This document shows, in pieces, positions 1 to 64,000 of a stretch of 64,000 nucleotides of DNA. The notes under the pieces are model-generated. The model was not told where the DNA came from and ran no database searches. It was given only the letters and a program-made list of their open reading frames with translations. Source of the stretch: Tribonema minus (lineage: Eukaryota; Sar; Xanthophyceae; Tribonematales; Tribonemataceae); the NCBI GenBank assembly GCA_017506865.1, contig JAFCMP010000510.1:62001-126000 (forward strand), in the 5' to 3' direction. Position numbers and translations under genes: made by a program. The stretch's first letter is position 1, and every line of letters begins with the position of its first letter.

Positions 1-918
1 TATCGCATAGCCAGCAGGTATTTGTGTCTGAGCAGGCAACACTATGTATGGCCTGGCACTCAGTCTGGCGTGCTCGCAAGTGCATTCAGTCTAGCACTTC
101 AAGCGTATGCTGTTGCATGACGAAACACCAATACTGAGATAGCTGTAGGCAATCGGGGGACGCTGCCATCACCTAGTCATGTCTACTACCAATGCACATG
201 TTGCAATATGTCACATGTAATGCATGTGCATCAGCCATGAAGTACCTCCACATAGCAGGTGCTAGAAAGGTCAAGCATGTAATGCTTACGCTGTCCCCTG
301 CTGGGCAGAGTAATCTCAGTGTTACACCATGATACATGCAGTTGGTTTGGTTCATCACATTCAGGGCGCTGCACACTGACAGCGGTCAATGGCTTCAATT
401 GAGACTGTGTGCACAGTGGTAGGGTTCAAGCTGCGGTGTCTCGGTGCCGGCGACGTGTGCTCAACGCTCAGTCCATCACGGCTCAGCAGCACAACGAGCA
501 TGAAGTGTCGAAGCGACCGATTTCTGCTCTGCGGTCGCTGGCATGTCACGGATTCAGCTGCACCATCTGCGCGATGTGCTCGGGCGCCATGCACACGCGT
601 CAGCGGTAATGTCTGCGGGACGACTGCGACTTGTGCTCATCGTTGGAGAGTCAGTGCTTACATTGAGCAGGGGACGCGGACCGTCTTGCACGGCGCGCAG
701 CAGCATCGTAAGGTTGCCGCTGCAGCGTTGGCATCTGTCATTGCGCGCGAGAGCCATGTCAAAAAATGTGCATCAAGTCTGCGCGCATTCGCCGCTCATA
801 CTCATGCTGCCGTCAAGCATAAGTGTGCCGCCATCAGTGGCAGCGGCTGGGCTGCGTAGAGACAACTTTCACGCGGCGAGTTGTGTGGTGCCTCGTGTAG
901 TAGTCTAGTGCTCAAAAC

Positions 919-965
919 TTAGGGTTAGGGTTAGGGTTAGGGTTAGGGTTAGGGTTAGGGTTAGG
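919..965 (+). repeat. Interstitial TTAGGG tract
   Basis: Seven perfect TTAGGG units plus a partial eighth, followed directly by CAG. This is the eukaryotic telomere repeat, but both sides continue with ordinary sequence, so it is interstitial. Many shorter tracts of the same kind lie in introns across the window. Confidence 0.95.
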
Positions 966-1049
966 CAGCAACCCCTGAGTCACTGCAAGACCTGCATTTT
1001 GAAGCGCACTGCTGTGTGGCGCAGTACATGCTCAGGCTGGCAACAGCAA

Positions 1050-1700
1050 CGCGTACAGGCAGCAGTTCAGATCAGCCAACGAGCGCCCTGTGTGGCGCAC
1101 AGGCGCTGCATGAGTGCGAGCCCCGCGGCGCTTGGGTTGACTTGAGCTTTCAGGGTATAAACTTCAAGTTGCACTTGACAAGCGCCGTGCGCATGGGCAG
1201 CAGTCCGGATCAGTCGAAACTGACGGACGGACAGGCTCTGAACGCACGCGAGCTCCGCCGTACCAGGATAACTTCAACTTGAAGTTTGGCACGCGTGCAG
1301 AGCGCAGCGCGCCCCGGCACATCTGCCGTCTGACCGTCCGGCGCGCGGCGCATGCGGTACTTGCAGCTTGAAGTTTGCACTTCAAGCACAGCGCTGCTGA
1401 GGAGCAGCACATGTGCAAATTCAACTTGAAGTTCGCACTTCACACGCTGTGCTGCCTGAGCCACGGCGCTTGGCGCACGCGCAGAACGCGGTGCGCTGCT
1501 CCGGCACATCTGCTGTCGGACCGTCCAGCGGCGCGGCTTGAACTTGAAGCACCAACTTCAAGAGGAAGGTGGAGATGTGCTGCTGCGCCGTCCGCAACGG
1601 CATCAGTGCAGGGAAATGTTGCCCCGTGACGTCAATGAGCGCGCTTTGGCAGAGCTGCGGCGGACACCTTGTGAGGTGGCGGGTTGCAGCATAGCAGAAC
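1050..1700. repeat. Decayed tandem array, source exon not identified
   Basis: Blocks resembling one another recur near 1055-1110, 1190-1262, 1300-1350 and 1480-1530, partly in inverted orientation. They are separated by palindromic ACTTCAANTTGAAGT-like motifs near 1270, 1370 and 1416. The layout resembles the exon echoes of the neighbouring transporter, so a real exon of this or an adjacent gene may be hidden here. No domain is recognisable. Confidence 0.45.
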
Positions 1701-2396
1701 CGGTGCGCTGGTGCTCGTGAAGGTCTACGCTGCTGCAGTGACCGTTCGGGTTAGGGTGAGAGCGTTAGGGTCAGGAACTCCCCACACCTGCAAATAGCGG
1801 GTGACTGTGACTCCAGGCAACACCTACGCTCATCCTCAATGTCACCTGACGCGCCACCTATGCATGCTTGCCACCGTCATGCGCGCCCCCGCTAAGTGCT
1901 GACATGGATGCAACATCTGACACCAAGTAGTCAGACTTGAAAGGCAGGCAAAACGTACCATGCCTTCACGTTCACTTCCCTGCGCTTGCAACCATTGCCA
2001 TCGCCTTGCCCCCCCCCCCCCCCCCCCCTGTGCTGGCGCAAGGACGCACCGCCGTGTGCAATACACCTACCCTGTGCCTCTGTATACTTCAGGTGCCATG
2101 CACCTGATACACACACCACTGGGCTCGCGGCATGCTCCCCCCCACACACACCGCCGCGCACTTGCTTGCGCTGTTGCCACCTGCACCATATGACACGGCA
2201 CGCCATTGCATCGCCCCCCCCCCCATCCCCCCTCCCCGCCGCTGCGCACTCACATTCTTTATGGGGTGGAACATTTCAAGTCAAAAACTCCACTGTTCTT
2301 TGCACTATAATTTCTATTTTTATCTACTGCTTGGTGGTTTTGGCAGGTGTAATACTTGCAAACTCCGGTGTTGATGTTGCATCACATGAATCTTAG

Positions 2397-2567
2397 CGAG
2401 TGCTGCTGCACCGCTCGCTTGATGTTCAGGGCGTGAGCGTGGCGCCCCGATCCGTCGGATCGTGGCTCGCCTCCAATAAGACGGAGCTGCTATCGGGGAT
2501 AGCGGTGGCGCTGACCATGGTGCCCACGTCGGTGGCCTTTGCGTTTCTGGCGGAGATGGACCCGCAG
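2397..2567 (+). CDS. Transporter exon 1 (first visible)
   Basis: Encodes a short cytosolic stretch and SulP helix 1, ending Met-Asp-Pro-Gln before GTGAGA. The acceptor is placed after TTAG because the codon overlapping that AG would be a TAG stop. No in-frame ATG precedes the helix, so the start codon lies upstream. Phase 0 at its end. Confidence 0.8.
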
Positions 2568-5500
2568 GTGAGAGCTGTTGGTAGGTATGTTTGCCAGCTT
2601 GTGTGTGGTACAGCGCAAATGCCCGGCTCGCATATCAACACGTCGAACTTGAAGTTGATGACTCACCTTTCCATCTTGTTGCGCTCAGGACGGCCTCACG
2701 GGCGCGTGGATGATCTCTCTGGCCATGGCAGTGCTCGGCACACGTCCCGGCATGGTCTACTGCAACGCCGGCGCAGTGGCCGCGGTGATTGCGCCGCTCG
2801 TGCGCGAAAAAGGGGTGAGTCACTGGTTGAATTTAATAGGTGAAGTTTAGTTTTGGCAGTGCTCGGCACACGCCCCGGCATGGTGTACTGCAACGCCGGG
2901 GCGGTGGCCGCCGTCATCGCATCGCTCGGGCGAGACACAGGGTGAGTCTCTGGTTGAAGTTGGTTCAACCTCAATTATGGCCCTGGCAGTGCTCACAGCA
3001 CAAGCTTCAGCATGGTCTACTGCAACGCCAGCGCGGTAGCTGCAGTCATCGCGCCGCTCAAGCGCGAAAAGGGGTGTTTCACTGGTTGAACTTCACAGTT
3101 GAACTTTGTATTTCTGTCAGTGCCCGCAGTGCCCGCACCCAGGCATGGTGCACCAGAGCGTCGCTGCAGTGGCCGCCGATATCACACCGCTGGTGCGCAA
3201 ACAGGGGTGCATCACTGGTTGAATTTGATACTTCAGCAAGTAGTTGAACTTTCAGTGCTCGGCATGCGCCCTGGCACAGTGTTACAGTACTGCAAGTCTA
3301 CTACATCTTCATCTGCACCCAAATCATCATGGCTTCACCGGGCCTGCTCAGCCACATTGCTGCCCCCACCCTCCCCCTTAACCAGATTATAGCCCTTACG
3401 CCAACAGCAGCGCCTGAGTCATCACTCTATCTGTTTTTGTTCAGCAGATGTCGGCGTACGCCTACTACGCCTTCAACTTCGCAGGCATCATCATGGCGGT
3501 GCCTGGACTGCTGCGCGTAGGGCGGCTGCTGCACTTGCTGCCCATACCTACCCATATAACACATACCCATTGTTCCAAATGTAGTGAGCAGTGCGTCACT
3601 CACCACCCCTTTTTTTCCTGCGTCCGCAGTCGGCGTACGCCTAATACGCCTTCGTCTTTGCCGGCATCATCATGGCGGTGCTCGGACTGTTAAGCTGATT
3701 TGCTGCCCCGCCCCACGCTGTACCAGTTCATAGCCCTTGCGCCAGCAGCAGCACCTACTAGTAACTCATCACCCTTTCTTTTGTTTGTATCTGCTGCAGT
3801 CGGCGTATACTGCCTCACTTACTGTGGCGTGCTGCTTGTGCTGAGCGCAGCAGTCAACGTGCTACTACGCCTTCATGTTTGCCGGCATCATCATGGCAGT
3901 GCTCGGACTGCTCAGCTACTTTGCTCCCCCCACCCCGCCCCGTACCAATTCATAGCATTTTTGCCGACAGCAGCGCCTACTTCATCCCACTCTCTGTTCT
4001 TTTCCCATCTGCTGCAGTCGGCGTACGCCTACTACGCCTTCATCTTTGCCGGCATCATCATGGCAGTGCTCGGACTGCTGCGCGTAGGGCGGCTGCTGCG
4101 CCTATTGCCAGCGAGCGTCATGGTTGGCTTTGTCAACGGACTGTCCATTGTCGTGTTCATGGCGCAGTTTCGGCAGTTTCAGAATCCTCAGGTACTGCAC
4201 GCACAGTAGTCTTCTTTTCATTTCGTAATGCTCGCAACAGACATACTTTGGATGATCAGTCAAGAAGTTCTTCAGAGTGAGTTTACATACTTCAAAGTAT
4301 GTAACTGCCGGCGAGTGCCATGGTTGGCTTTGTCCACGGCCTGTCCATCGTCGTGTTCATGGCACAGTTCCGGCAGGTCCAAAATCCACAGGTGTGTACG
4401 TGGTCTTGTTCTCACTGCATTATACTTCTGAAGTACTACTATTTGCAATGACCGTACTTCTGGAGAGAGAAGCAAGTCGTACAAATAGAAGAATCAAGAG
4501 GTATGTGTTCCTGAACAGCATGGTATCAGGTCCATCAACAGCCTATGCATCGTCGTGTTCATGGCACAGTTCTGGCAGCTCCAAAATTTACAGGTGTGTA
4601 CGTAGTCTTGTTTTACATGCAGAGAAAATGCTTGCAATAATTCACAGTCAGGACGAGTACGAGTAGTTTTGAGGAGTAAAGAGTAGGAGTACTACTCGTT
4701 TTAAGACAGGGAGTTGTACTATTTTACTCGTTTAAATTTTCAAAAATGTCGGGAGTAGTACTCGAGTACTCGTGCATTTTTCCGACAGGCACCGGGAGTA
4801 CACCTAAAACGAGTAAGAACTCGAGTACTTGCCGCTGCCAATGACCGCCCGGGTGCGGCGCCCATGTCCAGTATGGCAGCAGCCACGATGATTTTGGTTG
4901 CGATCTTTATAGACGGGTGGGGCATACAGGGCGAGGTGTGCCCATGGCGGTGCAGTGACGTGAGCCCCACCTCCACGCATGCGATCAGCTGCCCCAGCCA
5001 GCACATACGGGGGCACAACGCGACACACACTGCCCAAAAGCGGTGCCTACAGCGCATCTTGAGACAGCACCATGTCTCTATTGTCCGCAATGAGGACAGC
5101 GTCTTCAAGGTACCGGGGTATCGGGCGGACACAGTCATTGACCCAGGGTGTCTGCACTTTAGCAGTGCATACCGTAACAAGGGAATAGTGCTAGACACAA
5201 GTGTTCGCGCGCCCACAGCGAGCTCGTACCTGACAGGCAAAACAAATGCCTCGAACACGGACGGCTATGCTGCTGGGGTGGGGGAGGACGCGAAGGTCAA
5301 GCACCACACCGGCACCTTGACGTCATCTTAGGCTTTTGTGCCATTCGTGCAGGAGTCGTACGGACGGCTGGGCAAGCAGACAAGCCTTTTTGTTAAGGAG
5401 TTGGCAATGCACTCAGCACTCTGCTCAGGGGGGGGGAAGGCAGATGTGTTACGCAAGGCCAAATTAGCTAAGCGTCAGATCCACATTGAGCTGAGCATAT

Positions 5501-8500
5501 CGCTGGCGCGGGAGTTGGCGGAGCGCGTCATGCCTACACACGTGGAGCGCGAATGCTGGGCTGTGTTGCGGCGCCGGTATCCAAACTCCTAGGGCACAGC
5601 GCAGACTAGGCTGCTGCGTTTTCGCAAGCTTTTCGATTGCATAGGCAACCCGGCCTCCCTTGGGCCTTTATAAATACAAGTCCATACGTACTTGACGAGT
5701 ACATGAGAAAGGAGTACTACACAAGTACTTGACGAGTACTTTGAGGAAAAGCAGTACTGCACGAGTACTGTACGAGTACTTTTGAGGAAAGGGAGTACTG
5801 CTCGAGTACTGTACGAGTACTTGACGAGTACCTTTTCGACGGTAATGGCCGAAGAGGCTCGGCTTTTGGGTCTCGTGCATGGCGCATGGTGCATTTGCTG
5901 TTGGCACCAAGGTACTGATAATTATTGATGCAAGATCTCTACACTGTACTGTAGATGTCGCGGTGCTGTGCTGATACGACCCAGCTTGCAGCATGAGCAA
6001 TCTGCAGCACTCGCAGAACGAGAGCAGGTGTGGGACATCGCATGAGCAATACTAATGTAGGCCTTATAAAAGCAACTTTGGTTATTGTCTGTGCTGCGAG
6101 CGGCTATTTTCCTGGGCCTTCCTTCGCTGAATGTATCGCAACTGCTGCAACTTGGCATAGGGATTCGAATAACGTGCTGCAGCCCGGAGTCTGGCGCCTC
6201 ACATTGCAGCGCTGCTATGAGGAAAACATACACTTTGATTTGTGGGGTAGCAGGTTGTCTGAGACAGTTTGACTCTTGCAGCATCCCGCATCAGCTGGCA
6301 TACCCAGAGCTTCACTTTGGTGCAGAAAAGCCTTCCTGATGTTGGGATTATTCTTTTTCAAAGAGAAGCATACATCATGTTTGTTTCCTCAAACACAGAT
6401 GCTGTCCATGATCTTGCATCCCCTCGCTGATCAGGCGCACGTTTGGAGGACATATAGCAGCGCAGATATCATGGCATTGCACGCATGGATGTTGTGAGGT
6501 TTTGTGTATGAAGTCATACATGATTGCAACAACAACATATATGTACTTTATTACTGTTTGCTGTGAAGTATTCATCGCAATTTTAGTACTCGTTGAGTAC
6601 TCCAGGTACTCGTTTAGTACTCTTGTACTCATTGATTACTCCTGGTACTCGTCAAGTACTCGAGTAAGTAAGTAAGTACTCGTACTAGGGTACATGTTCA
6701 TTCCTTGGGGGAGTAGTACTTGAGTACTCGTGTAAATTTTCAACTTTTCCGGGAGTAGTACTCGAGTACTCGTGTAAAACTTGAACTTTTCCGGGAGTAG
6801 TACTCGAGTACTCGTTACTCGTATTCGTAGTGACTGTGCAATAATCATCAGTTAAGTATTTAGACACATGAGAACAGGATCATGGAGTATGAGAACATGC
6901 TGCACAGGATGTGTACTCGGAGTGCGTCTGTATGTTGTTGGCTCCGTCGACGGCCTGTCCATTGTTGTGTCATGGCGCAGTTCCGCCGGTTTCAGAATCT
7001 ACAGGTACTGTAAGTAGTGTTGTTTTCAGGGCCTCCTACTCTGAACTTGTACTCTGAAGTGGTTCAGACCGTGGAAAATGATTACAGAAATGCAAATTGT
7101 CACTCTGTAGTTGATTTATACGTGAAGCATATGTACTCGTGGCAGGATGTTGCGGCATACGTACCACGCAGCTCTGCCCCACGTTCACCGGTGGGAGTCT
7201 GAACAGCCAGCAAATTCACTTTCATGCAGGTTCAATTTCATTGGCGGTCACAATAGACGCCGTCCGCCGATCAACTGCAATCATGGCAGATCAGCACACC
7301 CATCGTATGCAACTGCTGCGCAGTTCTGGCAACATCCGCTGTGCATCTCGATCTCGTTTCCTCAACGTGGGACTCGGACCTCTACTTTGCAGGCTGTTGC
7401 GTAAAATGGCGATTCGGGTTGTGCCGTCGGCGGCGGCAACGCTCGGTGGCTGAACAGCTCGAAGATTATCAATATTTGAACTTGCAGTTTCAACAGTCGG
7501 CGGTTTCACACACTGGCCCTACATTACGATTGCTTGGTTAATTACTTGTCTACTGCTTGTTTCTGTGATCACCACGCCGTTGCGTCAAATGGCGGTTCTG
7601 GTAGAGCCGTCGGTGGCGGCAGCGCTCGGCGCCTCACTGAACAGTGTCAAGATAATCACGTCAACTCTCAACCTGAAAAAGTTCCTAGAGACAGCTGTTT
7701 CACGCGCCGGCCGTACCATATGGCGCGCGCTGCATTCCTTTTTGTTCAATGCATACTGCTGTGACCTAAAACTCGTGCTCAGCAGGCTGTTGCGTCAAAT
7801 TGCGATTCGGGTAGCGCCGTCGGCGGCGGCAGCGCACGTTGGCTGAACAGCTTGAACATCATCAGAATTGTCAAGTCTGAAATTGAAGTTTCAATTCACA
7901 AAGCTGGTCCTACATGACACGCTCTGCTTTTCTTAATATTTGTTTGCTACACACTTCTGTTATCACCAGGCTGTTGCATCAAACGGCGATTCTGGTGGCG
8001 CCATCGGTGGTGGCAGTGCTCGACGCCTCAACAGCTTTGACGTGCTGTCTGCCGGCAACTGGATCGCCGGCACGGAGCTGTACTGGATGCTGGGAAATGT
8101 CGCCGTCACGATGGTGGTCAGCATCATGGCGCCGCGCATCATTCGCAAGGTATACACTTCAACTTGAAGTACACGCATAACCTATCTCAACTTGCAATTA
8201 CAAAGTCATAGCGAGGCAATGCTGGATGCTGGGAAACGTCGCCGACACGATGGTGGTCAGCATTTCGGCGCCGCGCGTCATTCGCAAGGTACTGTATGTA
8301 GAAGTACTGCAAAAATTACTCTTAACTTGAAAACATGTACGCTTCAGCTTGCAGTGCTGTAAAGGAACTTTCAAACCTACCTCAACTTGAAAGTAAACTT
8401 GAAACTACAAAGTAATACTGCAACCACTGGATGCTGGGCAACGTTGCCGTCACGATGGTCGTGAGCATCGCGGCGCCGCGCATCGTTCGCAAGGTGCACA

Positions 8501-11500
8501 CTTCAACTTAAAGTACACGTTTAGACTATTACTTTCTTCAACTTGAAACCACAAAGTATTAAACAACCACTGGGCGCTGGGCATTGCTGTCACGATGATC
8601 GTCAGCACCAACGGCGCCGTGCATCATTCGCAAGGTATATACTTCAAGTTGAAGTACTAAACCACTAAACTATAAAGTCATTAATTGGGGTACTACGCCA
8701 TCTGGATGCTGGGCAACGTCGCTGTCACGATGGTCGTGAGCATCGGGGTGCTGTGCATCATTTGCAAGATATACACTTCAACCTGAAGTACGTGCATGCA
8801 AAGAAGCTCACTCGCCCCGCACCCAATTCTCAAGTTTACAAGTACCTTCTCTGCCGCACTGCTGCTTTCACACGCAAATATCAACGGCGGTGTCTGCATT
8901 TGTCGCAGGCCGTGTTTTTGAGTGGGTTGTACTTCCTGCCCCTATGCTGCTTGGCTCGGAAATGCCTTGTCCCCCCTGCTCCCCCTCCCCTTTCAGTCCG
9001 TGAATGAGGTATGTATAGGGTGTGCCAGGGGCAAGTCAATGCCCAGGTCTTCAGCCTCGCCATGCTGACATATGCACACTTCGAAACACATCGCTGATGG
9101 AGTCAAGCACCTACACTTGCTTGGATACTTCTTCATGGTTATCTCTGGCAGGCACCGGCGGCGCTATCTGTAATCGTGGCAAGCTGCGCCTTTGAGTGGG
9201 GCTGTCACTGCCCCGTTTCTTGGCCCTTGCTATGTTGACAGTCACACAATTTTGACAGATGCCAGTACTTTGCAGTATCATATTGGCGGAAGGCACTTGC
9301 GGCTAACCATCCCTTGGCACCTTGAGCTCTACGATCCTTTGATTCGTTTTCATTGGTTTGACTGGTGGCCAATTGCCGCAGCTGCGGCGACCACGGTTAT
9401 TGGTGGAAGGCATTCAATTTGACGGCTAACCACACCTTTTCACCTAGAGCTCTACGATCTTTTGATACGTTTCAATTGCTTCGTTTTAGTTTTGACTCCA
9501 TCTACATATATATATATATATGTCTGGCGCGCAGGTGCCGGCCGCGCTGTTTGCGATCGTGGCGAGCTGCGCCTTTGAGTGGGGCGTCACGCGCGCCGCC
9601 GCGGGCGCGAGTACCAACCTCCTTCGCGATGTGGCACCTATCAGCGGCTCTCTACCGGTACGTTCACTCATCAATCCCTTGAAGTTTGCTGGAGAACCAA
9701 GCTCTCAAGTTGACAAAGAGCACAAAGCTTGCATGATGTGCGAATGTACGTTGCCCTGAGTGAGTATTGATGAGAAGTACGTCGCTATATGTATCAGGAG
9801 CATCACGGCGCGAGTACCAACCTACTGCGCGATGTGGCACCTTTAAGCGGCTCTCTACCGGTACGTATTTTGCTCAACCATGACTCAAATGTCTGGTACA
9901 GTACCTCTGCTATACAAACCTCTGCATGATGTACATTGGACATTGATGTGTACTTCACAGTATACACAGCTCATATACTTTGAGCTATAGCAATGTGTAA
10001 ATGGGGTTTCACGCGCGCCGTTGCGGGCGCAGATACATGTATACATGCATACATACTATAAGCATTGCACCCGGCACTTCTACATGTTGAAGAGAATCAC
10101 TCTGCGCCGACACGGGGCGAGAGGTCCAAGATTGAGTGAGCCCTGAAAGTGGTTTGTATAAGCGGATAAATCGTTATAGCAATCCCCTGTTTTGTCCTTG
10201 ATTCTAGCCTTAACCTAACCTTGACCCATCTGGCTGGTCAGCGCTCAGTACCTGCCTCCCCCTTGACAATCATCTCTCTTTGGCGCTGTGCCGTCAACAT
10301 ACATATAACAGTTTTTAGCACTAGGTCATGCACGAATGGCTTCCGTGGCAGTTGTGCACCCCAGCTCGTCTCCTTGCCCCAATTGCTGCGCATCTGCGCA
10401 GATTCCCATGTGGCTCAACAGTGCTCAGCAACCCCCCTCCGTCTCTGGTGCCGTGCTCGGCGCGGCGATGCCCACCGCCATTGCAAATGACTGACAGACT
10501 TAAGCACTGGATCATGTACGACTTGTTGCTCCAGCGGTTATACACACGCATGTCGTCTCCTTGCCCTAATTGCTGTGCAGATCCCCATCTGGCTAGACAG
10601 CGCTCAGCAACTGCCGCCACTCGACGGCGCCTTATTGGGCGCAGTGATGCCCACTGCCACCTAAATTCAACCCCATGTATATTTGATTATACTTCCCCCA
10701 ATTTACCCCAATGTATTTGTCCCCTTGCCAACCCCCCACCCCCCCCCCCCCCGCGTGCAGATCCCCATGTGGCTAGGCAGCGCTCAGCAATCGATGGCGC
10801 CTTATTGGGCGCGGTGATGCCCACGGCCTTCTTAATTACCTAAATCAATTGTGCTAATTCGCCGCAATGTATTTGTCCCCCTTGCCGATCCCCCCTTCCT
10901 GCAGATCCCCATCTGGCTAGACAGAGCTCAGCAACTGCCGCCACTAGATGGTGCGCTCTTGGGTGCGGTGATGCCCACGGCCATCACCGTCGCCGCCATC
11001 GCGCTCATAGAGTCGCTCGGCATGGTGCGCTACGTGACGGAGCTCGCAGACAGCGGCGCTGCTAAGACGCAGCGCACCAAAGCACCGCCGGATTTACGCA
11101 GGGAGGCATTCTGGTGAGCAGGGGTTCTTGATAAATGCTTCCCAGTGTTGTCAGACTTGACATCATGAAAGTATTCATCCGTTCACACACATTGAAGCAT
11201 AGGTGGTATATGTCAAGTAGTTGGCAGACAGCGAAGACGCAGCGCACAAAAGTGCCGCCTGACTTGCGGAGAGAGGCGTTCTGGTGAGTATAGGCTCTTT
11301 GTGAGCGGTTTAAAGACCATACTTTGATCATACATACACACGAAAAGACACATATGACAGAGCTCGCAGACAGCGGCGCCGCCAAGACGCAGCGTACGAA
11401 AGCGCCGCCTGATTTATGCAGGGAAGCATTCTGGTGAGTCTATTCAGCCTTTTGAGAAGGTGCACGTTTATAATAGGTCCTGGTTGAAGAAATATTATTG

Positions 11501-14500
11501 TCAAAGAAAATCCTTATTTGTACGGGAAGAGTAACAAAGCTTGCAGACAGCGGCGCCGCCAAGACATAGTGCACGAAAGCGCCGCCGGATCTGCGCAGGA
11601 GGCATTCTGGTGAGCAGGGGCTCTCAAAAAGTGCTTCAAAGTGGTATTGAATAATTCGTCATACCAATTGCCAATGCGTACACATGGATGTGTAGATAGT
11701 ACACACGGCGGAGCTCGCAGACAGTGGCGCCGGCAAGATGCAGCACACAAAGGCGTTCTGTCGAGGGTAGGCTCTCTACGAACGCTTCAAAGTGTTATGC
11801 GACCATGCATCAGCAATACACATGAAAGGATACTTCATCATGTGTGAGAGCTCGCAGACAGCGGCGCCGCCAAGACACAGCGCACTAAGCAGCCGCCTGA
11901 TTTACGCAGAGAAGCGTTCTGGTAAGCAAGGGCCTAGAAAAGACTTTTACCCCAAAGCGCTATACTACACTTGTCATCATTTGAATCTTCAATGCGTCTA
12001 CAACGAAGTATGGATGTTAACGTGACGCAGCTCGCAGGCAGCTGCGCCGCCAAAACGCAGCGCACCAAACAGCCGCCTGACTTGCGCAGGGAGCATATTA
12101 GGGTTAGGGTTAGGGTAGGGTCAGGTTTGGAATTAGGGCACCATCAGGACAAATGGTGCCGCCGGGAAGCAGCCTGGTGAGAATCGTCAACGTGTGATAC
12201 TGCCGAGGTCTCGCGCAGTACCGAAGTATGCGCGTAGATGGACATACAGCGCGTTAACATCAAGTCAACATGAAGCACAAGAACACGCTTCCCTCGAGTG
12301 AGTCCTTGCGTGATATGTGAGTGAACCACGACGCAGCGCAGAAAGGCGCCGCCAGATGTACGCAAGGAGGCATCCGTGCCGGGGAGTGAGCCCCAGCCTT
12401 ATCCGGATTTTCACGCTTCCTTTCGCGAAGGCCAGTATCCCAGGTCACTGCAACCGGCCATCCTTAACCAGCACCTACGGTGGCGGTGGCATGATCGCGT
12501 CAAAGAGCCACCGGCTTAAAGCAGCCAATCAGTGGCCGTGTTTGCTGCGCTCAACGTGCCCTCCTTCAAAGTCCGTAGGGAGAGCACCCTTTCAAGGTTT
12601 TCCCCAAGCTCCACACGGGGGACCAATTTGAACGCAAAAGTGCACCACCGGGGCCAACATCTGGCGATGACTCAGCAAAGTCGCACGGCAGCGCTCAGCT
12701 CTTTACTCGGTTAAAATCGGGTCTGAGGGCTGTGAGTACATGCTTCTGTTTTCAGACTTTACATCTTGTAAGGCTTTCTTGCCCCTTCACACATGCACCA
12801 GGGGTCCCTCGCCCCCTACCTCCGAAGGATTAAGGGAGAGTGTTGTAGGCGAGAGACCCCTCAGGCGCGAGCCTGCTTGAGTATTTCGGCGCGTGTGCGA
12901 TTTGGATTTTGCAGTAGGGATGCATTTTGGCTTTGCTAAGGTAGCGGTGGCGAAGAGCAGCCTTGCCGCCGCCTAACACTAGCACTAACCCTCGCCCTAA
13001 CCCTAACCCTAAAAGCCGAGTATATATAAAAGCGTGAAATGCACGGTGAATTCTGCCAGTGGTGGTGGTGGTCGCCATGGTTCTGTCACTTTTCGTCAAA
13101 GGTAGCGGTGGCGTAGGGAGAGCACCCTTTCGAGGTTTTCCCCAAGCTCCACACGGGGGACCAATTTGAACGCAAAAGTGCACCACCGGGGCCAACATCT
13201 GGCGATGACTCAGCAAAGTCGCACGGCAGCGCTCAGCTCTTTGCTCGGTTAAGATCGGGTCTGAGGGCTGTGAGTACATGCTTCTGTTTTCAGACTTTAC
13301 ATCTTGTAAGGCTTTCTTGCCCCTTCACACATGCACCAGGGGTCCCTCGCCCCCTACCTCCGAAGGATTAAGGGAGAGTGTTGTAGGCGAGAGACCCCTC
13401 AGGCGCGAGCCTGCTTGAGTATTTCGGCGCGTGTGCGATTTGGATTTTGCACTAGGGATGCATTTTGGCTTTGCTAAGGTTAGCGGTGGCGAAGAGCAGC
13501 CTTGCCGCCGCCTAACACTAGCACTAACCCTCACCCTAACCCTAACCCTAAAAGCCGATTATATATAAAAGCGTGAAATGCACGGTGAATTCTGCCAGTG
13601 GTGGTGGTGGTCGCCATGGTTCTGTCACTTTTCGTCAAAGGTAGCGGTGGCGTAGGGAGAGCACCCTTTCGAGGTTTTCCCCAAGCTCCACACGGGGGAC
13701 CAATTTGAACGCAAAAGTGCACCACCGGGGCCAACATCTGGCGATGACTCAGCAAAGTCGCACGGCAGCGCTCAGCTCTTTGCTCGGTTAAGATCGGGTC
13801 TGAGGGCTGTGAGTACATGCTTCTGTTTTCAGACTTTACATCTTGTAAGGCTTTCTTGCCCCTTCACACATGCACCAGGGGTCCCTCGCCCCCTACCTCC
13901 GAAGGATTAAGGGAGAGTGTTGTAGGCGAGAGACCCCTCAGGCGCGAGCCTGCTTGAGTATTTCGGCGCGTGTGCGATTTGGATTTTGCACTAGGGATGC
14001 ATTTTGGCTTTGCTAAGGTTAGCGGTGGCGAAGAGCAGCCTTGCCGCCGCCTAACACTAGCACTAACCCTCACCCTAACCCTAACCCTAAAAGCCGATTA
14101 TATATAAAAGCGTGAAATGCACGGTGGATTCTGCCAGTGGTGGTGGTGGTCGCCATGGTTCTGTCACTTTTCGTCAAAGGTAGCGGTGGCGAAGAGCAAC
14201 CTTGCCGTCGCCGATTATATAGGAAAGCGTGAAACGCACAGGTGAACCCGCGAGTGCTGCTGCTCAACGCGGTGGAAGCGCAGGAGCAGATATTTTATTC
14301 CGCACTGCAGTGCGAGTGTCTCTGCCATCACTTACGAGCACTATTGCTGGGTCTCTCTGGCTTGTGGGCTCCGCGCTCACCCGGCGACCGAATTCAACAT
14401 GTTTGAGATACTTCCTGCTGTTAAGGATGTCTGATCCCCAGAGACTGACTTTAATCGCATAGCACTTAATGCGGCGTGCGTTTTTTCTCATGCGTTCGCA

Positions 14501-17500
14501 TGTTTGTTTTTTCCGAACACAGACAATACAGCGAGCACAGGGCAGAATCATGAGACCAAAACCTGGGTGTGGATGAGGTTGTGTGTTTCTCCGTTTCGTA
14601 ACAGAAACGCAGGGGCGCATCAATGTTGCCGGAACAGTCGACCTCCGCAGTTGTGCTTTCTACTTTTTCGTACGCCGCAGCAAGTGCTATGCGATTAAAG
14701 TCAGTCTGTGGGGATCAGACATCCTTTAACAGCAGGAAGTATCTCAAACATGTTGAATTCGGCCGCCGGGTGAGCGCGGAGCCCACAAGCCAGAGACACC
14801 CAGCAGTATTGCTCGTAAATGAAGGATGGCAGAGACGCTCGCACTGCAGCGCGGAATAAAATATCTGCTCCTGAGCTTCCACCGCGTTGAGCTGCAGCAC
14901 TCGCGGGTTCACCTGTGCGTTCCACGCGTTCCTGTCATCCGCGGCGGCAAGGCTGCTCTTTGCCACCACTACAGTACCTGGACAAAAAGTGACAGAACCA
15001 TGGCGACCACCACCACCACCACTGGCAGTAGGGCCTGGCACAAAACGTCTTTTTCCCATGCCCATTTCCTGATCCTTCTCCTGCCCAAAAGCAGCCTATT
15101 TCCTGGTTTTACTCTTCTTTATCCTGATTTTGTTTGGCACTAAAACACCCTTCACGAGGTGCTGCTGGCCATGAATGGCGTCGTAGCACAGTTAGCCAGT
15201 GCCACAGTAGGCGTCCCACAGACTTCAACGCAGACAAATGGCCATTTGGAGCATATTTGCTGCACATCGCATCGTGCGGGACATTTCACGGCTGTGCGAG
15301 ACCACAGTTGCTTTGACATTTTTCGATGAAAACCGCACATACATGCATATACACAGCAGAAGTGCGGGAGCAGCAGTTGCTGCTGCAGCTGCTGCCCGAC
15401 AGAGCGCGCTGACTCGAAAACCTACTTCAAGTTGACATGTTGAAGTTCATTTATGGCGCTCCCTTGGGGTATAGGGCCATGAAAAGCACAGAAATGAAGG
15501 CGTAGTGGCCAGCCAGTGTGCATGCACACCTTGATTACGGTTTCCAAGTCGATTGCGGTGAGTCGTGAGCAAATCCTTTTTATTCTGATTGCCATCAAAA
15601 AGTCGCCTATTTCCTCGAAAACGTCCTGCACGTTTTGTGCCAGGCCCTAACTTGCAGAATTGCGACGCCAGCTGAGGGCAAAGCCCAAGTAAGAAACCGA
15701 CAACCGAGTATTTATTACAAAAGTCACATTTTACTATGGACATTATTCTAAAGCAGCAACTATAATTATTGCAGTGCCAACGGGTATTTATTAATTGGAT
15801 CGCCACATTATAGATGCAGGTGCGCGTACGCCTACACCGATCACTGCGCAGATGCAGACCGCAAACGCCAGCATGGCGAAGAAACGCGTGGCATAGTCCA
15901 CCTGCGCTGTATACGTGCGCACACATCGAAGTACCGGTCTGGTGTCATATATATATCATTCATCTCGCCGAAAGTGCCGCCGCCAAGTGGCCCGATATAT
16001 GCGGAGAGGCGTTCTGCTAAGAGAGGGGTCTGAGCAAATGCTTCACAGTGCTGTCAAATACCATACATCATACGAATGCGTGCACGTCAATGTATTCACG
16101 TTGCACGTGACTGCATGGCTGTTTACCTCCGCAAACATAAATGTTTCGAAATATGTAGTATGTATGAACCTCCTGTGTGGGCTATCAGCTGGAGCTGGCC
16201 CAATAGACATGTTGGAGCTTTCCATACTGAACACCCATGCCTCAAATGCTAAAAATCTTGCACATAGAAGTCTTTTGGCTCCTCTGGATGTAGTAGCACT
16301 GTTTGACTCGTGGCCAATGGCTGCAGCAGCGGCGGCGGCAGTCGTTGGTGGAAGGCACTGGCGGCTAACCACACCATGTCGCCTAGAGCTCTACGATCTT
16401 CTGATTTGTTCCCATATTCATGTGTATCAACAGCTCTATCGGTGGATAGTAAGATGGATGGGTGCATAGACAATTGCGGAGATTCTGGTTTGATCCAGCA
16501 AAGCTTGTGTTGAAGTACACATTACCCTTCTTGGGTGTCCATCGTCAGCTTCAGCACTTGCTCTTGTTGAGCCCTGACATGCTGTCAGCTCGCGGCGTGC
16601 TTGATATACAGACGCGGAAATTCAAAGCGGGAACCACCACAAGCGCTTCAAAACATGCACTTCAAGGTATCATGTTCACATGTGACGTGCGATGAATGAC
16701 TGATCGCTGCTGCATGTCGTGTCTGCGCGCAGGCTAGGCGCGACCAACTCTGTGATTGGGGTCTTTGGCTGTAATAACTACTCAACCCACGCGCTTCAAG
16801 GCATCATATTCAAAATGTGACGTGCCACACCTTGCTGCATTGCTGCTGCATGTTCCGTCTGCGTGCAGGCTCGGCGCGACCAACTCCGTGATTGGGGTCT
16901 TTGGCGCGCAGGGCGGGTGCTCAGAGATGGGCCTAGGACAGTGAGTGTCACCTTTGAGGTTCATGGCTTGAAGTATTTCGCAATTGCAGTAATTGGGGTC
17001 TCTGGCGCGCAGGGCGGGTGCTCAGGAATGGGCCGCGGACAGCGAGTGGCGCCTCTGAAGTTTATGTCTTTAAGTATTTCGCAATTGCGGTGATTGGGGT
17101 CTTTGTTGGTTGGGTGCTCAGAGATGGGCCTGGGACAGTGAGTGTCGCCTTGGTGCGTGTCACCTTTGAAGTTGATGTCTTCAAGTATGTAGTGTGATTA
17201 CACAGTGAGAGAGTGCAGAATCTCCGATCATGTAGTGTCATACTATTGAGCTTTTTGGAAGTGTTCCTCGACGCTGATTATTCCATTCGGTAGATGAATT
17301 TTGTGTAGGCTGCTTGCTCTGAAGAGTCCATCATCAATTCTTCACGGCCAAGTTACAACGCATGTACAAGTTTGACACCAGTAATGGTTGTTGCCAAGAA
17401 TGTGCCGGCAACGACTTCTAGGCATCCAAGGCGCATGCTTAACGATAAATCACAGACACTGGGCACAGCCGTCAACGTAGCATTTGCTCAAGCACCCCCC

Positions 17501-20500
17501 CCCCCCCCCTCCGCCCCGCGTTCCCCTCAACCCCCCCCCCTTTCCCCTTCACCAATACAGGCTCAACCTGAAATCGGGCGGGACCCGCTGGGTCTCCAGT
17601 GCTCTGGCGGGGATACTCACCTTGTTAGTGCTAGTGGCAGCCTCCCCAGTGCTCGAAATCATCCCCGTGGCGGGTTTTGCGGGCATCATGTTTGCGGTCG
17701 CACTCGTCAGCTTTGAGTGGTCGAGCTTGTGGCTGCTGGCGGCGGCGGCGCTGCCGCTGAGCTGGCGCAACGCCGTGCTGCGCCGGCACAAGCTGAAGAA
17801 GGTGCGCGGAACGCGCATGCTCTCGTTGTTGATGCGGTCATTGTTGTGACGGATCACTGAAGTGTTTTGAAGTGTCTACTGTGTGGGTATATTGTACATG
17901 TAACCGAGTACATGCTTCAGCCGCTGAGCTGGCGCAACGCCGTGATGCAGCGGCACAAGCTCAAGAAGGTGCGCGGAACGCGTGCCCGATCTCGGTGTTG
18001 TTGCGGATTGTGCGCATTCGCAGAAGCTCGTTGTCTAGACTTAATTCAAAACATTGAATACTTTTAAAGTACTGAAGACTGAAGTCTGTGGCGCAGCAGC
18101 TGAGCTGGCGCAACGCTGTGCTGCATCAGCACAAGCTCTAAAAGGTGCGCATGACACAATGTGCGAGCCACGACGTAATGGGCGAGCTCTCACTGTTGCT
18201 GCGGGTGATTTTTGTTGTGGACGCCAAAGTGTCTTGAAGCATTTGCGTCCTGCTTATGTCATAGAGGTACTGAAATACTGAAACACATGATGTAGCTGCT
18301 GAGCTGGCGCAACGCCGTGCTGCATCGGCACAGCTCGAGAAGGTACATGTATCAGGGTTTGGCTAATGCTAACCTTGTTGCACCTTAGAGCCTACACGCA
18401 TGCGGCATGATACGCATTGGAGACTGTTGGTGTTACACCTCTACTATCTGTATATCTGGTGCAACGCCGTGCTGCGCCTGCACAAGCTCAAGACGGCACG
18501 TACGCTATATGTGAAGAACATGATGGACACGTTTCGGCGTCCATACATCGTTCGCAAGCAGGTCAAAAGCACTTGTTCTGAGTTTGCTGGGTTCTGTTGT
18601 ACTGAGGTACATGCTACAGCTGCTGAGCTGACGCAGCGCCGTGCTGCGCCGGCACAAGCTCAATAAGGTGCACGTAATGGACACGCCCGCGCTGTTGTCA
18701 TGGATTCCGTGATAGCGTTTGTGAGTTTTTTTCTGGGTATTGTCGCACTGACGTGCATTCTACAGCTGCTTAGCTGGCTCCGCCGGCACAAGCTCAAGAA
18801 GGTGCGCATCCACGTGCAAGCTGCTGTTGCTAACCCTCATCAAATTGTGCTGTTGTTTGCTGCCACAGATCCAGCGAGTCGACGCTCTGATCACAGCGGT
18901 GGGTCACTGTCAGCACACCGCTTATGGACCTCGCCATCGCTAACCAAACTTTAACCCTGACGCCAACCCTAACCCTAGCCCTAACCCTTACTGTGCTGTT
19001 GTTTGCTGCCACAGATCCCGTGCGTCGACGCCCTGATCATAGCGCTGGTCACTGTCATGTGCCATGCAGCTCTAACCTTAATCCTTTTCTGACCCCAACC
19101 GTAACTTAACCCTAATGTAATTCTCTTTGAATCGTGCAATATTGCTCGCTGCCACAGATACCACGCGTCGATGCCCTGATCATAGCGGTGGTCACCGTCA
19201 TCACGCCGCTCATGGATCTAGCCATCGCCGTGGCCATCGGCTGCGGCATCGCGGCTCTCGCCTTTGCGTGGCAGAGTGCGGATAAGCTCAACTTCAACAT
19301 CTACACGCGGCCAGCTCTGCCCTCCGAGGGCAGCGGCACTGGCTCTGTGAAGGTATTTGAGAGCAAAACCAATGTTTGCGGTGAAATGGGGATGGTGCAC
19401 ACCCTGTCGGCTGTAATATTGCAGCTCTTGCCTTTGCATGACAGAGCGCGCATAAGCTTAACTTCAACATCTACACGCTTCCCGCATTGCCCTCCGAAGG
19501 CAGCAGCACTGGCTCTGTAAAGGTATTTGAGAGCAACAACATAGTTTGCAGATGGGCAAAGGTGGTGCAAAGTTTGAGGTTAGGTGAGGTTGGTGCTCAC
19601 CCCTCACCTGTAATACAGCCGATCTCGCCTTTGCATGTCAAAGCGTGGGAAAGCCGCATTTCAACATTAATGCACGGTTGGCCAGAGCCACAACACTGGC
19701 ACTGTCAAACTTTTGTGCAAGCACAAAATGTACGTGGGTGCCTGATACAATGAACGCTCGTGCTCAGGGCGCTCGCTACCCAGGCTCAAACCAGTGTTGC
19801 CGAAGTCCTCATTCTATCGCATTTTTCAACCGCGATACTCCATGTTTGAAGCGTCCTGCATCTGCACCAGATTTGCGCGGAGGTGAACAAGTCCGAGTAC
19901 ATCGTTGAAATTGAGCCCAGGCCGTGGGTTACAAATAGGATCCGGCACAGAATGCCGCATACAGCCCAACCCCCTGTGTTCCTGGAAGACTTTGAAGATG
20001 TCACCACGTCCAGGTTCAACGCATCCTGTATCTGCCCCAACCGCAGGTCTTCGCAAGACTGTGATGATGAGCTTAGTGTTCGTGTTACCAAGATTACCAC
20101 GAGGGTCGTATCCTCCCCTTGCCACTCAGACGCCCCGTGACTGCTGCATTTGCACCACATCCGCAGGTGTGCTAGCTTCGTGGCCTGCTGTACTGTAGCC
20201 TTGGGCATGTGTTTGATTGATCGTAGGGTTAGGGTCAGGTCGACACTACCACTTAGGTTTAGGGCTAGGCTAGGGTTAGGGTTAGGTTTAGTTGTAAGGT
20301 TACACAGACCCCCCACTCACCTCAATATGTTTCAAACACCCTGCGTCTGATGCTTTCCCATTTTTAACAGACACTTTTGCATGATGTCAAGATCAGCATC
20401 AGGGTCACACACACAACAGCCCTTCCCTCGCCTCCAGCATGCGTCTTGAGTCCAACGCCTTCAGCACTTGATTCCGTTTGTGATTGTGTTGCCGGTGTAT

Positions 20501-23492
20501 GAATTGCGGGGCCTACTGTAAAACCCGGCGGTTGAGAAGGCTGTAATTCAAGTGGATTTTGCCTTGAGAGTTTGGCTGATTAATATACGTTGCTATATGC
20601 AGTGCATATACTATAGATATACTCCCAAGAAGCACGCTATAATTATACGTGATATGCCATATAGGATGGGAAATTTCATTATACGCTGGTCGGCGATACT
20701 TTTTCTGTTTGCAGGTGTATGAATTACGGGGCCTGCTGTACTACGCGGCGGTGGAGAAGTTTGTGGGCGCGTTTGACGTGCTCGGCGACCCCCCTGAGGT
20801 GGAGCTGTGCTTGCTCCAGGCGGAGCTGTGCGACTACAGCGCCATGCAGGTGACATGACTTCAACATTGAAGTTTATTATGTGACTTGACATTGATTTAT
20901 AGAAGTATGACAAATGTCCGTGGTGCTTGAGAGAATCGGAAAAAAAATTCCTTGTTTGGTCACATGATTTCCCTTTTGCTTGCCGAGAGGTGACAAGTCT
21001 ACCTGAAGCATCGACTGATGTTTGTAATTTCGGTGGTGCCTGTTCGCACTTGGGGCATGGCGGAGCTGTATACAGCGCCATGCAGGTGACGCTACCAGGC
21101 TACTACTTCAGCGTTGAAGTATCTGATGTGACAGGAGTGACGAAGCAGATGTAGATGTAGTGTTCTGTTTGTTTGTGGTGCTGAGCATGGCAGCATGATG
21201 TGATCCATGCTGCAAAGTGCTGAGCATGGCAGCATGATGTGATCCATGCTGCAAAGAACGTCAAGAGTGATGTATTTGAAGCTTGCGTCCCCCTCACCCC
21301 CCCTGCCCGCAGGCCATCAGCATGCTGAGCCAACGCTAGCTGAATGCTGGCAAACACCTGTATCAGGCTCTCAGGCCCAAAGCCAATACCTTTGAAAGCT
21401 TTTAAAGTCAAATGCTGCTATTGTGATACAAACGGTAGATGTTGGAGTCCCCCCTTTCCCCGCCGTTCTCCGCAGGGCCCATTACCTTTGAACAATGGTA
21501 AATGAGCAACTGTAAACGATGCTCTTTCATGCGAGGTCTGTGTTGCGCCCCTCCCCTTTCTGCCGCCTTGAGAAACTGGAAATGAACAGTTGCAAATGGT
21601 GCTCATGCAATCAAGGTTCATGCCCCCTCCTCCCCTTCTCTGCAGGCCATGCCGAGCGAGCAGTGCACAAATGACGGAAACTACCTGCGCATCAGGGTGT
21701 CAAGCCTCTTTCATTCAAAGTGTGCGTCTGCTTTGTCCCCCTTCGACCTTTGGACACTTGCAATCTCCCTTGCTTGATGCGCTCTGTGCCTCAACTTTTG
21801 GAGGTTGTGCCCCAACCCTGTCCCCCCTGCCCACAGGCCATTAGCACGCTGAGTGAACGGTACTCCAATGTCGGCAAGCACCTGCGCATCAGGGCCCTCA
21901 AGCCCAGCACCCTGCGCGTAATGGGCAAGCAGGAGGCGCTGTTGGCGCCTGGCCTCCTAAACGTCACCTTCTCGCCTCAAAATCAGGTATTTCATTCATT
22001 CATGAACTCATTCCTGCAGAGGGTGCTCAAGCCCAGCACCCCGCGCATACTGACCAAGCAGGAAGCGCTGCTAGCGCTTGGCCTTCTCAACGTCACCTTC
22101 TCGCCTCGAAATCAGGTTGTTCATTCATTCATGAATTCATTCAAGCACGTGCGCATTAGAGCCCTCAAGCTCAACGGCCTTTGTGGATTGTTTAAGCGGG
22201 AGACGCTGCTGGCGCCTGGCCACCTCAACGTCACATTTTCGCCTTGAAATCAGATGCGTCGAATTTATTCACTCATTCATGAATTCATTCAAGCACCTGC
22301 GCATCAAGGCCGTACAGCCCAACATCCTGCGTGAATTAGGCAAGCAGGTGGCTCTGCTGGCGCCTGGCTATCTCAACGTCACCTTCTTGCCCCGAAATCA
22401 GGTGCCTGATTCATTAATTCATAACTTCACAACAAGATGTATTCATTCTTGCGAATATTGATTGCTGCTGGCGCCCAGCCTCGTAATCAAGGTCACCTCC
22501 TCGCCTCAAAATCAGGTAGAAGTATTTCATTCATTCACTCATGACTTCATTCAAGCACCTGCACATCAGGGCCCTCAAGCCCAGCATGTGAATTGGGTAA
22601 GCAGGAAGCCTCGCTGGCGATATACATCAACAGCTGTGCCTCTCACAACTGCCGCCGCACTCTGTCATCACAATAGGCACAAACAGCTGTGCCTCTCACA
22701 ACTACCGCTGCGACACCGCGTGCATGACAGGAGGTGCACCTGCACGTTCCTCAGCTCCATGTGCTAACGCCATGTACTACTGTAACCAGGAAGGCTTTCA
22801 CCTGTGTGCTCTGGTTGTGCCGACAGGTAGGCATAGTGTGCTCTTCGCTCCAACGTGATTGCGCGAATCTCAACCCAGTCCGATGCTCACACCAGCACCC
22901 GCCGCCGCGATGCGCATGGCACGAGGAGCACCTTCACTCTGCCGTCGCAAGACGCTTGATGAACAGCCGTGCCTCGCGCAACTACTGTACCGTGTGCCCC
23001 TGACAACCACCGCCGCGGCACCCTGCCATCACGATAACCCCTAACACAGCTGTGCCTCTCACACCGCGTGCACGCAGGAGGAGCACCTGCACGCGCCCCA
23101 CCTTGACGTCGTGCGTGGTAGCGGCAAGAGGAGCTCCTGTACTCTGTTGTCACAACGGGGCTCAATAAGTTACAACAGCTGTTACGCCTGTCTTCACAGT
23201 ATGCTTTATTAGCAGTTGTGCCCCTCACATCATCTATACTGCTGTGGCTCTCACACCGTCCGCACGGCAGGCGGAGCACCTGCACGCGCCCCATCTCGAC
23301 ATCGTGCGCGCCAGCGGCAACACCAGCGACGACGACAGCGACAGCAGCAGCAGCGACGCACGCGCTGCCGCCGATGCTGCTGCTGCTGCTGCTGCTGCGG
23401 AAGACGCGGAACCGCGAATAGCGCGGCAGGTCTCGCATCAGACGCGTCAGCGGCGGCCCTCGGTGGAGCCGCCAGATATCGCCATTGTGTAA
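2397..23492 (+). CDS. SulP/SLC26-type anion (sulfate) transporter with STAS domain, whole visible gene
   Basis: Twelve exons joined at GT-AG sites give one uninterrupted frame of 666 codons including TAA; the 5' end is incomplete. Residues 30-55 carry the first SulP membrane segment, with Pro-Thr-Ser-Val-Ala-Phe-Ala-Phe and then Met-Asp-Pro. Exon 2 carries Arg-Pro-Gly-Met followed by an Asn-Ala-Gly-Ala-rich segment. Exon 3 holds Gly-Phe-Val-Asn-Gly-Leu. Exons 4-6 and 8-9 hold further transmembrane helices, including Ile-Glu-Ser-Leu and Asp-Leu-Ala-Ile-Ala. Exons 10-11 form a STAS domain. The tail is Ser/Asp then Ala rich. Family members exchange or co-transport sulfate, bicarbonate or related anions across the plasma or an internal membrane; the substrate cannot be told here. 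Length fits the family. Introns are dominated by partial copies of the adjacent exons. Confidence 0.93.
2568..2688 (+). other. Transporter intron 1
   Basis: A compact 121-base intron (GTGAGA ... CTCAG) that lacks echoes, unlike almost every other intron here. It carries one copy of the AACTTGAAGTT palindrome near 2646. It shows what an unexpanded intron of this genome looks like. Confidence 0.8.
2689..2814 (+). CDS. Transporter exon 2
   Basis: 42 codons, phase 0 on both sides, encoding the next SulP helix pair including Arg-Pro-Gly-Met and an Asn-Ala-Gly-Ala-Val-Ala-Ala segment matching the family's conserved glycine/alanine-rich region. Donor GTGAGT. Four diverged partial copies follow in the intron. 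Confidence 0.93.
2815..4017 (+). repeat. Intron 2 with echoes of exons 2 and 3
   Basis: Copies of the last part of exon 2 lie at about 2853-2941, 2979-3074, 3113-3206 and 3255-3290. Most are followed by GTG and the same intron start (a CACTGGTTGAA-like motif). Copies of the intron end and first part of exon 3 lie at about 3449-3540, 3630-3695 and 3800-3905, each preceded by the same CAGCAG...CTGCAG-type acceptor context. Several copies contain stops or shifts, so they look like decayed duplicates. Confidence 0.9.
4018..4191 (+). CDS. Transporter exon 3
   Basis: 58 codons, phase 0 on both sides. It encodes a membrane segment, a Leu-Leu-Arg-Val-Gly-Arg linker and Gly-Phe-Val-Asn-Gly-Leu-Ser, the strongly conserved SulP motif for the middle of the transport domain. 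This copy, unlike three partial ones upstream and three downstream, holds both halves intact. Donor GTACTG. Confidence 0.95.
4650..4830. repeat. AGTACTCG-type subterminal repeats, left
   Basis: Clustered short motifs built on AGTACTCG and AGTACTCGAGTACT (a palindrome), repeated in both orientations. The same motif set recurs at 5680-5835 and 6585-6830. Such subterminal clusters commonly serve as transposase binding arrays in hAT elements; that role is inferred here. Confidence 0.75.
4816..5591 (+). pseudogene. LINE-like reverse transcriptase C-terminal remnant
   Basis: The frame from about 4864 to 5591, broken by one TAG at 5329-5331, resembles the C-terminal part of algal non-LTR retrotransposon proteins. 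It has a His/Cys cluster near residues 45-65, an Arg-Ala-Asp then Leu-Asp-Thr-Ser-Val block, Gly-Tyr-Ala-Ala, and Phe-Val-Pro-Phe-Val-Gln-Glu-Ser-Tyr-Gly after the stop. The reverse transcriptase core itself is absent. It lies inside the hAT-like element, so it was nested or captured there. Family assignment is from memory of the motif pattern and is moderate. Confidence 0.55.
5675..5840. repeat. AGTACTCG-type repeats, middle
   Basis: A dense run of GAGTACT/AGTACTCG motifs just after the LINE-like remnant. It may mark the original right border of a smaller element into which or beside which more sequence was later added. Confidence 0.7.
6585..6830. repeat. AGTACTCG-type subterminal repeats, right
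   Basis: Repeats of a 40-45-base unit containing TTTTCCGGGAGTAGTACTCG, matching the left zone near 4750 in part. It ends at the right inverted repeat of the 4641-6836 element. Confidence 0.75.
7970..8149 (+). CDS. Transporter exon 4
   Basis: 60 codons, phase 0. A Gly/Ser-rich loop is followed by Trp-Ile-Ala-Gly and a membrane helix ending Ala-Pro-Arg-Ile-Ile-Arg-Lys. This corresponds to the family segment that precedes the conserved proline of the next helix (supplied by exon 5). Acceptor ATCACCAG, donor GTATAC. Confidence 0.93.
8150..9534 (+). repeat. Intron 4: echoes of exons 4 and 5 plus a dispersed repeat
   Basis: Copies of the last 65-70 bases of exon 4 with the donor lie at about 8219-8288, 8428-8492, 8571-8634 and 8702-8768. 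Several are followed by the same ACTTCAACTTGAAGT palindrome that follows the real donor at 8157. One clear copy of the start of exon 5 with its acceptor lies at 9152-9216. A dispersed coding-like repeat fills 9280-9480, and a (TA)n run lies at 9507-9522 next to the acceptor. Confidence 0.9.
9280..9480 (+). repeat. Dispersed coding-like repeat, copies 1-2
   Basis: Two tandem units. Each reads Gly-Gly-Arg-His, then Leu-Thr...Pro, then Leu-Glu-Leu-Tyr-Asp, and between them Trp-Pro-Ile-Ala-Ala-Ala. A closely similar third unit lies 7 kb away at 16303-16430 in intron 6. The protein-level similarity across copies suggests a mobile or duplicated coding fragment of unknown origin. Confidence 0.6.
9535..9657 (+). 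CDS. Transporter exon 5
   Basis: 41 codons, phase 0. It begins Val-Pro-Ala-Ala-Leu, the conserved start of a SulP helix after the Lys/Pro turn, and ends Asp-Val-Ala-Pro-Ile-Ser-Gly-Ser-Leu-Pro, matching the family's conserved loop. Donor GTACGT. Confidence 0.93.
9658..10904 (+). repeat. Intron 5: echoes of exons 5 and 6
   Basis: Copies of the end of exon 5 with donor are at 9801-9859 and, shorter, 10000-10032. Copies of the start of exon 6 with acceptor are at about 10390-10472, 10578-10663 and 10760-10835. The last is preceded by a poly-C run at 10738-10752. The stretch 10035-10230 shows nothing clear. Confidence 0.88.
10905..11113 (+). CDS. Transporter exon 6
   Basis: 209 bases, phase 0 in and phase 2 out. 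It encodes a helix with Ala-Val-Met-Pro-Thr-Ala and Ile-Ala-Leu-Ile-Glu-Ser-Leu. The latter is a SulP signature, with the glutamate in the transport domain. A charged loop follows. The donor GTGAGC splits the terminal Trp codon, completed by the first base of exon 7. Confidence 0.94.
12098..12120 (+). repeat. Interstitial TTAGGG tract
   Basis: Three to four TTAGGG-like units directly after an exon-6 echo, in place of the usual donor context. Confidence 0.85.
12575..14190. repeat. 539-bp tandem repeat, three units
   Basis: Units start near 12581, 13119 and 13658 (spacing 538-539) and are nearly identical, so they are recent. Each holds a short CCCTAA tract, then a TATATATAAAAG box, then a GTGGTGGTGG run. 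The third unit merges into the left arm of the foldback that follows. The similar minus-strand reading frames in each unit are by-products of the repeat. A TATA-like box in every unit raises the possibility of a repeated small transcript, but nothing confirms one. Confidence 0.9.
14130..14467 (+). repeat. Foldback left arm
   Basis: About 338 bases that match the reverse complement of 14683-15030. The outer part is also the end of the 539-bp repeat unit (GTGGTGGTGG, then TGTCACTTTT). The two arms could form a long hairpin around a 215-base centre. Confidence 0.85.
14468..14682. other. Foldback centre
   Basis: Unique 215-base spacer between the two inverted arms. No gene seen. Confidence 0.7.
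14683..15030 (-). repeat. Foldback right arm
   Basis: Inverted match to 14130-14467, including the AAGTGCTATGCGATTAAAGT end next to the centre and a CCACCACCAC run at the outside. Together with the tandem units this resembles foldback-type DNA transposons, which have long inverted arms with internal tandem repeats; no transposase is present. Confidence 0.8.
16303..16430 (+). repeat. Dispersed coding-like repeat, copy 3
   Basis: Reads Trp-Pro-Met-Ala-Ala..., Gly-Gly-Arg-His-Trp-Arg-Leu-Thr and Leu-Glu-Leu-Tyr-Asp-Leu-Leu, like the two units at 9280-9480. The nucleotide match is high over about 110 bases. Confidence 0.6.
16869..16940 (+). CDS. Transporter exon 7
   Basis: 72 bases, entering at phase 2 and leaving at phase 2. 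It encodes Gly-Ala-Thr-Asn-Ser-Val-Ile-Gly-Val-Phe-Gly and Gly-Gly-Cys, the family's conserved Gln-Gly-x-x-Asn...Gly-Gly-x-x-Gly-Cys region. Donor GTGAGT. Confidence 0.93.
16941..17560 (+). repeat. Intron 7: exon-7 echoes
   Basis: Copies of exon 7 lie at 16988-17041 and 17089-17140, the second with its GTGAGT. The rest up to the poly-C tract (17492-17508) and acceptor is featureless. Confidence 0.85.
17561..17801 (+). CDS. Transporter exon 8
   Basis: Enters at phase 2, leaves at phase 0. It encodes Asn-Leu-Lys-Ser-Gly-Gly-x-Thr-Arg, two membrane helices around Glu-Ile-Ile-Pro-Val-Ala, and Phe-Glu-Trp-Ser-Ser-Leu, all matching SulP order. It ends in a basic Arg/Lys stretch. Donor GTGCGC. Confidence 0.95.
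17802..19157 (+). repeat. Intron 8: echoes of exons 8 and 9
   Basis: Six copies of the last 40-55 bases of exon 8 lie at about 17919-17971, 18098-18145, 18297-18341, 18450-18497, 18617-18667 and 18764-18801, most followed by GTGCG or GTAC donors. Copies of the start of exon 9 with GCCACAG acceptor lie at about 18863-18950 and 19010-19052. CCCTAA tracts lie at 18955-18990 and 19100-19115. Confidence 0.92.
18940..18990 (-). repeat. Interstitial telomeric-like tract
   Basis: Degenerate CCCTAA units between two exon-9 echoes, opposite in orientation to the tract at 919-965. Confidence 0.75.
19158..19352 (+). CDS. Transporter exon 9
   Basis: 65 codons, phase 0. It carries the last SulP helices (Ala-Val-Val-Thr-Val-Ile-Thr-Pro, Asp-Leu-Ala-Ile-Ala-Val, Phe-Ala-Trp-Gln) and the linker to the STAS domain. 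Acceptor GCCACAG, donor GTATTT. Confidence 0.95.
19353..20714 (+). repeat. Intron 9: echoes of exons 9 and 10
   Basis: Copies of the end of exon 9 lie at about 19428-19523 (with GTATTT donor) and 19624-19715. A start-of-exon-10 copy lies at 20485-20545. Between them, 19770-20345 holds weaker mutual repeats around a CTGCATCTGC motif (near 19857, 20025, 20143) and TTAGGG tracts at 20223-20290. Confidence 0.82.
20223..20290 (+). repeat. Interstitial TTAGGG tract
   Basis: Degenerate then clean TTAGGG units inside intron 9. Confidence 0.8.
20715..20849 (+). CDS. Transporter exon 10 (STAS domain, first half)
   Basis: 45 codons, phase 0. It starts Val-Tyr-Glu-Leu-Arg-Gly, the canonical first STAS strand. 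It ends Asp-Tyr-Ser-Ala-Met-Gln, aligning with the STAS loop that carries the conserved Asp-x-Ser. Donor GTGACA. Confidence 0.94.
20850..21836 (+). repeat. Intron 10: echoes of exons 10 and 11, 42-bp doublet
   Basis: A copy of the end of exon 10 lies at 21056-21090. Copies of the start of exon 11 lie at about 21312-21390, 21471-21500 and 21643-21705. A perfect-looking direct doublet of about 42 bases occupies 21178-21262. Confidence 0.85.
21837..21986 (+). CDS. Transporter exon 11 (STAS domain, second half)
   Basis: 50 codons, phase 0, starting Ala-Ile-Ser-Thr-Leu-Ser-Glu-Arg-Tyr and continuing with the helix-strand-helix of a STAS fold (Leu-Arg-Ile-Arg-Ala-Leu-Lys-Pro). Donor GTATTT. The reading frame stays open past the donor through two echoes. 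Confidence 0.92.
21987..23270 (+). repeat. Intron 11: echoes of exons 11 and 12
   Basis: Copies of the end of exon 11 lie at about 22017-22114, 22146-22248, 22290-22402, 22461-22516 and 22553-22606, each followed by the TTCATTCATTCATGA-like intron start. Copies of the start of exon 12 (GAGGAGCACCTGCAC-like) lie at about 22730-22765, 22915-22940 and 23073-23150. Confidence 0.9.
23271..23492 (+). CDS. Transporter exon 12, C-terminal tail and stop
   Basis: His-Leu-His-Ala-Pro closes the STAS domain. An acidic Ser/Asp run (a candidate phosphorylation patch), an alanine run from a GCTGCTGCTG stretch and a basic tail follow, then TAA at 23490-23492. This end is low-complexity and less certain than the membrane part. 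Confidence 0.8.
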   Translation, partial: AEHLHAPHLDIVRASGNTSDDDSDSSSSDARAAADAAAAAAAAEDAEPRIARQVSHQTRQRRPSVEPPDIAIV

Positions 23493-25290
23493 TCTTGCGG
23501 GGGGCGGTTGTTGCCACGGCTGAGCCGCCAGATATCGCCGTTGTGTAATTGCGGGGGCATATGTTGCCGTGGCGTGATCGCAGCATGGCGCGTTGATGAG
23601 GGTGGCCGAGCGCTGCTGCCGCTGCTGCTGCTGCTGAGCACTGAGCACTGGTGCGGCAGCAGCGCGCGGTCCTGCCGCGGAAGAGTCGGCGATCATGTGG
23701 AGGGCAGCAAGTCCAATCCGGTGAACACATGGCGGCAGCTAATGCGGCAAAGCAGCAGTGGCGGCGGCGACGGCAGCAGTGGTGGCCACGAAGGCGGCGA
23801 CGGTGGCGGCGGCGGCGACGGCGGCGACGATGACGGCGGCGGCAGGCCCTGCGCGAGCGTGGCTGCACCGCTGAGCATCTGCCACAGTTGCTGCAGCAGC
23901 GCGTGCGCAATGTTGGGCGTTACACTGCGGCGACCGATGTCGGCAGCCAATGCAGCGAAGCGGCAGTGGCGGCGGTGGCGGAGGTGGCAGCAGTGGCGGC
24001 TATGGCGTGGCGGCAGCAGTGGCGGCGGCGGTGGCGGCAGCGGCGGCGGCGGCGGCAGCGGCGGGCCGAGGGATGCGTAGCAACGCACAGGGACGCGTGG
24101 CAAGGGAGGGCGTGCGTAGGCACGTAGCGGCAATGGCGACGCTCAACTCCTGCCGCATGCACATATTGTAGGTGGGTGCGGTACTATGCTGAGCTACTTG
24201 CGCGTCAGGCTTGTCAGATAGTTGATGGACGCCGCGTGACAGTTGAAGTGCTGCTTAGCGGCACTCTGAAGTTTGCACGGCAAGGCTTCTTACTACTGCT
24301 GCTGCATTGTCCGCAGGCTGCATCGCAGGGTCTGCAGATGGCGGATGCTCCACGTTCATTGTTCTAGCATGGGTTCTCATCGTATGCCTGACATAACGAC
24401 ATGGCCAGGTGGCCATCTGCTCGTGCGTCCAGTTTGCAGGTAACAGTGAGTGAACTGTGCGAGAGTGTTGTGAGATGCTGCTCAGCAGTACTTCGAAGAT
24501 ACAACGCTCTACTTTTGCAGCCACTTTGTCATTTTCAATATTATTCATACTATCTGTGCGTTCCATTTATATGCGCGTTTGCTGCCCCGGTGCGTCTCTC
24601 CCGCAGACGTTTTGTCCTCCATTACCTGGTACCATATTCACTCCTGGCCAAGGCACGGGGCATGACTCAAGACTCAAGACTCATACCATCAACTTGTGAC
24701 TGGAACACGGGACGCAACGTTTGGCAGGGGAGGGAGAGAGGGGGGGGGGCAAGTGTTCGGGTGCTCCGGATTTCGGGTGCTCCAGAGTATTACGGTACTA
24801 TACCAGGCGCAATGAGCAAGGGTGACAGCACGCGTCCCTCTTGGTCGCTTTTTGAAGTGGGGTAAAGGAAGGGGGGGGGGGAGTGCATCATGTGTGTACA
24901 AATCGGCAGTCGTGCTCTGAGCACTGTGTGCATCTTACGGGACGCACCGGTGACAGACAAGCGATGTGCGCAGCGGCGTTGCGGCAATTGGCGTCTACGG
25001 ACTCCGACCGTGCGCACGCAAGCCTTTAGGGCATGATGTGTGTGGGCATCACACGCGCTTTCCGTCTGTCTCACGTCAGTTTTCCGCCCTGACATTTTCA
25101 ATAAAACTGCTCACTTTCATACAAGTGTTGTGCACAATGAGCGGAGGATGGCATTGAGCTGTTCTGCAGTTGGCTGATCCGGATGAGCATTTCTGCAGCA
25201 TCTGGCTTCACCCCCCAAGTACGGGGCATGAAGTTTCCGGCCATGCGCCCTCATTACTAGTAGTGTGTGTTCATGCTCAGCGTTTGGGAG
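23493..25290. other. 3' flank of transporter
   Basis: The last 25 coding bases with the stop codon are duplicated at 23524-23550. 23740-24075 is a GGC/GCG-rich low-complexity stretch that opens reading frames on all strands, giving glycine-, arginine- or proline-rich by-products. 24176-25290 shows no recognisable gene; poly-G runs lie at 24740-24750 and 24870-24880. Confidence 0.6.
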
Positions 25291-26214
25291 CGGCTTGTGC
25301 AGACATTTTCGTACGGGCATACATACTGCTTGATCTTGTGGTAGACGGCACATGGTAGACTGTTGCATGTTGCTGCCAGTTTCCATGACTTTGCAGCACA
25401 CTGGTCGTCCATCATGTTGCTGATGTCGTCAGTCCTGATGGTCATCCCATATGTGTTGATACCTCAACCTTAAGACTAAACGGCTGTCAGTACTGTTTAT
25501 CAGTGCTTGCCTAAAGCGCGAAAGAGCACACATGGTTGTGTCAGGCTTGCTACCAGAATCTACATCTTCTTTGTGACAAAGTGCCTCTATGCAAATTGAC
25601 AATGACTTCGTCATGTACCAATTCGGGTGCCACGGAGTGGTGTGCTGGTGATCAGCAATGCTGCTGTGGTGGCAAGCAGCGTGCCGCTCACCAAAATACT
25701 GAGTGAGAATATCATGCAGATCTGTAGTAAACGTGGCACATCATCAGGCAACCTGCAGAAAGAGTTTAAATCCTGCGCTGATGGGTTCTCCCCCATTAAC
25801 TGCCTTACGTAAGCTACAGGACCTGGTCGTCCAAATGAGTAAATGAGAGAGAGCCACCCTGTCTCAAACGATGCATATCCCAGAGGCCAGCAGGTGAGGT
25901 GGCGGCGAAGTATGCGTGGCAGTGAGCTCCCAGCGAAGCAGAAGCTGTTTCTGGTTGCTGCTTTGTCATGCTGAGCAGTTTGCCTGCCATAAGGCGCAGA
26001 GAGAAGCATGAGCAGCAACAGATGCTGCAGCAGCTGCAATGGTTGAGGTTGCATGAAGAGTTGAAGGACAATGCATCAGAAGAGCTCCAAGCACTAGTAA
26101 AGCTTTCAAGTGAATCCCGTACAATGCCAACGTGAGCACTGAGCGATTCTTGCCGATACTTGAAGTTGTGGTTTTTGGATCAGCTTGCAATCTTCATGTT
26201 TGTGTACTTGTTAT

Positions 26215-26355
26215 TATTTCCGCTCAGGGCGCAAAAAAAGCCCAGATGATGGTCTAACTTGATGCTGCTGTACGAACCTACATGTCGTAAGACTTCTGAA
26301 AGAGTCTCAACGACAACCACTCAAACGCCGCCGCCGCCAAATGGCATCTCGGGAT
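26215..26355 (-). repeat. Dispersed repeat DR2, inverted copy
   Basis: The reverse complement matches 40720-40865: CTCAGGGCGC, AAAGCCCAGATGAT, CTACATGTCGTA and a shared ACGACAACCACTCAAACGCC stretch. The reading frame that runs through it to 26594 has no recognised domain. Confidence 0.6.
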
Positions 26356-27139
26356 CCTCCCCTACGTCCTCCGTTGTGTGCCCCCCCCCCCTGGATTCTG
26401 CCATGTGTGTCATGACACGGCTAGAGTACGCCATGTGGAGCGCTGCCGACATTGCCGAGCGTATGCGCGCCAGGGCGATGCCCTTAATGTTCGTGTACTT
26501 CAAAGTACAACGAGTTAAAACAAGGCGACACACCTACAACATGGCATTTCCACAGCCACAAGAGGAATATAATAAAAGTACAAGCCTTTTATAGGTCGAG
26601 TGGTCAGTGCACTTCATCACCAGCAGACACACGTGAGAACACGAAGGCAAGGGCTGTTCACGTGGTCAAAACATGTATTGTCATTCTGTGGAGAGAGGGA
26701 GGGGCGGGGTATGCAATACCCTCCCTGATTTCTGGGTCTGATTGGCTGCAACTCTGCTCTCCTGGCAGTGCCCCCCCCCCCCCCCCCCCCCCTCCCCTTC
26801 TCACTTGACCCTTGCGAAGTCCACACACTTGGCCGAGAAAATGAGCGTGGTGGGTGGGTACTACTATTGTCGTGCTGGCGCAAACCAGCACCGGCTCGCT
26901 GTCCTGCCAGTGCACCAATGAGAAAAGGATATGGCGAAGTTTTGAAAACTACAGATACTGCCCTTGACTGCATGCCCTATATCACCTCTGTCGCCGCCAT
27001 GCTGGCCGCCAACACGGCTGCTCCCCTGTGTGCCCCCGCCCCGCTGCACCCCTCTCTCCGCCCCGCATGCGCCATGACCGTCCCTGCTGTAAGCCAGGGT
27101 AGGCTACTCCGGGCATCCGTGCGCGCGCGCCCACTCCAG

Positions 27140-28363
27140 CACATCATGGTTCCCGCCGAACGCAGCAAAACTGCAAGTGGACGAGTCCCAAGGACAGCCG
27201 TTTGCGCGGGCCCACTGCAGTGTGTGGAGGTGCCCGCCCAGCGCCGCAGAAGTGCACGTGGTCACATCCCACGGGCACCCGATGGCGCGTGCCTATTGCA
27301 GCACCTCGAGGTGCCCGTTCAAAGCAGCGACGCTGCACGTTGCCGTGTCCCACGGGCAGCCATTGGCGTGTGCCCATTGCACCACCTCGAAGTGCCCGTT
27401 ACAGGCAGCCTCACTGCAGGTGCGCTCGTTCCATAAGCAGCCGTTGGCGCGTGCCCAGCGCAGCACCTCGAACTGGCCAGCAGCGGCAGCGTAGCTGCAG
27501 GTAAAATCATTCCATGGGCACCCGTTGGCGCGCGCCCAGCGCAACACCTCGAGGTGCCCGCTACCAGCAGCGCTACAGCAGGTGTACTCGTTCCATGGGC
27601 AGCCGTTGCCGCGCAGCCATTGCAGCACGTTAAGGTACCCGGCTGCTGCGGCCGCGGCGCATGTCAAAGCACGCCATGGGCAAGCAGTGGCGCGAGCCCA
27701 CTGCAGGACGTGAAGCTGCCTGCCCTCTGCGGCGCTGTCACAGATGTAGTCATCCCCCGGGCAGCCGTTGGCGTGCGCCCACTGCAGCACCTCGAGATGT
27801 CCGTGCTCAGTGGCTTTGATGCATGTCTCCTTGTCCCATGGGCAACCGTTGGCTCGCGCCCACTGAAGCACAGCAAGACTCCCGCGAGACGCAGCCTCTG
27901 TGCATGTGCTCTCACCCCAGGGGCAGCCGTGGCCTCGCAGCCACAGCAGAACGTCCAGGTGCTCTCCGCGAGCAGCTAGCTCACAGAGGCCTGACAGGGG
28001 CAGCTTGTGGGTCGTATGGATCAGACGCAGGCCATTGAGCTCGCCACAGCGCGCGCACGATTGCTGGGCTGTGCCGAGCTCTAAGCCGTTTTCGAGGGCC
28101 CACCGCAACAGGCTGGCGCTGGCGGCAGCTTCGGCTGCCACGGTGAAGCGTATCCTGTCGGCTCCATGGATAAATACTGTTTTGTTGTAATAGATGTGTT
28201 TCTTGACGTCTTTGTGTCTCTGCTCTGTGACGCTAAGAAACGTGCGGCAGGCGCTCCTGACCGTGACGGAGGGAGCCAGGAAGGCAAGGATCCGCGAAGC
28301 CAGCGTAAGCATTGGATGGTCTGCTGCGCTGCTTCCCGTGCATCGTACTTTGGGCCCTGCCAT
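27140..28363 (-). pseudogene. Ankyrin-like repeat protein, paralogue A (interrupted)
   Basis: Starts at ATG 28363; this start is conserved in all three copies of the gene here. An N-terminal segment (about residues 15-45) looks F-box-like, with Leu-Ala-Ser-Arg-Ile-Leu-Ala-Phe-Leu. Then come 27-residue repeats of the form Gly-His-Leu-Glu-Val-Leu-Gln-Trp-Ala-Arg-Ala-Asn-Gly-Cys-Pro-Trp. Eight are intact; in the ninth the Trp codon TGG reads TAG (27293-27295). The frame stays open for two more repeats and loses register at the last one, apparently by a 2-base loss relative to paralogue B. Such proteins are usually protein-interaction scaffolds. A 356-residue product may still be made. Confidence 0.8.
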
Positions 28364-28805
28364 CGTTTTCGTGGTGTCTGTCTGTCTGGCTCTGGCTGGG
28401 GCTGGCTGGCTGGCTGTGTTTTTTTAAAGGTTGTTGAAGTGTGAGAGTTGAAGTTTATTCTCGAGCCGAGCAAAGTTTCTGCGCGTCATGGTGACAGGGT
28501 CTGTGCAGGGCGATCTTCGCTGCAGCGGCCCTGACGTCAGCAGCATCACTGGTGGGACCCGCGCTGCAGGCGCAGCGGCAGCCGCATGGGCCGTTGAGGG
28601 GGATCCTTGGGAAGAATGCCATTGCGCCATCGGCAGCCAAGACTTGGTGCGTGCGCCCTGCACCGTTCGCTTCCTGCTGTCAGTGTTACGAGATATATGG
28701 TTTGGGTGACACCGCATCATGGCAGCCAGTGTGTCTCATTACCGATCAACAGAGGCGTTGGAGGAGAGACATTCACACACTTCAACAAAGCATTCCAAAA
28801 GAAAG

Positions 28806-29006
28806 ATGAAAAGGATGGCGCCCAAAGCCAGACGCACGCGGAACAGCGCAGCGGACCGTCCAATGCTAACGCTGGCTTCGCGGATCCTTGCCTTCATCAT
28901 GATTGGAAGCTGCGACGCATGCCATGCAGACGTTAAACTTTTCGGACGGGCATTCGTACCGCTTGATCTTATGGAGAATGTGGCACGTCCCGCCCCATGT
29001 CATTGA
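28806..29006 (+). pseudogene. Inverted N-terminal fragment of a third ankyrin paralogue
   Basis: From ATG 28815 to about 28905 the plus strand matches the first 30 codons of paralogues A and B, which are on the minus strand (shared Ser-Ala-Ala-Asp-x-Pro-Met-Leu-Thr and Leu-Ala-Ser-Arg-Ile-Leu-Ala-Phe). The match then stops, and sequence like 25290-25360 follows. It is a truncated, inverted piece. Confidence 0.7.
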
Positions 29007-32000
29007 AATACTCAAACCAGAACCAAGACAACAACAGTTGCTCACTTAGGGCGCGAAGATCCCCCATGGCTGATGCCATGCTTGCTGCGAGAACCTACAT
29101 GATCTTTATGATAAAGTGTCTCAACGCGCATACCTAGATGGTACCTTTGTCATGTGCCAATGCAGATGCCAAGGAGGGGTGTGCTGGTGACCAGCGATGC
29201 TGCTGTGGTCGCAAGCAGCGTGCCAACAATTCAAACACCAAAAGAGGACATCATACAGCACTGAATCAAACATGCCACAGCATGAGCTGTCATACAGAAA
29301 AAGTCACAGCATGAGCTGTCATGCAGAAAAAGTTCAAGTTTTGCACCACATGTTCTCCCACCAACTGCCACATGCAGATGACGCGGTCCTCGTAGCTACA
29401 TGAGAAGCGCCACCATATCTGATTTTAAAGCATGTTCATGACAGGCAGGCCGGTGAAGCGGCGGAAAGGTATGCGCAGCACTGAACCACCCAGCGAATGA
29501 GAAGCGGTCTCTGTGTGTCCCTTCTTCAATATCGGTCGTGGCAGTGCAGCCGCCACCTGTCTTGCGCCTACAGCATCAGAGTGCGCGGTTTCCGCTGGTG
29601 CTGCTTTGTCTGCTGAACATTTAGCCTGCCATAGGGCAGAGAGAAGCTGATGTTGTGAGCAGCTACACTTGAAATTAAAAAAATGAAACATTGGCATACA
29701 ATGCATCAGAAGACCTCAGGCACTTGAAAGCGAATGCTGTGCGCGCATGTGCAATGCCAGCATGTTGCTGGATCATCCGTTCTCGCCCGTATTCGTGCTC
29801 ATTGCATCGGCTTTCGGCCTCCTGTCACGTAGTGCAAAACGCAAAGGCAGATCAAGTGCAAGTCATCACCAGCAAACACACATGACACCACAAAAGCCAC
29901 AAGGGCTGCTAACAATAATGTGGACCTACACTGTCATTCTGGCGGAGGGGGAAAGGGGGCGGGGGATGTACTCCCCGCCCTGATTTAAGGGTCCAGTTGC
30001 AATTATTGCTTAAAAGCTTTGATTTTCCTCCCCCCCCCCCCCCCCCCCGGGGCCCCCCACCCCTCTTTTCCTCTCCTGGACCACTCGCTGGGTTCACACA
30101 CCTACTGCTAGCCGATAAAGGGAGCGTGAGAGGTGGGGATATTCTTCTCGTTCAGGCGCAGACCAGCACTGGCTTTCGGTCCCGCATCAACGAAGAGGAC
30201 ATGACGCAGAGATTAGAACAGTTACTGCCTTGACTGCATGCCCTATAGGTATACATCACCTGACGCCGCCATGCTATCGCAAACGCTGCTTCTCCCCTGC
30301 GCCGCCCCCGCCGCATCCCTCTCTCCGCCTCGCAAGCGCCACGACCGCCGCTGCTGTGCCTCTAGGCCGCGCCCCTCTCTCCACCCCGCATGCGCCGCCC
30401 CGCATGCGCCGCCCCGCATGCGCCGCCATGATCCCTGCTGTACACCAGGGTTGGCTACTCCGGGCATCCGTGCGCGCGTGCCCACTCCAGCACGTGTTGG
30501 TGCCCGTTTTGTGCAGCATAGAGGCATGTGCGTTCCTCCCAAGGACAGCCGTTTTCGCGGGCCCACTGCAAAGTGTGGATGTGCCCGCCCCGCGCAGCAT
30601 AACCGCACGTGGACGCATTCCATGGGCACCCGTTGGCGCGTGCCCACTGCAGCACGTCGAGGTGTCCGTTCAAAGCAGTGACGCTGCAGGTGCGCTCGTT
30701 CCATGGGCAGCCGTTGGCACGTGCCCAGCGCAGCACCTCGAAGTGGCCAGTACCGGCAGCGCCGCTGCAGGTATAATCGTCCCATGGGCACCTGTTGGCG
30801 CGTGCCCAGCGCAACACCTCGAGGTGCCCCCTACCAGCAGCGTCGCGGCAGGTGCGCTCGTTCCGTGGGCACCCGTTGGCGCGTGCCCACCGCAGCACCT
30901 CGAGGTGCCCGCTAGCAGCAGCGTCGCGGCAGGTGTCCTCGTTCCATGGGCAGCCGTTGGCGCGTGCCCATTGCAGCATCTCTAGGTGCCCGCTATGGGC
31001 AGCGCCGCTGCAGGTGTGCTCGTCCCATGGGCAGCCGTTGGCGCGTGCCTATTGTAGTACCTCCAGGTACCCGTGTTCGGCAGCCTTGCAGCAAGCCTGC
31101 CAGTCCCACGGGCAGCCGTGGGCTTGCGCCCAGCGCAACACCTCAAGGCGCCCGCTACCGGCAGCCTCGCTGCAGGTGTACTCGTGCCATGGGCAGCCAT
31201 TGCCGCGCAGCCATTGCAGCACGTTAAGGTGCCCGGCTGCTGCGGCCGCAGCGCATGTGAAAGCACGCCATGGGCAAGCATTGGCGCGAGCCCACTGCAG
31301 GACGTGAAGCTGCCCACCCGCTGCGGCGCTGTCACAGATCTCGTCGTTCCCCGGGCAGCCGTTTGCGTGCGCCCAGTGCAGCACCTCGAGATGTCCGTGC
31401 TGGGCGGCTTTGATGCATGTCTCCCGATCCCATGGACAGCCGTTGGCTCGCGCCCACTGCAGCACAGCAAGGCTCCCGCAAGACGCAGCCTCTGTGCATG
31501 TGTTCTTATCCCAGGGGCAGCCGTGGCCTCGCAGCCACAGCAGAACCTCCAGGTGCCCTCCGCGAGCAGCTAGCTCACAGACGCCTGACAGGGGCAGCTT
31601 GTGGGTCGCATGAATCAGACGCAGGCCATTGAGCTCGCCACAGCGCGCGCACGATCGCTGGGCTGTGTCGAGCTCTAAACCTTCAACGAGGGCCCACTGC
31701 AACAGGCCGGCGCTGGCGACAGCTTCGGCTGCCACGGTGAATCGTATCCTGTCGGCTCCGGGGATGAATTCTAGCTCGTTAAAGAAAATATATTTCGTGA
31801 CGTCTTTGTAGATCTGCTGTGTGACGCTAAGAAAGGTGCGGCGCGCACTCCTGACCATGACGGGGGGGGGCCAGGAAGGCAAGGATCCGCGAAGCCTCCG
31901 TAAGCATTGGATGGTCTGCTGCGCTGCTTCCCGTGCATCTGGCTTTGGGCGCTGCCATACTTTTCGTGATCTCAGTCTGTCTGGCTCTGGTTGGGGCTGG

Positions 32001-32400
32001 CTGGCTGGCTGCTGGCTGTTGTCGTCTCTCGTCGGTTTTTTTTTTTTCCAAGGTTTGAGTGTGAGTTGAAGTTGCCTCTCAAGGGTCACGAAGTTTGAAG
32101 CGCGCTCATGGTGATGAGGGCGTCGCTGTGCAGGGCATGCGTGGCTGCGGCGGCCCTGGCACCAGCAGCATCGTTGGTGGGACCCACGCTGCAGGCGCAT
32201 GGGCAATTGCGGGAGGGCTGTCTGGGATCCTTGGGAAGAGTGCCATTGCGCCATCAGCAGCCAAACCTTGGTGCGTGCGCCTTGCTCCGTTCGCTTTCTG
32301 CTGTCAGTGGTACGGAGTTTTTGTCAGCGAGATCGCAGCATAGCCAGCCAGTACCTATGCATCGTCACCGATCATCATGCACATCCGCTGCCTGACCACA
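28900..32400. repeat. Segmental duplication, unit B
   Basis: Second copy of the unit described at 25290-28720. Divergence between copies is visible in every block, so the duplication is not recent. Confidence 0.85.
30455..31958 (-). pseudogene. Ankyrin-like repeat protein, paralogue B (interrupted)
   Basis: Same architecture as paralogue A, with 14 repeats of 27 residues and a clean TAG end at 30455-30457 after Gly-Cys-Pro-Glu. Two lesions are seen: a frame change in a G homopolymer at 31862-31870 after the F-box-like segment, which could be a sequencing error, and a TAG (31049-31051) replacing the Trp TGG in repeat 7. The frame is open on both sides of that TAG for hundreds of bases. ATG 31958 corresponds to the start of paralogue A. 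Confidence 0.78.
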
Positions 32401-33270
32401 TCAGTTTCTGTCAGCGCAGCGAAGCAAGATCCTGAGTTGCAAGATCATGATTTGCATTAATGAGGAGATCCTGCGCGCGATTCATTTGCGTACAAACAAG
32501 GGTACTCCTGCAGACAGGCACGCACAGGCACCATTTGCAACATGAAGCATGCCTGTCCTTGAGACCACTGCTGTGCGATACCAATGCTCATGCCTAGTGC
32601 TTAGAGCTGCACACTTGCCGGAGAGGTGGTTTGGCATTTCACTGGTTATGCTGTTTGGAAGCCGATTCAGTAACCACTCACGTAATACTGTCGGGGCAAG
32701 TGGCCACAGAACCTCGGCTGCATGTGGCATGCATCAGCCCCCGCTGGCACTGAAGTTCCGGAGCTGCCATTCAGCATGTCCAGTTTGTACAACATGCATC
32801 AACACACATGACGTGTGTCTTGACCTCTGTTGCCACCTCCCCCTGCAACAGGCACTGAATCTGTAGCGATCGCTTGCGACAGACATGCAATTTGAAGTAT
32901 TCGTCAGGAAATTGTTTGCCCGGTTTTCAATGAGATTTCGATCCAGAAGAAGTTTCAGCCAAAGTTGTCAACAACGCTACCATCAAAATCAGATATTAAA
33001 TCGACAATCAATTATTGCGGTTAATTGAAGATAAAATTGCTTCCAAGTTTTTAGAAGAATGATCAGAAGCGTCACCAGCCTCTACCCCAAACCCCGACTA
33101 TACAGGCACAAGCAAGGCAGTCACCCATGCCTACTGCGCCACGATCAAGACACTCAGTCTGCGCTAGCTGGCGCAAGCAAGACGGTCGTTGCAAGCTGGC
33201 GCAAGCCATAAAGTTACTATTTGGCCCCTTGCGATTCCTGCCGCATTTTTGAGGTCCTCACGGCTCACTG
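32400..33270. other. Intergenic, unassigned
   Basis: No domain or repeat recognised. 32900-33060 is AT-richer than its surroundings. Confidence 0.5.
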
Positions 33271-33820
33271 CCCTTCAACAAATGCATTTTGGGGCCATGT
33301 GTCGACAGAATGGTGCAGCGCGTTTAGAGCATCAGCGCCAACAGCTAGAACGCCGCGAAGCGAGCTGGCGATCGAGCGGAAACGCGTTCGTCTGCAGAGC
33401 ATGCCATTCAAGGTAGTACGTCCCCACCTACAAAAATCAAGACAACATCAACTGAGGCGCGTGCTGACCTCTGCGGCGACGCCTCTTTGGTCGCATGCAA
33501 CGCCTTTTGTTCCCTGGGCATGCTGGTAGGTTCATGAAGTTTAGCCTGCCTCAACAGCATTCCCTAACTTCAAGTTGAGGAACGCTCGACCAGTCGCCGC
33601 ATTTCCCCCCCGCGACAGATCTGTGGTGGGGACGCGGATCGATGCGGAACGACGCAGCACGGCAGAAACCGCGAGCACTGGCGGTCAGCGCACGTCGCAG
33701 CAAGCTGGAGGTGGAACTGAAACACGCCATTTGCCGAGCATGCCATCTGACTAACATACATCCCATACTACGAATTGCAAACTTCAAGTTGCGGACCGTG
33801 CCGACCCCTCCCCCCCTCTC
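33270..33820 (+). repeat. Echoes of the orphan exon at 33826
   Basis: Copies resembling the exon at 33826-33995 lie at about 33617-33720 (preceded by CGACAG like the real acceptor) and, weaker, 33300-33415. An ACTTCAAGTTG motif follows or precedes them near 33570 and 33781. Confidence 0.7.
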
Positions 33821-33825
33821 AACAG

Positions 33826-33995
33826 ATCTCTGGTGGGGCCACGGGTCGCTGAAAAACAGTGCAGCACGGCAAAAACCGCCAGCGTTAGGAGCGAGCGCGC
33901 GTCAGAGCGAACTGGAGGTGGAGCTGTTTGTGGATGTGAAGGGGCGCATATGGAACATTCACAGAGGCATCTGGGACGGGCTGCTGGAGCCGCAT
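33826..33995 (+). CDS. Orphan exon of an unrecognised gene
   Basis: 170 bases with an acceptor after a pyrimidine tract (CTCTCAACAG) and donor GTGAGC. It encodes Asp-Leu-Trp-Trp-Gly-His-Gly-Ser-Leu near the start, then a basic Ala/Arg-rich helix-like part and Leu-Glu-Val-Glu-Leu-Phe-Val-Asp-Val. If the donor is not used the frame ends at 34032-34034. The exon-like echoes upstream are the main reason to believe it is real. No partner exons found. Confidence 0.5.
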
Positions 33996-34601
33996 GTGAG
34001 CACCAAAAGCCGCGGCACGTCACTACTTCAATGATGGTGTCAACAGTTGGTCTGAAGCTCCTCCTGTTGTGGGAGAGGGCTGCACCCTCGCTTCTGCTCT
34101 TCCCTTTATGGCAGAGCGTTTTTGGACAAAATGAAACGGCTTAGGAAGGCGCGCAGATTGGCCCTTGGGCCCCATTCATCACCTGTCGCAGATTGGCCAA
34201 CGACAACGGTTTTGCTGCTGCACATCCGCACCATGTTCTTCTCAGTCTTGCACCAGTGCACCAATCGGATTTTAACCACCCTACCCTAGTAGGACGCACC
34301 TACTTAGGTGCCCTTGCTTCTGGCCTGGTCTTGGATGGCAGTGGTGTGGTGCACTGAGCCTCCTATCACACAGTGTTTCGTGCTAATCTGTACTTTTTTG
34401 AAGTTGGCTATTAAGAGGGCTTTAGTTGCCAAGTACCGTTCTCGGCACGTGCACCGTCCCCCACGGAACCTGGGTTAAACCCTGGGTTCTCCCTCGGCCT
34501 CAACTCAACGAGGTGGCCGAGGCACATTGTTCGCGATCTAGACGACGCAGCCACTCACGACAGACCAGGGAGGCTTATCTCACAACCTGTCTGGCAGCTG
34601 C

Positions 34602-34864
34602 ATGCGTGTGAACAACGCTCTGCTGCTCAAGTCTTTCCTGCTCCGAGGCGCATCCAAGCAAGGCATCAATCTCCTCAGCATGTCATCCGCAGCTGTAGCT
34701 ACGCAGTCGGCGTCGGCACCGCAATTTAAGAAGGTCCCTCAAGAGACGCTGCACGTGAGCAAGCCCACGTCATGGCTGGAGTCTCGGTTCCACTTCAGCT
34801 TCGCTGATCACTGGGATCCCAAACGGATGTCGTTTGGAAAGCTCCGCGTCGTCAACGACGATCT
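34602..34864 (+). CDS. Pirin exon 1
   Basis: Leader plus the first conserved pirin block. Donor GTAAGT splits a Leu codon. The start is chosen as the first ATG of the open stretch. Confidence 0.85.
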
Positions 34865-37800
34865 GTAAGTGCTCATGCGTACATCTGGTGGCCTGTCATC
34901 GATCGATGCAATGATGCAGGGCGTATATATGCGTGCATGCTGAGCTCGGCTGATTTTGATGTGCCGCTGTCATACATCTTGAACTACAAACTGTTCGTCA
35001 TTATATTGCACGCCAGGAAGATACTCTCCGAGTCCTTCCATCCCAGTTGTTTCTAACCTGTAGGACAATCTTGTAGCAAACCAGGTGCAAAATGCTGCTT
35101 GCGTTGTTGAGAAATAAGAGAGCTCCAGCAACCACATCTCTTCTCGATGGATGCCCCTTCTTTTCGTTCTGCGGAGTCTGGTGACAGCACGCTCACTTTC
35201 CTGAGCTCGCATCACGGCAGATGCTATGCGACCATGACTGCTCAATAGGACCGTATGAACATATGTCCGTCGTGTTCTGGAAGCTCTGCTGTGCTGTGTT
35301 AGTACTGAATCAGTCGGCCCGCGTCTCACGCGACAAACCCTGCTCTGAATGCCATATTGCTTCTAACAGGGTGAAGCCTATGGAGGGATTCGACACGCAC
35401 CCCCACAGGGACATGGAGATTTTCTCTTACATAGTGGATGGCTACCTCACGCATCAGGACAGCAAGGGCAACAAAGAGACTCTCGGACGAGGGTGAGTCC
35501 TTACAACTCAGTGTCAGCAATTCAGTTTTTGACTTCTTAGAGCCCGCCTCGTTGACCAACGCACAATCACGCTAATACACCAGAGTGTTTGAGGAGCACG
35601 GTGTGTATGTATGTATGTGGCCAAATTGAGCCTTCGCTGGTGCCATTAATTCATGCTCACCTTAGTTCACCTTAGTTCACAAAAGACTTGCCGCAGGAAT
35701 GCAGGAACGCACTCACTGAGCTTTGGTCGCAGATGCATTGCCGCAGAAACACCATCATTGATCAATTCATGGATGTATCATATGAGTGTTGGCGAAAACA
35801 GGTGATATTCTCGCCAGGCCGCAGATGCAGTAAGTCTGGCTCAGTTACATATGCATGTACATGTACTTCAGGTACTTGAGGTACACTGCAACCATGCTGT
35901 GGCAGTGCTCCTATCATCGTTGCAATATGCCGCCCTCGTCCTGGACACGGATGCGCTGTGAAGAGACTGCACACCTTGGGGTGACACGGACACAGTCTGC
36001 GTAGCATCCTACTACACGTTTACAGTTGCCAATAACAAAATCTCCGGTCAAGCGGTGCGCCATGCCTACCGTTTTGTGTGATTCGTTGACAATATCTGTT
36101 GTCAACATTGCTCATCTCTCGCAGGCATATCAGTGTCACTATGCACCAAAGCATGCATGCTTACAGTGCCTCTTTCTCTCCGCTGTTGCAATTGCAGTGC
36201 GGTCCAGTACATGAGCGCCGGAACGGGCGTTTACCACAGCGAGATGAACAACCACCGAAGCGAGACCTGCCGCTTCCTGCAGGTATGTATACAGGTGCTT
36301 GCAATACATGCCCACCAGTCTTACTGTTCCTTACAGTATACCTCTAGGTGAGCGAGCAGGTGGGCACTTTGACTCAGCGTTCAGTTTATCCCGCATCACC
36401 AGCCGAGCTTATCCCAGGAAGTATGAGTTTACTGACGCTACGCATGTTTGGTTGAGCAATGCTGCGCTCCGCGCGTCCTGACATGCACCCCAGCAGCTCA
36501 GACCAGGAAGCCGTGGCTGCACTGATGCACTGTAGTATACCTGAGAGTACGGAGAGAACACTCGTCACAAAAATATACGGCTCTTGCCTTCCGGTGCAGG
36601 TTAAGGTGTTAGGGTCAGGTTCAGGGTCAACATGCAGCGATGCTCAACACCACACAGTCAACACACCACTCCAACGCTCATGCAGCGCAAAGGGCGCACA
36701 ACAGCCCTCTGTTTCCCGCAACCAAGCACCTTGTCTCAAATGCAGCAGCACTTGAAGTCTACAGTATCAGCACACTAAAACATGCTGTGCCTGTGCGCAT
36801 GCGCCCCCCCCCCCCCCCCCATCAGCACTCACAGTCTACAGTACCAGCACACTCAAATGTGCTGTGCCTGCATGCGTGTGTGCTCCCCCTCCCCCCTCTC
36901 ACCTCCCCCCCTTCCCCCCCCCCCTCCCCCGCCCCCTCCTTGTCCCCCCCCAGGTCTGGGTGCAGCCCAACGCGCGTGGCCTGGCCGTACAGTACGGCAG
37001 CACATCTCCGCCCCCTGCTGAGCAGCGCCACAACCGCATACGCCACATCATCTCCGGCAGTGACAGCGCAGAGACGGCTCCCATCAAGCTCAACCAGGAC
37101 TGCAACGTCTACATAGGGGAGCTCGATGCGGGCGCTAGCGCGTCGCTGCCACTCGCAGCGGGGCGACAGGCGTATATGGTCTGCATCGAGGGCAAGGTGA
37201 GAAAACGGGTAGGGCTTGAAGTAGAATAAGTTTGAATTTACATAAGCTGCAGTTGCTGGTGTGCACCGAGGGCATTGTAGGAGATGGGGTGGGGCTTGAG
37301 GTAGAGTAGGGTTGAAGTTAAGTATGTGCAGCGCGTCGCTGCCGCTTGTGGCGGGGCGCCGGGAGTACGTGGCGTGCATTGACGGCAAGACTTGAAGTAG
37401 GATTTGAAGTAGGGTTTCTCATGTATGATTCGGCCATGCAGCCTTGAGACTGCTTGAAGAGGGCTTGATCCTTTAGAACATCGTAGGTAAGTGTGGTAGT
37501 TATTGTTTTGGGTGCCTTGCCGACATGGCGGGTACGCGTGTATCACATAACTTAAACGTAAAAGAGGGCTACTTGACCTAGAAACCTGCTGAAACGATGT
37601 CATCTCTGCGATGCACATGGGTGCAGGTGTCACTTGCAGGAGGCAAGCTCGAGATGACCGCGCGTGACGCTGCTTGATCACTCAATAATCCTTTCACATC
37701 CTTTCCTCTGTTCCATGGTTCTGACATGATGTGGACACGATGCCATTGCCGCTGTGCAGGTGTCACTGGCGGGAGGCAAGTTGGAACTGTCTGCGCGTGA

Positions 37801-37924
37801 TGCAGCTCAGCTGTTTGGGGGCACCAAGGGCAGCACTCTCGACTTCACAGCGGGGGAGGGGAAGGAGGGGGCTCACTTCATGGTCATAGAGCTGGCGGGA
37901 TCCGAGAATGCGCAAGAACTGTAG
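34602..37924 (+). CDS. Pirin-family cupin protein, whole gene
   Basis: Five exons join in frame to 292 residues, close to the usual pirin length. After a 60-residue leader (possibly a targeting peptide if ATG 34602 is used; ATG 34680 gives a shorter form) come Arg-Phe-His-Phe-Ser-Phe-Ala-Asp and Leu-Arg-Val-x-Asn-Asp-Asp. The metal-binding set is complete: His-Pro-His-Arg-Asp-Met-Glu in exon 2 and His-Ser-Glu in exon 3. The second cupin domain spans exons 4-5. Pirins bind Fe and act as redox-sensing nuclear co-regulators or quercetinase-like dioxygenases; which applies here is unknown. Three of the four introns are modest; intron 4 holds echoes. Confidence 0.95.
34865..35369 (+). other. Pirin intron 1
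   Basis: 505 bases, GTAAGT ... TAACAG. No echo or repeat noticed. Confidence 0.8.
35370..35492 (+). CDS. Pirin exon 2
   Basis: Carries Thr-His-Pro-His-Arg-Asp-Met-Glu, two of the four metal ligands, and Leu-Thr-His-Gln-Asp-Ser. Donor GTGAGT after a split Gly codon. Confidence 0.95.
35493..36197 (+). other. Pirin intron 2
   Basis: 705 bases with a short CACCTTAGTT doublet near 35660-35680. No exon copies recognised. Confidence 0.7.
36198..36282 (+). CDS. Pirin exon 3
   Basis: 28 codons with Met-Ser-Ala-Gly-Thr-Gly-Val-Tyr-His-Ser-Glu, providing the remaining His and Glu metal ligands. Donor GTATGT. Confidence 0.95.
36283..36953 (+). other. Pirin intron 3
   Basis: Contains a two-unit direct repeat (GTGCTGTGCCTG-like, near 36782 and 36857) leading into poly-C runs and the acceptor. 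A TTAGGG-like tract lies at 36606-36625. Confidence 0.7.
36954..37196 (+). CDS. Pirin exon 4
   Basis: 81 codons, phase 0. It begins Val-Trp-Val-Gln-Pro-Asn, the standard end of the first cupin domain, and covers most of the second. Donor GTGAGA. Confidence 0.93.
37197..37759 (+). repeat. Pirin intron 4: echoes of exons 4 and 5
   Basis: A copy of the last 60 bases of exon 4 lies at 37328-37390 (a shorter piece at 37258-37280). A copy of the acceptor and first 45 bases of exon 5 lies at 37624-37672, already followed by a stop. Confidence 0.85.
37760..37924 (+). CDS. Pirin exon 5 and stop
   Basis: 54 codons plus TAG, encoding the last strands of the C-terminal cupin and ending Asn-Ala-Gln-Glu-Leu. 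Acceptor TGTGCAG. Confidence 0.93.
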   Translation: MSLAGGKLELSARDAAQLFGGTKGSTLDFTAGEGKEGAHFMVIELAGSENAQEL

Positions 37925-39399
37925 CACAGCGCACTTCAAATTGGGGGGTGGCACCATGTAAGATATAAGTCACAAGACCTGGACCATTTGGGTTGCAGGC
38001 AGTCGAAGCAAACAAGCAGCGTTGTAACTTCACTGCCACAGTGCGTCTGATGTTCAGGCTGACTGTGCAGCCTGGAAGCCTGGGTGCACGCTTCAGTACT
38101 GTCTGAGCAGCGCTGCAGCGCAGTGCTTTTTGGTGGTTGCTCGTACAGCAGTGGCGATTCAGTTGCAGGCGCCACGGGAGCCACGCACCTGCATGATGCC
38201 CTCAATCCACGGTGCTGCGGCACGCGTGCGAGTGAATAAGCTCACAAGGCTGTACCTTCAGGGTGAACCTACAGTGGTAGCTTCAAGTATTTGCCACCTG
38301 GGTGATGCTCAACCCTGCCTCATATGGACGACAAGACTTGCCGATGCGGCTGACAAAGTCGTACATCCTGCTCCCTGTGCGTTGCTGCACTCTGCACATG
38401 CTTGTGGTTTGTCCGGTGTGTACAGAAGCCATTGCATGCATGCAACGGTTTCATTTGTTGGGTCTGTTGGACTCATTTTAGTTGGCACTGTGGCAGCCCT
38501 TGGCCCAACGTGCGTCTTGAACTTGATGGCCTTTGCAGAATGTTTAAAACATTTCCTTACGTCGCAATGCAGTGCATACATGTGCAATGCGCACATGGTT
38601 GGACAAAAAAGAAAAGAATGCACATGGTGGAGGAAACATCTCCCAGCCAGAGTAAATTGCTCAGAAAATTCACCTCGTCAACCGTAGAGCCACTCTCAAA
38701 GTGCTCTGCGTGACTTGTCGACGTTGGCCAGGGACAGAGCGATGTGTCGTCGAGGTGGCGACGACTGACTGTGCTGCGCAGACACAGGCTGGAATGGAAA
38801 AGAGCTTCAGCAGTCGCGCGCTTAGCAATCATCAGGTAGGCAGCTGTCGCGTGTGAACAACGCTCGAAACCAGAAGCGCTGCCAGGCGTGAGATGTCCAC
38901 GACGGTATTGCTGGTGACCTTCTGCATTCCGCAGACTGCCAGAAGCACGGTGCCTTCTTATGACCGATCGAACTACGTTGAGGTACAGTAGTATATGTAT
39001 ACGTCGAGGTTGAGGGTAGCACGCTTTGCGATGTTGCTACAGCATGACGCGCGTGGCCAACTCACTCTCGACATGTATTCATGTGCAGGTTGTATGTCAA
39101 CATGTTGCAGCGTCCTTAATGCTGGTGACTGTTCGCGTCTTTGACTCTGATCAGCCAGGGGCTTCTGATAGCCTACCGCCCCATTCCAATGCTTGCGCTG
39201 ACTGCTGTCGCCGCTGGCGTCATAAGCATGAAACACTGCAGGCACGCAACTGTCAACAAACACTGATTGACCACTCAACACTCCACCCTTTTGCTTGCAG
39301 CGCACCTGCTGTCACAACGACATCAAACCTTGCAAAACCCAGAAGTCAACGCTCACCCTGCACCCCTCGCCACACCGCCGCCGCTTCACAGGCACTGAC
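37925..39399. other. Intergenic between pirin and membrane protein gene
   Basis: No conserved coding block seen. The frame of the next gene stays open upstream to an acceptor-like TTGCAG at 39300, so an extra 5' exon boundary there is possible. Confidence 0.5.
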
Positions 39400-39946
39400 A
39401 TGAAGTGCAGCTGCTGCGCCCCTCCCATGGAGGATCTCGAGCCACGCCACACGCCCAAACACCGCGGCAGCGACTCGGAACCCTATGGCGAGGGCTTGGC
39501 AGATGGTCTCGCGGTCAGCTGGCCCCCTGCAGGGGTACCGCGAAGGTGGCACGGGCGCGCCAACGCCGTGTTCGTGTCGCTGATACTCGCGTGCATCGGC
39601 GTCTGCGCGTTCGACGTCACGAAGACCGTGCTCGCGCGGCAGTCGCCGTCCGTCAGCTACAGCCGCGATCCCACGACGACTGCCGTGCGCATGCCGTGCT
39701 GGACCGTGTGCCGCCCCCTTCTGAAGGCGGAAGACGACGCGGGGGGTTTCGGGGGGGACTGGCAGGGGTACCCGTACGCGACGCAGGTCACGTGCCTCAT
39801 GACGGCATTTTCGGATGACCAGGGGGTTCCTACGGAGGGCGGTAATGTGCGGCATCGCGCGAGGTGCCCCGTGGAGCCCATTGTAGAGCGCATGGTCACG
39901 CCGAAGGGCGACGCGTGCGACGTCATTCGCTTCGAGGATGGGCACG
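39400..39946 (+). CDS. Membrane protein exon 1
   Basis: Holds the N-terminal cytosolic part, helix 1 and the first half of the ectodomain with four or five cysteines. ATG 39400 is the chosen start. Donor GTGAGG splits a Glu codon. Confidence 0.8.
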
Positions 39947-42900
39947 GTGAGGCTTGCGCATGTGACGGGTGGTACATACATACATACATACATGCAACAT
40001 ACATGCATACTTGCCCCTTACTGGTAACGCCGAAGGGCGACGCATGCGACGTCATACGCTTCGCGGACGGGCACGGTCAGAGCTTGCGACAGGGGGTACA
40101 TACATACCCATTCACTGTACGGTTCATTCATGAATTCATGGTCACGCAGAAGGGCGACGCGTGCGACGTGATACGCTTCGCGGATGGGCACGGTGAGAGA
40201 TTGCGACGGGGGGTACATACATACATACATGCCCCTTAATGGTCACGCCGAAGGGCGACGCGTGCGGCGTCATACGCTTCGCGCACGGGCACAGTGAGTG
40301 CTTGTGTGACGGGTGGTACATACATACCCCTTTGCTTACCCATTTGGTTCCTTTGGTGTGGTAGGCAATGAGGCCAGCGCCCTTTTTTTTTTTTAATGCT
40401 GCGCTGCAAATCGGGTTGTCTCCGTGAGTGATGGCATATATGGCGGCGCCGACTCGCAGCGGCAGTAGCGGGGGTCCTGAGGCGGACAAAGTCCTCCTAG
40501 AATGCCCACATGTACTACTAGTAGTTGGCCTGGCGGTCAGTGACCATTCAGCGTGTAGGTAGCGCCTGTGTTCCGTTGCGGTCACAAATGCGTATGAACA
40601 CGCACTTGATGATGTGAGCGCAAGAGTTGCATATCTTGCACTTTCATAGGTTTTTCCGCCCCTCCAGCGGAAGTCAATAAAGTACATACTAGTTGCTTTG
40701 AAGTAGTAGGACCCCGAGATGCCATTTGGCGGCAGCGGCGTTTGAGTGGTTGTCGTTGCGGCACTTCAGACTGTCATACGACATGTAGATTCCTTACAGC
40801 TAGATGCCAATCATCTGGGCTTTTTCGCGCCCTGAGCGAAAATTAATAAAAAGTACATACCCCTGACGTGGTGCGACTTAGGGCCTCCGCTCCTCAAGCG
40901 GAAGTGAATACAGTACATTATCCCTTCCCCGTTCTTGATCTACTTCCGCTTGGGGGGCGGACGCCCATTCTGCACCACGTCGTATGCAACACGGATGCCC
41001 CTATTGAGCTTGTGCACGCCTTCCCTGCTGGGAGCATACACAGACGCTGCTTGTGACACTCCTGATAGTTTGGGAAGGGCTCAGGATCTTTCCGCCATGC
41101 ATTTTATGTATCTTGTCAATGGTCACTTCTCTACCCTTTACGCCAGTACTCAGTACTCCCTGCTCCTATGCACTGGTAGCATTGTGCCTGCCTGCATAAC
41201 CCATCTTTCCAACACTAATGTAGTGGATTTTCGGCTGCATGTAGTTTAAATGTCAACTGCTGACGCATCAGACTTCAACACACCGCTGCCTCGCAGAGAT
41301 CGCCGTGGACAGGAGCTGCCAAGCACCTGTCTACTTCAACACCTTGTTGAACTTGTAGTATTATTTACAGTGTAAAAAAACTTGTAGTACTATTTGGCTT
41401 CAAGAAGCTTCAATGTGCACTGCTGACGCATCAGACTTGATGATATGGCTTTCAGAACTTCACTTGTAAACTTCTGACACATCAGACTTTAACACGCCGC
41501 GACCTTGCAGAAATTGACATGGACCAGGACCTGCAGCTGAGCACCTGTCTACTTTAACCCCTTGTTGAACTTGTCGTCTTATTCGTTCGGGTGTTGAAGT
41601 TGTAGTATGATTTGGCTTCAAGATGCCCGAATGTAAACTGCTGGCGCAATAGACTCAGCAGCATGCCTTCCAGGAGTGCAAATGTAAACTGCTGACGCAT
41701 CGGACTTCATCACGCTGCGACCTTGCAGAGATCGACGTGGACCAGGATGTGCACCTGTCTACTTCAACACCTTGTTGAATTGTTCTCGGGTTCCAGAAGT
41801 TTAAATGTAAACTGCTGACACACAGCAGACTTCAACACGCCCGTGAACTGCTGACGCACCACACCTCAACATGTAGACTGCTGACGCATCGGACTTCATG
41901 TCGCGGCCTTGCAGAGATCGACGTGGACCAGGATCTGCGCTTGGAAGTCACGATCGTACCGACGACGCCAGCAGACACGTATGACTGGGTCAGCTACTAC
42001 GTGACAGAAGACATGCCCACTGGCGGCGATTGGAAGACCAGTGACCAGGCGTATGACTTCGGCGCCGTGAAGCTAGGGAATCAGTATGCAGTGCAGGTGA
42101 GTCGCCCCTTGAAGTTACTGGATGCAGCTTTTGGTGAAAATGACAGACCCTTCGGTGGCAACCGGAAGACCAGTGACCAGAGAGCGACTTTGACATTGTC
42201 ATGTTGCAACAGTGCAGGTGCATCACCTCTTGACAATTGAAGTTACTCGATGCGCTACTATGCAACTGAAGCCAACTGTTCGGCGGCACCTTCAACCCCT
42301 TGGTGATTGAACGCACGACCTACGGCACTGCTAGGTCGGAAAAGCAGTATGCTTTGTCAGTCACTTCTTACTCATGGAAGTTTTTCAGCACCACTTTAGT
42401 TTGAACTGGCTCTACACGCACAGACTGAAAGCAAGCTATCGTTCTGCCTACACATAGAAGATGACACAGGAGATGTTGCCATCTACTGCACAACGCGCTG
42501 TGTACACTGTAGAAGAGAAGTCTACTTGGGAGCAAAGCCCTGACGATACAACAGCAGGCGCCAGCCATAAGCACCTTTGAGCCGCCATGTCATGCCATTT
42601 CATCGTCTTGTACAATATGCATCACTCCACACTGAATTGTGAACATTCAAGCATGCACGCATTACTTTGATTGTGAAATACAAGGTGTGATGCAGGCCTG
42701 GCATGCTCCGATCTCGTAAGTGGCTACTAGTGCCGGCCATGCGCGAGTGATAGCACAAGTACTGTACACGCATGAGGCGCACCGTCGCATATGCTCTCAC
42801 CGCAACTCTGACCTAGCACTGATAAAGTGTTGGAGGTAACCAACAGCTGTTGCAGCACTTGCATCTGTAGCCATGTGGCGTTGCTGCCTGGGTTGCTCAT

Positions 42901-43732
42901 CATAAGTGCTTTGGTCCTGGGCAATGACTATTAGTACTGCTCAAAGGCGCTTACCGCACTTGCACCCCTGCGTGCAATCAGCTGTGCGCGCCCAAAGCTC
43001 CATCACCAATTTATTGTGCATGCCACACAATAGTTGTTGTGCATACAAAGCTCTCTGTCATTTGCTAGCGATTTTGTAGTGCTATGCAGACCTAGCAGCT
43101 GCAACTTAAACTTCAATTCCCGCACAGTTACCTCCCTCTTAGCAGTTGCTCTCGCATATGCAAAGCTCCTGAGTCGGTTGAGCCCCCACAATTTTCAAGG
43201 GCCCAAGGCGCAACGTGAGGACGGCCAAACTGGAAGCCCTTACCCCACTATTCAATAAGTATTAATATGTATTGTAAGCATCAAGTTAGTAGTAATCCTG
43301 AGCGCTGCTGCCCCAACGCGACCGCCCTCCTCGCAGATCACGCAGGAGCGACAGGAGCGCCTCGAGTGCAGCTGGGGCGGGCTCAAGTGCCGCCACGTCG
43401 CCAGAAGCAGCTACAGCGCCGGAACCTCCCTAATAACGCAGGAGAGCGACGGGCTGAGCGTCGTGTTTAGCTTCACGAGCGACCCGCTCGGGGTCACGCT
43501 GCTGCGCGAGCAGGACCCCGTGGACTGGCTCAACCTGCTGAGCAATGTCTACAGCTACTTTGGCTACTGCCTCGCGGCGTTCGCGCTGCTGTTCGGCTTT
43601 GCGCGCACGACGCGCCTGCGCGAGCTCGAGGAGGCCAAGACGCTGCACATACTGCAGCAGCACCTCGCGACGGCGCACTGCCAGCCGGCCCTGGAGCCGG
43701 CCTTAGAGCCGGCACCAGCTCATGCTGTCTGA
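39400..43732 (+). CDS. Two-pass membrane protein of unknown family, whole gene
   Basis: Three exons join in frame to 374 residues. It has a cytosolic Cys-rich start (Met-Lys-Cys-Ser-Cys-Cys, a possible lipidation site), one membrane helix at about residues 53-75, and a roughly 220-residue lumenal or external domain with several cysteines. A second helix in exon 3 (Val-Tyr-Ser-Tyr-Phe-Gly-Tyr-Cys-Leu-Ala) is followed by a charged, coiled-coil-like tail with a short Leu-Glu-Pro-Ala repeat. The layout recalls two-helix channel or receptor subunits, but no signature of P2X or DEG/ENaC channels is present, so I do not name it. The exon echoes of this locus surround it, and the last exon is echoed after the stop. 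Confidence 0.8.
39947..41914 (+). repeat. Membrane protein intron 1: echoes plus dispersed repeat
   Basis: Copies of the last 55 bases of exon 1 with donor lie at 40020-40074, 40138-40192 and 40240-40292, each followed by a GTACATACATAC run. Copies of the intron end and first 25 bases of exon 2 begin at 41297, 41511 and 41729, spaced 186-218 bases, each preceded by a CTGACGCATC-type motif and GCAG. Between them lies the dispersed repeat at 40380-40930. Confidence 0.92.
40380..40930 (-). repeat. Dispersed repeat DR2, A-tailed on the minus strand
   Basis: Read on the minus strand it ends in an A run (plus-strand T run at 40382-40395), suggesting a retroposed sequence. Inside, a block ending GGAAGTCAATAAAGTACAT-like recurs at about 40655-40690, 40820-40860 and 40888-40920. 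Related blocks lie at 26215-26355 (opposite strand) and 55955-56000. A minus-strand frame from 40687 has no recognised domain. No target duplication was resolved. Confidence 0.5.
41915..42096 (+). CDS. Membrane protein exon 2
   Basis: Second part of the ectodomain: Asp-Val-Asp-Gln-Asp-Leu, Tyr-Asp-Trp-Val-Ser-Tyr-Tyr-Val and Gly-Asn-Gln-Tyr. Acceptor CTTGCAG, donor GTGAGT. Unlike the upstream copies it keeps the full frame. Confidence 0.85.
42097..43336 (+). other. Membrane protein intron 2
   Basis: One partial copy of exon 2 (GGAAGACCAGTGACCAG and surroundings) lies at 42150-42214, with GTGCAG near its end. 42240-43336 shows nothing recognisable, and no start-of-exon-3 echo was found. Confidence 0.75.
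43337..43732 (+). CDS. Membrane protein exon 3 and stop
   Basis: 131 codons and TGA. It has Leu-Glu-Cys-Ser-Trp-Gly-Gly with a nearby Cys, then the second membrane helix, a Glu/Leu-rich helix and a Pro-Ala-Leu-Glu tail. Acceptor CTCGCAG. Confidence 0.85.
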   Translation: MTQERQERLECSWGGLKCRHVARSSYSAGTSLITQESDGLSVVFSFTSDPLGVTLLREQDPVDWLNLLSNVYSYFGYCLAAFALLFGFARTTRLRELEEAKTLHILQQHLATAHCQPALEPALEPAPAHAV

Positions 43733-44080
43733 CGTGTCACTTAGCCGCTCCCGCCGACCTGGCACAGTGACTCCCCGGCACAGCAGTAGAATAAGCTGCA
43801 GGAGGCCAAGACGCTGCACACACTTAAGCAGCACCTTGCGACGGTGCAGCCATGCTGTTTGACACTGTGGCATGCGCCGTCCCCGCAATCTGCGACACCC
43901 CGGTGCAGCAGCAGAATGAGCTGTCAGCAGTGCAGGATGCCAAGACGCTGCACGTAATCGAGCCACACCTCCGAGTCGCTGCGGCACAGCCATTCTTCAG
44001 CTTGAAGTCGGGGGAGACACCCCCCTGCTGTTTGACCTGGGCCACTCCCGGTCATTCAGCATGAATTGATTCATTCATTC
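43733..44080 (+). repeat. Post-stop echoes of the last exon
   Basis: Copies of GAGGCCAAGACGCTGCACA and the next 25-30 bases of exon 3 lie at 43799-43850 and 43930-43985, both downstream of the stop codon. Confidence 0.85.
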
Positions 44081-46200
44081 ATTCAGCATACAACAATCAC
44101 CGTGCAGCGGAATGAGGCAGCGCGATCGGCATCATGATGGGGCTTGCTAAGTCGGCCACAGGCGGCCGCTTGCTTCCGTGTGTGCTGGTACACAGGGGCG
44201 TAGCTGTTGGAGCCCACCATTTTTGTTTTGTTTCACAGTGCACCATGCTGGTCAGGAGCCGGGTACTGCTTAGCAGTGCAAGCGGCACTGTTGTGTCCAT
44301 TGCTGTGCCTGTTCCAATTGTTGAACTCTGGACAATTAACATTGTTGAACTTTTGGTGGGACCTGCCTCCACATGGCCCAGACTCACACGCGCTCCATCG
44401 CGTGCTGCAGATCATCGATACAGTATTATAGAGGGTGCGTATTCAACAAGTTGAGCGTACGCCGCTTAAGTCTCGTGCTCTGAGCATGTTATGCTTGCGG
44501 TTTGTGGCTGTGATTGCCAACTTGAACTTCGGTTTTAACTTAGGGTCAGGGCTTAGGGCTAGGGTCAAGGTCAGCTTGAACCACATCTCCGGCCTCATGC
44601 TATGCCACCGAGCCAATCGGACGTCCATTGTGCGAGAGCACACATTAGGTGGTTCATCTCCATGTTCAAAGCTGAAGGTTGTTGCTGTGCGTGCCGTCAC
44701 AATGTACTCAATCGCCACATGTTCAATTCCAGCATCTCTTTTGTTTTTGCCGAATGCACCGATGCAGAATGACATTGCATCATCGTGTTGCACATTATGT
44801 ATACCCATCAGTGCTGTGTGTCTGAGTGTAAGAGGTTCCGCACCGGCAGGTCATATCCGAGAAAAAATGGGCGCGGGGATGGCCTTGATGTAGGGCTTGA
44901 CGAGGGCTTGAAAGTAACGATTGAAGAACACTGCCGAAGCGGCGCGGCACATCGCAGCTGCACTCTGTGTTGAGCTTGGCATGTCAGCACAGTAGCATTG
45001 GTGCGCAGCAACTGCCCCAGCGCTGCATCGCTCCTGTGCTGCAAGCCAGGCGTTCGCCCAGTGCTGCGGCGGCGCCTGTGAGGCTGCGGAGCATTCGCTG
45101 AGCGCTGCTGCCATCCTGAGGCAGTAGGTAGATGCTGCGGACGGCATCAACATCGATGCCAGTTAAGGTCCAAGGTTTGTTTTTTTCTACACAAAAATTG
45201 CGGACTGCTTACATGTTGATGGCTAGGTTTTTTGAAGGCAGGCGACAGCAGTGCTTATCCTGTCAGTGCGCCTGTTTCCTGACCTGGAGGTGATGTTGAG
45301 AACTACATGGTCTTCGATGCAGTGCCATGGCGGCTGATGGTGCAACAACAGTCGTGTACATGGTCTCCACCGGCGGCACCTGCTGACAACTTCAACTGTG
45401 CCACCATCTATTTGAATGCGTCTTAAAATACTTGCAGCGCAGTTCCAGTTCGCAGTCTTGCTGTTGTGATGTTTGCGTACAGCAGCTGCAAGTGGCTATC
45501 AAAAGATTGGTGTGTTTGCTCCTGAGAGTGTTGTCTCCTAAAGTATGCTTTCGTTGGTGCCCATCCTTGACACGGGTTGGTCCAATTAACCCTAACCCTA
45601 ACCCTAAGTGGCTGGTATGCGCATGCAATTGAAGGAAGTGAGGTGCCATCTCCCGCATCCGTGCCGCACCTCTGCCTCTCCTAAGTGCTCCCTCAGATGT
45701 GAGCCGTGCAACAAGCTGACAACACGGGCATGACTGCCACATCAAGAAGGATGCATACTCGTAAACTTGTAGGCACCAACGCTTCCAGAACTAACCAAAT
45801 AACGCACGCAGATGCAATGCACACAGCCATTCGGCGAAGACGCCAGTCACGCAGCAAAAGCCGCATGTTCATGGGTCATGTGCGCCGCTGTCATGAATCA
45901 CTCAACGCAACAAAGAAAGAGAAGACAAGGGTGCACATCGAAGTGAGAGGGAAAAGTGCAGCATGCAGATCTAAAGGCTCCCCCTGCGCGCATTGCACGT
46001 GGCGCTGACGCGCAGCCACGTGCACCGTTGCCATTCCCATGCTTGTACCCAGCGCCCGAGCGAACATTTCGTTGCGGGCTTGACACTTGTGCGCATGTGC
46101 GCAACACCACTGCGCTCGTCTCCTGCATGCGCTACAGTACAGTGCTAGCACGACGCGCAGCCTGCCCGCACCTTCAGATTCCCGCACAATGCGCACACCG
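44080..46200. other. Intergenic, unassigned
   Basis: No conserved gene recognised. Degenerate telomeric tracts lie at 44540-44570 and 45588-45608. Confidence 0.5.
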
Positions 46201-46211
46201 TACCGAGGCGG

Positions 46212-46910
46212 GTGCTGGCGGCTGCTGAACGCGGCGTGATCAACAAGTCAATTGTTGCTCACCCCCTTTTCAACGCCGCAGGCCGCACACTTGATGGTGT
46301 TGCAAGAAAAGCGTTTCGGCCAATGGCACGTGATTGCGCTGAGTGCCTGTGTGCTGCACTTGAGTTCGTGGCGCAAGCGCCATCAGAGCAGCACCTAACC
46401 CTAACCCTAAGCGCAGCCAAGAGCTTTGCGCACACGCCAACCATAACTTCCTGTGGCAGCAGTGCACAACGGAGCAAGGCGGTTCCGCTGCAGCTGCCTG
46501 CCAGCAATCACCTCTCATGCCAGGTGAAACTGCAGTGCCGTGAGGCCGCGCCTGCCCTATCGTCCGCGCAGGAGAACCTGAAAACAATCTGGGCGAATCC
46601 TGCAGTTGAGCACTGCTGGATGGGGCAGAGAGCAGCATCGCTCGACGCGTACCCGTTGCCGAAAGCGCTGCAGACGCACGCGCCAGCTGCGCAAACGGCG
46701 TGGCGTGATGTGAATTGGGCCTGGCAGAAGCACCGCCACCTCGCGCCCGTTCAGCAACGCATGCGCGGCATGCAAAAATCTTTGAGCGAAGACAGCCGGT
46801 GGCGTCAGCACCAGTTGCTCGAAATGAGGGCTGCTGAATGGCGCAGACTTCAACGTGCACGCCAGCCCCGTCCATGCTTAATTCCATATGGCATGTCAGA
46901 GCGTGTGTGA
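46212..46910 (+). CDS. Hypothetical reading frame
   Basis: 232 codons without a recognised domain, rich in Ala, Gln and Arg, ending TGA. It contains a telomere-like CCCTAA stretch that translates as Leu-Thr repeats. An equally long open frame overlaps on the other strand, which weakens the case. It could be random opening in GC-rich sequence. Confidence 0.2.
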   Translation: MLAAAERGVINKSIVAHPLFNAAGRTLDGVARKAFRPMARDCAECLCAALEFVAQAPSEQHLTLTLSAAKSFAHTPTITSCGSSAQRSKAVPLQLPASNHLSCQVKLQCREAAPALSSAQENLKTIWANPAVEHCWMGQRAASLDAYPLPKALQTHAPAAQTAWRDVNWAWQKHRHLAPVQQRMRGMQKSLSEDSRWRQHQLLEMRAAEWRRLQRARQPRPCLIPYGMSERV

Positions 46911-47169
46911 CACTGTCAGAGCGCGTATCACGACAGCACGTGCGTGCAACCCAGCCTCGCTGGCCGCAGGGCAGACCCCGCAATAGAATCCGCGCGCTTC
47001 CGTGGTGTGCTCTTGACGGGTACGAGGTTGCGCACACCTGCTGCCAGACAATGCTTGTTGGCAACGGCTCCTGGGGGAAGGTACGTATGCACAGCTTCTT
47101 TCGCGGCGCTGCGCAGCACTGCGCAGGAGCGGCAAAAGTGCCCGCGACTGCTGTGATAACCATTTCTTC

Positions 47170-47560
47170 ACGCGGCGCGCCGCGCCAGCGGCGCGCCGCG
47201 CCGCTGGCGATGCGCATGCTGCAAGCCGCGCAGCCCCCTTTCCGGCGGCACAGTGACCCCTAGTGCTGCTGATGCTGAGCGTCGCTGTGTCGGACAGCTG
47301 CGCTGCAGCCGAGCGCTGCTGCCTGGGACGGCTGCCCTGTTGCGCAGCCACCTGTCTGGAACAGTGAACCCCCCGGCGCTGCTGGTGCCGAGCAGCGCTG
47401 CCCGGGGCTGTGCATGCTGCCTACCTACCCCACTGCTCGCTGCTGATGCTGAGCGTCGCTGTGTATGACAGCTGCGCTGCTGCCGAGCGCTGCTGGCGGC
47501 GATGGCTGCGCTGCTGTCAAGGACGGCTGCGCTGCTGTTTGCGATGGCTGGACTGCTGTG
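47170..47560. repeat. GC-rich palindrome and GCTGCTG-type repeats
   Basis: CCAGCGGCG and CGCCGCTGG flank a 5-base loop near 47190. Blocks around 47262-47320 and 47445-47500 (GATGCTGAGCGTCGCTGTGT) repeat. No gene assigned. Confidence 0.6.
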
Positions 47561-47799
47561 CAGCACGACTGCTTACTTCGTATGTATGTTGCTAGCGCGG
47601 CCGATGTTGAGCGCTGCTCGCATCGTCCATGCGCTTGCTGCCGGTGCCGCGCAGAAGCCAGAGGGCGAGCCTGCGTACGCAGAATTGAGGGACAGCGATG
47701 GGGTGAACGGCGCTGTTCAGACACAGAAATGGGATGTGTTTACAATGCACCAATTGAAGGAACGAAATTGACGAACATGACGACAACAACACTCTGAGC

Positions 47800-48905
47800 A
47801 CAGAGATCATCGGTCTTGAAGTCTACCCCTCGCCTGTGCAAAGCTTGGAGCTCCGAAATGTGAAGCTCTGCATCACCTCGCGCAAAATGGTCGGGGACGT
47901 TAAGCGTTGGCACATCGCAGCAGCAATGACATTCGCTGCGCGCTAGCCCATATTGTGCAGCCAACCATCACACGTGGCCTGTATTACTTACAGTCTGGAC
48001 GCCTGATATCCTGAGCATTACGTGGCTTGTTGCGAATGTATTGCAGTAACTATGCAATGCACGGACGCATAGCGTCGCAGCGGGCAGCGCTGCGCATGGT
48101 CAAGAACTAGGGTTAGGATTAGGTGTGAACAGGTCAGGGGCAGTGTTACGGCGCGTCAGCCCTGGCGCCCCAGTACCTTCAACATGAACTACAGGACTTC
48201 GCGAGCACACTGTGCAAGGCGCAAAGCACCGCGATATCGCCGGCAAACTGGTCCAGAGTGTCAAGCCACTGCCCAGCGCTCACTCATTGGCAGCACCTCG
48301 TCGAGCATGGGCCTGACGACAGTCATTAGCACTATTAAGGGCCTTATCCCGACTATTTGAGTTCTACACGCTCTGCAGCAGCGATTTTGTGTAACCCTAA
48401 GGCACGCACGCAGTAGCGCAATGTGGAGCCGCGAACCGTCTAGCGCATCGAGCTGCGGCACGACGCTCAGCGGCGGCGGCTGATCCAGCATGTACCTAAT
48501 AAGAGCCTTCCCCCAACTAGTTCACTACTACCGGCTCTGCAGCAGCAGTTACCTGTGCAATGCGCGCAGCACCGTGATGTAGAGCTCCGCGTCGTTGCCG
48601 GCGAACTGTTACAAAACATCAAGCCGAGGCACGGCGCTCAGCGGCGGCAGCTAGTCCAGCATGTGCCTAATAAGCGCTTTATTTTGACTACTTCGAAGTA
48701 GTTTACTTCTACACGCTCTGCGGCAGTTACCTGTGCAGTGCGCACAGCACCGCAATGTACAGCTCCGCGTCGTTGCCCGCAAACTGGTCCGCAAACATCG
48801 AGCTGCGGCACTGCGCTCAGCGGCGGACTGCTCTGCAACCGCTAAAATACCTCATCTGGCCGATCAAAATTGTTCATGCAGTATGTAGAGTGTGGATCAC
48901 GGTAC
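47800..48905 (-). repeat. 3' echoes of glycosyltransferase exon k
   Basis: Five diverged copies of the last 80-100 bases of the exon at 48906-49156, at about 48724-48830, 48543-48650, 48392-48482, 48210-48290 and 47831-47905, spaced 150-180 bases except the last. The leftmost still reads Asp-Ala-Glu-Leu-His-Ile and Ala-Leu-His-Arg in frame. Confidence 0.85.
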
Positions 48906-49156
48906 CTGTGCAGCGCGCGCAGCACCGCGATGTACAGCTCCGCGTCGTTGCCGGCAAATTGGTCCAGCACATCGAGCCGCGGCAGAGCGCTCAGCGGCGG
49001 CAGCCGCTGCGCCGGCAGCTGGTCGAGCAGCGCCGTCGACGCGAGCGCCATGAGCGGCACCGTGTAGTGCTCGGGGCGGTGGCTGGCGTCGCCGTGACGG
49101 ACGGGGGGCGCGGGGGGGGCGGGGGGGGGCGCCGGGCCTACCAGCGCTGCGGCCGG
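48906..49156 (-). CDS. Glycosyltransferase exon k
   Basis: Pro/Ala-rich linker, then a Leu-rich C-terminal region with Leu-Pro-Pro-Leu-Ser-Ala-Leu-Pro and Asn-Asp-Ala-Glu-Leu-Tyr. Acceptor CTCTCAG, donor GTACCG, phase 2 out. The proline run comes from C/G homopolymers that vary in length between echo copies. Confidence 0.82.
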
Positions 49157-49941
49157 CTGAGAGACGCAAACGCAGTACACAATTGTGTGTGTGTGCACGG
49201 CAGTTCTTGATGGATCAGATGCTGCAGGTAGTTTGCAGTTTGTATGTGCATGCGGCAAGTTTTGGTTAAGTCCTCTTTGTATAGATCGTATTTCAGCGCC
49301 GTGACGGAACGGGGGGGGCGTGGGCCGCCGGGGGGAGGGGGGGGGGGGGGGCGCGCTCCAACCGCGGCGGCCGGCTGAAATACGCAAACGCGTAACGTTA
49401 ACATCGAGCAGCGCGGTCAATGCGAGCGCCTTGAGCGGCACCGTGTAGTGCTCGGGGCGGTGGCTGGCGTCGCCGTGACGGACGGGGGGCGCAGGGGGGC
49501 GCCGGGCCCACCACCGCAGCGGCCGGCTGAGAGAATCAAGTGCAGGTCGGGCTAAGAGAATTGAATGCAGTAGTTCGCTGTTGGTATGTGTGTGCGTGTG
49601 TGCGGCAATCCTGGATGAAAGTACTTTTGTGTAGATCGGATTTTGGCACGATGAACGGGGGGCGCGGGGGGGGGGGGGGGTGCCGTGCCTACCACCGCGG
49701 CGGCCGGCTGAGAGAATCCAATGCAGGCAGCTGTTGATGGATCAAATGCAGGCAGTTCGCGGTTTGTGTGAGTGTGCGCGGCAATTCTTGACATGAAGTT
49801 GTTTTCGTATGGATCGAATTTAAGCGCCGTGACGGAGGGGGGGCGCAGGGGGGGCGGGGGGGGGCGCCGATCCAACCGCGGCGGCCGGCTGAGAGAATCA
49901 AAGGCAGGCAGTTCGCTGTGTGTTTGTGTGTTTGTGTGTGT

Positions 49942-50000
<59 letters not shown>

Positions 50001-50898
50001 TGTGTGTGTGTGTGTGTGTGTGCGTGTGTGTGTGCGGCAATTCTTGATGCAGTCGCTTTGGTATGGATCGTGCTTCGGCGCGACAGACGGGGGGCGCGGG
50101 GGGAGGGGGGGGGGGGGCGCCGGGCCTACCGTGGCAGCCGGCTGAGAAATTCAAAGGCAGTGCGGGCTGCGAGAATTGAATGCAGTAGTTTGTGGTTTGT
50201 GCGTGTGTGTGCACGGCAATTATTGTGTGATAGTTGCTCTTGTAAAGATCGAGTCTCGCCGTGACGGACGGTGGGCGCGTTAGCCGCGGGGGATGGGGGG
50301 GGGGGGGCTCCGGGTGCCACCACCAGCTGAGAGATTCAAATGCAGTAGTTCGCGGTTTGCATCAGTTTGTACGTGTGTGTGAGCGGCAGGTCTTGGTGAG
50401 TTCGCTTTTGCATGTGCCTCACACGTATCAAAGATGCAAACGAGGAGCGCGCGCGCGTATTGGTGACCGATATCTCAAGATCAGGCTGACCTGTGTCCTG
50501 TGTATGTGCTGTCCCGGCTCCAGCCAGTTGGTGGCGAAGCTAGTCTGGTTGTGGTAGTTGGGGTACAGCATGTAGTAGTCACGCTGATACGCCATCTCGA
50601 TGAAGTAGCGCTTCCAGCTTACGCGCCACCAGTTGGTCCTGCACGTATTACGGTAGGCATCCAGATTTTTTTTAATTCATTCATGAATGGATGAAAAATT
50701 GCAGTATGTGAGAGCGCTGGTACGCCATCTCGATGACATGGCGCTATCAGCAAACGCGCCACCAGTTGGTCCTGCGTGCATCAGAAAACCAGGATTGATT
50801 CATGGCCCTCACCTTGCCGCTGGCACGTGTACAACGATGTGCTCCTCCTTCAGGTGTGCACACTACAGCTGAAGGCTCCTGATGTCACGGCCCTAACC

Positions 50899-50937
<39 letters not shown>

Positions 50938-53900
50938 TACCCTGACCCTAAACGCTCAGAGATATACTTCTTGAGGACATTATTTCTGAAGTTTCAACGT
51001 GGTTCTCTTGATGTGGCCCTGATCTTGATGCTGGCCCGTGTACACCAGTGTGCTCTTCCTTTCATGTACCTGCATGATACTTGAAGTATGGTATGTACTT
51101 CATGTTCTTCTAGTGACTGGCCCTCACCTTGCCGCTGGCACATGTACGACGATGTGCTCCTCCTTTAGGCGTGCAGCCAGGTACGCACGAAATTCCATCC
51201 AGGCCTGTGCAATGTCAAACGGACATCAGAGAGTAACAAACACAGTGTTCACAACAAGAAATGCTGCAAATTAGCAATCAGAATGTCATAACAAAAACAC
51301 ACAGAACTGTCCGGCCGGCACATCGATATGCGTTTAATTCGGTGTGTGTCCGACTTCACGGCATTGACGACCGCTTGAAAGAAGTAATGGTCGGTGACGA
51401 CTTTTGAATCTGCGTTTGGTGCAGGTATGGCATGATCATGTTGATGCATTCAGTTACACACTTGAAGTAGCAGTGCTCAGCATACACAACCCTCCAAGAG
51501 TATACTCCGCCCCAGCTGCACGGCGCTTGGTGCAGGTACGGCATGTCCACCTGACAATGTAGTTCAAATTTGCACTTGAAGTAGCAGTGCTCAGCATGCA
51601 CCCGCCTCCGCCAAGTACACACCGCCCCAGCTGCACGGCGTCTGGTGCAGGTACGGCATGTGCATCTGGCCACCTGTGCGGCGCGCGATGACCGCATCTC
51701 AACTTCAAACTTGAAGTGTAAGTGCTTTCATGCTCCATAATCATTGTAAACCTCACCTCCGCAAAGTACACGCCGCCCCAGCTGCAGGGCGTCTGGTGCA
51801 GGTATGGCATGTGCAGCTGGCCGCCCGTGCGTCGCGCGATGACCGCGTTGGAGTCGTACACGTACGGCCGCGGCGAGATCTCGTTGAGCCGCGGCGTGTA
51901 CAGGCTGCGGAGAGTCACACCCAGCAGCATACATCAACTTCAACATGAAGGTGACTGCATGGTTGCTGAGCGGTGGCATGTACAGCCTGAGGACAGCATC
52001 GCAGCGGAGAGTCACGCCTACCAGCGGTGCGCACAATGTTCACGTTGAAGTGCAGAGCCAGGTGTGTGCGTGTGTGTGTGCAGTACGCGCAACGCCGCGG
52101 CGAGATCTCGTTGAGCCGCGGCGTGTACAGGCTGTGAAGCGTCGCGCAATGTGAAGAGCGACGGCGACCGGACCGATGTTCAACACAAAACCTAAGCCGC
52201 GGTGTGCACCGACACGTAGCGCCGCAGCGGACTGCGGGAGAGTCACATCCAATACATGTGCATCTAGAACTTTGTCCCATGTACATACCTTTGTTCCATA
52301 CATGCCTCAAGCCAAGCGTGGCCAGGTCACAGAGCCCGCGGGTTAGGGTTAGGGTTAGGGGTAGGGCACGCCACGTCGACACGTGAAGCGTCATGTTTGC
52401 TTGGCGCGCGCGCATGCACATGTGCATCAATGTCATACACACTACCCGTTGCCATGCAACCACCTCGAAGTCCGCAGGGACGGCGTACCCATACGTCAGC
52501 GTCGCGTATCAGGCCCCACGTAGTTTATGCTCGACAGTACTTCAAAAAGTGCATACCAGGTGTGCCATGCATGTCCAACCTCAAGTCCATACATGGTTAG
52601 GGTTAGGGTTAGGGTCAAGTCCGCAGGGTTGCCGTGCCGATACGCGAGCATCATGTACTTGGCCCACAAACATGCACATATTCCAAAAGTATTGTCCACT
52701 GCGTACCTTATGCCATACATATTCGGCTTAAAGTCGGCGGGTGCTCCGTATTGGTACGTGAGCGTGGTGTACTTGGCACACAAAGATACACGAAAGCACC
52801 CCCCTCGGCGTGAGTGGGAGCGCCAATTGACACCTGAGCGCCATATACTCAACCCATGCATATACGTACTTTGAAGCACTTCAATTTTAACATTTGAAGT
52901 ACTTCAGGCGCACACTTCGCGATGTCATCAGGTTCCTGCCATGGGGCCAAGAAGCAAGCAGCAGCAGAATGTGAAGTACTTACTTCAAGAAGGAAATACC
53001 TTATGCCATACATATCCGGCTCGAAGTCGGCGGGTGCTCCATATTGATACGTGAGCGTCGTGTACTTGGCCCACGCGTAGAAGAGCGGCGAAACTTCAAT
53101 ATCATCCTCAAGCAGCACACAGTGGTGGTGCCTGTTGAAGTTCAAGGGTGCAAAGGTTAGGGTTGCGGGGTAAGACAACTTCAGCAAAGTCAAATTTCAT
53201 TGTCCAGCAGCATGTGGTGGTGCCTAGAGTTCGAGGGTGAACAGGTAAGGGGTTGGGTGGGGATAAGAAAACTTCAACATCGTGAGATGTCGTTGTCCAG
53301 CAGCACACCCATCGGGGTGCTGAATATAGTGCCCCTAACTTCAACCATGTCCACAAAGTATCAAGACTTCAAGAAAACACAATGACTTCAGCATTTGCCA
53401 TCCAAACTTCAAATGTCTCAGCGGCACCAAAAACTGCTTCGACAAATTGCTCTCAGGGGCAAGGGCACATGCTGTAGCACGCTCAGACTACAATTTTAGC
53501 CAGAGCTGACGTAAGCGCACTGATTCTGCCCGTGTGCCTCACAATGACTCACTCACTTGTCAGTGGGATGGTATGCAAGACTCCGCAATTGGGCGAATGG
53601 CGCCCACCTTCAGCATCCTCGTGTACTAGTCGTGAGAATTGAGGAACGCTGACTCAATGTCTCACTCACTTGCTGGTGAGGAATACAACTCCGAGTTTGC
53701 GAAGTGAAGGCTCTTCTTCAGCGTGTGGCGATGCTGGTCATTAGGGTCAGTACCCAGCGACTCTACGACTCATTCACCTTTCAGCGGAGTAAGTAATAAG
53801 CAGAGTAAATCAGGGGTTGTCACGACTCCTCGCTCGGAGTCGTCTCTGACTCCGCTCCGACTCCGCTCCGGCCGGAGCGGAGTCGGAGTCGTTCGGCACA

Positions 53901-56900
53901 TCTAATTGCTCCGCGGAGTTGGAGTCGGAGTCGTGCGCCGAGCAAGTTGCTCCGGCTGGAGTCGGAGCGGAGTCGTACAGTTGCTCCAGAGCGAAAGGCC
54001 CCGACTCCTGGCTGAGCATGCTCAAACACGCATATTTGGTGCAATGCGGGCACGACGCAGTGCCGGGCTGTGGCTGCAAGTGGCTCAGAGACTGGAATGC
54101 ACAGTTTGAGGTGGTGCTGGTTGCAGCAAGGCAGGGTCGGAGTCGTACCGGAGTCGGAGCGGAGTCGGAGTCGTTTGGGCCGGCTCATTGCTCCCCGGAG
54201 TTGGAGTCGGAGTCGTCTACAATTGGGGCCAGCTCCCCGGAGCGGAGTCGGAGTCGTGGGCCCACGAGTCACTGCTCCCCGGAGCGGAGTCAGAGTCGTC
54301 CAGGTTTTGAGGAGTCGTGACAACCCCTGGAGTAAATGATACCCCCCCCTCCTTCATGCAGCGGGCAGTGGCTTGTCGGTGCAAGTGATTAGGCTTTAAG
54401 GTAGACTCAACGACTTACTCACTGTCGTTCGGGTACATTACCGTATTCACACGTGGATAGCCCCCCCCCCGCGATAACGTTCCTAGCTTCCGGCAGCATG
54501 CGGTATTACCGCGGGGGGGGGCTATTCAACGACCCCCGCGCTATGTGCTGGCATTCTCGCCGGAGCACCCCAAAAATAGCGCGGGGGGGGCAATTCACAG
54601 TCTGCGAGCAGCAGCATGGCAAGCACGCCAGCTACTACCGCAGGCAGTCAGCGCAAGCACGGCTACGCTAGCGACAGCTCCTGGGATCACTTTTTTTGGC
54701 ACTGACGGCTTTTCGCCGAAAGGCCAAGCTGTTACAAAGCTAGACACGCGCGCTTCTGCTGCGTGCAAACTCAAGCAGACGAACATAGATGGCATAGATG
54801 GTGTCACTGTTCGCAAACGCAACCATATGCATGTGTTTTGCTCATCTAGTGGCTGCCACAAGCGTTCATTCGTGACGAGAATACCCGCCCACGGGCTATA
54901 CAATGCCCCCCCCGGGCTATTGCGTGCAAGCCACTGCGCATCAAATAATCGATATCTTGGGGGGGCTACTCAGCCAAATAGCCCCCCCCCCCAAGTTATT
55001 TAAGGTGGGGGGGGCTATGAACGGGTGAATACGGTAGTACGACTCCGTCACGATGCAAATGAGACCCGCCTTCGGCGTGTGACAATGCTAGTCGTGAGGA
55101 TTAGTATCCAACGACTCTACGACTCACTCACTTGTCAGTTGGGTAGTACTTCAGAAGTACGACTCCGTCACGGCGCGAATGAGGCCCACCTTCAGCGTGT
55201 GACAATGCTAGTCGTTAGGATTAGCACCCAATGACTCTACAACTCACTCACTTGTCAGTCGGGTGGCACGACTAATGAGACCCACGTTCTGCGTGCGCAG
55301 GCTGGTACTGGTTTTCAAAGCTCATGCACCATGACTCAATGACTCACTCACTTGTCAGTCGGGAAGTACGACTCCGTCACGGCACAACTTTTGCAGGCTG
55401 ACACTGGTTGTTGAAATTTATACGCCATGACTCAATGACTCACTCACTTTTCAGTCGGGAAGAACGACTCCGCCACAACGCGACTGAGCCCCACCTTCAG
55501 CGCGTGACAATGCTAGTCTTGGAGATTGATACTCAATGACTCTACGACTCACTCACTTGTCAGTGGGGTAGTAGGACTCCGTTACAGCGCAAATGAGGCC
55601 CGCCTTTAGCGTGCGCATGGTTGTGGTGCAAATTATGGGGTTTTAAGGTGGACTCAATGACTCACTCACTCACTTGTCAGTGGGGTAGTAGGACTCTGTC
55701 ACTGCGCGAATGAGGCCTGCCTTCAGCGTGCGCAGGCTGGTGCTGGTGCGGCCGCGCTTGCCCCACAGGCCAGAAAATTCCTGGAAAAAGCGGTGGGTGG
55801 ATCAGCGATTGTGGTTACTCATTGGAAAGTACAGCAGGGGGATCAGACTGCATTTAAACATGTCTTACAGAAGTTATTGCCAATGCAAGTTGAGACACTT
55901 GCAGGTTTTCACGCCACATGTAGATTGTGGTCGCAGGCTGGATTTCTACCATCTGGGCTTTTTCTTGCCCCCTCAATGAGAATCGATATAAAGTACAGCA
56001 GATGCCGAGTCGAGAAGGGTGAGGGACAGGCGGACCAGGCTCTTACGGCGCGGCGCCTGGCAATGTCATTTTGCATGCTCGAACGCTGCGTGGTTTTTGC
56101 GACAAGACATATGCCGACACCCTGCAAAAAGCAAGCATTGCAGCGGCCATCTGACTTTCTCAGACAACTAGTGTAGACTTTTGAACAAATGATGTAAACC
56201 ATAGTGGACTTGAGAGGCAGAAAAAGTTGAGCACACTGCGCAGTCCTCCAGTGTCAGGGCCTTTCCTGCATGTACCAAGTATGAGTGTAAAGCGCACCAC
56301 TTGGGCCGCCCCTGTTAGTAAAGGTGACACACGTAGTGTAGAGCCATGCACACCAACCCTTAGCTGACCTCACCAGCAACACGCTGACTCACACCCTACG
56401 GTAGCCCTAACCCTAATTGTAACTCGGCAGCGTCTTGCCTCCAGCGCTGCTGTCGATGTTGAAGCCCAAAGTCCTTTCCCTGGGTTCATTCCCTTTCTTT
56501 CTGGCAACAATTTCGCGTGAGTGGTGCCGTCTGCAGCTGCGCGGCCCTAGCCTTGGCCTCGAAAGAGCCCTGCGCAACTGCCTAGCCCTAGCCCTATGCA
56601 GCGTCTCGTCGTCGGCGCTGCTGTCGACGTTGCAACCCGCTAATTCTCCTTCCTGTTCTTTTCCTCTGTCTTTCTCCTGATGACATAAGTACTTGAAGAA
56701 CTTGTGTTTGCTGAGCCATGCGCAACTGCCTAGCCCTAACCCTACCTGCACCAGCTGCAGCGTCTCGTCGTCGGCGCTGCTGTCGACGTTGAAGGACACG
56801 GGGACGGCGTCGCCAAAGAGCGCCGCGCCGCGCAGCGACGACAGCAGCCGCAGCAGGCTCCATGGCCTGTGCAGCACACAGGCATCCATGTCACAAGAAA

Positions 56901-59900
56901 AAGGGCTGAAGTTATGATCAGGATGCAAACGGGCCTGAAGACACAAGCGACAACTTGAGTGCTGTACGAAGTTTCGTACCGGTCAGGGCATAACTCCAAC
57001 ACTAACACAAACGTTGATGATCCTAACGCTGACATTGGCCGCGCCGCGCAGCGACGACAGCAGCCGCAGCAGGCTCCATGGCCTGCGCAGCACGCAGATG
57101 CAGAAACAGTATTACTTCTGTATATTTATGACCAGGTTTCAAATGGGCCTGAGAGGGTCACGCCTGACTACAACCCTTGTTCGATTGCAAATATTCCTGG
57201 CCCTTTGAAGGTAGGGCGCGCCGCGCAGCGACGACAGCAGCCGCAGCAGGCTCCACGGCCTGTGGACAATGAAAAATGTATTGAAGTCGTGATCAGATTG
57301 AAAAACAGTATTGAAGTTATGATCAGATCACGCCGCGGCGACGAGTTGAGTCCTGTATAAAAGTATCTGCAGGGTCAGGGCCTAACCCTAACCCTAACTC
57401 TATCCCTGACCCAAATGCTAATGATCCCCGCCCTAAGCTGAGGTCGGCCGCGCCGTGCAGCGATGACAGCAGCCGCAAGCAGGCCCCACGGCCTGAGTGG
57501 CACCGCAGAAAATAACAGCAAAAGTAATGAGTTCCTGTGCGGACGCATCTACAGGGCCAAGCTACACTGTCAAAGCTCAACAACGCTAACCACAAATGGT
57601 AATTGTAACCCTAAGGTCAACTGCGCTGTGTAGCGACGACAGCAGCCGAAGCAGGCTCTTTGGCCTGAGGACAGGACAGTGGAAGCGACAAGCCCTTGTG
57701 CTAAACCCTTAACCTACCCCTAGCCTAAACCTAACCCTAAGTCTAAATGTGTGGGGCGCGACCCTAGGCCTCTTGCTAGTCCTAGTCCCGATTCTAAGCT
57801 TGCCACGGAGCGCAGTAATGACAGCAGCTGCAGCAGGTCCACAGCCTGTGCAGCACACAAAGAGTAAATGCATCTATGAGAATGTTGTTGGAATACGCCA
57901 GTGATATGTGATACAGTACTCTACAAAAAATGAGTTCCAATCACTCCTCTACTTTAAACAGGGCAGCTGCGTGGCCCGGTCACGGTGAACGCGTGTCCTG
58001 TAACCCTCACCCTAACCCTCAGGAGTGTATTCGAGGGCTCGTTCGAAAATAGTGACGCTGCAAGTTGCGTGCAATCAGGCTGCTGATTCGTGTTTCAAGT
58101 GTGATTGCAATTGGTGCGCCTGGGATTCCAATGCAGCGCAACCTCGCCTGTTGTTTGTGACGACGCTGACCGAGAAGTTGGGTATGTGCCAGCTCGCCAG
58201 TGCCACGGGCTCCAGCGCTATAAAATACATATGTGAACATACCGCATGCGTATACCATTGCATCAGAAAAATGTTGTGATACTCCAGTGGTAGCTGAGAG
58301 TCCTAATCGTACTTCTACTTCAACGAATGCTGCGCACGTTCGCCTGTTGTTTGTGATGACGCTGACCGCGAACCAGGACATTTGCCATAGCCACCGGCTC
58401 CAGCGCTATGAAGTACTCATGCGCAAATACTGCATGCGTCTATCAATGCATTAGAAGAATGTTGTAATACTCCAAGTCATGTTTGATGGTCTCCTCATGC
58501 TGATATTCTCGAAGCAAGCAGCGAAAACTCGCCTGTCGTTCGTGATGACGCTGACTGAGGATTTGGGTATGCGCCAAGTTGCCACAGCTTCGAGGTCCGG
58601 CCCTATGAAGGACTCGTGCATGCACACTGCACGCTTGAACCAAAGAATAAGAGTTCACTACTAGAAATGTGATAGCACCTAGTATAATCCGTATGATGCA
58701 GCGCACTCTCGCCTGTCGTTCGTGATGACGCTGACCGAGAACTTGGGTATGTGCCAGCTCGCCAGCGCCACAGGCTCCAGGGTGGCGGTCCAAGCTGCTG
58801 ATGCCACGTCCTGCACACGTACACAGTTGGATGTGATGATGATCAGTGCAGTGCCTGGCGGTAGTGAAGTTTGTGTAGCACGACAGGCATGAGCACATGG
58901 TGCGCGTATTTTAATAATAGTTGTAATAAAATTAATTGCCCCCAAAATTGAAGCAGCTCCGGCTGCATTGCTGCATCCCCGCTCGAAGCTCCTCAAGACT
59001 GCAACAGGGGCACAGCCCCGCTCAGCAGCATGAAGACGGCGGCGCTGGCGCTCTGGTGCTGCGCGCGCACGCGAGCCAAGTCAAACTTCAGCACAAACTT
59101 CAAGCCACACTTCACTGTTGATGTAAACCCTCCCCTCAGCAGCGCCCCTGCGGTGGCACAAATACGGGGGGGGGGGGGCTGTGATGCACGGCTCGAACCC
59201 CCTTGGCACATCCCTAAGGCCGCGGTGCAACATCGGCACTGCCGAAGCACCTTCCCCCGCCGCTGAAGCTGGTGCGAGTCCTGCTGCCCGCGAGTCAAGC
59301 TTGAATTAACGCAAAATTCATGTCAAACTTCAAGGCAAACTGCAACCTTAGTTGCAGGCTCACGGCGCACCTGCGGCAGCATGAAGGCGGGCGCGCTGGC
59401 GCCCTGATGCTGCGCACACAGGCGGGCCAAGTCAAATTTCAACACAAAACTTCAAGCCAAACTTCACTGTGCGCCAAATCAAACTTTAACACAAACTTCA
59501 CTACTGTGCGCCAAATCAAACTTTAACACAAACGTCAAGCCAAACTTCACTTTCGATTTAGCTCCCCGCTCAGCGGCGCACCTGCGACAGCATTAAGATG
59601 GGGGCGCTGGCGCCCCGGGTGCTGCGTGCACGCGAGCCGAGTAAACCTTCAACACAAACTTCAAGACAAACTTCACTATTGATTCTAGCTCCCGCAGCAA
59701 GCGCACCTGCGGCGGCATGAGGATGGGGGCGCTGGCGCCCTGATGCTGCGCGCACGCGTCTCGGATGGCCCTGCGGCGCGCGCGGGCAGCAGCACGGCAG
59801 CGCTCAGTGAACTTCAACAACAATGACCTCAACAACGCGTCGAAGGCGTGAACGAACGGCGATGCACCGCGGACCGCAGCCTCTTTGCTGCGCACGCAAG

Positions 59901-62900
59901 TCCTGGATGGCCCTGCGGTGCGCATTAGGGTTAGGTTCAGGGTTTAGAATGAGGGTTATCAGCATGGCAGCGCGCAGTAAACTTGAACAACAATATTCAG
60001 AGCCGTTCGGCAACTTCAGTAACAAAATTCGGGCCAAAAACCAGGAACCAGCAAGGGGCACAGAAAGGGGGGGCGGCAAGCGCGTGGTAGCCAGTCACAC
60101 TCTGCTCAATCACGCGTTCACACTTAGGTTTAGAGTTAGGGTTAGGACCAAAGCTCTTCTGGTCACGGCAACACCAGACTGAGTCAGCAAGTCGGCAGCG
60201 AGCCTGCTCGACTAAAAAAATAAAAATCAACGCGTCGGAAGCGCAAATGAACGGTGACGCGACGCACGCAGCGCGGACAGCCACAGCCTCTTTGAGGCTT
60301 GAAGTCCTGCGCAAACTTCAACAACGATACCTCAAACGCGGTCGAAGCGTGAGCGAAACGACAGCGAGGACCGCAGCCTCTTCAAATTTGGAAGCATACG
60401 GTGAGGCGCGGTGGGGTGCAGGGGCACCCCGGCTTGTCGGGCAGTGCTCAGTAACGTTCAAGATTACGGATGAAAGCTCAAGTGCGTGCGTGCATGCTGC
60501 GCGGAGGTAGTGAAACATCAACAACGCGTCGGAAGCGCGAACGAACGGCGACGCGACGCACGCAGCGCAGACAGCCACAGCCTCTTTGAGGCTTGAAGTC
60601 CTGCGCAAGCTTCAACAACAATACCTCAACGCGTCCAAAGCGTGAGCGAACAGCAGGACGCCGCGCAGCACGGTGCGAGGAGTCGCAGCCTCGTTTTCAA
60701 CATTGAAGCCCTGCGGCTCAGGTGCGATGGGGTGCAGGGGGGCAGCACGGCTTGTAGAGCAGTGCTAAGTAAAGTTCACCACCACGGATGAAACGGATGA
60801 AGGCTTGAGAGCGCGCATGCTGCATGGAGGTGGTGAGAGATATCGCGACGCCCGAGTGCAACGGCATTTGAAACTTTAGCCCCCTCCCCCCCTCCCCCCC
60901 CCGTCATTGCAGCAGTGTGCCCCCATTCGCGACTTGGCACAACTCGAGCACAATGCGTCCACCGGTGCACGCAAGAGAATCAGGGTAAGGGTCAAGAGTA
61001 GGGCTATGCCCTTCTTTAGTGACGGAGTACAACAGAGTATGACGAGGGTTCCCGGTTCTGATGACATGACCTCCGCGCTGATGCCAATGACCGCAACAGC
61101 TACGTACAACAAAATCAACGGATTCACTTGCATGAAAGCTCCAACAGTTATGTACAACAACATTAACGGATTCACTTGCATGAAAGCCCAATGAAGGACG
61201 AGTACCAGTTCCTGATGGCGATGTCCTGCACAAGTGCCAATGACCGCGTCAAACGCGTTGAATTCGTGAATTTATGCGCCTCAAGCTGGTACAATTGAGG
61301 GCAGACAGAGGTACGCCAAGTTTTGTACCTACTTTTGATGGCATTGCCCGCTGCGCTGGTGCCAACGACGCGATCAGCACATACGACTGCAGCAGCACAC
61401 AACTGTATCCACGAAATTGATGTACATTGATGTGGTGATATTTGAAGTAGGGGGAAAGAAATCAACTACAAACACGTACCTATTTCGGATGGCGTTGCCC
61501 GCTGCGCTGGTGCCGATGACCGCGACCGGCGCGTATGACTGCAGCAGTGCTCCCCAGCCGTACGGCCCCGGCGCAGTCAGCACGTCGGCCGCTGCTCGCT
61601 GCCACTCACGCTTCAGGGGCGCGTGCTCATCCTGCCACATGCGCACATTCATGAATGTGAATGAACGCTGATTGAGAGTGTTCATATCGCCGCCTGCCGT
61701 GATCGCTTCAGGGGCGCGTGCTCGTCCTGCGGCGCGCATCAATGAATGAATTCATACAAGAATTTTATCTGAATTCATGGACAAAAACTGTCTTTGAACT
61801 GCCTGAGGGGCACGTGCTCGTCCTGCCACATTCGCACATGCATGAACGTGAATGAACGTTGATCGAGAAACATGTGGAGTGCTCATCTCGCCACGCGTTC
61901 ATTCACGAGCGTGAGTGAACGCGAGAAAGCGCTGATAAGTGCTGCGCTCTTCCGCTCGCGCTTCAGGGCGTGCTCATCCTGCGGCGCGCGTTGATGCATG
62001 AATTCACACATGCCTTTGTGGATGAATTCATGAATGAAAACTAAGTACTTGAGGGCGCGTGCCCATCCTGCAGTACGTGTACGCATGTTCATGAACATGC
62101 TTGAACGCTGATTGAAAGTTACGTGAGCGCTCATCTCGCAAGCATGTGAACACTTATTGATCATCGCCCCTCACCTCCGGTCCCAGGCCCAAACCGCATA
62201 GACCTCGTAGACGTCGCCCATGGCGAACGCACACAGCCAGGCAAAAAAAGCACATCAATTTGAGGTTGCTACAGTTACTATCATCATCGCCCCTCCCCTG
62301 CGGTTCCAGGACTGACACCGCAGAGGCCTCAGAGATCAGCTAGCACTTCAAAACGAAGTTGCTACAGTTATTAGCCAACCTCCCTCCGGTCCCAGAGCCC
62401 ACACCGCGTATGTGGATCTCGTAGACGTCGCCCACGGCGAACGCGCGCACCAAACGGCAAGCAGTACTTCATGTTGAAGTTACTGCAGTTGATTTGTCAG
62501 AGCTTCACCTTCTGTCCCAGGACCCACACCGCGTAGGCTTTGTAGACCTCACCAGCGGCAATGTTCGCAGCCAGTGCTTCAAGTTGTTGAGGTTGCTACA
62601 GTTACTTCACGTTGCCCCTCACCTCCGGTCCCAGGGCCCACACGCGTAGACCGCAGGCAGCACTTCAAGGTGAAGTTGATACCAGTTCTTTCATGTTGCA
62701 GTTGTTACAGTAAACTTGCCTCACCTCCGGTCCAAGCGCTCACACCGCGTAGACCTCCTAGACCTCGCCCGCAGCCGAACGCGCGCAGCAAACGGCAACC
62801 AGTACTTCATGTTGAAGTTGCTAAAGTGACTTTCTCCAGCCTCACTTCGGGTCCCATGCGTAGGCCTTAAAGCTCAGCGAACACTTGAAGGTGAAGTTTC

Positions 62901-63059
62901 TGGTGCATCGGCCTTACCTCCGGTCCCAGCGCCCAAACTGCGTAGACTTCGTAGACGTCGCCGGCGGCGAATGCGCGCAGCAGCGGCAGCAGGTCCGCCG
63001 CGTCGCGCGCGCCGCCGACCACGAGGACCACCGGCTCGCGCGCAAACGCCCGGATGCAG
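48906..63059 (-). CDS. GT-A type glycosyltransferase, visible part of gene
   Basis: Eleven exons (a-k, 5' to 3' on the minus strand) join with consistent phases into 479 codons without a stop. In order: an N-terminal Rossmann-like segment (Pro-Val-Val-Leu-Val-Val-Gly-Gly); Val-Ser-Val-Ile-Thr-Asn-Asp-Arg-Pro, the nucleotide-sugar-binding start; a Leu-Leu-Ser-Ser-Leu helix; Leu-Glu-Asp-Asp-Ile-Glu-Val-Ser-Pro, the metal-binding acidic motif; Tyr-Gly-Ile-Ser-Leu-Tyr; Pro-Cys-Ser-Trp-Gly; Trp-Trp-Arg-Val-Ser-Trp; and Tyr-Pro-Asn-Tyr-His-Asn-Gln. This order matches a plant/algal group of GT2-like glycosyltransferases of unproven substrate. It probably acts in the Golgi or ER. The 5' end lies beyond 64000 or in unrecognised exons, and the 3' end past 48906 is unresolved. 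Confidence 0.9.
49157..50490 (-). repeat. Intron j-k: six 5' echoes of exon k, (TG)n tract
   Basis: Copies of the CTCTCAG acceptor, the CCGGCCGC exon start, the poly-C part and the CGTCACGG that follows lie at about 49295-49378, 49470-49530, 49640-49715, 49828-49898, 50080-50145 and 50258-50330. A (TG)n/(CA)n microsatellite fills 49921-50035. Confidence 0.9.
49921..50035. repeat. TG dinucleotide microsatellite
   Basis: More than 50 TG units with a few GA and GC interruptions, between two exon-k echoes. Confidence 0.95.
50491..50638 (-). CDS. Glycosyltransferase exon j
   Basis: Asn-Trp-Trp-Arg-Val-Ser-Trp-Lys-Arg-Tyr-Phe-Ile-Glu, Met-Leu-Tyr-Pro-Asn-Tyr and Gly-Gln-His: the conserved C-terminal block of this glycosyltransferase group. 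The first base completes an Arg codon. Donor GTCAGC, phase 0. Confidence 0.93.
50639..51127 (-). repeat. Intron i-j: echoes and telomeric tract
   Basis: A copy of the first part of exon j lies at 50705-50775. Copies of the end of exon i with donor lie at 50803-50862 and, weaker, 51005-51050. A clean CCCTAA tract lies at 50891-50950. Confidence 0.87.
50891..50950 (-). repeat. Interstitial telomeric tract
   Basis: About nine CCCTAA units with one length slip, between two exon-i echoes. Confidence 0.93.
51128..51204 (-). CDS. Glycosyltransferase exon i
   Basis: 25 codons, Ala-Trp-Met-Glu-Phe-Arg-Ala-Tyr-Leu and His-Val-Pro-Ala-Ala. Acceptor TTGCACAG, donor GTGAGG, phase 2. Confidence 0.9.
51205..51756 (-). 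repeat. Intron h-i: echoes of exon h
   Basis: Copies of the end of exon h lie at about 51600-51690, 51489-51550 and 51416-51436, interleaved with TTCAAGTGC/ACTTGAAGT motifs. Confidence 0.88.
51757..51904 (-). CDS. Glycosyltransferase exon h
   Basis: Leu-Tyr-Thr-Pro-Arg-Leu-Asn-Glu after a Ser completed across the junction (giving Tyr-Gly-Ile-Ser-Leu-Tyr), then Pro-Cys-Ser-Trp-Gly-Gly-Val-Tyr-Phe. Both are hallmark blocks of the family. Donor GTGAGG, phase 0. Confidence 0.95.
52341..52366 (+). repeat. Interstitial TTAGGG tract
   Basis: Four units, last one degenerate. Confidence 0.85.
52595..52614 (+). repeat. Interstitial TTAGGG tract inside an echo
   Basis: Three units placed where the middle of an exon-g copy should be. 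Confidence 0.8.
53000..53131 (-). CDS. Glycosyltransferase exon g
   Basis: Leu-Leu-Glu-Asp-Asp-Ile-Glu-Val-Ser-Pro, the catalytic metal-binding motif, followed by Phe-Tyr-Ala-Trp-Ala-Lys. Acceptor TCAACAG, donor GTATTT, phase 2. Confidence 0.96.
53811..54329. mobile_element. Non-autonomous hAT-type element with perfect 8-bp target duplication
   Basis: Terminal inverted repeats of about 20 bases start CAGGGGTTGTCACGACTCCT and match on the other end. GAGTAAAT is present directly at both sides (53803-53810 and 54330-54337). The 519-base interior is built largely of GGAGTCGGAGTCGT-type repeats pointing both ways around a short unique core and has no transposase. CAGGGG ends and an 8-bp duplication are typical of hAT. 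It sits inside an exon-f echo. Confidence 0.93.
54438..55034. mobile_element. Second TIR element with C/G-run ends
   Basis: Ends are inverted copies: ACCGTATTCAC, then ATAGCCCCCC, at the left, and the reverse complement at the right ending GTGAATACGGT. Further short inverted poly-C/poly-G blocks lie inside. No coding capacity is seen. The target duplication was not resolved beyond a possible GTA. Flanks are the two halves of an exon-f echo. Confidence 0.75.
55674..55780 (-). CDS. Glycosyltransferase exon f
   Basis: Gly-Leu-Trp-Gly-Lys-Arg-Gly, then Gly-Leu-Ile-Arg-Ala-Val-Thr-Glu-Ser-Tyr-Tyr-Pro, the conserved lead-in to the acidic motif. Acceptor TTTTCCAG, donor GTGAGT, phase 2. Confidence 0.94.
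55781..56745 (-). repeat. Intron e-f: echoes of exon e and a DR2 piece
   Basis: Copies of the end of exon e lie at 56596-56635 and 56428-56460. A block at 55955-56000 resembles the DR2 repeat at 40820-40860. A telomere-like CCCTAA lies at 56404-56416. 56000-56400 shows nothing else. Confidence 0.8.
56746..56866 (-). CDS. Glycosyltransferase exon e
   Basis: Pro-Trp-Ser-Leu-Leu-Arg-Leu-Leu-Ser-Ser-Leu and Asn-Val-Asp-Ser-Ser-Ala, the helix and strand after the Asn-Asp-Arg motif. The first base completes that Arg. Acceptor TGCACAG, donor GTAGGG, phase 0. Confidence 0.94.
56867..58712 (-). repeat. Intron d-e: GC-AG intron with echoes of exons d and e
   Basis: Copies of the end of exon d, each keeping AG followed by GCGA, lie at about 58528-58605, 58341-58410 and 58145-58225. 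Copies of the acceptor and start of exon e lie at about 57043-57095, 57222-57267, 57453-57499, 57630-57670 and 57810-57852. CCCTAA tracts lie at 57381-57397, 57700-57745 and 58000-58018. Confidence 0.9.
58713..58810 (-). CDS. Glycosyltransferase exon d (GC donor)
   Basis: Trp-His-Ile-Pro-Lys-Phe-Ser-Val-Ser-Val-Ile-Thr-Asn-Asp, entering the first strand of the GT-A fold. The frame and family alignment require the exon to end at AG with intron start GCGAGA, so this is a GC-AG intron. Confidence 0.9.
58811..59706 (-). repeat. Intron c-d: echoes of exon c
   Basis: Copies of the last 55-65 bases of exon c lie at about 59571-59636, 59368-59425 and 59015-59075, separated by CAAACTTCA-rich intron sequence. 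Confidence 0.88.
59707..59770 (-). CDS. Glycosyltransferase exon c
   Basis: 21 codons after the completing base, Ala-Ile-Arg-Asp-Ala-Cys-Ala-Gln-His and Ile-Leu-Met-Pro-Pro-Gln. Supported by phase and by echoes; sequence conservation is low here. Confidence 0.75.
59771..61479 (-). repeat. Intron b-c: echoes of exons b and c, 294-bp tandem repeat
   Basis: Copies of the end of exon b lie at about 61328-61385, 61204-61250 and 61050-61105. A copy of the start of exon c lies at 59884-59925. A two-unit tandem repeat with 294-base spacing covers about 60228-60720. TTAGGG-like tracts lie at 59925-59945 and 60125-60145. Confidence 0.85.
60228..60720. repeat. 294-bp tandem repeat
   Basis: Shared block GACGCGACGCACGCAGCGC through GAGGCTTGAAGTCCTGCGC near 60255 and 60549. 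Parts resemble 59840-59890, so it may be an extended exon-c echo. Confidence 0.8.
61480..61631 (-). CDS. Glycosyltransferase exon b
   Basis: Pro-Leu-Lys-Arg-Glu-Trp, Pro-Tyr-Gly-Trp-Gly-Ala-Leu-Leu and Val-Ile-Gly-Thr-Ser-Ala-Ala-Gly-Asn. Acceptor TGGCAG, donor GTACGT, phase 2. Confidence 0.85.
61632..62917 (-). repeat. Intron a-b: eleven echoes of exons a and b
   Basis: Copies of the end of exon a with donor lie at about 62832-62870, 62719-62790, 62618-62660, 62507-62575, 62387-62455, 62285-62340 and 62168-62230. Copies of the start of exon b lie at about 61690-61735, 61800-61835, 61953-61995 and 62049-62078. Palindromes like ACTTCATGTTGAAGT follow several exon-a donors. Confidence 0.92.
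62918..63059 (-). CDS. Glycosyltransferase exon a (first recognised)
   Basis: 47 codons after a completing base: Cys-Ile-Arg-Ala-Phe-Ala-Arg-Glu-Pro-Val-Val-Leu-Val-Val-Gly-Gly, then Val-Tyr-Glu-Val-Tyr-Ala-Val-Trp. Donor GTAAGG, phase 0. Upstream exons are not seen and the gene probably continues past 64000. Confidence 0.87.
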
Positions 63060-64000
63060 CTGAACGTAGATGTGATTCGGAAGGGTGCATGAAAGTAAGA
63101 GGCACGTAGAAACCCAGGAAGGCACGGTGTACGGCGAGGTGCACACACTTTCGCTCGAACAAACATCTGGTGCGCAGCTGTTGGGTTGACGCCGTTGACC
63201 ACGAGGACCACTGGCTCGCGCGCGAATGCCCGGATGCAGCTGAGCGTTCACATGGCACGCACAGGACCGCATTGTTCATTGATGCTCCTGTATTATGCAT
63301 GACGCGATGTGTCATATGACATGATTCACATGAAGCATGCTATAACAATGAGGCCCGTTTCAATGCGTGTGTGGCCGCCGACCACGAGGACCACCGGCTC
63401 GCGCGCGAACGCCCGGATGCAGCTGAGCATTGACACATGGCACGGACAGGACCGCACTGTTAATTGATGCTCCATTTTGCATGGCATCATGTTGTGCGCA
63501 ATGAAGCATGCATATGACTCTATCATGGGGCTGTTGCAACGCGTGCGTGGCTGCCGATCACGAGGAGCACCGGCTCGCGCGCGAACGCCCGGACGCAGCT
63601 GAGCGTTGAGATGGCACGGATAGGATTGATGAACTGATACTCCTGGGTGCATGACATGATGTGTCATGATATATGGTTTTGAAGTATGTACTTGAAGTAT
63701 ATAGAAGTATAGGTTTAATATGAAGCAGGCGTACGAGTATGGGGCCCGTGGCAGTGCGTACACGGCCGCCTTCCACGAGCTCTGCCGGCTCGCGCGCGAG
63801 CGCCCGGACGCAGCTGAGCGTTGACACATGGCACGGATAGGACTGCTTTGATCAATTCATTGATGGTTGTTTGTGCATGACATGGATGTGTTAGATGAAA
63901 GTAAGCACGCAAACTGCCATGGGCCCACGGCCCGCGTCTCCGACCACGAGGACCAACAGCTCGCGCGCGAATGCCCGGAGCGCCGGGGGCGTCAGAGCTG
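63060..64000 (-). repeat. Five 5' echoes of exon a
   Basis: Copies of the acceptor and first 55-65 bases of exon a lie at about 63182-63246, 63372-63426, 63545-63609, 63766-63819 and 63940-63998. The last runs to the window edge, so the array may continue. Confidence 0.9.

Follow-up and report, generated by a model that had tools for sequence, protein, structure and literature searches.

Genes and exon-edge arrays in the window

The window, a 64,000-nucleotide stretch of the Tribonema minus nuclear genome (contig JAFCMP010000510.1) with a GC content of ~55%, contains exons whose ends, together with their splice sites, are copied repeatedly outward into the adjoining introns. These copies are here called echoes. 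On the plus strand, a SulP-type sulfate transporter gene (2430-22619) comprises exons 1-6 (2430-2567, 2689-2814, 4018-4191, 7970-8149, 9535-9657 and 10905-11113) and exons 7-11 (16869-16940, 17561-17801, 19158-19352, 20715-20849 and 21837-21986). Intron phase fits at all 10 of its junctions, and the joined exons match Pfam Sulfate_transp (PF00916; E 3.2e-22; profile positions 3-364 of 380). Exon 2689-2814 has its 3' edge copied at 2720-3282, while exon 4018-4191 is accompanied by arrays with copies of its 5' edge (3298-4099) and of its 3' edge (4106-4614). Exon 7970-8149 has a 5' edge array with three upstream copies (7389-8037) and a 3' edge array with four downstream copies (8082-8797), all of the latter from exon position 113-114. 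For exon 9535-9657, a 5' edge copy (9148-9590) and a 3' edge copy (9604-9866) are present, and exon 10905-11113 has a 5' edge array (10308-10985) and a 3' edge array (11032-12373) with seven downstream copies, one fewer than the eight given in a preliminary description of this DNA. The remaining echoes of the gene are both-edge arrays of exon 16869-16940 (16648-17151), a 3' edge array of six copies of exon 17561-17801 (17747-18807), both-edge arrays of exon 19158-19352 (18843-19667), a 5' edge copy of exon 20715-20849 (20489-20759) and, at 21837-22619, exon 21837-21986 with a 3' edge array of four copies.

The minus-strand gene (48438-63979) comprises exons 1-6 (63059-62918, 61631-61480, 59770-59707, 58797-58707, 56866-56746 and 55780-55674) and exons 7-11 (53131-53000, 51904-51757, 51204-51128, 50638-50491 and 49156-48906). 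A Pfam search of this gene gave no match; it may encode a glycosyltransferase, as proposed in the preliminary description. Phase fits at 9 of its 10 junctions, and the single misfit suggests a missed exon. The totals of 666, 293 and 375 codons given in the preliminary description were not reproduced. Exon 62918-63059 has arrays of its 5' edge (62999-63979) and 3' edge (62166-62992), exon 61480-61631 a 5' edge array (61591-62139) and a 3' edge copy (61325-61547), and exons 59707-59770 and 58707-58797 each have a 3' edge array (59025-59758 and 58130-58780, respectively). Exon 56746-56866 is echoed on both sides, by a 5' edge array (56822-57859) and a 3' edge array (56402-56794). The 3' edge array of exon 55674-55780 (53542-55749) holds eight copies, two of them ~2 kb away; seven had been claimed for an "exon a" of this gene, which is perhaps another exon. 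Both-edge arrays are found for exons 53000-53131 (52704-53305) and 51757-51904 (51412-52143), a 3' edge array of exon 51128-51204 together with a 5' edge copy of exon 50491-50638 at 50582-51175, and, for exon 48906-49156, a 5' edge array of six copies (49023-50383) and a 3' edge array (48438-49004).

Three further plus-strand exons are echoed. The pirin exon 36954-37196 matches Pfam PF17954 (E 6.1e-8) and is followed by two modest 3' edge copies of 78-80% identity (36954-37412 with the exon); of the four genes said earlier to carry echoes, pirin was checked at this one exon. Exon 39533-39946, assigned earlier to a membrane protein gene and without a Pfam match, has three copies of its 3' edge (39533-40332), and exon 41915-42000 has three copies of its 5' edge (41243-42000). 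At gathering scores, Rfam has no match within the window. The GC content of the window is lower than the 64.6% of Phaeocystis globosa (PMC11347835), a candidate source that was dropped for this reason.

Anatomy of the copies

Self-BLAST of the window yields 280 off-diagonal pairs. Those lying within 2.5 kb of each other are direct in 216 cases and inverted in 11, and the local direct repeats form 52 clusters. Copies were counted against 25 curated exons, of which 20 came first from a repeat-blind codon and splice-site gene finder, with several borders corrected by hand, and five were added by hand after the arrays had been seen; whole-window gene prediction fused neighbouring genes and served for exon candidates only. 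Diverged local copies, 118 in total, are found at 39 of the 50 exon edges. All 103 copies that contain exactly one exon edge contain the edge facing them, and the wrong edge alone is never found. Upstream copies consist of intron end, AG and exon start, with the 5' edge in 41 of 44 and no edge in three, whereas downstream copies consist of exon end, GT and intron start, with the 3' edge alone in 62 of 74 and no edge in 11. The only copy of a whole exon (1/118) is downstream of a 64-bp exon and doubtful, being weak at 62% identity. The outward duplication of splice-site-spanning segments reported in the preliminary description is thereby borne out. With lenient alignment, 104 of the 118 copies come within 2 bases of an exon end, and 78 (31/44 upstream and 47/74 downstream) include 10 bp or more of the neighbouring intron. 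Copies are spaced by a median of 173 bp (10-90% range 111-219), and the exon part per array has a median of 50 bp upstream and 61 bp downstream.

Identity of the copies to their exons ranges from 62 to 100%, so that they are not duplicated reads. That the arrays are an assembly artefact, or belong to a dispersed element such as an introner or transposon, is highly improbable: nothing beyond their repetitiveness speaks for it, the copies differ by up to 38%, and, as described below, no dispersed echo units appeared among the candidates scored and no distal matches in the two genes screened.

Occurrence elsewhere in the genome

Twenty random 10-kb pieces from 12 contigs show the same edge polarity as the window. 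Their local repeats are direct in 193 cases and inverted in three, compared with 0 in block-shuffled controls, and 30 of 63 coding segments have a copy. At least one local repeat is present in 17 of the 20 pieces and at least five in 12, the latter on 7 of the 12 sampled contigs. The balance of direct over inverted repeats upholds the earlier view that the diverged copies are not an assembly artefact. Six arrays without an obvious coding neighbour were inspected in these pieces (four in L033 and two in L037); by eye, five of them are on an exon edge, while no exon was seen at L037 5505-5724.

The screen published for chicken, run here on two genes (22 exons) at a 42.1-bit threshold on the plus strand and without the multi-source and manual filters of the original, gave 53 matches, all in adjacent introns, with 0 in the remaining introns and 0 in shuffled ones. 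At these strict settings only 31 of the 53 matches come as close as 5 bp to the border that faces them, a point against the reading by stuttering proposed below. Exon GC in the two genes is 0.64-0.67 and intron GC 0.51-0.54. When an echo-rich query from the window was searched, its echo units matched only locally (40 of 162 candidates scored); among the candidates scored for three echo-rich queries in all, matches elsewhere were other repeats or paralogous exons and no dispersed echo units.

Echoes may be present in one paralogue and absent from another. One light-harvesting protein of the genome is of chlorophyll a/c (fucoxanthin) type, a second being less clear; a search for PsaA/PsaB yielded fragments only. 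The light-harvesting gene of C1 (L013) is flanked by two copies upstream and three downstream, while the C79 paralogue (L012), whose exon differs at 22 of 351 columns, keeps the intron without any copy. A C-run was noticed by eye at the C1 array. Contigs C90 and C179 are ~95% identical, and 5 kb of each differ by an open-frame repeat, without an echo array.

Divergence and decay of the copies

Mismatch between copies and exons is 0.12, 0.11 and 0.25 at codon positions 1, 2 and 3 (108 copies), and ~0.21-0.29 in the intron part of the copies. A frameshift is found in 38 of the 108 copies and an in-frame stop in 16, while all 25 source exons are open in their stated frame. This divergence is what a constrained exon flanked by unconstrained copies would show. 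The ratio of nonsynonymous to synonymous change, at 0.30, is below the ~0.5 expected with one free partner and counts against a reading by stuttering plus decay. In the 5' array of exon 56746-56866, identity in the exon part is 1.00, 0.98, 0.91, 0.86 and 0.78, lower the farther the copy. Over all arrays the trend of divergence with distance, which the preliminary description had proposed to examine, is weak: of 79 adjacent pairs, 47 have the nearer copy as the more similar one (p=0.057). A ladder-like conveyor belt with the newest copy beside the exon was considered and fits weakly (mean Spearman 0.39 over 21 arrays). The spread of identities makes it plausible that the process is running continuously, as suggested earlier.

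Splice sites in the copies behave differently at the two edges. In upstream copies, retention of the bases around AG (three on the intron side and two on the exon side) is 0.94-1.00, compared with 0.84 in the exon, and the AG itself is kept at 60 of 62 bases in 31 copies (p=0.005 against 0.86, uncorrected for kinship within arrays). Neutral decay does not predict this retention, which therefore counts against a reading by stuttering plus decay. It also favours a selected function of the copies, as alternative exons or as decoy splice sites, which we nevertheless regard as very unlikely, given that in downstream copies GT has decayed as much as the sequence around it (78/94 bases kept), that the frameshifts and stops noted above are frequent and that spacing is a multiple of three in only 35 of 79 cases. 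Remainders of 0, 1 and 2 occur 35, 21 and 23 times, and by rough estimate frame-keeping of the spacing is not significant.

Origin of the arrays

We propose that the echoes are exon stuttering, in which recurrent tandem duplications of ~100-230 bp across exon-intron junctions leave harmless copies that are tolerated and then decay, and we assign this reading a probability of roughly 0.57. Short junction-spanning segments would be duplicated in tandem, probably in the course of replication or repair, and the arrays would expand, presumably by unequal exchange, before decaying. A duplication reaching from the interior of an exon into the intron would preserve one complete exon, with the partial copies lying in the intron, harmless and presumably spliced out, whereas duplications that stay within an exon or take in all of it would alter the mRNA and be purged by purifying selection; such selection could explain the near absence of whole-exon copies. 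Under topology and purifying selection together, echoes would extend outward from either edge while the middle of the exon stays single.

A further question is whether duplication is directed to splice junctions. In the transporter and minus-strand genes, 35 of 39 clusters, assigned to exons by hand and one of them ambiguous, involve an exon edge and four are purely intronic, although most introns of these genes exceed 900 bp. Uniform random duplication would be expected to produce many intron-only arrays, and the observed concentration at edges counts against it. The edge fraction expected from the present structure is 0.14 for the transporter and 0.17 for the minus-strand gene. It is 0.40 and 0.78, respectively, for the array-free intron alone at half detectability, 0.37 and 0.65 for collapsed introns at half detectability, and 0.87 and 0.85 with all introns at 200 bp (0.93 and 0.92 at half detectability). 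Splice junctions may be actively targeted, since edges are over-represented given the intron lengths of today; the excess disappears, however, if introns measured ~200 bp when the arrays began. Breakpoints are similarly divided: in the window the exon part of upstream arrays is held to 23-80 bp and lies below 0.4 of the permitted range in 17 of 17 (KS p=1.7e-6), but the limit is looser in the random loci (up to 114 bp), and downstream breakpoints are compatible with a uniform distribution (KS p=0.096).

It is only tentatively that we consider splice junctions to be duplication hotspots, by virtue of the pyrimidine tract, the donor region, or RNA and DNA structures formed during transcription and splicing. 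The retained sequence around AG and the five of six random arrays seen on an exon edge would agree with such hotspots, while the array at L037 5505-5724 would not. In its widest form, which is as doubtful, junction-directed duplication would act throughout the nuclear genome at hotspots of ~170-bp tandem duplication, through DNA damage linked to transcription or splicing or through pyrimidine or donor sequences; introns, including newly gained ones, would grow from their ends, and most of the intron in affected genes would be decayed echo.

Another explanation is intron birth, in which echo-bearing introns are recent gains, arising for example from tandem duplications within coding sequence, with the echoes as by-products. 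It was considered for locus L031, in a gene that we take to be p300/KAT11-like, where an intron at ~4186-5425 contains three 3'-edge copies (88-97% identity) of one exon, while the exon after it contributes three short 5'-edge copies (91-92%). This intron is missing at 22 stop-free paralogous places, two of them at 79-81% amino-acid identity, and some echo-bearing introns may therefore be young, although the absence could also reflect loss in the paralogues. The start of the intron is not copied from the start of the downstream exon, and no copy joins both exons; its end repeats TACCGCA, which the upstream exon also has at its end. The intron may be newly gained, although its copies are not products of AG-GT duplication, and the 7-base repeat would be a possible sign of another route of gain. 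A tandem-duplication case has been reported for potato (PMC4974935). As the origin of the echoes in general, intron birth seems unlikely: the C79 light-harvesting paralogue has the intron without copies, and duplication across AG-GT, put forward in the preliminary description, is expected to place copied exon beyond the splice site, yet most window copies run on for 10 bp or more into the neighbouring intron, as counted above.

Comparison with known systems

The statement that no named system produces such structures no longer stands, as the same anatomy is known from the dot microchromosomes of chicken, where it was named exon stuttering (Hron et al., 2026; PMC12954441). Among the papers searched, this is the only one in which exon or sequence stuttering was found. 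The chicken has 236 stuttering introns in 115 genes, 190 of them on dot chromosomes, where they make up 3.4% of introns; intron-only clusters are usual, the exon part has a median of 36 bp, the copied source lies within 1 base of the exon border in over 90%, and intron length is highly polymorphic between individuals (PMC12954441). Gerbil genes are mentioned there as stuttering, with data not shown (PMC12954441). As in chicken, lateral exon parts are repeated with their donor or acceptor across the adjacent intron as imperfect direct tandem copies, the exon is intact, copies are proximal rather than distal, paralogues may lack stuttering and exons are GC-rich. Unlike in chicken, with its 3.4% of dot-chromosome introns, echoes affect 39 of the 50 window edges and 30 of the 63 coding segments in random loci, intron-only arrays seem few among the hand-assigned clusters of two genes (4/39), the exon part is longer (medians of 50 bp upstream and 61 bp downstream versus 36 bp), and the repeats are not concentrated on microchromosomes, being found on 7 of 12 sampled contigs. 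The microchromosome setting is accordingly a circumstance of the chicken case and not of the structure itself.

Minisatellites subject to unequal exchange share direct tandem repeats, fairly regular spacing and diverged copies with the echoes, whose units differ in being anchored on exon edges with splice sites and in that the innermost member, and it alone, is functional. The gain of introns by AG-GT tandem duplication likewise involves tandem duplication and splice sites, and one echo-filled intron seems young, but the echoes extend outward and carry intron flanks instead of an inward duplicated flanking exon. Introner elements also shape introns genome-wide, but among the candidates scored there is no dispersed family of echo units, and distal matches number 0. 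That this anatomy recurs, far more densely, in an organism as distant as an alga suggests that exon stuttering is a general mode of intron growth rather than a peculiarity of avian dot chromosomes. If culturable, the alga would be a possible microbial system for intron lengthening, for spliceosome choice among near-copies and for junctions as mutational hotspots, and it could make exon stuttering far easier to study.

Exon-edge copies in the window

Comparison of the window with itself, which the preliminary description had proposed, yielded 280 off-diagonal pairs, of which 216 direct and 11 inverted pairs lay within 2.5 kb, and the local direct pairs formed 52 clusters. Exon candidates were obtained with a repeat-blind, codon-usage gene finder, which picked up the core parts of a SulP sulfate transporter gene, a pirin exon and an unnamed gene on the plus strand and of an unnamed gene on the minus strand; the exon set used here is partly repeat-aware, with several borders corrected by hand and five exons added after the sequence had been read. 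The joined transporter exons match Pfam Sulfate_transp (E 3.2e-22), and 19 of 20 splice junctions of the two main genes, the transporter and the minus-strand gene, are in phase (chance ~1e-8).

Around 25 exons, 118 local copies (i.e., diverged partial repeats of an exon edge inside the neighbouring intron) were found, affecting 39 of 50 edges. The exon 5' edge is present in 41 of 44 upstream copies, while three reach neither edge; among the 74 downstream copies, 62 contain the 3' edge only, 11 reach neither edge and a single one spans an entire exon of 64 bp (62% identity). None of the 118 copies around these 25 exons carries the wrong edge only, and at least 10 bp of intron are included in 31 upstream and 47 downstream copies. 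At the transporter exon 7970-8149, for instance, upstream copies stop at exon positions 61-68 and downstream ones start at 113-114. The outward duplication of exon edges reported in the preliminary description thus stands, and its extent is wider than the window alone could show.

Other repeats also occur in the window. A transporter intron holds a 539-bp unit repeated three times in tandem (12574-14246; 98-99% identical) with CCCTAAC-like repeats, adjoined by an inverted repeat (14131-14480/14669-15028), and AGTACTC-type minisatellites lie on both sides of a 2-kb stretch of transporter intron (4709-6815). Interstitial, telomere-like TTAGGG/CCCTAA runs are found at 919-965, 50891-50953 and elsewhere, several of them intronic. 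Two minus-strand genes, 27110-28423 and 30455-32323, which we take to be ankyrin-like, contain 81-bp coding repeats.

Distribution in the genome

The window corresponds to 62001-126000 of contig C507, in a genome of 158,181,000 bases on 554 contigs. The search was extended to 20 random pieces of 10 kb, drawn from 18 contigs with known lengths and falling on 12. They contained 193 direct and three inverted local repeats, with at least one in 17 of 20 pieces, while their block-shuffled versions contained none. A local copy accompanies 30 of 63 coding segments in the random pieces and 42 of 77 when the window is pooled with them. From the first to the fifth fifth of these 77 segments, upstream matches number 25, 15, 7, 3 and 0 and downstream matches 0, 1, 5, 29 and 31. 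Segments with copies in the random pieces are shorter than those without (median 165 vs 249 bp, p=0.009). Random genes read through by eye have the same anatomy as those of the window, including one with an HSP105-like exon (match to 6gfa, E 3.3e-10) and others that are presumably plastin-, acetyltransferase-, PP2A- and MAPK-like.

Copies are found at some of 20 light-harvesting loci and not at others; for one such protein, the nearest solved structures are fucoxanthin-chlorophyll a/c proteins, so that the DNA probably comes from a chlorophyll a/c alga with a red-type plastid. Of 351 exon columns, 22 differ between two light-harvesting paralogues, on contigs C1 and C79. The C1 gene has two upstream and three downstream copies, while no copies were found at its C79 paralogue, which means that the intron exists without them. 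Copies were gained in, or lost from, one of the two lineages.

Elsewhere, loci L047 (contig C90) and L048 (C179) are collinear and ~95% identical, as haplotypes or a large duplication would be, and L047 has one additional ~90-bp repeat in an open frame. Short PsaA/PsaB-like fragments, some with stops, occur at 11 places in the whole genome (G000) and are probably plastid DNA within the nuclear assembly.

Origin and decay of the copies

A tandem duplication running from inside an exon into its intron inevitably leaves the full exon joined to the innermost copy, and partial copies end up on the intron side, while duplications inside an exon or of a whole exon would alter the mRNA. Whole-exon copies are rare, with one doubtful case in 118 even though the median repeat spacing, 173 bp, exceeds the length of many exons, which fits such a selective filter. 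Because duplication topology and an mRNA filter would give the observed polarity, polarity alone is no sign of a special mechanism.

In 108 copies with at least 30 exon bases, copy-exon mismatch at codon positions 1, 2 and 3 is 0.120, 0.111 and 0.247, and intron parts have a median identity of 0.79 per copy and ~0.71-0.76 per position near the junction. These values are close to the expectation for a constrained exon and a free copy. Of the 108 copies, 38 have a frameshift and 16 an in-frame stop. The crude nonsynonymous/synonymous ratio, 0.30, is below the ~0.5 expected with one free partner, for which GC-rich third positions may be responsible. In downstream copies, GT is retained at 78 of 94 bases and decays like its surroundings; in upstream copies, AG is retained at 60 of 62 bases (p=0.005 vs 0.86, shared ancestry uncorrected), and three intron and two exon bases at the junction stand at 0.94-1.00, far above their surroundings.

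It is also conceivable, though rather unlikely, that splice junctions are duplication hotspots. Exon edges are involved in 35 of 39 hand-assigned clusters of the two main genes (one, 59810-60836, being ambiguous), while random placement on the present structures predicts edge fractions of only 0.14 for the transporter and 0.17 for the minus-strand gene. The predictions, in the same order, rise to 0.23 and 0.48 with collapsed introns (0.37 and 0.65 if intron-only arrays are half as detectable) and to 0.25 and 0.63 with array-free intron only (0.40 and 0.78), but introns of 200 bp predict 0.87 and 0.85 (0.93 and 0.92). The binomial p, run for 35 of 38 clusters, is 2e-11 at 0.4 and 0.04 at 0.8. 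Therefore, either junctions are hotspots or the arrays started in short introns. Within the window, the exon portion of upstream arrays keeps to 23-80 bp (KS p=1.7e-6 for 17 arrays), which would fit hotspots, but the downstream portion shows no significant confinement (p=0.096 for 22 arrays), and upstream portions extend to 114 bp in random loci, where segment edges are approximate.

Dispersed elements, artefacts and intron gain

A dispersed element as the source was rejected, as three copy-rich queries matched elsewhere through other sequences among the candidates scored. Outside its own locus, a 3.6-kb query matched one unrelated ~140-bp dispersed element only (40 of 162 candidates scored), and matches of two further queries were other repeats or paralogous exons (40 of 47 candidates scored for one, all 24 for the other). 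The ~140-bp element lies at ~55860-56010 of the window, with at least 43 matches elsewhere at 72-80% identity. Since the copies are 62-100% identical to their exons, an assembly artefact seems unlikely.

The preliminary description had also linked the copies to intron birth by duplication across AG-GT. This predicts exon copy beyond the splice site, where intron is observed; the copies are outward ones with intron flanks. A possibly new intron was nevertheless found in L031, a random locus with a gene that we assume to be p300/KAT11-like. In this intron (~4186-5425, ~1.24 kb), the edge of the first exon is repeated downstream by three copies (88-97%) and that of the second exon upstream by another three (91-92%). 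At 22 other genomic places its position is uninterrupted without stops (E <=7e-14), the nearest being on contigs C113 (81% amino-acid identity) and C549 (79%), where the coding sequence is continuous as read at 753860-754010 and 419165-419315, respectively. Just before its final G the intron has TACCGCA, repeating the upstream exon's end, while its start has no likeness to the downstream exon. These features fit an intron that was gained recently, flanked by a short repeat and stuttered later, so that the link to new introns drawn in the preliminary description keeps some weight; intron loss at the other places is a possible alternative. On C549, the 3' part of the second exon has a downstream copy of its own (418862-418953); none was found in L031.

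Comparison with exon stuttering in chicken

The preliminary description knew of no named system of this kind, but the anatomy matches one described in a recent chicken paper (Hron et al., February 2026, PMC12954441). There, sequence stuttering denotes intronic repeat clusters in genes of dot microchromosomes, and in exon stuttering the exon itself remains intact, but copies of its lateral part, including the donor or acceptor, run through the neighbouring intron; polymorphism is presented as a key feature. In the literature searched, both terms occur in that paper only, and no algal case was recognised among the titles and abstract openings of a wider search. The core of the chicken screen (blastn-short, length >=20, 42.1 bits), applied to the two main genes with plus-strand matching only and without the further published filters, gave 53 proximal matches, 31 of which end <=5 bp from the facing exon border, and no distal ones; shuffled introns gave none. 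Although density is far higher, purely intronic arrays are apparently scarce here and the copies have no tie to microchromosomes, unlike those of chicken, the arrays of the window belong structurally with exon stuttering.
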